From: a virus
Direction: 5' to 3' (one strand)
IMG/VR virus record: IMGVR_UViG_3300029787_000203
Span: 1 to 32,111 of that record
DNA: 32,111 nucleotides
A model generated the notes under the pieces. That model made no database searches, was not told the DNA's origin, and was given only the letters and a program-made list of their open reading frames with translations. The position numbers were made by a program, and so were the translations under genes. The number at the start of each line of letters is the position of its first letter. Within the stretch, counting starts at the first letter, position 1. Shown one piece after another: positions 1 through 32,111 of the stretch.

Positions 1-2
1 CA

Positions 3-53
3 GCAGTTATGGGGGTTGATGCCCCCGTATATAAAAACGGCATGGGAACCTAA
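3..53 (+). CDS. possible 3' end of an upstream gene (partial)
   Basis: Frame 3 is open from the window edge to a TAA at 51-53 and would encode the last 16 residues of an upstream protein (ending VYKNGMGT). The competing reading is frame 1, which is open from base 1 through to 318 and would make this region the N-terminal part of the next gene. Seventeen open codons are not significant by themselves, so this is only a possibility. Confidence 0.25.
   Translation, partial: AVMGVDAPVYKNGMGT
8..29. other. short G5/C5 hairpin at window edge
   Basis: GGGGG at 11-15 pairs with CCCCC at 22-26 around a 6-base loop. The stem can be lengthened by a T-G, an A-T and a T-A pair to 8 bp. No T-run follows on either strand, so it is not a standard intrinsic terminator. 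It could be an mRNA stability element at the end of the preceding gene. The function is unknown. Confidence 0.4.
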
Positions 54-123
54 CCTACAAAGTGTTACGAAAGACAGATATAAATTCCACGAGTCAAAAA
101 AAATTTTCGCATATATAAAAACG
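28..123 (+). repeat. 12-bp direct repeat TATATAAAAACG, two copies
   Basis: TATATAAAAACG occurs at 28-39 and again at 112-123, 84 bases apart and in the same reading frame, so both copies would read YIKT if frame 1 is translated. The second copy lies about 20 bases before the ATG at 142. Both could be promoter-like AT boxes, or an old small duplication. No -35-like element is obvious at sensible spacing. Confidence 0.4.
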
Positions 124-141
124 ACCACTAGGTTTTCTGAA

Positions 142-318
142 ATGAAAAAAAATTTTGACGAAGTTTATTCTGCTATAGAGGTTGATCCAGCAACAGACAG
201 ATATTATATGGCAATTCCCGAAGAGGTTATGAATGAACTTGACTGGTATGAAGATATTGTGCTAAAATGGAATCTAGATATAGATGGCATTTACCTTACT
301 CTCAAAAAGGATGACTAA
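142..318 (+). CDS. small AbrB/SpoVT-like pattern protein, 58 aa
   Basis: I take the ATG at 142 as the start (58 aa). The same frame is open further upstream to a TTG at 16 and to the window edge, but that extension looks less protein-like and contains the direct repeat. The core reads VDPATDRYYMAIPEEVMNEL followed by DWYEDIVLKWNLD and GIYLTLKK. This follows the swapped-hairpin AbrB/MazE pattern: beta strand, I-P-x-x-V, short helix, then two strands. Such proteins usually bind DNA as dimers. That is inference from pattern only; a structural role is not excluded. The stop overlaps the next gene's start by 8 bases (ATGACTAA), so the two are probably translationally coupled. Confidence 0.6.
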   Translation: MKKNFDEVYSAIEVDPATDRYYMAIPEEVMNELDWYEDIVLKWNLDIDGIYLTLKKDD

Positions 319-475
319 AAAGAAAGAACCACGTAAGTATGCAAAAAATAGAGAAGAATGTTTTCGAGAGTTTCATAGTGTCATTGCCCCAGTTGTTGTT
401 GTAGATGGTTATGACTATGAAAGAAAGTATGACGAAGAACCAAGTTTCTGTATTTCACCCGAAGAAGATGACTAA
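311..475 (+). CDS. small acidic hypothetical protein, 54 aa
   Basis: The start is placed at ATG 311, inside the end of the preceding gene (shared ATGACTAA); an ATG at 284 in the same frame would overlap more and is less likely. The protein has a basic N-terminus (MTKKKEPRKYAKNREE), a short hydrophobic stretch (VIAPVVVV) and an acidic tail ending EEDD. No signal peptide or known domain is recognised. The hydrophobic stretch is too short to span a membrane. It ends in a second ATGACTAA overlap with the next gene, so it is the middle member of a three-gene coupled string. Function unknown. Confidence 0.55.
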   Translation: MTKKKEPRKYAKNREECFREFHSVIAPVVVVDGYDYERKYDEEPSFCISPEEDD

Positions 476-650
476 GAAGAGTTACCACATTTATTTGAAT
501 GATAAATGTTTGTTTAAGAATTTAAATGAAGAGGAGTTTGATATTATATGGAATAAGTTATATACGTCTTATTGGAAGGAAGAAATTACATATACAGAGA
601 TACAAGATATGAGTATAGAAGACTCTACAATTTATGAATCTTCTTATTGA
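468..650 (+). CDS. small hypothetical protein, 60 aa
   Basis: The ATG at 468 is chosen because it makes the same 8-base ATGACTAA overlap seen at the preceding junction; the longer in-frame ATG at 405 would lie deep inside the upstream gene. The product (MTKKSYHIYLNDKCLFKNLN, then EEEFDIIWNKLYTSYWKEEITYTEI) is aromatic-rich and looks like a compact alpha/beta domain. I recall similar short proteins of the 'YHIYLN..CLF' type in marine T4-like cyanophages, always without assigned function. Its TGA stop is part of the -35 hexamer of the promoter that follows. Confidence 0.65.
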   Translation: MTKKSYHIYLNDKCLFKNLNEEEFDIIWNKLYTSYWKEEITYTEIQDMSIEDSTIYESSY

Positions 651-675
651 CAACCACTATATAATAGTATATAAT
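647..675 (+). promoter_or_regulatory. perfect-consensus sigma70 promoter
   Basis: TTGACA at 647-652 and TATAAT at 670-675 are separated by exactly 17 bases, an exact match to the bacterial housekeeping sigma70 consensus. Transcription would start near 681-683, about 14 bases before the ATG at 696. In T4-like phages such promoters serve early transcription by host polymerase before the phage takes over, so the glycosyltransferase operon is predicted to be expressed early, unlike the surrounding late genes. Confidence 0.75.
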
Positions 676-695
676 TGAAATGAACGCATTCTATT

Positions 696-1472
696 ATGGC
701 TAAAGGATTTACAGTAAAAGCAGCGACTCCTGCTGTGCAAAAAAAACCCGAATGGGACTACCAGAGAGCAAAAGAATTGATAAAAGGAAAGGCAATTGTC
801 TTTTGTCTACCAGGTAGAGGAGTATCATACAACTATTTAAAAAGTTTTGTACAATTATGTTTCGACTTGGTACAGTCAGGAGCAAGTATACAGATATCAC
901 AAGATTATTCATCAATGGTCAATTTTGCCCGTTGTAAGTGTCTTGGTGCAAACGTACTTCGAGGACCAGATCAAATTCCATGGGATGGTAAGTTAAAGTA
1001 TGATTATCAGTTATGGATTGACTCTGACATTGTTTTTAATTCAGAGAAGTTCTTTCAGTTAATTTTAGATGCAAACCCAGAAGGTGAGAAGGAGAGAGAA
1101 ATTGTTGCAGGTTGGTATTGTACCGAAGATGGTAAGACTACCTCGGTGGCACATTGGTTAGAGGAAGACGATTTTCGTAATAATGGTGGTGTGATGAATC
1201 ACGAAACCATCGACAGTATATCAAAACGTAAGAAACCGTTCACCGTAGATTATACAGGTTTCGGATGGTTATTGATTCGTCATGGTGTATTTGAGAACAA
1301 AGGAATACCTTATCCATGGTTTGCACCGAAGATGCAGGTCTTTGAGTCTGGTGAGGTACAGGACATGTGCGGCGAGGATGTCTCGTTTTGTCTCGACGCA
1401 ATCGAAGCAGGATTTGAGATCTGGTGTGACCCACGAATTCGAGTCGGGCATGAAAAAACAAGAGTTATATAA
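696..1472 (+). CDS. GT-A fold glycosyltransferase-like protein
   Basis: The 258-aa product has the marks of a GT-A nucleotide-sugar transferase: an early strand-loop (IVFCLPGRGVSYNYL, about residues 34-48), an aromatic-acidic strand ending in a DxD metal/nucleotide-sugar motif (D109-S110-D111, in LWIDSDIVF), and a late GEDVSFC segment with acidic pair E227-D228, followed by DPRIRVGHEK, where H252 is a plausible metal ligand. The acceptor is unknown; it could be phage DNA, a virion protein or host surface sugar. It starts 21 bases after the sigma70 -10 box, with no clear Shine-Dalgarno sequence. Its 3' part is unusually G+C-rich for this window (62 of 120 bases G+C at 1321-1440). Similar genes are common as accessory genes in marine cyanophages. 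The family call is fairly safe; the substrate is not. Confidence 0.8.
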   Translation: MAKGFTVKAATPAVQKKPEWDYQRAKELIKGKAIVFCLPGRGVSYNYLKSFVQLCFDLVQSGASIQISQDYSSMVNFARCKCLGANVLRGPDQIPWDGKLKYDYQLWIDSDIVFNSEKFFQLILDANPEGEKEREIVAGWYCTEDGKTTSVAHWLEEDDFRNNGGVMNHETIDSISKRKKPFTVDYTGFGWLLIRHGVFENKGIPYPWFAPKMQVFESGEVQDMCGEDVSFCLDAIEAGFEIWCDPRIRVGHEKTRVI

Positions 1473-1623
1473 GGTAAGAAGAGGTCAGGAGATTCTTGGT
1501 AAGAACCTGACCACGGAGGAGTATTTTGATTTAATGGAAGATCTGGCACAAAAGTTTTATGATGGCAAACTTCCAAACCCTCTCGATTTAACAACTGAAA
1601 TTCAAAATGGTCACGAAGAATGA
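1450..1623 (+). CDS. small conserved-type protein, 57 aa
   Basis: The ATG at 1450 lies 23 bases inside the end of the glycosyltransferase gene. In-frame starts further upstream would be read out of the glycosyltransferase sequence and are rejected. The protein starts MKKQELYKVRRGQEILGKNL and continues TTEEYFDLMEDLAQKFYDG, then LDLTTEI. I recall this YKVRRGxEIL / EEYFDLMEDLAxxFY pattern as a recurring uncharacterised small protein of marine T4-like phages. It is probably a short strand pair plus a helix. Its TGA overlaps the next ATG (ATGA). Function unknown. Confidence 0.7.
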   Translation: MKKQELYKVRRGQEILGKNLTTEEYFDLMEDLAQKFYDGKLPNPLDLTTEIQNGHEE

Positions 1624-2402
1624 GTACATTAATTACAAATCTACCCTCCTATGAGGTATGGGTAAGAAAAGAATACTTGACCGACCATAAGTATGGTCAT
1701 GGTGAATTTGTCAAAGGAGTCTGGGTATCTGCAAAGAGTATACCTGGTCGTGCCTTTTATTTTGAAACTTATCTGCCTGAATATGCTGCAATGTTTGATA
1801 AGTTGCCGATTTCTGCTTTCCTCTCGTCTCCAGAAATACCTGATCCTGATATGACTCTTCATAATCTACAGTTTTGGAACTGTATGGACTATGGAGTTGT
1901 TGCCGTTCAAAAGCAGTTTATCGGTTCAATGCACTATGAAGTCTATACAAGAGACTATGGCAATCAGACGGGCACGTACATATGTACTCTTGACAATTAT
2001 CATTCAGATGTTGATGCGATTGACTACTCAACCAGTGAACAACCTGCCGAACATAAGTCTCATAACTTATTAGAATTGGATAATGGACAGTTTTGTCTCT
2101 ATCCAAACAACCGAATGAGGATCTATGACAACAGTATCACTCCTGAGACACCTAAGATTCCTGATTTTAAAGTATCAACCGTGTACTATCAGGTAGAGAA
2201 TGGTCATGATCGTGACGGATTAGGGTCAGAAGATAATTATTTTTGGAAAACGTCAAAAGAAAGGCAAGATCCAGTTAGTATATTAAATCAAAATGAAATT
2301 AATACTGCAATTGGAGCAGGAAATACTGCAAATACGGGAAGTGTAAATTTTTATACAGAAGACTTTACAAAAAATATTGATGATGCACCAGAATTAGGAT
2401 AA
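1620..2402 (+). CDS. uncharacterised phage protein, 260 aa
   Basis: It begins at an ATGA overlap with the preceding gene, which fixes the start. The product is rich in aromatic residues (for example SIPGRAFYFETYLPEYAAMF and LHNLQFWNCMDYG). About residues 1-215 look like a folded beta-rich domain; the last 45 residues (NEINTAIGAGNTANTGSVNF and on) are low-complexity and polar. There is no signal peptide, membrane segment or catalytic motif that I recognise. It is cotranscribed with the glycosyltransferase by position and could be a cofactor of it or a baseplate/virion component of the following late block; I cannot decide. The stop codon is embedded in a GATAAATA late-promoter-like octamer. 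Confidence 0.7.
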   Translation: MSTLITNLPSYEVWVRKEYLTDHKYGHGEFVKGVWVSAKSIPGRAFYFETYLPEYAAMFDKLPISAFLSSPEIPDPDMTLHNLQFWNCMDYGVVAVQKQFIGSMHYEVYTRDYGNQTGTYICTLDNYHSDVDAIDYSTSEQPAEHKSHNLLELDNGQFCLYPNNRMRIYDNSITPETPKIPDFKVSTVYYQVENGHDRDGLGSEDNYFWKTSKERQDPVSILNQNEINTAIGAGNTANTGSVNFYTEDFTKNIDDAPELG

Positions 2403-2405
2403 ATA
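2398..2405 (+). promoter_or_regulatory. putative late promoter GATAAATA
   Basis: The octamer GATAAATA overlaps the stop codon of the 260-aa gene and lies 20 bases before the ATG at 2426. It matches the T4-type late promoter (TATAAATA) except at the first base; marine T4-like phages are reported to tolerate any base there. It would be read by the phage late sigma factor (gp55). Confidence 0.45.
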
Positions 2406-2425
2406 AATTATTACAGGTAAAAAAA

Positions 2426-2557
2426 ATGATTATTAAAGTAGATAAATCGGAAGAATTTACAAAAAAAGGTCGAAAATTGATCAGTGAATATGATGGTGAT
2501 GCCTACTTTGATGAAAAAGAGGAGAAAAAACCTCAATACTTAGAAGAAGGTAAATAA
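2426..2557 (+). CDS. small charged hypothetical protein, 43 aa
   Basis: An ATG at 2426 opens 43 codons to TAA at 2555-2557, preceded by an AGG-containing Shine-Dalgarno-like sequence (ACAGGTAA) at fair spacing. The protein is highly charged (Lys and Glu rich) with a central YDGDAYFDEKEEKKPQYLEE segment. It fills the only gap between the 260-aa gene and gp25 and sits between two late-promoter octamers, which supports its being real. No family recognised; function unknown. Confidence 0.55.
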   Translation: MIIKVDKSEEFTKKGRKLISEYDGDAYFDEKEEKKPQYLEEGK

Positions 2558-2574
2558 AAATGTCTAGGAACAGG

Positions 2575-2582
2575 TATAAATA
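2575..2582 (+). promoter_or_regulatory. late promoter TATAAATA before gp25
   Basis: An exact T4 late promoter octamer, TATAAATA, lies in the 42-base gap before gp25, 17 bases from its ATG. It is expected to drive the baseplate block gp25-gp6-giant gene, using phage late sigma and sliding clamp. Confidence 0.75.
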
Positions 2583-2599
2583 AATATAAAACTTGGTTC

Positions 2600-3001
2600 A
2601 TGGCAATTAAAAGGGTATCGAGAGCATTTAAAGACATAAGTTTATCGTTTTCACCCCATCCAGTCACAAAAGATTTACCAATTCTCAAAAATGAAAGGTC
2701 TATAAGTAGATCTGTGCGTAATATTGTAGAGACTATACCCACCGAAAAATTTTTCAACCCTGATTTTGGGTCTGATGTGTATAAAAGTCTTTTTGATTTT
2801 GTAGATTCTGGTACTGCTGGTATCATTCAAGACCAAATTAAAACTTCGGTTGAGAATTATGAACCAAGAGTTGATAATGTAGAGGTTGAAGTCGATCCAT
2901 TTCCTGATTCAAATCAGTTTGAAGTAACTGTAATATATGACATTGTGGGTCAAGAGTTCCCAACTCAAGAATATTCATTCATATTAGAGGCAACAAGGTA
3001 A
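2600..3001 (+). CDS. gp25: baseplate wedge subunit gp25
   Basis: The 133-aa product is almost the same length as T4 gp25 (132 aa) and is followed by gp6 as in related marine phages. gp25-family proteins form the conserved core of contractile-tail baseplate wedges and join the inner baseplate to the first ring of the sheath. The family's hallmark EPR motif is present at residues 88-90 (NYEPRV). The flanking NERSISRSVRNIVETIPTEK and FFNPDFGSDVYKSLFDFVDS segments fit the family's 'aI..SI.nil.T..GER...P.fG..l' pattern. The ATG at 2600 is the first after the late promoter. One base separates it from gp6. High confidence. Confidence 0.93.
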   Translation: MAIKRVSRAFKDISLSFSPHPVTKDLPILKNERSISRSVRNIVETIPTEKFFNPDFGSDVYKSLFDFVDSGTAGIIQDQIKTSVENYEPRVDNVEVEVDPFPDSNQFEVTVIYDIVGQEFPTQEYSFILEATR

Positions 3002-3002
3002 T

Positions 3003-4907
3003 ATGCCTTTTTCTAATTTTACAAATCTTGATTTCGATCAGATAAAAACATCAATTAAAGATTATCTAAGAGCAAATTCCAACTTTACGGACTTTGATTT
3101 TGATGGTTCAAACTTTTCTGTCTTAATTGACACTTTAGCATACAATACTTATATCACAGCATTCAACTCAAACATGGTTGTCAATGAATCTTTTCTAGAT
3201 TCTGCTACTTTGAGAGAAAATGTTGTATCTTTGGCAGGAAATATAGGTTACACACCTAGGTCTAGAACGGCAGCAAACGCACAGATATCATTTGATGCTA
3301 GTATTACTGATAATGTGAGTTCGGTGACCTTACAACCAGGTATAGTATGCACTGGAGATGTAGATAATGAAACATATACTTTTGCAATTACTGAACCTAT
3401 TAGTGCAAATGTTGTTGATGGGGTTGCAAAATTTGAAAGTATTAATGTTTATCAAGGAACTTATCTTGAAAAGACATTTAGGTACGATGGATCACTTGAC
3501 CAAAGGTTTATTTTAGACAATCCTTTCATCGATACCTCAAAAATTGTAGTTTATGTTAAAAATAGTGGTGATAGTGGAGATGGATCACAGTATTCTTTGG
3601 TAGATGATATTGTAAGTATTGATTCAAGTTCAAAAATATATTTAATTAAGGAAATACAGGATGAAAAGTATGAATTAAAGTTTGGAGATGGATATTTTGG
3701 TAAAAAATTAGGTTCTGGAGCAAATAAAGACGGAGATTTTATTACAGTTAGGTACATAACTACTGATGGTGAAGATGGAAATGGTGCTCAAAGGTTTTCT
3801 TTCTCAGGAAGACTTCAATCTGGAACAACTTTAGTCAATTTATCTTCAACTCCTTCAATTTCAACATTAATAAAGTCTCAAAATGGGGGAAATATTGAAT
3901 CAATTGATTCTGTTAAGTATTTTTCACCTCTAATATATTCATCACAGAACCGAGCTGTGACTTCTAGAGATTATGAAGCTATAATTAAGAAAATTTACCC
4001 TAATACAGAATCAGTTTCAGTAGTTGGTGGGGAAGAACTTGATCCACCAGAGTTTGGAACAGTTGCAATTAGTATAAAACCTAAAAATGGTGATTTAGTA
4101 TCGGATTTTTCTAAAAATCAAATTTTATCCAAGTTGAAACAATATTCCATATCTGGAATTAACCAAAAAATCATAGATTTAAAATTATTATATATTGAAA
4201 TTGATTCAAATGTATATTATAACAGTTCTCTTGTTACAGCAGCAGATTCATTAAAGGCAAATATTGTAAATACATTAAATACGTATTCAAAATCAATTAA
4301 TTTAAACAAATTTGGTGGTAGATTAAAATATAGTAAATTATTGAAGGTAATTGATGACACAGATCAGGCAATCACCTCAAATATTACTAAAATTAGAATG
4401 AGAAGGAACTTACAAGTAACAATAAACCGATTTGCACAATATGAATTATGTTTTGGAAATAAATTTTATGTTAATCTAAATGGATATAATATAAAATCAA
4501 CTGGATTTACTATTTTTGGTGAATCTGGAGTGTTATATTTAACTGATGTTCCCAATTCTGATCAAAAAACTGGTATTTTACAAATAATTAAAATATTAGA
4601 TGATAGCACAGTTAGAGTTGTAGTATCATCTGCAGGATCGATAGACTATGAGAAAGGTGAAGTAAATTTATCGACAATTAATTTTGAATCAACTGTTAAA
4701 CCAAATAATATAGTTGAGGTTCAAGTTTTTCCAAGATCTAATGATGTAGTTGGTTTGAAAGATTTATATGTTTCATTAGACGTTTCAAATAGTACAATAA
4801 ATATGGTTAGAGATGTAATATCATCAGGAGACGAAGTTTCTGGAGTACAATTTACCAGAGATTTTTATTCATCAAGTTATCCAAACGGTAAAATAATTAG
4901 AACATGA
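3003..4907 (+). CDS. gp6: baseplate wedge subunit gp6
   Basis: The 634-aa product is close to T4 gp6 (660 aa) and sits directly after gp25. gp6 dimers tie neighbouring baseplate wedges into the iris-like ring around the hub. The N-terminus (FTNLDFDQIKTSIKDYLRAN, then a DFDFDGSNFSVLIDTLAYNT segment) is typical of gp6/baseplate J-like proteins. A characteristic NRAVTSRDYEAIIKKIYPNT segment near residue 320 leads into VSVVGGEELDPPEFGTVAIS, matching the baseplate-J core. The C-terminal half is beta-rich. It starts 1 base after gp25 with AAGGT just upstream, and its TGA overlaps the ATG of the giant gene (ATGA), so wedge proteins are probably made in coupled amounts. Confidence 0.93.
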   Translation: MPFSNFTNLDFDQIKTSIKDYLRANSNFTDFDFDGSNFSVLIDTLAYNTYITAFNSNMVVNESFLDSATLRENVVSLAGNIGYTPRSRTAANAQISFDASITDNVSSVTLQPGIVCTGDVDNETYTFAITEPISANVVDGVAKFESINVYQGTYLEKTFRYDGSLDQRFILDNPFIDTSKIVVYVKNSGDSGDGSQYSLVDDIVSIDSSSKIYLIKEIQDEKYELKFGDGYFGKKLGSGANKDGDFITVRYITTDGEDGNGAQRFSFSGRLQSGTTLVNLSSTPSISTLIKSQNGGNIESIDSVKYFSPLIYSSQNRAVTSRDYEAIIKKIYPNTESVSVVGGEELDPPEFGTVAISIKPKNGDLVSDFSKNQILSKLKQYSISGINQKIIDLKLLYIEIDSNVYYNSSLVTAADSLKANIVNTLNTYSKSINLNKFGGRLKYSKLLKVIDDTDQAITSNITKIRMRRNLQVTINRFAQYELCFGNKFYVNLNGYNIKSTGFTIFGESGVLYLTDVPNSDQKTGILQIIKILDDSTVRVVVSSAGSIDYEKGEVNLSTINFESTVKPNNIVEVQVFPRSNDVVGLKDLYVSLDVSNSTINMVRDVISSGDEVSGVQFTRDFYSSSYPNGKIIRT

Positions 4908-7900
4908 TACAAACAGGTATTGTAAGTAAAGTAAAAATACAAGATGTCATATCTAACCAACTTCCTAATTTTATTAGGGATGAAAGTCCTCTGACGGTTG
5001 ATTTTTTAAAACAATATTATACTTCTCAAGAATATCAAGGTGGTCCTACTGACATATCTGATAATTTAGATCAATATTTAAATATTCAAAATTTAACTCC
5101 TGAAGTAATAGTAGATAGTGCAAAATTATCAGTTGGAATTGCAACTACAACAACCGAAATTGTTGTTTCATCTACAAAAGGATTTCCTAATCAATATGGA
5201 TTATTTAAAATTGATGATGAAATTATTACATATACTGGTATAACTACAAATAAATTTACTGGATGTATTCGTGGATTTAGTGGTATTACAAGTTATAGTT
5301 CAGATTCGAGCAATGAAGATTTGTTGTTTAGCACTTCAGTATCAGCAGATCATGGAATATCTTCAAATGTTCAAAATCTTAGTTCTTTATTTTTAAAGCA
5401 ATTTTATAAAAAATTCAAAAAAACATTTTTACCTGGATTAGAGGAAACAGAATTTCAAACAGATTTGGATGTTGGTACATTTATAGGTGAAGCAAGGTCA
5501 TTATATCAAACAAAAGGAACTGAAGAATCATTTAGAATATTATTTAATGTTTTATATGGAATAACACCTACAATTCTGAATTTAGAGGACAGGTTAATAA
5601 AACCATCATTTGCAAATTATGTTAGAAGAAGAGTTTGTGTAGCAGAATTAATAGAAGGTGATCCAATACAACTTAAAGGACAGTCTTTACTTAAAGGTTT
5701 AACTGGGCAGACACTCTTTAGAAGTGATCTTGATATCAATATTAATGCATCAATATCTGAAATTGAACCTTTTGAGAGAATAGATTCTGGATTGAGTGGA
5801 ATAACAACTTATTACAAAATTGGACTATTCGTTGGATATGATGAAAGTTCTGATGTAGCAGGTGATTTTGTGGTTGTCCCAAATACAAAGTCTATAGAAA
5901 ATGTATCAGTTGGATCTAGTGTAATAACAGTTGATTCTACAATAGGATTTGGAGTAACAGGAACAGTTATATCTGGTGTGAATACAATAACTTATACCGA
6001 TAAAACAATAAATCAATTTTTAAATTGTACAGGAGTTACTAGTCCTATATCTCCCATTCAGGATATTAGATCAAATGTAACATATTTTGGATTTGAAGAT
6101 GGAGATTTGGATAAAAAAGTAGTATTAAGATTAACAGGAGTATTATCCGAATTTGAACAAGAAGGTGATGTTGATGTGGAAGAAGGTGAGATAATTTCTG
6201 TAAAGAGTATTGGTGATAAAGTAGAGAATCCTACTACAGATAAAACATATAAGCAAAAATTTTGCAATTCATGGATTTATAATACCAGTGTATCATATTT
6301 TATAGATCGTATAGAATCTGGGACAATTTACTTATCAAGTAAAATTGATAGATCAAGTTTAAAATTGGGTGATTTTGTTGAAATAGTTGATAGGGATTCA
6401 AACCGAGTATTGTTTCCTCCAAATTCTAATATATCTCCAGCTATTGTAAATCAGATAACTGAGGATGATAATTCCATTACTTTAGATCAAATTAGTTTTA
6501 CTTTTGAGGAAGGTGCATCTTATAAAATAAGAAAAAAAATAAACAAAGCTAGAAGTTCGGGAGCACCACTTGAATTTGGTAATGATGTAATAACATCTGA
6601 TATTCAAAATGTTTATATTGAAGATGAAACTTCATATGTGACATCAAATTCTTTACCTTCTTTTGTTAATGGTACATCTGAATTTTCAAAAGAAATAAAT
6701 GCAAATATTAAAGATATTTCTCTAAATTTATCAAGTTCTAATGGAGGAAGTCTTTCTGGAGATACTACAGATCAACTTGATTTTACTATAATAAATTTTG
6801 CAAATGAAGTTCCTTTTAGAACTGGAGATAAAGTTTTTTATACTTATTCTAATGGTGATTCTCTTGTAGGATTAAACACTGGATCTTATTTTGTTGATGT
6901 TGTAGGTGAAAAAAGTATAAGTTTATATGGTTCACCTTCAGGTATTGATGATGGAAAGAATATAACTTTTTCAAAAAGTTCAAATGATGGAATTCATAAT
7001 TTTATTTTATTTTCTCAAAAATCTAGAGTAATTGGTGCACAAAAATTAATTAAAAAGTTTCCATTAGAACAAAATATATCTAATGGGGATAATGAATTAA
7101 CACCTGTTGGTCAAACTGGAATGTTGATTAACGGTGTTGAAATATCTAATTATAAATCAAATGATAAAATATTTTTTGGACCTTTAAATAAAGTTCAAGT
7201 TTTAAGTGGTGGAGATGGTTTTGATATAATTAATTTACCTAATATATCAATATCATCTGGAATTGGATCAACAGCTTTGGTTCAACCAGTTGTAAGTGGT
7301 AAAGTTATAGATGTATTTGTTGATCCTCAAAATTTTGATATTGATAATGTTATTTCTATTGGTGTAACTGGTGGAAATGGAACTGGATGTGTATTAGAAC
7401 CAGTTATAGGAGACAGATTTAGAGAAGAGTTCTTTGATTCAAGACCTACTACATCTGGTGGAGGAATAAACACTACCACTGTAGGTAGTCCAGATTCGAG
7501 AATAACTTTTAAAAATGATCATAATTTTATACAAGGTGAACCTATAGTATATGATTCTAATTTTAATAAAGGAATCGGAGTTGGAATAGGAACCTCAGTT
7601 TTAGTTAATCAGTCAGTTTACTATCCAAAAGTTATTAATAGTATAACAATAGAATTATATGAAACAGTTTCTGATTTAAATGCAGGAATTGGAACAATTA
7701 ATTTCAATGGTAGTAATGCTAATGGAGATCACATATTTAAAGTAGGGCCTAGAAAAACTATTTTAGACGTTAAAGTCATAGATGGTGGTAGTGGATATAC
7801 TAATAGAAAATTATCGGTTAAGCCAACTGGAATTTCTACAACAAGTAATTTAATAAAATTTGTAAATCATGGATTTGAAGATGGTGATTTAGTTGAATAT

Positions 7901-10900
7901 AGTGGAAATATTTCTGGACTCAATACAAATAACAGTTACTATGTATTGTTCAAAGATGATAATTCATTTGGTTTAAGTGATGCTGGAATAGGAGCTACTG
8001 TTATTTCAAATTATGAAAGAAGAAAAGAAGTCATATTAAGTTCACAAGGATCAGGATTTCAAGAATTTAAGTTTCCTGATATAAAAGTTTTTGCGGAATT
8101 TAGTACAATTGGTGCAGGATTGACACCATCTATTAATTTTACTCCAATAGTTAGAGGAACTATAGAACAAACTTATCTTTATGAAGAAGGTACAGGATAT
8201 GGTTCAACAGTTATTAATAATCATAAAAAACCAATCATAACATTAAAAAATGGAAAAAATGCTTCTTTTAAACCGACTGTAATAAACGGAAGAATATCTG
8301 GTATCGTAACTTCATTTATTGGACAAGAATATTTCTCTACCCCCGATCTTGATGTAATAGATCCTACAGGTAAAGGTGCAGGTGCCAAATTAAGACCAAT
8401 TATAGTAAATAATCAAATTACTAGTGTGATTATTGTAAATGCTGGAATTGGTTATTCTACAGATACATCAATTAATGTTAAATCTGCAGGCCAAAATGCA
8501 TTTTTTGATTCTGAGGTAAGATCGTTAACAGTTAACAAACATAGTGTTCTGGATAATTATCAACTTTTAGAAGATTCTGAAAATAAATTAAAATATTCTT
8601 TTACTGGATATGATGTTACAGTATTCAATGAAAATAATACCATCCCATCATCATTAATAGGTTGGGCTTATGATGGAAATCCAATATATGGTCCTTTTGC
8701 ATATGAAAATCCTGAAGATAATACTAGTAATTCAGGTACAGTTAAAAAATTAGTATCAAGTTATGTTGAAGATATCACTAATGTAATTGATAGACCATCT
8801 GGATTTACTGGTGGTTTCTTTATTGAGGATTACAAATTTGATAGTTCTGTTGGTGATTTGGACGAACATAATGGTAGATTTGAGAAAACACAAGAGTTTC
8901 CAAATGGTGTTTACGTGTATCACGCAACAGTTGGTAATTTAAACGTTCCAACATTTCCTTACTTTCTAGGTAATTCTTATAGATCTAAATCTATAGAATA
9001 TAATTTAGAAAACAACTTACAAACTAATTTTGACTTTAATTCAAATAATTTAATTAGAAATACTTTCCCATATAAAGTTGCGGATGATTTTGCTAATAAC
9101 GATTTTATTGTAGAAACGAATGAAATACAAAATCAAAAAATAGAAATAACATCAGTTTCTTCTGGTTCTGTAACAGGGGTTAATGTAGTTTCTGGAGGAT
9201 CAGACTATAAAGTAAATGAATTTTTAAACTTTAATAATGATGGTTCAGGAGGTAGTGGATTAATATCAATAATTTCTAAGGTAGATGGTAAATCTATTTC
9301 AACAGTTACTACTGAAGTTGGTATAAACACTAATGCAGTTATTACATGGTCAGAGAATAAAATAAACTTTTTCACGGATATTAATCATAATTTTAAAAAT
9401 AATGATGAAGTTAAAATATCAGGATTATCAACAGATATATCACAATTAAATAATTCATTTACAATAGGTGTATCCACATTTACTTCAACTACAATTTCTA
9501 CAATTACAGGATCACCATCAGCTGGTTTTACAACTGAAATATTTGTTTCTAATATACCAGATTCAGTTTCAGTTGGTAGTAGTATAGGAATTGGGACTGA
9601 AACATTAAAAATATTAAACATCTATAAAGATATAAATGTTCTAACCATTCAAAGAGACGCATCTTCTCCTTATGGAACTACTCACCCATCAGGGACTGAC
9701 GTAATATATTTACCAAAAAGTTTTTCAATTAACAAATCATTACCATATTTTGAATCTAATTTAAATGAAAAAGTATTTTTTAACCCATCACAAACAGTTG
9801 GATTGGGGACTGATGATGGGTCTGAAAATACTCTATCATTCTTTTTTGGTAATCAAAACATTATAAGAAACGTTCCCGTAAAACAAATTTATATTGAAAA
9901 TCATCCTTTCAAAACAAATCAAAGAATTAAATTTACAACACCGACTGGAGCTGGTGGTGAAAATATACCAATATCTAAAGATAATGGCATTTCCCAATTT
10001 AATTTACCAGAAACACTATATGTTGTTAATAAAAATATAAATTCTATTGGAATTAAAACTGAAATTAATTCTAGTGAAATACATTTTATGTCTGTACCAA
10101 CTATTGCTGAAGGTTTGCGTGATAGATATCTATTTGAAACAGTTTTTAGTGAAGTAACCTCAAAAGTTGAAAGAATAAAAACAACTATAAACACAATAGA
10201 ATCTCATGAATTAGAAAATGATGATCAAATATCATTAACACTTCAATCTAATTTATCAGTAGGAATTGGAACATCAACTTCAATAAAAGTTTCAAGAGAT
10301 TCTTTGACAGGAAACATTTTATTTGATCCTATAAATTTCAATTCTTCAGGAATTAATACTTTAACCAATTCAATTAATATTGCAAATCATGGTTTAAAAA
10401 TTGGTGATAAAATTAAATATAATTCCAATATTTTACCAGAGGGATTAGATAATAAAAATTATTTTGTATACAAAGTTGATGATGATAATATAAAATTATG
10501 TGAGACTAAATTAGATGTTAAAAAAGATATTCCAAATGTAACTGGTATAGGATCTACAGGAGGAACATCACAATCCATATCCCTAATTAATCCAAGAGTA
10601 GAAGTAGTTAAGAATAATAATTTAATTTTTGACCTTTCAGATTCTTCATTATCTGGATATAATTTTAAAATATATTATGATCAAGAATTTAGAAATGATT
10701 TCATATCTGTTGGTGTATCTACAATATTCAGTATTTCTACATCTGGATCAAATGGTTCGGTAGGATCTGCCTTGACAATAGGATATGGTAGTAGTATACC
10801 AAATGAATTATTTTATAATTTAGAAAAATCAGGAGCAATCAGTACTACTGATACTGATGTAAAAGATTACTCTAAGATATCTTTTGTTGATAGTCTTTAT

Positions 10901-13900
10901 AATGAAACTTTCAAAATTAATAAAATTGATAATACCAGTTTTAGTGTTTTTCTGAAAGATATTCCAGAAAAATTATCTTACAATTCTACAGATTGTGATG
11001 TATTAAAATATAATACTAGTTCAAAAACAGCAAAAGGTCCGATCAATACCATTAATATTATTTCTGGTGGATCAAATTATAAGAAAATTCCTAATTTCAT
11101 TGGAGTCGGAGGAAGTTCTCTTGGAAAGGATTCTATCATAATTCCGTTATCTAATACAATTGGAAACATTGAACAAGTCAGAATAATAAATGAAGGTTTT
11201 GAATATTCATCAGATAAAACTTTAGAACCTGAAAGTCTCATAGCAGATACTGTAAGCATAGTTAATACAAATACTTTAGGAATTGTTAGTGTTACTAAAG
11301 GTGGATCTAATTTTATAGAAACACCTAATATCATAGTTGTTGACACCGATACGGGTAAAGAAATAGATAGTGGATTTTTAGAACTTTCCATGTTAGAAAA
11401 TAGTATTTCATCTGTAAATATTATTGAAAGACCTGTTGGGTTACCATCAAAAACAATAACATTAAGAACAACTAATAATAATAATGGTATTGTTATTACT
11501 GATGTAATATCTAATGGAACAGGAATTTTTACATGTAGAATAGCTACACCTAATCCAGTATTTCCTATAAACCCATTTGCTTCAGGTGATAAGGTTTTCA
11601 TTGAAGGTATTGAAAAAGTTAGTGTTGGTGGATCAGGATTTAACTCTAGTGATTATGGGTTTAATTTATTAAACGTTTCAGGATATGACCCTAACGTTAG
11701 TGCACAAGGACAAGTTACAATTGATGTAAGCACTCTTACTTCAAATACTGGTATAGCAAAAACAGTTGTAGAAACATTTGCAAATGTAATTAATGAATCA
11801 GATTATCCTACTTTCTTTATAACTCAAAATCAATCTTTATTTGATGATGGTGAAAAATTAATCATAAATGGTAGTAAAACTGATTCTGAAGTTGTAAAAA
11901 ATGATACTGGTACATTAAAAATTTTTGGAACTAAAAAATTAAAAATTGGTGATATTTTAATTGGTCAAAATTCTGGGAGTCAAGCAGAAATATCAAACAT
12001 AAAGAAAAACAAAGGAAGATTAAAAACTGATTTTTCTATACTAAAAAATCTTGATTGGAATACTGATATAGGAAAATTGAGTGAAGATTTTCAGGTAATG
12101 CCAGATAATGATTATTATCAAAATATGTCATACTCTATTCAAAGTCCAATTGAATGGAAGAATTTAAGAACAACAGTAAATAATTTACTTCATACAAGTG
12201 GCATGAAGAATTTTGCTGATACTGGTATAACTTCGACTACTAATGCTGGAATAGGATCAACTAGTTCTGTTAATATTATTGTAGATTTATTTGATGAAAA
12301 AAGAGTAGATGAAATAAAAAATATAGATCTTGCAAGAGATGTTGATATTGTTGGTGAAGCTAGTAGATTTATAAAATTTAAAGAATTAAGATTATCAGAT
12401 TTCGTTGATTGCAAAACAAATGATGTTTTAGTGATAGATGATATTTCTGATGAATTTTCAAATTTACAGGGAACTCCTGATTCTTTCTTAGATTTATTTG
12501 AATTTTCAAACTCTACTATTAGTGAATTATTTAATGATCTTACTATAGTTACTAAAAGTGTTTCTAAAATAAACAAAATTCAAATATCCAATTTACTTTT
12601 ATTAAGTAATGGAGATAAAAATATATTAGTTCAGAAATCTAATTTAATAAATTCTGGAAATGGAGTTAACACTATAGATGATAATTTTGTTGATTTTATC
12701 CTTAATGAAGATGAATCAACCTCTTCATCTAAAAATACTTTAAGATTTATACCAAAAACAAGTCCAATACCAGAAAATGAAGTTGATTATGATTTAAAAA
12801 TATTTTCATCTCAATTTAATACATCATCAACTGGAGTAGGAACTACTACTATAGGACCAATTAATTTAAATTCATTTGTTCAATCTTGCCCTGCAGGAAT
12901 AACAACTAATATTATTAGTGTTCCAGTTAATGAATTTGAATCTCTATATGCAACAATACATGTAATTGATGATGTCACTAAAGAAATGAATTTAGTTGAA
13001 AGTTTTGTATCTCATGCAGGTACAGATACTTTCTTTACTGAAGCATATTTCAATACTCAAAGGAATGAATTATCTACAAATAAATTGGGTATTGTGACAT
13101 CAAATATATCAGGTAATAATTTAATACTCAGTTATCAAAATGATGAATCAAATACTTTAAAATTAAAGACAAAGGTAATAGGAATTGGAACAACTGGTGT
13201 TTCTGCCGAAACTTACAGATTTAAATCCATTGATCAAACTGATGGAAGCGAGAGAACTTCTTTATATACAGGAATATCATCAAGTAATGTTGGAGTATCC
13301 ACTTTACTTAATTTAAATTCTGCTCTTTTCAATAGTGTAAAATCAGTTGTAGAGGTTAGTATAGGATCTTCTAAAGCTATTCATGAAGTTTTATTCCTTC
13401 ACGATGGAACAGATGCTTATGCACAGCAGTCTGGATCACTATCCGTTACAAAAGATTATATATCAGAATATGATCCTTCTTCTGGGTTGGGAACTTTTGG
13501 TGCTACTCTTTCTGGATCTAACTTTAAACTTGAGTTTCATCCTGATAATTCAACAGGAATATCAACAGTGGTTTCATTAAATCATTGTTTTTATACAAAG
13601 ATGGATACAGATAATACTCCAGAAGATCACACATACGGTGTAATAACTGAAAGTAATTCTGTTAAATTATATAATTCTATTTCTGGAAATAGAATAGAGA
13701 AAACACAATTTACACCAAAAGTTAATTCTATACCAATTTTCGGAAAAGTTTTTAATCCCAATTCAGTTGGTTTAAATTCAGTAACTGGTCAGTTTTCAAT
13801 AAACAATCATTTCTTTAGAGAGAATGAAGAATTAATATACAAACCAAATAGTTCAATTGTTGGTCTTGGATCAACACCAATGCAATTTGAAATTAAATCT

Positions 13901-16900
13901 GGTGGAATATCAACAATCAGTCAATTGCCAACAACTGTATTTGCTAGAGATGTCACTACCAATTCATTCTTTATATCGACCACAAGATCTGGTGCTGCAG
14001 TTTCCTTCTCAAGTTTGGGTGAAGGAAATATTCATGAGTTTAGTATGGCAAAAGCAGATGAAAAACTTTTAATTTCACTTGATGAGGTAGGACAATATCC
14101 TTTAATAAGAAGTGATGTCACTCATACTTTAAGTCATAATTTATCAGGATCTGTTGGTACAACTACTAGTATAATTCACCTAAGTGGAATATCTACTTTA
14201 ACATCAAGTGATATTTTAAAAATAGATGATGAATTTGTAGAAATTACAAATGTTGGATTTGCAACAACTGGTGGAGGTCCTGTTGGATCTTCGGGAACAT
14301 TTAATACAGTTGAGGTTACAAGATCTTTCGTTGGAAGTTCAGCAGCCACACACTCTGATGGAACAACAGTTACTGTGTTTAGAGGATCTTACAATGTTAC
14401 TGGAAGAGATTTATTCTTCACTAAACCTCCAAGAGGTGATCTTTCTAATTCAAAAACTATAAATGATCTAAATCCACCTAAAACTAAATTCTCTGGAAGA
14501 GTTTACTTAAGGAATAACTATGATACAAATGCAATTTTTGATGATGTATCAGATCAGTTTACAGGAATAAAATCTGATTTTACTTTGAAAGTTGGTGGTG
14601 CAAATACAATTGGAATAGGAACTACTGGTGGTAGTGGAATATTATTTGTTAATGGAGTTTTCCAATCACCATCGACGCAATTTAATCCCAATAAGAATTT
14701 TAAAATAATAGAAAGTGGTAGTGGTGCTACTGGTGTAACAACAGTTGTATTTACTGGAATTACATCTAGTGATGGATCTATATTTACTTCTAATAATATT
14801 AATACGAATGAATTACCTAGAGGTGGTGTTCCTGTTTCTATAGGTAATACAATTAATGGATTAGGATATGCTCCTTTAGTAGGTTCAAGAGTTAAAGCAC
14901 TTACTAGTGCTGGTGGAACAATAACAAGTATTGTAGGTACATCTTACAGTGGAGGTAACTTAGGAGTTCAGACTGCTACTTATGATAATGTAACTGGAAT
15001 CATGACAATTAGAACTGTCAATGAGCATAAATTTATAAATTCAAATGATTTTGCAATACTTCAAGGTTTTGTATTCTCTCCTAGTCTTACTTTGAGGAGT
15101 TATGAGTATGAAGTAGTTTCAATAGCATCAACAAATGTTTTTGGTGTAAGAGTTGGAACACAACCAACATCTTTCAATTATCAAGGTTCTGGAAATGTAT
15201 ATCCATTCTTTACTAATTTGAGTTTTGGATCTGGATATAATGATGTAGTATCAATTGGAGTAACAGTAATAGATGTAGGATATGATCATCGTTTCGTATC
15301 TGCGAATACAAATGCCATTTCAGGTAATTTAACACCTATAGATGCTTCTTACAATCCAGTTACAGGAGTATTGAAATTAACAGTTCCTAATCATGGATTA
15401 ACTAATTCGAGTAATGTTACAATTGAAACTGGTAGTATATCATTCTCTTGTTCGAAAGATAATTTCCAAACTGTACATCCATATCCAAGATCTACAGATC
15501 CAGTAGCTGGTATCAGCACAGCAGTTACAAAATTATCTGATGATATATTCAGTGTCAATGTTGGAGTGAATGTTGGTAGTGGTGCAACTATAACTGCTTC
15601 AGTTGGTGCAGGTGGAACATTGGCATATACACTTGTAGGTGGTGGTAAGAGTTATAAAGATCCTAAAATAATTGTTTCACAACCATCATATTCTAATTTG
15701 TCTGTCACTGGTGTATCAAGACTTGGATTTGGAGCAACTACAGATACAGGAACTAATTTAAAAATTAATGCTATTCCAAAAGCATCTGTGGGAATTGGAT
15801 CGACTTTATTTGAAATATCAGAATATGAAATTGTGAATAGAGGATTTGGATTTAAAAAAGGTGATGTTGTAGAGGCTGTTGGATTAGTGACAGCTAAAGG
15901 TGTAGGTCAACTTGTTGAAAGATCAACTTTATCTATAGATAAAGTATATAATGATTCCTTTGCTTTATGGCAATTTGGTGATTTTGACTATATTGATTCT
16001 ATTAAAAGTCTTCAAAATGGATCTGAAACTAATTTTTCATTAGTATTAAATAACCAACTTGTAAGTTTTGAACTCAATCCTAATAGTATTTCTAATAGTG
16101 TTAAACTTGAGAATCTATTCTTAATTATTGTAAATGGAGTTGTTCAAGATCCACAAACATCATACACAATAGTTGGTGGAAATATAATTAGTTTTTCAGA
16201 ACCACCAATTCCAGAGGATGATATATCAATATTGTTCTATAAAGGAACTACAAATGATGATTCTATTGTAAATCTTGCACAAAAAACAACTGTGGAAGTG
16301 GGAGATGAAGTTCAATTATCTCAGGGAAATGGAATAAAAGCTCAAGATCCAAGAACAGTATTTAATTTAAATACATCACAAAAATTAGAAACAAATGCTT
16401 ATCGTGGTGTTGGTATAAGTTCAAGTGTGGATAGATCAATTAATTTAATAAAGCAGAAAGAAGATAAAATAATCAATAAAACTATTGTTTCTAAAAAAAG
16501 ACAGAGTATAGAACCAAGAATTACACCGACTGCGAAAATTATTAGTGATATCACAACAACTGATTCAGTTTTATTTGTTGATAGTATGGATTTATTTGAT
16601 TATGAGACAGGAACTACGTCTCTAGGATTATCAATTAACTCAGAAGAACCTATAGTTGGAGCAGCAGTGACAGCAATAATTAATAATTCAGGTCAAGTAT
16701 CTGCAATAACAATTATAAATGGTGGTTCAGGTTATGTACAAGGTAGCAATCCTGTAATTAAATTCACTGCACCATCTGGAATTGGATTCACTGCAGTTGG
16801 AGGAACACTTGTTGGTGCCAGTGGAACAATTGGTTTTGCTTCAATAACCACTGTTGGTTCTGGTTATACAAACACAAATCCACCACAATGTATTATTGAA

Positions 16901-17488
16901 AAACCACCATTTAAATATGAAAATCTTACAACTCCAAGTGCTGGTAGTTTATCATTTCAAAATAATTCAGGGTCTATAACAGGTATTGGAACAACAATAC
17001 TATCATCCAAATTAGCAATTAAATTTACTGTTAAACGTGACGGTTCATTATCTGATTTCAATCCAATAGCAATTGGAAATCCAATTTATGTATTTGATAC
17101 TCGTGTTGGTTCTGGAGTAATAGGAATAGACACTCATGGTAATAATAATAACTCAGTTGGAATAGGAACCTCCTTTGCAGACAGTATTTACAGTGTAGCT
17201 GCTTTCCAAGATTCTGGAAGTGGTGTTGGAATAATTACTTGTCTTATCAAATCAGATACCAATGTATCAGGTATGATTTCAAGTGGGTCTATTGTTGGAA
17301 AATATTCTGTTGGTAAAATAAGTGGTTTTTCTAGAGGATCAAACGCAATATCAATAGGTGTGACTGGATTTACAGTGGATCTAGTCCAATCAATAGGAAT
17401 ATCAACATATCCAACTTTGAGAAGGACTGGTGGACCAAAAACATTCGAACAAACTGGGTCTATAATTCCAGAAATAAGACCAACTTAA
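4904..17488 (+). CDS. giant 4194-aa baseplate/fibre protein in gp7 slot
   Basis: One uninterrupted 4194-codon ORF beginning at an ATGA overlap with gp6. Its place between gp6 and gp8 is that of T4 gp7 (1032 aa). Residues about 150-270 hold FLKQFYKKFKKTFLPGLEE and ARSLYQTKGTEESFRILFNV, the 'Y..KGT..S...L...YG' pattern of P2 gpI-type tail proteins, the part shared with gp7 wedges. The rest is a string of beta-rich modules without cysteine-rich, membrane or signal segments: at least 12 [IV]xxGGxG[YF] repeats, four 'RG' modules (about residues 77-130, 330-385, 1554-1600, 3090-3155), and a YHYH-type domain near residues 1210-1355. Its AT-rich codon use is even throughout and shows no frameshift. 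It is most likely a wedge protein with long fibre-like extensions at the baseplate rim. The gp7 equivalence is inference from position and the gpI-like motif. Confidence 0.85.
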   Translation: MIQTGIVSKVKIQDVISNQLPNFIRDESPLTVDFLKQYYTSQEYQGGPTDISDNLDQYLNIQNLTPEVIVDSAKLSVGIATTTTEIVVSSTKGFPNQYGLFKIDDEIITYTGITTNKFTGCIRGFSGITSYSSDSSNEDLLFSTSVSADHGISSNVQNLSSLFLKQFYKKFKKTFLPGLEETEFQTDLDVGTFIGEARSLYQTKGTEESFRILFNVLYGITPTILNLEDRLIKPSFANYVRRRVCVAELIEGDPIQLKGQSLLKGLTGQTLFRSDLDININASISEIEPFERIDSGLSGITTYYKIGLFVGYDESSDVAGDFVVVPNTKSIENVSVGSSVITVDSTIGFGVTGTVISGVNTITYTDKTINQFLNCTGVTSPISPIQDIRSNVTYFGFEDGDLDKKVVLRLTGVLSEFEQEGDVDVEEGEIISVKSIGDKVENPTTDKTYKQKFCNSWIYNTSVSYFIDRIESGTIYLSSKIDRSSLKLGDFVEIVDRDSNRVLFPPNSNISPAIVNQITEDDNSITLDQISFTFEEGASYKIRKKINKARSSGAPLEFGNDVITSDIQNVYIEDETSYVTSNSLPSFVNGTSEFSKEINANIKDISLNLSSSNGGSLSGDTTDQLDFTIINFANEVPFRTGDKVFYTYSNGDSLVGLNTGSYFVDVVGEKSISLYGSPSGIDDGKNITFSKSSNDGIHNFILFSQKSRVIGAQKLIKKFPLEQNISNGDNELTPVGQTGMLINGVEISNYKSNDKIFFGPLNKVQVLSGGDGFDIINLPNISISSGIGSTALVQPVVSGKVIDVFVDPQNFDIDNVISIGVTGGNGTGCVLEPVIGDRFREEFFDSRPTTSGGGINTTTVGSPDSRITFKNDHNFIQGEPIVYDSNFNKGIGVGIGTSVLVNQSVYYPKVINSITIELYETVSDLNAGIGTINFNGSNANGDHIFKVGPRKTILDVKVIDGGSGYTNRKLSVKPTGISTTSNLIKFVNHGFEDGDLVEYSGNISGLNTNNSYYVLFKDDNSFGLSDAGIGATVISNYERRKEVILSSQGSGFQEFKFPDIKVFAEFSTIGAGLTPSINFTPIVRGTIEQTYLYEEGTGYGSTVINNHKKPIITLKNGKNASFKPTVINGRISGIVTSFIGQEYFSTPDLDVIDPTGKGAGAKLRPIIVNNQITSVIIVNAGIGYSTDTSINVKSAGQNAFFDSEVRSLTVNKHSVLDNYQLLEDSENKLKYSFTGYDVTVFNENNTIPSSLIGWAYDGNPIYGPFAYENPEDNTSNSGTVKKLVSSYVEDITNVIDRPSGFTGGFFIEDYKFDSSVGDLDEHNGRFEKTQEFPNGVYVYHATVGNLNVPTFPYFLGNSYRSKSIEYNLENNLQTNFDFNSNNLIRNTFPYKVADDFANNDFIVETNEIQNQKIEITSVSSGSVTGVNVVSGGSDYKVNEFLNFNNDGSGGSGLISIISKVDGKSISTVTTEVGINTNAVITWSENKINFFTDINHNFKNNDEVKISGLSTDISQLNNSFTIGVSTFTSTTISTITGSPSAGFTTEIFVSNIPDSVSVGSSIGIGTETLKILNIYKDINVLTIQRDASSPYGTTHPSGTDVIYLPKSFSINKSLPYFESNLNEKVFFNPSQTVGLGTDDGSENTLSFFFGNQNIIRNVPVKQIYIENHPFKTNQRIKFTTPTGAGGENIPISKDNGISQFNLPETLYVVNKNINSIGIKTEINSSEIHFMSVPTIAEGLRDRYLFETVFSEVTSKVERIKTTINTIESHELENDDQISLTLQSNLSVGIGTSTSIKVSRDSLTGNILFDPINFNSSGINTLTNSINIANHGLKIGDKIKYNSNILPEGLDNKNYFVYKVDDDNIKLCETKLDVKKDIPNVTGIGSTGGTSQSISLINPRVEVVKNNNLIFDLSDSSLSGYNFKIYYDQEFRNDFISVGVSTIFSISTSGSNGSVGSALTIGYGSSIPNELFYNLEKSGAISTTDTDVKDYSKISFVDSLYNETFKINKIDNTSFSVFLKDIPEKLSYNSTDCDVLKYNTSSKTAKGPINTINIISGGSNYKKIPNFIGVGGSSLGKDSIIIPLSNTIGNIEQVRIINEGFEYSSDKTLEPESLIADTVSIVNTNTLGIVSVTKGGSNFIETPNIIVVDTDTGKEIDSGFLELSMLENSISSVNIIERPVGLPSKTITLRTTNNNNGIVITDVISNGTGIFTCRIATPNPVFPINPFASGDKVFIEGIEKVSVGGSGFNSSDYGFNLLNVSGYDPNVSAQGQVTIDVSTLTSNTGIAKTVVETFANVINESDYPTFFITQNQSLFDDGEKLIINGSKTDSEVVKNDTGTLKIFGTKKLKIGDILIGQNSGSQAEISNIKKNKGRLKTDFSILKNLDWNTDIGKLSEDFQVMPDNDYYQNMSYSIQSPIEWKNLRTTVNNLLHTSGMKNFADTGITSTTNAGIGSTSSVNIIVDLFDEKRVDEIKNIDLARDVDIVGEASRFIKFKELRLSDFVDCKTNDVLVIDDISDEFSNLQGTPDSFLDLFEFSNSTISELFNDLTIVTKSVSKINKIQISNLLLLSNGDKNILVQKSNLINSGNGVNTIDDNFVDFILNEDESTSSSKNTLRFIPKTSPIPENEVDYDLKIFSSQFNTSSTGVGTTTIGPINLNSFVQSCPAGITTNIISVPVNEFESLYATIHVIDDVTKEMNLVESFVSHAGTDTFFTEAYFNTQRNELSTNKLGIVTSNISGNNLILSYQNDESNTLKLKTKVIGIGTTGVSAETYRFKSIDQTDGSERTSLYTGISSSNVGVSTLLNLNSALFNSVKSVVEVSIGSSKAIHEVLFLHDGTDAYAQQSGSLSVTKDYISEYDPSSGLGTFGATLSGSNFKLEFHPDNSTGISTVVSLNHCFYTKMDTDNTPEDHTYGVITESNSVKLYNSISGNRIEKTQFTPKVNSIPIFGKVFNPNSVGLNSVTGQFSINNHFFRENEELIYKPNSSIVGLGSTPMQFEIKSGGISTISQLPTTVFARDVTTNSFFISTTRSGAAVSFSSLGEGNIHEFSMAKADEKLLISLDEVGQYPLIRSDVTHTLSHNLSGSVGTTTSIIHLSGISTLTSSDILKIDDEFVEITNVGFATTGGGPVGSSGTFNTVEVTRSFVGSSAATHSDGTTVTVFRGSYNVTGRDLFFTKPPRGDLSNSKTINDLNPPKTKFSGRVYLRNNYDTNAIFDDVSDQFTGIKSDFTLKVGGANTIGIGTTGGSGILFVNGVFQSPSTQFNPNKNFKIIESGSGATGVTTVVFTGITSSDGSIFTSNNINTNELPRGGVPVSIGNTINGLGYAPLVGSRVKALTSAGGTITSIVGTSYSGGNLGVQTATYDNVTGIMTIRTVNEHKFINSNDFAILQGFVFSPSLTLRSYEYEVVSIASTNVFGVRVGTQPTSFNYQGSGNVYPFFTNLSFGSGYNDVVSIGVTVIDVGYDHRFVSANTNAISGNLTPIDASYNPVTGVLKLTVPNHGLTNSSNVTIETGSISFSCSKDNFQTVHPYPRSTDPVAGISTAVTKLSDDIFSVNVGVNVGSGATITASVGAGGTLAYTLVGGGKSYKDPKIIVSQPSYSNLSVTGVSRLGFGATTDTGTNLKINAIPKASVGIGSTLFEISEYEIVNRGFGFKKGDVVEAVGLVTAKGVGQLVERSTLSIDKVYNDSFALWQFGDFDYIDSIKSLQNGSETNFSLVLNNQLVSFELNPNSISNSVKLENLFLIIVNGVVQDPQTSYTIVGGNIISFSEPPIPEDDISILFYKGTTNDDSIVNLAQKTTVEVGDEVQLSQGNGIKAQDPRTVFNLNTSQKLETNAYRGVGISSSVDRSINLIKQKEDKIINKTIVSKKRQSIEPRITPTAKIISDITTTDSVLFVDSMDLFDYETGTTSLGLSINSEEPIVGAAVTAIINNSGQVSAITIINGGSGYVQGSNPVIKFTAPSGIGFTAVGGTLVGASGTIGFASITTVGSGYTNTNPPQCIIEKPPFKYENLTTPSAGSLSFQNNSGSITGIGTTILSSKLAIKFTVKRDGSLSDFNPIAIGNPIYVFDTRVGSGVIGIDTHGNNNNSVGIGTSFADSIYSVAAFQDSGSGVGIITCLIKSDTNVSGMISSGSIVGKYSVGKISGFSRGSNAISIGVTGFTVDLVQSIGISTYPTLRRTGGPKTFEQTGSIIPEIRPT
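5350..5720 (+). other. gpI/gp7-like segment of the giant protein
   Basis: These bases encode about residues 150-270 of the giant protein. The key pattern is Y-x-T-K-G-T-E-E-S-F followed by ILFNVLYGI, resembling the 'KGT' helix region of P2 gpI tail proteins, to which T4 gp7 is structurally related. Strongly basic segments (FYKKFKKT, VRRRVCVAEL) lie around it. This is the best clue that the N-terminus is embedded in the baseplate wedge, leaving the remaining about 3900 residues free to project. Confidence 0.5.
8530..8970 (+). other. YHYH-type domain within the giant protein
   Basis: The region encodes LIGWAYDGNPIYGPFAY (G1253 onward), then LDEHNGRFEKTQEFPNGVYVYHAT (in two pieces either side of residue 1330) and FPYFLGN. 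The order 'GWA.DG.PIYGP' ... 'LDe.NGr....peyP.G.Y.YH.T' ... 'fPyflG' is that of the YHYH domain found in secreted and phage proteins. Here the name-giving YHYH is YVYH (Y1339-H1340 are the last pair), so the first histidine is missing. The domain's chemistry is not established; it may bind metal or sugar. Confidence 0.75.
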
Positions 17489-17496
17489 ATATGTTG

Positions 17497-17504
17497 TATA
17501 AATA
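17497..17504 (+). promoter_or_regulatory. late promoter TATAAATA before gp8
   Basis: An exact TATAAATA octamer lies in the 33-base gap between the giant gene and gp8, 17 bases before the gp8 ATG. That spacing is identical to the one before gp25. It restarts late transcription after the 12.6-kb gene. Confidence 0.75.
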
Positions 17505-17521
17505 TCTAAAAAACTATTAAT

Positions 17522-19111
17522 ATGCCAGCTGTAGTAACAGATCAGTTTAGAATAGTAAACGCAAGTAATTTTGTAGATTCTGTATTAGATTCTAATAATT
17601 CTTATTATGTATTTTTAGGATTACCTAATCCAGCTATAGCTGGTTTTGGTAGAACTACCACTTGGAATGATTCAAGTGGAACTCCAGATCCAATAGATAA
17701 TCAAAAATATTTGACACATTACAGAAATACTTCTTTATTTGGAAAAAAAATTAACACCTCAAACATTAGGAGAGTTGTTAAAAAACATTCATGGACTGCA
17801 AATACAAGATACGATATGTATCGTCATGATTATAGTGTAAATAATCTAACACCCAATTCCAAAACTGGAAGTTTATATCGAAGTAATTATTATGTTATAA
17901 CTTCAGAGTTTAAAGTTTATATTTGTTTAGATAATGGAGGTTCAGGAACTCCTGATAGCACTGATTCTATTGGTGAACAGAGTAAAGATGAACCAACATT
18001 TACTGATTTGGAACCAGCAGCAGCAGGTGTTCAGGATAACTATACATGGAAATACTTATTTACAGTTTCACCAAGTGATGTTGTAAAATTTGATTCAACC
18101 GAATATATAGTTTTACCAAATGATTGGTCAACATCGACTGATGCTCAGATACAGGCAGTAAGAGAGGCAGGAGATTCTGATATTAATAAAAACCAAATTA
18201 AAAAAGTTTTTATTAAAAATGGTGGATCTGGATATGATGGAAATCAGACTGGATCACGAACTGTTGACATTATAGGTGATGGTGTAGGTGCAAAAGCTTT
18301 GGTTAGTTATACTTCAGGTGTAATAACTGATGTAATTGTAACTGCAGGAGGTTCTGGATACACTTTTGCGATGGTTGATTTAAGTAATTTAGCATTTAAT
18401 ACTTCTGGAACTCGTGCTAATTTAATACCAATTATACCACCATCAAAGGGTCATGGATTTAACATCTATGATGAACTTGGTGCTGATAAAGTTTTAGTTT
18501 ATTCTAGGTTTGATGATTCTACAAAAGATTTTCCTACTGATACACATTTTGCACAGGTAGGGATAATTAAGAATCCAAGTAAATATGATGTTGTAGGAAT
18601 ATCCACAGGATCTCAATTTTCTTCTTTATCATCCATTAGATTATCCTCTGGTATAACTGGAGTTACTGATTACAGTACATTGATTGGTGTAGGAATAACA
18701 CAATCTGTTACTGATGGTGTGGCAAGAGGAACTGTTGCTTCTTATGATCAAGATACTTTTGTTTTAAAATACATTCAAGACAGAAGTTTGAATCTAAATC
18801 AAACATCATATGATACTACTGATTATGCAAATATGAATTCTAGAGCAAAACTTTTACCTTTTGAATCATCTAGTGAAAGTGTAATTGGATCTGGAGCATT
18901 ATCATTTACAAAAAATATTAATACAAATTTTTCTGGTATAACAACAGTAGTTGGTAATAAACAGATCAATTTGGGTGTTGAGTTTACAAATGGACTTGCT
19001 AATCCTGAAATAAATAAAAAGACTGGAGATGTTATTTACATCGACAATCGAAAAGAAGTTGAAAGAAACATTAGGCAAAAAGAAGACGTTAAAATTATTC
19101 TAGAATTCTAA
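17522..19111 (+). CDS. gp8: baseplate wedge subunit gp8 (expanded)
   Basis: The 529-aa product opens with MPAVVTDQFRIVNASNFVDS and continues VLDSNNSYYVFLGLPNPA, then WTANTRYDMYRHDY and YRSNYYVITSEFKVYICLDN, which is the signature of the gp8 family in marine T4-like phages. T4 gp8 (334 aa) is a dimer in the baseplate wedge that contacts gp7 and gp6. This version is about 195 residues longer. Much of the extra length is explained by a segment around residues 225-290 with two GGSGY repeats (IKNGGSGYDG and VTAGGSGYTF) of the same kind as in the giant protein. The PEINKKTGDVIYIDNRKEVE segment near the C-terminus is typical of this protein group. Four bases separate it from the next gene. Confidence 0.9.
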   Translation: MPAVVTDQFRIVNASNFVDSVLDSNNSYYVFLGLPNPAIAGFGRTTTWNDSSGTPDPIDNQKYLTHYRNTSLFGKKINTSNIRRVVKKHSWTANTRYDMYRHDYSVNNLTPNSKTGSLYRSNYYVITSEFKVYICLDNGGSGTPDSTDSIGEQSKDEPTFTDLEPAAAGVQDNYTWKYLFTVSPSDVVKFDSTEYIVLPNDWSTSTDAQIQAVREAGDSDINKNQIKKVFIKNGGSGYDGNQTGSRTVDIIGDGVGAKALVSYTSGVITDVIVTAGGSGYTFAMVDLSNLAFNTSGTRANLIPIIPPSKGHGFNIYDELGADKVLVYSRFDDSTKDFPTDTHFAQVGIIKNPSKYDVVGISTGSQFSSLSSIRLSSGITGVTDYSTLIGVGITQSVTDGVARGTVASYDQDTFVLKYIQDRSLNLNQTSYDTTDYANMNSRAKLLPFESSSESVIGSGALSFTKNINTNFSGITTVVGNKQINLGVEFTNGLANPEINKKTGDVIYIDNRKEVERNIRQKEDVKIILEF

Positions 19112-19115
19112 ACAA

Positions 19116-22100
19116 ATGGCACAAAAAATCAATTTAAATGCAAGTCCATACTATGATGATTTCGATAGTGAAAAGAACTTTCATAAGGTTTTATATAAAC
19201 CTGGTTTTCCAGTGCAAGCTAGAGAATTAACGCAGCAACAATCAATATTACAAAATCAAGTAGAAAAGTTTGGTGATCACGTTTTTAAAGATGGTTCAGT
19301 AGTAATACCTGGTGCAGTTGGATTTAATATTCAAAATAATGCAGTAAAATTAAATAATACTAATTTCAATACTGATATATCTGTTTATATCAAAAATTTT
19401 ATAGGAAAAAGAATAAAAGGATCTGAGTCTGGGATTGAGGCAGTTGTAAAATCAGTCTCCCTCCCCGATGGAGGTCAAGTAAGTGATATTACTTTATATG
19501 TAAATTATTTGAGTGCTGGTAGTGATTCACAATTCAGTTCATTTACTGATGGTGAGTCATTAAGTTCAAATGAAAATATAGTATATGGAAATACAACAAT
19601 AACTGCCAACACTCCTTTTGCATCTTTGATTTCTGTAGATGCAACTGCAGTAGGTTCTGCTGCTTTTATTTCTAAAGGTGTATACTTTATAAGAGGATTT
19701 TTTGTAAACGTATCAGATCAATCAATTATATTAGACCATTATACAAACACCCCATCATACCGAATAGGACTACAAATTGAAGAACTAATTGTCAATGCTA
19801 AAGAAGATAATAGTTTGTTTGATAATGCTAAAGGATTTAGTAACTTTGCAGCACCTGGTGCAGATAGATTAAAAATAAAACTTATCCTAACTAAAAAAGC
19901 ATTAACAGATAAAAATGATACTGATTTTATTGAGGTATTGAGACTTGATGAAGGAAAACTCAAGATAATAGAGACAAAGAGTGACTATAATAAAATTCGT
20001 GACTGGATCGCAGGAAGAACTTATGATGAATCTGGTGATTATAGTGTAGAACCATTCAACATGGGTTTATTCAATTCATTAAATGATAAATTAGGAAATA
20101 ATGGTTTATTTTTTGAAGATGAAAAAACTGAACAAGAAAACACACCATCAGATGATTTGATGTGTTTAAAAGTATCTGCAGGTGAAGTTTATGTAAGAGG
20201 ATACGATATTGAAAAAACAGGAACTACAATTATTGATGTTGATAAACCAAGAGATGTTGGAATCAGAAGTGATATAGGTGTCGGTTTTGAAATGGGTAAT
20301 ATATTAAAATTGAATAACGTTACAAAAGGTACTGCTGTTCAGGGAAGTATTGTAAAATTATTTGATAATTTTAATTCTACAGGAACTAATATAGGAAGTG
20401 CAAGAGTTTATTCATTTAATTTGGAGGACTCTGCATATGAAGATGTAACTACAAAATGGGAGTTAAGATTATTTGATGCTCAAACAAATACCGATTTGGT
20501 CTTAAATCAATCAGTAAGTAATACAGAATTACCAGAAGGATCATTTATTAAAGGTAAAAATAGTGGTGCTAGTGGATTTGCTGTAGGAGCTGGAGGTGGA
20601 TCAACAGTTGTTTCGTTGAATGAAACTTCAGGATCATTTAATGTCGGTGAACAGATACAAATTAATGGTGTTGATTTTCCTAGAACAATAGGTATAAAAA
20701 CAGAATATGCAGCACAAAACATAAGATCTATAGGAGATGGTAATAATTTAAAAGGTGATGTGGTTATTGAAAAATTTAATTTACCAAATGCCATAACTGA
20801 AGTATCTGTAACTGCTGGTATTGCAACTGCATCATTAAGTCAAGGATTCAAAGGTCTTAGAAAAGGATCTCTAGTTGTATATCGAAAAGCAGGATCCACA
20901 TTAGATACATTTAATACAGTCTCATCTATAAATGCAAATGGAACAATCACACTTGCTTTAATACCTGATTCTGTTGCTGGAGTATATGATGGATCTCTTA
21001 CATCTGGAACAGAAGTAGTTAACATGTTTCTTGGTGCTCCAGTTATCAGAGGCACAGGAGCTTTGTACGTACCTTTAAATCCTAATATTGCTGATGTTGA
21101 TCTCACAGAATCAAAAATAAAAATTACAAAACAAATATCTAAAAACGCAAGTTCAAATCAATTAACAATAAACACTAGTGATATTACAGATGTTTCAGAT
21201 GTAATATTTGATACTTTTGATCAAGAAAGATATACCATGTCTACTGCCAGTAATGGTAGTCCCTTGGCAATTACAAATGACACTTTTTCATATGGCACTG
21301 ATGGTGCTTCTGTTACATTTACAAATATTGCTGCGAATGATAGTAAAACGGTAAATGTATCTTTAATTAAAAATAAAGTAAAATCCAAGATAAAACAATA
21401 TAACAGAAGTCAAACATTAAATGTAACTAGATCAAAAAATGCAGAATCTGGAAGTGTTGCAGGTGGGAATGGTGGTTCAATTGCAGACGGTCTCACTTTT
21501 GATGCTAGATATGGATTGAGAGTTCAAGACGAAGAAATATCTTTAAATTATCCAGATGTTGCTAAGTTTTTAGCAGTTTATGAATCAACGAATGCATCTG
21601 CACCAGTATTAGATAAGTTAACATTTACAAGCACCGTTGCTGTACAAGACAATGCTATTATTGGTGAAAATATAATTAGTCAAGATAGTAATATAATTGC
21701 AAGAGTTGTATCATCACCATCAGCAAATACATTAGAAATAGTTTATCTTACATCAGGAAAATTTCAGACAGGTGAATTAGTTCATTTTGAAGAATCAGAC
21801 ATAAACACAAATATTGAATCAATCACAATTGGAAAATATAAAAATGTAACAAATTCATTCACCTTAGATAAAGGTCAGAAAGATGAATTCTATGATTATT
21901 CTAGATTAATTCGTAATCGAAATGTTTCTGAACCAAGTGCCCAATTATTGGTTGTATTTGATTATTATTCTGTTTCCTCCGATGATGGAGATGTATTTAC
22001 GGTAAGAAGTTATGATGAAGAGAGATTTTCAAAAGACATACCTGATATTGGTGAATTCAATATAAGAGCTACTGATACACTTGATTTTAGACCAAGAGTT

Positions 22101-25100
22101 TCTGTATATAATCCTGCAACAGATACAGGATCACCATTTGAATTCTCCACAAGAGATTTTAGTGGAACTTCAATATTACATTATTTTACACCAAATGAAT
22201 CTTCAACTGCTAGTTATAGTTTTTATCTAGGTAGACAAGATACAGTTTACATGAATAAATTTGGTGAATTTGTCTATGAAAAAGGTGTTTCATCTCTTGA
22301 TCCAAAACCACCAACCATGGTTGGAGAGTTGATGGAACTTGCAACAATTTCATTACCACCTTACTTATATAATCCTCAAGATGCAACTTTAACTCTTATC
22401 GATAATCGAAGATTCACTATGAGAGATATTGGTAATATTGAAGATAGAGTAACAAATTTAGAAGAAACTACAACATTATCTCTTTTAGAAGTTAGTGCTC
22501 AAACATTACAAATACAAGATGAAGAAGGTAAAAATAGATTTAAAAGTGGTTTGTTTGCAGATCCTTTTAAAAATTATAATTTCATTAGTGAGGATTCATT
22601 AATACAAATAAATCCTGAATCAGAAGAATTAATACCATTTAGAACAAGGGATACACTTGCCTCTCAAATTAAACCTGCAGAAATTACAATAAGTTCACAG
22701 TTAGATTTCAATACAGATTTTCCTTTATTTGATACCAACGTGAAAAAAACAGGAAATGTTGTAACATTAAATTATGAAGAAGTTGAGTGGATTACACAAC
22801 CATATGCAACAATAAGTGGAGATACAAATGATATCATAAATGTAAATCCTTATGAGCTACCTATATTTGAGGGTGAAGTAGAATTAGATCCTGCATTTGA
22901 TAGATGGACTCGATCTACACAACTTGCAGATCACAATATACAACAAACGGGAACTACTAGAAACGAAATTATAAATCTGGGAGAAGTACGACGACAGTTC
23001 TTAATGGGTGGTGGTATTCGAAGAGATTTAAGTCGATTTGGTTTAGGGACAAATGAAAGAGTACAATTGGGTCAAACAATTGTAAGGTCTAATACAACAG
23101 TTACTAGGCAAAATAATTTAACTTCAACATCTAATGATGATTTTGTTAGATCAAGAAATATTCAATTTATATCTGAAGGATTCGTTGATTTTGTTGAAAC
23201 ATATGTGTTCTTTGATGGACAAAAAATATTTGATGTAATTCCAAAATTACTTGAAATAACACCAACTAAGAATGGATCTGTATCTGGATCAAATGGTGTC
23301 TATAAGATTGGAGAGGAAGTTCATGCTCTCAATGAAGAGGGTAATGTAATTATGAAATTTAGATTATGTCAACCAGATCATAAATCTGGAAAATATAATA
23401 ATCCATCAGAAACATATTTTAATAATCCTTATACTTCAGGTATAACAGAAATATCTTCTAATTATAGTCAATCATCAACAGTTTTAAATGTTGATACAAA
23501 ATCACTAGCTGAGGAAGCACAAGGTAAATATTTTGGTTATGTTACAAAAAATGCACAACTAGTTGGTCAAGAAAGTGGTGCTACTTCATACGTGAAAGAT
23601 ATAAGATTAATCACCGATGCTTATGGTGATGTGCTTGGTTCATGTTTCATTCGTAATCCACATACACAACCAGCACCACCAGTTAAAATACAAACAGGTG
23701 TAAAAGAATTTAAAGTCACAACAAGTCCTACAAATGAAAATGTAGAACCAACACAAAAATTTGGAGTCATAACTGCAGAGGAACAATATGATTCTAGAGG
23801 AACAGTCGAAGAATGGCAGACTACAGTTACAACAACAACCAACACTACAAATTTCCTTATTAGAGGCACTATACGAAGAAGTAGAAATGTTGATCCTCTT
23901 GCACAAACATTTATAGTTGGTGGGAATGTTAATGCTCCAAGTGCTCAAGATGCTAATAAAGATAAAAATGGTGCTTTTATAACTGCGGTTGAAGTTTATT
24001 TTGCAACAGTAGATACTGTGACAAATTCTCCAATAAGATGTGAAATAAGAACAACTATTGCAGATGCAAGACCATCAATGGAAGTTATTGGAAGAAGCAG
24101 GACTCTTAAACCCAAGGGTACTGATGCTAATGGAAATGAAGTTACACTCATTGAAGCTGATCCAAATGAGGCAAGTAAAGCAACCAAATTTACTTTCCCT
24201 GAACCAATTTATCTGGAACCAGGTACATCTTATTCTTTTGTCTTACTTGCACCACGAAGTGTTGCATACAATGTCTGGACAGGAAGACATGGTGGTACTG
24301 CCGTAAATCCATCAACAATTACAGGAGCAAATCCTGGTTCATCTATAATATATTCAACTCAGTATGGTGCTGGTTCAATATTTAAATCACAAAATGGTGC
24401 TCTTTGGACTGAAGATCAGCATCAAGATATGACCTTTAAATTATATAAAGCCAAATTCACATCACAATCAGGTTCAGCATTCTTTAATAATCCAGATTTG
24501 GATGAAAGTAATGGTTATGAAACTTCAATGATAGATAATCCTTTATTTACTCTATCAAAAACAGGATCAATAGGTATAACCACAAACTTAGGAATGGGAT
24601 CATTCCTTACACCAGGTCGAAAAATTTGTGGAGGTCAAAATACAAGTACTGCTGTAATCACAGGTGTTGGTTGTTCTGTATCAACCTTAACTGCACTTCC
24701 GAATATTGGAGGATCAAATTACACAACTGACTCTGATGTTGAAACATTTGCAATAACTGGTAAAGGTTCTGGTTTAAAAATAGATATTGATACTATTGAT
24801 AGTAATGGTGCCATAACAGCTGTTAATACAACTCCAGTTGTAAGAGGAACTGGATATCAAGTTGGGGATGTAGTTGGTATTGTAACTTCAACCGTAGGAA
24901 CAAAAGGAGGACAGGGTGAGGGTGCTCAGATAACAATTGGAAGTATTGATGGTATTGATACATTATTCCTAACAAATATACAGGCTGATAATGGTTCAAA
25001 CGGATTCCAAGATGGAACTCAAATTAAATATTTTAATGATGCTGGAACTGTTGTAGCAATGGGTGCCACGGGTGCTATTCGTTCTAGTGGAGTTGCATTT

Positions 25101-26501
25101 GATGGTGGAGCACATGCAGGTAATGTACTGTTTGTCGAACAATTCAATCACGGAATGTATTCAACATCTAATAAAGTAAAAATTAGGCAAATTGAATCTG
25201 ATGTAGAACCAACTATAATAACTGCAGATTTAAGTAAAACCGAAACATCAATTATCAGTGTTGCATCAACATCTCAATTTACTAATTTTGAAGGAATAGC
25301 AGTCGGTGCTGCAAATACTGGATATGTGAAAGTTGGAAGTGAGATTATAGGATATGAATCTGTTGGAACAGGTGTACTAAACATTGGTAATAGTCAGAGA
25401 GGTGTTGATAATACAGTTGTAATAGATCATTCACTTAATTCAGTAATTAAAAAGCATGAAATTGCTGGAGTATCAATAAGAAGATTAGAGACAACTGATA
25501 CAACAGGTCTTTCAGTAGTTGATTATCCTAGACAACCTATAGATCTTGATACTTATCATGTAACTTTTGATAGGTCTAAAAATGGAACAAATAGATCCAC
25601 TGATACTGCTACTTCTCCTCAATTATCATTTACTCATGATGAATTTGTAGGTGGATCAAACGTAAGAGCAACCCAGAATATACTATACAGTGCTATAGTT
25701 CCGAGATATGATGTATTGACCCCTACTGGTGTGGAAGGTGCTGTAACAGGCATACAGGCATCAATTAGAAGTGTTTCTGGTACAAGTGCGAGTGGAAATG
25801 AAGTATCATACTTAGATGATGGATTTCAAAATGTTCAACTTAATACTATCAACACATTTGATAAAGTCAAATTAGTCGCATCTAAAATAAATGAGAATCA
25901 AAATTTAATCGGTCTACCATCAAATAAATCATTTACAACTGTTCTTAATTTAAATTCAAACGATGAAAATTTATCTCCTATGATACACTTAACTAGTGGT
26001 TCTGAAACTGAATTTATAGGTAATAGATTAGATAGACCAGTTAATTTAGAAAATTATGATAGTGATGGTCGTGTAAATTCAGTAATTGATGATCCTCATT
26101 CTGCAATTTACATGAGTAATAGAGTGAATCTTAAAAATCCTGCAACATCATTAAAAGTATTATTAAGTGCATTTAGACCTGAATCGTCAGACTTTAGAGT
26201 TCTTTATAGTTTAGTTAGACCAGATTCTAATGAAGTTGAACAATCATTTGAACTATTTCCTGGTTTTAAAAATACTACAAAAACAAATAATGATGGTTTT
26301 ATTGTAGATGATGAATCCAAAAATGATGGTAGACCTGATACAATAGTTACACCAAGTTTAGATAATCAATTTAAAGAATATCAATTTACTGTTGATAATC
26401 TACCTGAATTTATAGGATTTACAATTAAAATTGTAATGTCAGGAACGAATCAGGCTCAACCTCCAAGAATTAAAGAATTGAGAGCAATTGCTGTTAAGTG
26501 A
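19116..26501 (+). CDS. 2461-aa DUF4815-type virion structural protein
   Basis: The N-terminus (MAQKINLNASPYYDDFDSEK, then FHKVLYKPGFPVQARELTQQ) is the classic start of DUF4815 phage structural proteins. Around residue 1100, DIGNIEDRVTNLEETTTLSL forms a short coiled coil. Around 1590-1730 lies a conserved 'DPLAQTF' to 'LEPGTSYSFVLLAPRS' block with YNVWTGRHGG. Around 1911 there is a GTGYQVGD repeat, and around 2046-2112 an 'RG' module. The C-terminus (FRVLYSLVRPDSNEVEQSFE to PPRIKELRAIAVK) looks like a beta-sandwich, possibly carbohydrate-binding. By order it occupies the T4 gp9/gp10 position, so a wedge-pin or fibre-attachment role at the baseplate rim is likely but inferred. No Shine-Dalgarno sequence is evident; an AATAAATA lies 107 bases upstream inside gp8. 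Confidence 0.88.
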   Translation: MAQKINLNASPYYDDFDSEKNFHKVLYKPGFPVQARELTQQQSILQNQVEKFGDHVFKDGSVVIPGAVGFNIQNNAVKLNNTNFNTDISVYIKNFIGKRIKGSESGIEAVVKSVSLPDGGQVSDITLYVNYLSAGSDSQFSSFTDGESLSSNENIVYGNTTITANTPFASLISVDATAVGSAAFISKGVYFIRGFFVNVSDQSIILDHYTNTPSYRIGLQIEELIVNAKEDNSLFDNAKGFSNFAAPGADRLKIKLILTKKALTDKNDTDFIEVLRLDEGKLKIIETKSDYNKIRDWIAGRTYDESGDYSVEPFNMGLFNSLNDKLGNNGLFFEDEKTEQENTPSDDLMCLKVSAGEVYVRGYDIEKTGTTIIDVDKPRDVGIRSDIGVGFEMGNILKLNNVTKGTAVQGSIVKLFDNFNSTGTNIGSARVYSFNLEDSAYEDVTTKWELRLFDAQTNTDLVLNQSVSNTELPEGSFIKGKNSGASGFAVGAGGGSTVVSLNETSGSFNVGEQIQINGVDFPRTIGIKTEYAAQNIRSIGDGNNLKGDVVIEKFNLPNAITEVSVTAGIATASLSQGFKGLRKGSLVVYRKAGSTLDTFNTVSSINANGTITLALIPDSVAGVYDGSLTSGTEVVNMFLGAPVIRGTGALYVPLNPNIADVDLTESKIKITKQISKNASSNQLTINTSDITDVSDVIFDTFDQERYTMSTASNGSPLAITNDTFSYGTDGASVTFTNIAANDSKTVNVSLIKNKVKSKIKQYNRSQTLNVTRSKNAESGSVAGGNGGSIADGLTFDARYGLRVQDEEISLNYPDVAKFLAVYESTNASAPVLDKLTFTSTVAVQDNAIIGENIISQDSNIIARVVSSPSANTLEIVYLTSGKFQTGELVHFEESDINTNIESITIGKYKNVTNSFTLDKGQKDEFYDYSRLIRNRNVSEPSAQLLVVFDYYSVSSDDGDVFTVRSYDEERFSKDIPDIGEFNIRATDTLDFRPRVSVYNPATDTGSPFEFSTRDFSGTSILHYFTPNESSTASYSFYLGRQDTVYMNKFGEFVYEKGVSSLDPKPPTMVGELMELATISLPPYLYNPQDATLTLIDNRRFTMRDIGNIEDRVTNLEETTTLSLLEVSAQTLQIQDEEGKNRFKSGLFADPFKNYNFISEDSLIQINPESEELIPFRTRDTLASQIKPAEITISSQLDFNTDFPLFDTNVKKTGNVVTLNYEEVEWITQPYATISGDTNDIINVNPYELPIFEGEVELDPAFDRWTRSTQLADHNIQQTGTTRNEIINLGEVRRQFLMGGGIRRDLSRFGLGTNERVQLGQTIVRSNTTVTRQNNLTSTSNDDFVRSRNIQFISEGFVDFVETYVFFDGQKIFDVIPKLLEITPTKNGSVSGSNGVYKIGEEVHALNEEGNVIMKFRLCQPDHKSGKYNNPSETYFNNPYTSGITEISSNYSQSSTVLNVDTKSLAEEAQGKYFGYVTKNAQLVGQESGATSYVKDIRLITDAYGDVLGSCFIRNPHTQPAPPVKIQTGVKEFKVTTSPTNENVEPTQKFGVITAEEQYDSRGTVEEWQTTVTTTTNTTNFLIRGTIRRSRNVDPLAQTFIVGGNVNAPSAQDANKDKNGAFITAVEVYFATVDTVTNSPIRCEIRTTIADARPSMEVIGRSRTLKPKGTDANGNEVTLIEADPNEASKATKFTFPEPIYLEPGTSYSFVLLAPRSVAYNVWTGRHGGTAVNPSTITGANPGSSIIYSTQYGAGSIFKSQNGALWTEDQHQDMTFKLYKAKFTSQSGSAFFNNPDLDESNGYETSMIDNPLFTLSKTGSIGITTNLGMGSFLTPGRKICGGQNTSTAVITGVGCSVSTLTALPNIGGSNYTTDSDVETFAITGKGSGLKIDIDTIDSNGAITAVNTTPVVRGTGYQVGDVVGIVTSTVGTKGGQGEGAQITIGSIDGIDTLFLTNIQADNGSNGFQDGTQIKYFNDAGTVVAMGATGAIRSSGVAFDGGAHAGNVLFVEQFNHGMYSTSNKVKIRQIESDVEPTIITADLSKTETSIISVASTSQFTNFEGIAVGAANTGYVKVGSEIIGYESVGTGVLNIGNSQRGVDNTVVIDHSLNSVIKKHEIAGVSIRRLETTDTTGLSVVDYPRQPIDLDTYHVTFDRSKNGTNRSTDTATSPQLSFTHDEFVGGSNVRATQNILYSAIVPRYDVLTPTGVEGAVTGIQASIRSVSGTSASGNEVSYLDDGFQNVQLNTINTFDKVKLVASKINENQNLIGLPSNKSFTTVLNLNSNDENLSPMIHLTSGSETEFIGNRLDRPVNLENYDSDGRVNSVIDDPHSAIYMSNRVNLKNPATSLKVLLSAFRPESSDFRVLYSLVRPDSNEVEQSFELFPGFKNTTKTNNDGFIVDDESKNDGRPDTIVTPSLDNQFKEYQFTVDNLPEFIGFTIKIVMSGTNQAQPPRIKELRAIAVK

Positions 26502-26707
26502 TGATTAAAGTAGAAGGACATCCACATTTATACAGAGATGAAAAAACAGGAGCAATTATAAATTGCGATGATATTGGATATGAACAGTATGTGAAATCTT
26601 TAAAAATTAGAAAAAATCAAAAAGAAGAAATAAAAAATATGAAAAAAGAGATTGATGAAATCAAGTCTTTACTCAAAATTTTAGTTGAGGGCAATAATAA
26701 CACATAA
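26501..26707 (+). CDS. small coiled-coil protein, 68 aa
   Basis: The ATG at 26501 is preferred over the GTG immediately before it, because it makes a TGATG overlap with the preceding stop. The product starts MIKVEGHPHLYRDEKTGAII, a short beta domain, then NCDDIGYEQYVKSL, and ends in a Lys/Glu-rich helix (QKEEIKNMKKEIDEIKSLLK) with hydrophobic heptad spacing that should form a coiled coil. I recall near-identical small proteins after the large structural gene in many marine T4-like phages; none has a proven function. It may be a chaperone or trimerisation helper for the preceding fibre-like protein, but that is speculation. Confidence 0.8.
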   Translation: MIKVEGHPHLYRDEKTGAIINCDDIGYEQYVKSLKIRKNQKEEIKNMKKEIDEIKSLLKILVEGNNNT

Positions 26708-26710
26708 ATA
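26703..26710 (+). promoter_or_regulatory. putative late promoter CATAAATA
   Basis: The octamer overlaps the stop of the coiled-coil gene and lies 26 bases before the ATG at 26737, in the only gap of this block. It differs from TATAAATA only at the first base. It would serve the neck gene cluster 26737-31184. Confidence 0.5.
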
Positions 26711-26736
26711 TAATTAGCAAATATTATTTTAAGTAG

Positions 26737-27078
26737 ATGGCAGCTGTATATGTTTCGAATTTGGTTATCAATGCAGGATCAGATTTTAGTCAAACTTTCG
26801 ATTTAGTAGAGAGTGATGATTCAGGTCCATTAAATTTGAGTGGATTTTCAGTCGCAGCTCAATTTAGAAAACATGCTGGTAGTACTTCAAAACATGATTT
26901 TACTACTACTGTAATGGATGCTTCTGAGGGAAAAATATTAATTTCTTTAACCGCATCAGCATCCAATGTACCTAAACCAGGTCGATATGTATATGATATT
27001 GTGATAACAAATGCAGCAAGTGAAAAAACAAGAGTCGTGGAGGGATCCGTGCTCTTAAGAGAAGGAGTTACTCGATAA
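26737..27078 (+). CDS. small beta-rich virion protein, 113 aa
   Basis: The product has alternating strands: VSNLVINAGSDFSQTFDL, then GPLNLSGFSVAAQFRKHAGS, KILISLTASASNV, GRYVYDIVITNA and VVEGSVLLREGVTR. The pattern 'InaGsdFsqtF.L ... dLsGfsv.aqfRk ... G.i.lsLta ... G.YvYDivi ... r.veGsv.l...vTR' resembles the immunoglobulin-like adaptor domains that anchor receptor-binding parts in phage tails (BppU N-terminal type). This is pattern resemblance only. It is followed through a TAATG overlap by the repeat fibre gene, so it may be the base on which that fibre sits. Confidence 0.75.
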   Translation: MAAVYVSNLVINAGSDFSQTFDLVESDDSGPLNLSGFSVAAQFRKHAGSTSKHDFTTTVMDASEGKILISLTASASNVPKPGRYVYDIVITNAASEKTRVVEGSVLLREGVTR

Positions 27079-27650
27079 TGCCAATTAAAGTCAGAGTTGG
27101 TCAATCAGATGCAATAAAAATACTATCCAGTGCTGGTGGTGGATCCGTTAGCGCTCAAACTGCTAAAAATGTTATAGGTGGTATTGCTTCTGTAACTCAG
27201 TTGAGTGTTTCTGGAATATCAACTTTTAATGGTAATATCAATGCAATTGGAATTTCAACTTTTGTTAATTTAAATTCAACAAATTTAAATGTTGCAGGAA
27301 TTTCAACTTTTGTAGGTATTGTAACCACAAATAATGATTTATTTGTTGGTGGGGATCTTTTTACTAAAGGTAATTTAGTTTTAGATAATATAATAGGTTC
27401 TTCTCTAAATATCACAGGATTATCTACTTTTGTTGGTAATGCTCAATTTAACGGTAATGTTTCTATTGCAGGAACTCTTACTTATGAAGATGTAACTAAC
27501 ATAGATGCAGTGGGTCTTATTACTGCTAGAACAGGAGTAAGAATAACAACTGGTGGATTAATTGTAAATGCAGGTGTTTCTACTTTCAATGCAGGTGTTA
27601 CTGTTGCTGGAATATTAACTGCAGGACTTATAGATGGGGGTGTATTTTAA
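27078..27650 (+). CDS. repeat-built fibre-like protein in fibritin slot
   Basis: The 190-aa product has a short N-terminal anchor (MPIKVRVGQSDAIKILSS), then repeats of [GA]-[IL/V]-S-T-F at residues 46, 58, 74, 114 and 166 separated by strand-like V/I/N-rich segments, and a 'DAVGLITARTGVRITTGG' block. This is typical of trimeric beta-helical fibre shafts in marine phages. It lies immediately before gp13, where T4 has wac (fibritin, the neck whisker), and both junctions are TAATG overlaps. A collar or whisker fibre, or a short tail fibre, is therefore the best guess. There is no intramolecular chaperone or obvious receptor-binding tip at the C-terminus (ends LIDGGVF). Confidence 0.78.
   Translation: MPIKVRVGQSDAIKILSSAGGGSVSAQTAKNVIGGIASVTQLSVSGISTFNGNINAIGISTFVNLNSTNLNVAGISTFVGIVTTNNDLFVGGDLFTKGNLVLDNIIGSSLNITGLSTFVGNAQFNGNVSIAGTLTYEDVTNIDAVGLITARTGVRITTGGLIVNAGVSTFNAGVTVAGILTAGLIDGGVF
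27213..27587 (+). repeat. GISTF-coding 15-bp repeats, five copies
   Basis: Near-identical 15-base units (GGAATTTCAACTTTT and variants) begin at 27213, 27249, 27297, 27417 and 27573 and encode GISTF, GISTF, GISTF, GLSTF and GVSTF. Start-to-start distances are 36, 48, 120 and 156 bases, all multiples of 12 (four residues). Confidence 0.8.
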
Positions 27651-28495
27651 TGGCTAAACCAAGTACTAGACAAGGACTTATTGACTACTGTTTTCGAAAA
27701 TTAGGTGCACCAGTTTTAGAAATAAACGTAGATGATGATCAGGCAGATGATTTAATTGATGATGCTCTCCAATTATTTAATGAGAGACATTTTGATGGTA
27801 TTGAGAGAATGTACCTTAAGTACAAACTAACTCAGGAAGATATAGATCGTGGAAAAGCTAATGGAACTTCAGGAGTTGGAATTGTTACTACTACTGGAAA
27901 TTCTACAAGTATCACTGGTTTAGGAACCGTTACTTCAAATTTCTACGAAACATCTAATTTTATTCAAGTTCCTGATTCGGTTGTTGGAATTGATAGAATA
28001 TTTAAATTTGACACTAGTTCAATATCTGGTGGTATGTTTAGTATAAAATATCAGTTATTTTTAAATGATTTATACTATTTTAATTCAGTCAATTTACTTC
28101 AATATTCAATGACAAAAAGTTATCTTGAAGATATTGATCACTTACTTACAACAGATAAACAAATAAGATTTAACAAGAGGCAAAATAGATTATACTTAGA
28201 TATTGATTGGGCTGCACAAGAAGTAGGAACATTCTTAGTAATTCAATGTGATAGAATTTTAGATCCTGATAATTTTACTGGTGTTTATAACGATAGTTTC
28301 TTAAAATTATATCTCACATCATTAATAAAGAGACAATGGGGTCAAAACTTAATTAAGTTTCAGGGTGTCAAACTTCCTGGTGGTTTAGAATTAAATGGCA
28401 GACAGATTTATGATGATGCTGAAAAAGAATTGGAAAGTATTAGAGAAAGACTTATTTCAGAATATGAGTTACCACCTCTCGATTTTATAGGATAG
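27650..28495 (+). CDS. gp13: neck protein gp13
   Basis: The 281-aa product (T4 gp13 is 309 aa) starts MAKPSTRQGLIDYCFRKLGA and continues with PVLEINVDDDQADDLIDDAL and QLFNERHFDGIERMYLKYKL, the conserved N-terminal part of the gp13 neck family. gp13 forms the ring under the portal that seals filled heads and receives the tail. Conserved later parts include VGIDRIFKFDTS, WGQNLIKFQGVKLPGG and the C-terminal helix QIYDDAEKELESIRERLISE. Residues about 70-105 form a Gly/Thr/Ser-rich insert (GTSGVGIVTTTGNSTS...) in the style of the repeat modules elsewhere. GGGGGTG just before the TAATG start is a strong Shine-Dalgarno-like sequence. Six bases separate it from gp14. Confidence 0.92.
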   Translation: MAKPSTRQGLIDYCFRKLGAPVLEINVDDDQADDLIDDALQLFNERHFDGIERMYLKYKLTQEDIDRGKANGTSGVGIVTTTGNSTSITGLGTVTSNFYETSNFIQVPDSVVGIDRIFKFDTSSISGGMFSIKYQLFLNDLYYFNSVNLLQYSMTKSYLEDIDHLLTTDKQIRFNKRQNRLYLDIDWAAQEVGTFLVIQCDRILDPDNFTGVYNDSFLKLYLTSLIKRQWGQNLIKFQGVKLPGGLELNGRQIYDDAEKELESIRERLISEYELPPLDFIG

Positions 28496-28501
28496 TCAAT
28501 A

Positions 28502-29932
28502 ATGGCATTAAATCCCTTTTTTCTACAAGGATCACAAAGTGAGCAAAGACTTGTTCAAGATCTTATCAATGAACAACTAAAAATGTATGGTGTTGAGGTA
28601 ATGTATTTACCTCGTAGAATAGTCAATAAAGATAGTATTTTTACTGAAATACAATCATCAAAATTTAGTGATAATTTTGCAATTGAAGCATATGTGAATA
28701 CTTTTGATGGATATGGTGGTGCTGGTGATATCATGACCAAATTTGGAATGAGTTTGAAGGATGAACTTATAGTTACAATATCAAAAGAAAGATTTGAAGA
28801 TTTTATTTCTCCATTTTTAGAAGGTTTGCCAGAGGGTGAGATAGAAGTTACAAGTAGACCAAGTGAGGGAGATTTAATTTATTTTCCTTTAGGTAGAAGA
28901 ATTTTTGAAATTAAATTTGTAGAACATGAAAAACCTTTTTATCAACTAGGTAAAAATTATGTTTACGAACTTAGATGTGAACTATTTGAACTTGAAGATG
29001 AGATGGGAGGATGGAATCAACTCAGTACAACATCTGATGAGATTGATGATGCACTTGTGGATCAAGGATATATTACGTCACTGCAACTTATATCAATTGG
29101 TTCAACAGCAACTTTAGGTGTAAATACAGCAACTGGATATGTTAGAAAGATATTCTTAAATGAAGACGGATATGATTATACGAAAATACCAACTGTTGCA
29201 ATAGGAACTGCACCTTCGGGAGGAACAAATGCAACTGCTGTTGCAATTACAACATCAATAAATGGTGTTAATTCAGTTAAAGAAATACTAATTGTAAATC
29301 CTGGTGCTGGATATACGATGACTCCTTCAGTAACAATTGTCAGTGCTGCATCAACAGTTTTAGGAGTTGGAAGTACATCTTATGGTGTAGGTGCTGCTGC
29401 AACAGCATTATTGGTTACAAATAGTGCTGGTATTGGAACTGTTACAATTACATCAGGTGGAGATGGGTATCCAACAGCACCAAATCTATTCTTTACAACT
29501 CCTACATCTGGAGTTGGAACTGCTACTGGAAGAGTTTTAGTTAGTGTTGGTAATACTGTCAATCAAGTTCTTATTTCGGATGCTGGTATTGGATATACTA
29601 GTGGAACTGGAATTGCAACAATTTCCTCTCCACCTGTTGTTACAGGTATTGGAACTTATCAATTTAATGAACTTGTAACAGGTTCAAAATCTAGTGCAAC
29701 TGCAAGAGTCAAGTCTTGGAATGTAACTACAAATACATTGAAACTGGGAACAACAAATGGAACTTTTGTTGCAGGTGATATAATAGTTGGATCTACATCA
29801 TCAGCAAGTTACACTGTTGATTTTATTGAGTCTGCAGAATTTGCTGATAAATATGATAAAGGTGATGAAATCGAAACAGAAGCTGATGCAATTATCGATT
29901 TCTCAGAAAATAATCCATTTGGTACATTTTAA
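28502..29932 (+). CDS. gp14: neck protein gp14 with large repeat insertion
   Basis: The N-terminal about 185 residues (MALNPFFLQGSQSEQRLVQD, then YGVEVMYLPRRIVNKDSIFT, YGGAGDIMTKFGMSLKDELI and FPLGRRIFEIKFVEHEKPFY) match the gp14 neck family, as does the acidic C-terminus (about residues 446-476: FADKYDKGDEIETEADAII to NNPFGTF). T4 gp14 is about 256 aa; here about 255 extra residues (roughly 190-445) split the conserved ends. The insert is Gly/Thr/Ser/Val-rich with four GGxGY-type repeats (EDGYDY, NPGAGY, SGGDGY, DAGIGY) and would decorate the neck exterior. gp13 and gp14 together complete the head. It ends in a TAATG overlap with gp15. Confidence 0.92.
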   Translation: MALNPFFLQGSQSEQRLVQDLINEQLKMYGVEVMYLPRRIVNKDSIFTEIQSSKFSDNFAIEAYVNTFDGYGGAGDIMTKFGMSLKDELIVTISKERFEDFISPFLEGLPEGEIEVTSRPSEGDLIYFPLGRRIFEIKFVEHEKPFYQLGKNYVYELRCELFELEDEMGGWNQLSTTSDEIDDALVDQGYITSLQLISIGSTATLGVNTATGYVRKIFLNEDGYDYTKIPTVAIGTAPSGGTNATAVAITTSINGVNSVKEILIVNPGAGYTMTPSVTIVSAASTVLGVGSTSYGVGAAATALLVTNSAGIGTVTITSGGDGYPTAPNLFFTTPTSGVGTATGRVLVSVGNTVNQVLISDAGIGYTSGTGIATISSPPVVTGIGTYQFNELVTGSKSSATARVKSWNVTTNTLKLGTTNGTFVAGDIIVGSTSSASYTVDFIESAEFADKYDKGDEIETEADAIIDFSENNPFGTF

Positions 29933-30729
29933 TGTTGGGAACTTATTACTATCACGAAATAATTAGAAAGACAATTGTTACTTTTGGAACACTTTTTAAT
30001 GCTATTAATATTCGTCATGATGACAGTGCAGGTAATACTTATAGTGAATTAAAAGTTCCGTTGGCATATGGTCCTTCACAAAAATTTCTTGCAAGATTGG
30101 AACAACAGGCAGATTTGAATAAACCTGTTGGTATTACTTTACCTAGGATGTCCTTCGAGATGAATAATGTTAGTTATGATTCTTCTAGAAAAACTGGAAT
30201 TACTCAAACATTTAAAGCATCTGATGGAAATAATATAAAAAAAGTTTTTATGCCTGTTCCATATAACATTGGATTTGAATTAAACATACTTGCAAAATTG
30301 AATGATGATGCACTGCAAATTGTTGAGCAAATATTACCATACTTTCAACCATCATTCAATCTTACAGTGGATTTGGTAAAAGAAATAGGAGAAAAAAGAG
30401 ATATACCGATAGTTTTGGATAGCATAAATTTTCAAGATGATTATGAAGGTGATTTTTCTACACGAAGAGCATTAATATACACATTAGGATTCACTGCAAA
30501 AACATACTTATTTGGTCCTGTTGCAGAATCCTCAGAAGGTCTCATTAAGAAAGTTCAAGTTGATTATAGTACAAACACTGATGTCAAAAATGCAAAACGT
30601 GAGATGAGATATACAGTTACTCCAGATCCTGTTGATGCTGGTCCAGATGATGATTTTGGATTTAGTGAAACTTCAGCAGTTTTCTCAGATTCTAAAACTT
30701 ACAGTCCTACAAGGCAAACTGATATCTAA
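29932..30729 (+). CDS. gp15: tail sheath terminator/stabiliser gp15
   Basis: The 265-aa product (T4 gp15 is 272 aa) begins MLGTYYYHEIIRKTIVTFGT and contains LFNAINIRHDDSAG, VPLAYGPSQKFLARLEQQAD, ITLPRMSFEMNNVSYDSSRK and MPVPYNIGFELNILAKLNDD, all typical of the gp15 family. gp15 forms the hexamer that caps the tail tube and sheath and binds the gp13/gp14 neck. The C-terminal 35 residues (DAGPDDDFGFSETSAVFSDS...) are acidic and probably flexible. Unlike its neighbours it has no repeat insert. TAATG overlaps on both sides tie its translation to gp14 and gp16. Confidence 0.93.
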   Translation: MLGTYYYHEIIRKTIVTFGTLFNAINIRHDDSAGNTYSELKVPLAYGPSQKFLARLEQQADLNKPVGITLPRMSFEMNNVSYDSSRKTGITQTFKASDGNNIKKVFMPVPYNIGFELNILAKLNDDALQIVEQILPYFQPSFNLTVDLVKEIGEKRDIPIVLDSINFQDDYEGDFSTRRALIYTLGFTAKTYLFGPVAESSEGLIKKVQVDYSTNTDVKNAKREMRYTVTPDPVDAGPDDDFGFSETSAVFSDSKTYSPTRQTDI

Positions 30730-31184
30730 TGACTAATTATGATCCTATTGACGAGGCTTTAAATATAAAGTCCGAAATTATTCCAACACCAGAGGATGTT
30801 GTTTCTAAAAAGAAAAATCAAATTAAAAAAGTTGAAGGACAAGATGTAGGTAAAGATTATGACTATACAAGAGGTAATTTATATTCATTAATAGAAAAAG
30901 GTCAAGAAGCAATTAATGGTATCATGGAAGTTGCTGGTGAGACTGCAAGTCCTAGAGCATATGAAGTTGCAGGACAGTTAATTAAATCTGTGGCAGATAC
31001 GACTGATAAATTAATGGATTTACAGAAAAAAGTAAAAGAAGTTGATGAAGAAAATAATAAAACTACAAATAATGTTACAAATAATGCACTATTTGTTGGT
31101 TCAACATCCGAGTTATCAAAAATGCTGAAACAAGGAATTCTAAATAATAAGGAGAAATCTACTCGTAATAATGAAAAAGTGTAA
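30729..31184 (+). CDS. gp16: terminase small subunit gp16
   Basis: The 151-aa product (T4 gp16 is 164 aa) follows gp15 as in T4. It is mostly helical: a polar N-terminus (MTNYDPIDEALNIKSE), then DYDYTRGNLYSLIEKGQEAI and NGIMEVAGETASPRAYEVAG, and QLIKSVADTTDKLMDLQKKV continuing into a Lys/Glu-rich helix, matching the central oligomerisation coiled coil and 'SPRAYEV' region of gp16-family proteins. The C-terminal VGSTSELSKMLKQGILN is also family-typical. gp16 rings recognise concatemeric DNA and stimulate the gp17 nuclease/ATPase. The start is fixed by a TAATG overlap with gp15. The last 14 bases overlap the next ORF. Confidence 0.9.
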   Translation: MTNYDPIDEALNIKSEIIPTPEDVVSKKKNQIKKVEGQDVGKDYDYTRGNLYSLIEKGQEAINGIMEVAGETASPRAYEVAGQLIKSVADTTDKLMDLQKKVKEVDEENNKTTNNVTNNALFVGSTSELSKMLKQGILNNKEKSTRNNEKV

Positions 31185-32111
31185 ATCTGGATACTATTAT
31201 TGTAACACCGATAAGAAATGTAAACCAATTCCAAAGGGTTATCGAATTGGTTATGGTGGATATTTACGTAATGAAAAAGATGATGATGATAGTAATGGTA
31301 AAAAGAAAAATGGTAATGGAAATGGTAATGGTGGTAATGGAAATGGAAATGGAAATGGAAATGGTGGTAATGGAAATGGTGGAGGAAATGGTGGCGGGAT
31401 GTCTGAAGGTTCTCTACATAAATGGTTCAAAGGTTCTAAATCCAAAGATGGAAAAGGTGGTTGGGTCAATGTAGTCACAGGTGGAACTTGTGCTAGTGAT
31501 GAACCAGGTGAAGGAACACCGAAATGTGTATCTTCTTCAAAGAGAGCAAGTATGACAAAGGCAGAAAGACTCTCTGCATCAAGAAGAAAAAAGAAAGCAG
31601 ATCCAGGTCAACAATCAAAAACTGGTGCTGCAAAACCAACTTACGTATCTACTGACAAAAAGAAAATGAAAGAAGAAATTCAAATCACTGAAGCAGACAA
31701 AAAAGGCAAAGGTAGTGGAAAGAAAGATGCTTGCTATCATAAGGTAAAAGCAAGTGCAAGTGTTTGGCCTTCTGCATACGCATCTGGTAGATTAGTTCAG
31801 TGCCGTAAGAAGGGTGCTGCTAACTATGGTAATAGTAAGAAGGAAGAGTTTGAACCATCAGGAGTTTTATTTCAACAGTTTGTAGAGAAATGTTGGGATG
31901 GATATAAAGCTTATGGTATGAAGAAAAAGGGTGGCAAGATGGTTCCTAACTGTAAACCTGTTGGAAGTGTTAAAAAGGAAGAAGTTCAGAGAGATGAATA
32001 CGGTGATCCAATTGGAGGTCCAAAGATCTCAAAGAAACAGAAGGCAAAAAATCTTGCAATGAATGAACCTGATAAGCAACATACTACAGATACTTCTGAA
32101 GGTATGGCATA
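31171..32111 (+). CDS. Lys/Cys-rich modular protein (partial, 3' end missing)
   Basis: An ORF opens at ATG 31171, overlaps gp16 by 14 bases, and is still open at the window edge (at least 313 aa). AAGGAG at 31149-31154 may be its ribosome binding site (16-base spacing, long). Modules: a Cys cluster (C4, C11, C17); an Asp run; an Asn-Gly linker (residues 47-76); SLHKWFKGSKSKDGKGGWVN with C107 and C119 and SSKRASMTKAERLSASRRKK; DACYHKVKASASVWPSAYAS with C188 and C211; and EKCWDGYKAYGMKKKGGKMV with C241 and C261. The Cys/Lys modules resemble uncharacterised ones I recall from marine phages. ITE-A at 172-175 fits the T4 prohead protease (gp21) site, so an internal head protein is possible. The expected gp17 is not seen in the window. 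Function unknown. Confidence 0.75.
   Translation, partial: MKKCKSGYYYCNTDKKCKPIPKGYRIGYGGYLRNEKDDDDSNGKKKNGNGNGNGGNGNGNGNGNGGNGNGGGNGGGMSEGSLHKWFKGSKSKDGKGGWVNVVTGGTCASDEPGEGTPKCVSSSKRASMTKAERLSASRRKKKADPGQQSKTGAAKPTYVSTDKKKMKEEIQITEADKKGKGSGKKDACYHKVKASASVWPSAYASGRLVQCRKKGAANYGNSKKEEFEPSGVLFQQFVEKCWDGYKAYGMKKKGGKMVPNCKPVGSVKKEEVQRDEYGDPIGGPKISKKQKAKNLAMNEPDKQHTTDTSEGMA
31223..31252. other. 9-bp perfect inverted repeat after gp16
   Basis: AACCAATTC (31223-31231) and GAATTGGTT (31244-31252) are exact reverse complements around a 12-base loop. The repeat lies 39 bases past the gp16 stop, inside the Lys/Cys-rich ORF. No T-run follows, so it is not an ordinary terminator. It may be an mRNA hairpin or a protein-binding palindrome. 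Confidence 0.55.
31309..31398 (+). repeat. AATGGN hexamer-type repeat coding Asn-Gly linker
   Basis: Ninety bases made almost only of AAT and GGN codons encode a 30-residue Asn/Gly tract (residues 47-76 of the Lys/Cys-rich protein). The tract is tandem enough (runs of AATGGA/AATGGT) to be prone to replication slippage. The encoded linker should be unstructured and flexible. Confidence 0.85.

Follow-up and report, generated by a model that had tools for sequence, protein, structure and literature searches.

Gene organization and unit positions in the window

The window, the whole stretch of DNA analysed here, is the complete IMG/VR record of 32,111 bases, a genome fragment from a marine myovirus of the T4-like type. 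Judged by gp14, it is closest to the isolates Synechococcus phage S-SRM01 (55%) and Prochlorococcus phage P-SSM2 (50%), and genes were assigned by comparison with the annotated regions of these two phages: gp25 (2600-3001), gp6 (3003-4907), gp7 encoding a giant protein (4904-17488), gp8 (17522-19111), a DUF4815 protein gene (19116-26501), gp13 (27650-28495), gp14 (28502-29932), and gp15 (29932-30729). The products of gp7, gp8, gp14, and the DUF4815 gene carry copies of a unit of approximately 42 residues, the GGxGY unit, with the consensus xGxIxxVxIxxxGxGYxxxPxxxI....GxGxxA. A strict search for GGxG[YF] returned seven matches (four in gp7, two in gp8, one in gp14, none in the DUF4815 protein), and the strict match at 11627 in gp7 was not a unit by profile. 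The strict motif alone undercounts the units: by profile, gp14 has four, gp8 two, the DUF4815 protein two weak ones, and gp7 eight clear ones. All units and barrels described below lie on the plus strand.

In gp14, the four units occur in one array, at residues 211-254 (29132..29263; 38.8 bits), 256-308 (29267..29425; 32.8 bits), 308-350 (29423..29551; 37.7 bits), and 350-395 (29549..29686; 30.4 bits), as the first-pass annotation had proposed for the gp14 insert. Low-threshold detection occasionally gives a partial fifth match ahead of unit 1. The array is located between a T4-like core (Z 8.8 against T4 gp14) and a conserved C-terminal NPFG peptide. According to the predicted structure, it apparently interrupts a small beta barrel whose C-terminal part comprises residues ~385-445 (29654..29836), together with residues 187-200. 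This barrel weakly resembles those of EF-Tu and eIF2-gamma (Z 5.3-5.5, 3.8 A over 73-79 residues, model 187-444). Homologs of gp14 with a length of 459-486 aa have four units, while those of 540, 553, and 562 aa have six. The gp14 of S-SSM7 contains a lectin-like Laminin_G_3 match between its unit runs (E 7.6e-6; 26.6 bits, against a cutoff of 27.6).

Both copies previously noticed in gp8 were recovered, at residues 223-265 (18188..18316; 34.5 bits) and 265-306 (18314..18439; 35.6 bits). The pair occurs at the equivalent site in Kyanoviridae phages, in P-HM2, P-SSM2, pelagiphage Mosig, pf16, and rhizobiophage RL38J1, and is absent from T4 gp8. For the DUF4815 protein, about one copy had been proposed; a unit is indeed present, but there are two weak copies rather than one, at residues 1863-1891 (24702..24788; 10.8 bits) and, as a GTGYQVGDVV variant, at residues 1897-1943 (24804..24944; 6.6 bits).

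The positions of units in gp7 were mapped across gp7 homologs, and fractions given here are the homologs carrying a unit at the respective position. The first unit (residues 758-799; 7175..7300) scores 23.7 bits with the A3 profile and occurs at 7208 in 55/61 homologs. It is followed by a probable degenerate partner (SGKVIDVFVDPQNFDI..TGGNGTGCVLEPVIG, ~799-838; 7298..7417) that has no GxGY and no profile match; this assignment draws on the sequence pattern, the conserved columns of the A2 alignment, and the strands in the model. Next to it is an adjoining domain, FCCH-like beta barrel 1 (~839-949; 7418..7750), which VIA-align matched to the FCCH domain of UBA1/UBA6 (Z 7.9, 2.5-2.6 A over 77-79 residues; these were the top matches and fall under Z 8). 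A further unit (952-988; 7757..7867; 13.1 bits; 7784 in 51/71) runs into FCCH-like beta barrel 2 (~966-1059; 7799..8080), which resembles the endosialidase stalk barrel (3ju4; Z 6.9, 2.4 A over 71 residues). The match of barrel 2 to Pfam E1_FCCH (PF16190) has an E of 0.0014 and 19.1 bits, below the curated cutoff of 29.5. Downstream are a weak, probable GSGF unit (~1035-1083; 8006..8152), which reaches at least 5 bits in 5/72 homologs and has G320, G322, F326, and P329 invariant in the A2 alignment, and a GTGYGST unit (~1085-1128; 8156..8287) with a weak profile match (6.4 bits with u4) and G367, Y370, and G371 invariant in the same alignment.

The strongest unit of gp7 (IGQEYFSTPDLDV, 1128-1169; 8285..8410; 40.0 bits) is found at 8324 in 73/73 homologs and is directly followed by a GxGY unit (1169-1209; 8408..8530; 29.7 bits; 8432 in 69/74). 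A unit at ~1420-1459 (SGGSDYKVNEFLNF; 9161..9280) is weak in the window (7.8 bits) and scores up to 25 bits in homologs (9188 in 41/74). Three units follow at 2044-2083 (11033..11152; 22.1 bits; 11060 in 68/76), 2087-2122 (INEGFEYSSDKTL; 11162..11269; 19.1 bits; 11204 in 57/77), and 2122-2164 (11267..11395; 29.1 bits; 11312 in 74/77). Towards the C-terminus are a weak unit (LVGGGKSYKDPKIIV, ~3565-3600; 15596..15703) occurring at 15632 in only 14/69 homologs with a maximum of 15.6 bits, a GGSGY unit (3929-3972; 16688..16819; 30.0 bits; 16712 in 60/70), and a unit at 3973-4013 (16820..16942) that has 6.5 bits in the window and up to 23.6 bits in homologs (16856 in 51/67). All nine positions given for gp7 by the first-pass annotation are unit positions among homologs, that at 15632 weakly so; the units at 8324 and 11204 had been missed.

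Profile analysis of the unit family

A profile was built exclusively from gp14 (289 copies from 79 gp14 homologs). In the window, this profile matched gp7 at residues 3929 (E 1.7e-6) and 1169 (E 2.8e-5) and gp8 at residue 223 (E 2.8e-4). Among homologs from public viral contigs, at a threshold of at least 6 bits, it returned 197 matches in gp7 (reversed 0, shuffled 0.7), 86 in gp8 (reversed 0, shuffled 0.3), and 13 in DUF4815 proteins (reversed 0, shuffled 0.3). No match at this threshold was obtained in the gp13, gp15, gp25, and gp6 homologs of the same loci. Profiles derived from gp7 and gp8 also matched the other host proteins, with no reversed matches at 8 bits or more. However, the members of these profiles had been picked using a mixed profile, and the gp14-only test is therefore the independent one. 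A union profile drifted beyond the unit edge in later rounds (from 45 to 78 positions), and the A3 alignment was used instead. These cross-matches among gp14, gp7, gp8, and DUF4815 proteins, with a profile from one protein reaching the others above background, show that the looser GGxG[YF] motif marks a genuine homologous unit; the outcome named as refuting in the first-pass annotation did not occur.

When 35 units were scanned against Pfam, each family matched a single unit at most (best E 0.026), and a scan against NCBIfam gave no consistent family. The family profiles of named Ig-type Pfam families (I-set, Big_2, fn3) did not recognise the units, which counts against the named Ig sequence families but not against a looser structural class. 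We found no description of the GxGY motif in the open-access literature. We concluded that the GGxGY unit is a genuine and widespread module that has not been catalogued.

Occurrence in other phages and in bacteria

Whole phage genomes were scanned in six frames. Units occur in varying sets of gp5, tail fibres, gp7, gp8, gp14, and DUF4815-type proteins of P-SSM2, S-SRM01, P-HM2, S-PM2, and S-SSM7, in gp15 of Mosig, in a head protein of P-HM2, and in the tail sheaths of S-PM2 and Stenotrophomonas phage IME-SM1. Those matches that were checked against the annotation fall into baseplate, hub, fibre, neck, sheath-stabiliser, sheath, and head genes and some large unnamed ORFs. The whole-genome scan of T4, including gp7, gp8, and gp14, returned no GGxGY match. 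In PHROGs, the neck, baseplate, and fibre profiles match unrelated proteins via the unit.

Bacterial genomes were searched using a single two-unit sequence as the query. Within prophages, the host proteins were a lambda-like tail-tube protein and P2/Mu-type sheath proteins, and pairs were present in sheath proteins of Bartonella and Methylobacterium. Outside prophages, units were found in SusD lipoproteins, a pectate-lyase-like beta-helix protein, and one SecD-like protein; because of the latter, adhesion is not universal. The unit is thus common to T4-like phages, podovirus Carin-1, and prophages of the lambda-like tail-tube and P2/Mu-type sheath kinds, and its range extends far beyond the four proteins of one genome in the earlier description. 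Most of the host proteins are virion components or extracytoplasmic (tail sheath, tail tube, SusD, beta-helix).

Predicted structure and pairing of the units

AlphaFold models were obtained for gp14 (pLDDT of the insert mostly 80-95, core poor) and for residues 730-1235 of gp7 (mean pLDDT 86). In the models, units of both proteins consist of strand A, the GxGYxxxP loop, a short strand B, the GxGA loop, and strand C leading into the next A. Modelled strands are, for example, A 256-266 and B 277-280 in gp14 and A 442-450, B 460-464, and C 471-480 in the gp7 segment, and block pLDDT around the unit strands was mostly above 85. The copies of gp14 and gp7 have the same A-loop-B-loop-C order and, along with the profile cross-matches, this bears out the proposal that a small beta module is common to otherwise unrelated virion proteins. 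Foldseek searches of the models against the PDB found nothing significant for the unit region or with the whole gp7 model. The VIA results for the gp7 model were dominated by FCCH-like barrels, so that the absence of other families among them is no evidence. In the BFVD structure search the best matches were cyanophage baseplate proteins themselves, and therefore this search names no outside fold.

Units tend to come in twos. Of 83 unit runs in gp8, 80 have two units, and in a mixed bacterial/prophage set 32 runs were even-numbered versus 9 odd-numbered; some runs have three units. By sequence, the unit matched the tail-spike Dpo31 in the PDB at residues 450-461 and 490-506, both within domain D3* (434-536). 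Searched alone, Dpo31 scored 16.9 bits, and the best of 2000 shuffles reached 8.1. According to PMC13317679, D3* is Ig-like, protrudes from a beta-helix, and is distantly similar to sugar-binding domains (Z 2.9). D3* is, judged from these motif matches, a probable solved structure of two units. As the match is short (only 17 residues, E 0.0057 across the PDB), the Ig-like fold of the unit is a matter of inference. By analogy with D3*, two tandem units would make one domain of approximately 80 residues, each unit representing half of an Ig-like beta-sandwich.

Origin and role of the units

The dispersal of the unit is ancient and its inheritance vertical. The nearest copy was in another genome for 723 of 725 copies, in the same protein for 722, and in another protein of the same genome for none (0/725). 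The order of copies in gp14 was retained in 249/250 comparisons. Within the region, shared exact DNA words reached at most 18 bases, and the longest did not run from module to module; no exact repeat of 20 bases was present. These neighbour counts and the lack of 20-base repeats indicate that the spread between genes took place long ago. The first-pass annotation had suggested that the module multiplied within this genome, moving from one gene to another, and gene conversion could have kept the copies alike; the occurrence of the same unit in four adjacent structural genes fits this idea. As a recent process, however, it does not agree with the neighbour counts, the missing 20-base words, or the orthologous gp8 insertion common to pf16, RL38J1, and Mosig, and we regard it as very improbable; the 18-base word and the 0/725 count rule out gene-conversion tracts and recent duplication. 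Ancient spread within the lineage is possible. The gp8 insertion extends beyond cyanophages, and that of gp14 is missing in Mosig, pf16, and RL38J1. Least probable of all, in our estimate, is that a glycine-rich beta-turn motif has arisen often by chance or convergence in beta-rich virion proteins. The low pairwise identity of many units and the shortness of the motif would be in line with such an origin, but matches extend over the full 43 positions of the profile, reversed or shuffled sequences give hardly any at the same thresholds, gp13, gp15, gp6, and gp25 of the same loci have none, and unit order and spacing are conserved.

With regard to function, we lean slightly towards half-Ig-like units that act in pairs and were anciently inserted at exposed sites as adhesion or display domains. 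Two units of ~42 residues in tandem would form one Ig-like beta-sandwich domain of ~80 residues, and such pairs may have entered virion proteins long ago and repeatedly, at exposed loops or termini: here in gp7, gp8, the DUF4815 protein, and gp14, elsewhere in hub, fibre, sheath, tail-tube, gp15, and head proteins. The pairs would project from the particle and raise adsorption, either through weak binding to envelope or exopolysaccharide or by carrying further binding domains outward. Surface exposure in this phage, adhesion, and the class of ligand are suggested by analogy, an adhesion/display role appearing likeliest, as proposed for phage Ig-like domains (PMC9230969); copies in the gp5 hub need not face outside. 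The chief rival, which we take as a serious possibility while thinking it rather less probable, is that the units are structural filler, i.e. rigid spacers or cement between virion subunits at the neck collar and baseplate periphery that have no ligand, a scaffold reused because its insertion leaves the host protein undisturbed. Consistent with such a role, units in gp7 alternate with two barrels, like those of the ubiquitin E1 FCCH domain and the endosialidase stalk, as in phage stalks; unit positions and order are conserved in gp14 and gp7; and PMC9230969 offers stability as another possible role of Ig-like domains added to sheaths. In contrast, the lectin-like match lying between the unit runs of gp14 in S-SSM7, the units in glycan-binding SusD proteins, and Dpo31 D3*, which according to PMC13317679 protrudes rather than packs, argue against mere filling. 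A broader version of the adhesion reading, in which the GxGY pair represents an unnamed adhesion superfamily built from half-domains and the outer parts of cyanomyophages all display one glycan-class binding, appears doubtful to us. If true, the same binding would be present on neck, baseplate, hub, fibres, and sheath, the superfamily would serve phages and surface proteins of bacteria alike, and the whole virion would stick to one class of host glycan.

Abundant ocean phages carry the unit repeatedly in their largest structural genes, yet Pfam and NCBIfam do not describe it. Naming it would account for part of the large unannotated portion of gp7, gp8, gp14, and DUF4815 proteins in cyanophages and remove a source of false annotation, namely the cross-matches of PHROGs neck, baseplate, and fibre profiles. 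The proposed role is a testable claim on how phages stick to cells.

Comparison with known systems

Promiscuous Ig-like domains of phages, such as those of Hoc (PMC10385173), provide the closest parallel to the GGxGY unit (Fraser et al., 'a tale of promiscuity and deceit', cited by PMC9230969). In both cases, extra domains, which for the unit are putatively of the beta-sandwich type, occur in unrelated virion proteins and phages, are dispensable in relatives, and have been proposed to bind carbohydrate weakly. In contrast to these domains, the unit has no match to the Pfam Ig, Big, and fn3 models and is a half-domain of ~42 residues with a GxGY loop that occurs in twos and in arrays of 4 to 6. 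Dpo31 D3* of Cobetia phage Carin-1 (PDB 28lx, 28mg; PMC13317679) has the GxGY motif twice, approximately 40 residues apart, and is inserted into and protrudes from its host fold, as is proposed for the insertions described here, the fold being that described by its authors in the accessible text, which mentions neither a motif nor a family for D3*. In contrast, Dpo31 has a single pair, in a podovirus tail-spike, and the sequence match is short. Added domains of contractile tail sheaths are likewise Ig-like insertions away from the core, and GGxGY pairs occur in the sheaths of IME-SM1, Bartonella, and Methylobacterium; however, PMC9230969, as far as its text is available, sets out sheath domains by structure and not as a GGxGY sequence family. 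Two further domains are neighbours: Laminin_G_3 (PF13385), lectin-like, adjoins the unit runs in S-SSM7 gp14 as a separate domain, and the barrels like those of E1_FCCH (PF16190) and the endosialidase stalk, which alternate with gp7 units, differ from the unit in fold and sequence and are not its relatives. By analogy, the GGxGY unit probably resembles the promiscuous Ig-like domains of phages in how it works, and it belongs to this loose kind rather than to a named Pfam Ig family.

Besides the GGxGY unit, another module is common to gp14, DUF4815 and gp8 homologs. It comprises gp14 residues 385-445 (29654-29836), the C-terminal part of the small barrel that appears to hold the inserted unit array, and displays the pattern 'FNELVTGSkSsATARVKSW..F.aGd.i.G'. 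Among DUF4815 homologs, 40 matches to this module were obtained at ≥8 bits, compared to none in the reversed-sequence control; gp8 homologs yielded 13, again with none in the control. The baseplate protein gp7 has a YHYH domain (PF14240) in its interior (residues 1248-1343, 8645-8932; E 6.3e-24). Between the DUF4815 gene and gp13, a 113-aa protein (26737-27078) has an LtfC-like beta-sandwich match (PF23926) at E 1e-4, below the cutoff.

Outside the window, a Dehalococcoidales MAG encodes a SecD-like protein containing four GGxGY units (L250, 5467-7245), and a Pseudomonas prophage encodes a lambda-like tail-tube protein containing a single unit pair (L233, 5662-6393). The tail-tube protein matches neck, baseplate and fibre families of PHROGs solely because of this pair.

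In a 753-aa gp14 homolog (locus L051, 10001-12259), GGxGY units flank a long inserted stretch on either side. This insert looks lectin-like by eye; Pfam returned only the neck protein match for the homolog. At the corresponding place, gp14 of S-SSM7 has a Laminin_G_3 match (E 7.6e-6), just under the family cutoff.

Follow-up and report, generated by a model that had tools for sequence, protein, structure and literature searches.

A modular cysteine-bearing protein encoded next to the small terminase gene of ocean cyanophages probably works like a T4 internal head protein

Introduction

T4-like cyanophages rank with the most abundant viruses of the ocean, and to our knowledge their virions carry proteins that nobody has explained; we know of no earlier account of why cyanophage virions contain a SAM hydrolase, an APH-like kinase and a cytidylyltransferase. 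The closest described systems are the internal head proteins of T4. IPII and IPIII share the N-terminus MKTYQEFIAE↓A (the arrow marks the cleavage position), a capsid-targeting sequence (CTS) in which residues 4 and 7 serve targeting and residues 8 and 10 serve processing, and T4 gp21, the prohead protease, follows the cleavage rule L/I-X-E (PMC9026906). Internal head proteins of phiKZ and SPN3US are likewise cut C-terminal to Glu by a gp21-like protease (PMC9026906), but these are other proteins with another motif. In cyanophages, the gap between the terminase genes gp16 and gp17 is a published hot spot (PMC3037559).

Here we analyze an ORF at the end of the window, by which we mean the whole 32,111-base IMG/VR record. 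We consider it likely that its product acts as an internal head protein of T4 type, one that is directed to the prohead core, cleaved by gp21 and probably co-ejected with DNA. In our best reading, it is a protein of a known kind that is new in form, and the cyanophage CTS rule that emerged alongside is a valuable by-product.

Results

The window ends inside the ORF (31171..32109, + strand; 313 aa, open at the contig end), so its own genome gives no extension. The ORF of at least 313 aa overlapping gp16 that a preliminary description had recognized was borne out, with 14 bases shared between gp16 (30729..31184) and the ORF start. gp16 is the small terminase (phrog_445, E=1e-54; PF11053, 27.7 bits for a cut-off of 25).

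30729..31184, + strand: gp16, terminase small subunit, upstream neighbor (phrog_445, PF11053)
31171..32111, + strand: modular protein, probably of internal-head type, N-terminal 313 aa, truncated at the 3′ end (full-length in L001, L004 and L006)

The placement between gp16 and gp17 had been thought unusual on the premise that gp16 is normally followed by gp17. In cyanophages this is often not so, and the placement turned out to be an ordinary feature of these phages: the slot holds genes in S-SM2, S-SM1, S-SCSM1 and S-CREM2, and of 22 metagenomic loci covering both gp16 and gp17, 16 have a family member inside the interval. In the S-SM1 slot (L086:11440-14893), genes of internal-head type also have host-like metabolism genes for neighbors, namely petE, PTOX, gnd and zwf. 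Another family, of 101-109 aa with the N-terminus MKSFQQFLSE↓S, occurs in the slot (L087:44215, L281:7979, L029:6588, L062:3964), often directly after the modular gene, and probably constitutes a further kind of internal head protein.

Scanning viral contigs that carry gp16, we obtained four with an 84-95% identical gp16 followed by an ORF with the same start. The complete gene encodes 621 aa in L001, 603 aa in L004 and 1010 aa in L006; the copy in L002 is also cut by the contig end. In L001 and L006 the C-terminus is DUF6321 (PF19846; 40-80 bits, cut-off 28.5), a domain that falls outside the 32,111-base stretch and beyond the end of the 313-aa fragment, and L004 has the same terminal sequence as the relatives ending in DUF6321. 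gp17 follows within ten bases 3′ of the gene in all three completed relatives and is therefore where it belongs. Extension to the 3′ end and gp17, proposed earlier as a check, was thus achieved in relatives and not in the ORF's own genome.

The ORF is no oddity of one phage: it encodes the first half of a patchwork protein that is common among ocean cyanobacterial viruses. We found relatives in 374 phage records, almost all from Synechococcus or Prochlorococcus phages, where they are annotated as hypothetical, structural or virion proteins; the S-SM2 and S-SM1 records give the family name T4-GC 119, and a remark in the S-SM2 record, ‘similar to Synechococcus phage S-SM1 protein’, is a hint only. 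The 313-aa fragment matches phrog_3477, phrog_727 and phrog_12753, none with an assigned function, and phrog_727 (T4-GC 119) is matched with E=4.1e-65 by the fragment and 1.1e-76 by L001. By profile and by gp16-gp17 location, the protein is a member of T4-GC 119/phrog_727/phrog_3477. Another check proposed beforehand was to search each module by profile; phrogs match the modules M1, M2 and M3 described below, and nothing in Pfam exceeded the cut-off for the 313-aa ORF, whole or module by module. A PDB sequence search returned low-complexity or chance matches only. In a full-text literature search, no paper mentioning DUF6321 was found, and the neighborhoods of this domain in pelagiphage HTVC203P and roseophage CRP-7 indicated no function.

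The protein is a string of modules joined by linkers, as follows.

31171..31278, + strand: M1, residues 1-36, Cys 4/11/17, CKSGYYYCNTDKKCK (phrog_30733, E=5.6e-7)
31300..31398, + strand: Asn/Gly linker, residues 44-76, predicted disordered (pLDDT <50; length varies among relatives)
31399..31659, + strand: M2, residues 77-163, SLHKWF...C107...C119...KPTYVSTDK (phrog_3477, E=5.8e-77, stretch 79-169)
31684..31695, + strand: candidate prohead-protease site I172-T-E174↓A175 (aligned linkers; disordered linker)
31726..31848, + strand: M3, residues 186-226, DACYHKV...WPSAYASG...VQCRK (phrog_727, E=4.1e-65)
31870..31890, + strand: internal CTS-like element F234-QQ-F237-VEK (same place as KTYQQFVDE, KTFAEFQAE and SFQEFQAE in relatives)
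31891..31962, + strand: M4, residues 241-264, C241WDGY...NC261, predicted beta-hairpin (pLDDT 77-81)
31990..32109, + strand: further segment RDEYGDPIGGPKIS...TTDTSEGMA, residues 274-313 (shuffled among relatives)

The four cysteine groups reported earlier (Cys at 4, 11, 17, 107, 119, 188, 211, 241 and 261), their very basic setting (pI 9.7; net charge per module +5 to +10), the Asn-Gly linker at about residues 44-76 and the motif I172-T173-E174-A175 were all recovered. M1 is conserved in L001-L006, L027, L028, L052 and others. M3 falls below the cut-off against PF19197 (DUF5872; 16.5 bits, cut-off 27.5, E=0.014) and also forms whole stand-alone ORFs of 44-75 aa in the genome scan, mostly on short metagenome-bin contigs. 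Across relatives the module set comprises M1, M2, M3, M4, DUF192, helical modules, a zinc-ribbon-like segment and DUF6321, in variable order and number. The segment RDEYGDP...SEGMA has been shuffled: the module preceding it is M4 in L001, M2 in both L009 and L016, and M3 in L070. In S-SM2, SSM2_109 (L081:8500-10626) has DUF192 (COG1430) inserted between M2 and M3, and similar inserts are found in L009, L014, L016 and L070. AlphaFold2 predicts small modules amid disorder (pLDDT 58.7 for the 621-aa protein of L001 and 52.5 for the 313-aa fragment), with residues 141-183, including the ITE↓A site, disordered. An apparent likeness to alpha-defensins was set aside, the Foldseek matches in PDB being insignificant (E 3.7 and worse).

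We then asked how candidate prohead-protease sites are distributed. Cyanophage-type gp23 propeptides, used as a control, end in LxE↓ in 26 of 26 cases with x variable, which indicates that the L/I-X-E rule holds in this group. ITE↓A at 172-175 conforms to this rule, and MSE↓G precedes M2. Candidate sites at module starts of the S-SCSM1 relative SSCSM1_29 include AMTE↓G, IEE↓S and VSE↓G, and S-CREM2 ORF160 has EISE↓G. We did not rely on motif counts over the whole protein alone, since the control [IL]xK[AGS] is also raised by conserved module sequence; in their place we examined only the 24 residues before M2, M3, M4 and M7 (the start of DUF6321), a set of 174 distinct linkers. [ILVM]xE[AGS] occurs in 97 of these linkers versus 16.8 ± 3.6 after shuffling, and controls gave 29 (reversed), 2 (D for E), 13 (K for E) and 17 (spacing one shorter); the strict form [IL]xE[AGS] was seen 48 times for 8.4 expected, and since the linkers are related by descent these shuffle statistics overstate independence. 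At many module starts the P3 residue is V or M, a substitution that the gp23 control never shows. In aligned linkers the hydrophobic residue, x and E are kept, often with a small residue next; P2 is free while P3 and P1 are kept, as expected for a protease site. In our best reading of these alignments, gp21 would cut at module starts, position 174 (ITE↓A) included.

The same motifs might instead be inherited linker composition in a fast-evolving protein that, in the head or not, goes unprocessed. Such an origin would fit the abundance of K and E in the linkers and the common ancestry of related ones, and we hold it to be unlikely because motif spacing and residue specificity exceed those of composition-matched controls and because P2 varies between a conserved P3 and P1.

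In relatives, these modules are also joined to a CTS of T4 type. In the gp16-gp17 slot of S-CREM1, MKTYNDFITE↓V is joined to DUF6321 in the same register as in T4, and L287 joins MKTFNQFIAE↓E to DUF6321. L118 and L136 encode the modular protein as two ORFs, the second of which opens with MKTFNQFQAE↓CW, that is, CTS, M4 and DUF6321; an N-terminal CTS is joined to M4 in L118, L136 and L367. MKTFKQFQEE↓ is joined to M9 in L437, and an S-SM2 protein has MKTLKQFLKE↓ at its N-terminus and M9 at its far end. Undivided members have KTYQQFVDE, KTFAEFQAE, SFQEFQAE or SFQQFSEK before M4: F-x-x-F-x-E is present in 21 of 65 M4 linkers versus 1.6 expected, and none was seen before other modules. The 313-aa protein begins with MKKCKSGYYYC and has no N-terminal CTS; its LFQQFVEK before M4 is a degenerate copy, with F-x-x-F kept and VEK in place of xAE.

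Others have reported relatives in virions. SSCSM1_29 of S-SCSM1, the relative that matches best (58% identity over 83%), is annotated ‘virion protein’ in a record in which we counted 48 such labels; mass spectrometry of CsCl-purified particles detected 45 proteins according to the S-SCSM1 paper, and a few of the labels may therefore have another basis. In S-CREM2, ORF160 (M2-M4-M3; far from gp16-gp17) was detected by mass spectrometry with 7 unique peptides, and ORF137, which has a DUF6321-like end and lies in the gp16-gp17 slot, with 4. The S-CREM1 mass spectrometry list contains 14 proteins.

A neck, tail or outer component, present in particles but outside the head interior, could equally be picked up by virion mass spectrometry, which gives no location, and fiber-like virion proteins are among the slot neighbors in S-SCSM1 and S-SM2. 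We find this quite improbable given that a T4-type CTS is joined to the same modules, that module starts bear prohead-protease sites, and that the protein is strongly basic and lacks repeat or fiber architecture. A packaging accessory working with terminase, the other role suggested earlier from the position, gp16 overlap and basic charge, is very improbable, because terS and terL lack the virion-detected mark in proteomes that mark module proteins, some relatives, such as S-CREM2 ORF160, are distant from gp16-gp17, and many unrelated genes share the slot, in S-SM1 even petE, gnd and zwf.

Discussion

Virion-detected relatives, LxE/IxE sites at module starts and CTS fusions in relatives now give good support to the earlier proposal, that of a basic and modular protein inside the head which the head protease might cut. 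On these sequence grounds, the chain of small, basic, Cys-bearing modules with disordered linkers between them would be taken into the prohead core by a CTS-like element that is internal here (FQQFVEK, preceding M4). gp21 would then cut at LxE/IxE-type sites at module starts, among them ITE↓A at 174, and the released modules would stay in the head and, by analogy with T4 only, would probably be ejected into the host with the DNA. Because the protein has a gp21-type site and no strict N-terminal CTS, we propose a likeness to T4 internal proteins in the way it works and stop short of calling it one of them.

Relatives resemble T4 IPII and IPIII (and Alt) in having a CTS and a gp21 site, in being basic and in being virion-borne, and with IPII and IPIII the cyanophage relatives have the register M-K-T-Y/F-x-x-F-x-x-E↓ in common. 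On the contrary, the mature parts of the T4 proteins are unrelated in sequence to the cyanophage protein, which has many modules per chain, an internal CTS-like element and Cys-bearing modules common to several phages.

A more tentative extension, to which we give somewhat less than even chances, is that the protein is a head-protease polyprotein: gp21 would cut every module start, so that a single gene would supply each capsid with assorted small Cys-module peptides, which would be injected against host defenses or to reshape host physiology. Each module would work alone after cutting, so phages could trade modules freely.

Loading of the head by a CTS may extend well beyond the T4-type internal head protein proposed here. 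Five S-CREM2 genes have an N-terminal CTS: the SAM hydrolase (MKDFDSFLEE↓), ORF13 (MKDLHSFLTE↓), the APH-like kinase (GTG start; MKRFDAFLTE↓), ORF136 (MQTFSMFFSE↓) and the cytidylyltransferase (MKNFSSFLTE↓).

5081 (-), 10546 (-), 12846 (-), 107301 (+) and 124608 (+): the five S-CREM2 CTS genes (L253-L255)

The products of all five (5/5) were detected by mass spectrometry, against a background of 52 of 219 ORFs (p=6.5e-4), and shuffled ORF starts gave 0.16 CTS matches versus 4 seen (ATG starts). S-SCSM1 has two CTS proteins, a virion-detected NMNAT (L088:38819, + strand; MKSFLQFLKE↓A) and SSCSM1_30 (106 aa), which carries no virion mark. We infer the rule that an N-terminal M-K-x-F-x-x-F-[LIM]-x-E↓ marks cyanophage proteins loaded into the head; our full-text search, from which subscription journals are largely absent, found no paper on a CTS in cyanophages. 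This rule would explain the SAM hydrolase, APH-like kinase, cytidylyltransferase, NMNAT and perhaps a Cas9-like nuclease in virions, and would allow cyanophage proteins that are packaged in the head and probably injected to be predicted from sequence and put to the test. The Cas9-like protein is S-CREM2 ORF12 (L253:10313, - strand), which was detected by mass spectrometry, has RFASFMAE↓A at residues 18-25, and is possibly a head-packaged nuclease with its CTS set inward from the N-terminus.

Applied to T4, the CTS pattern misses IPI and finds IPII, IPIII, gene 61.1 (L442:19130, - strand; MKTFKEFIKE↓D) and an ORF at 114210 (L444:14210, + strand; MLLEFKQFLYE↓A), the last two being candidates for unrecognized internal proteins.
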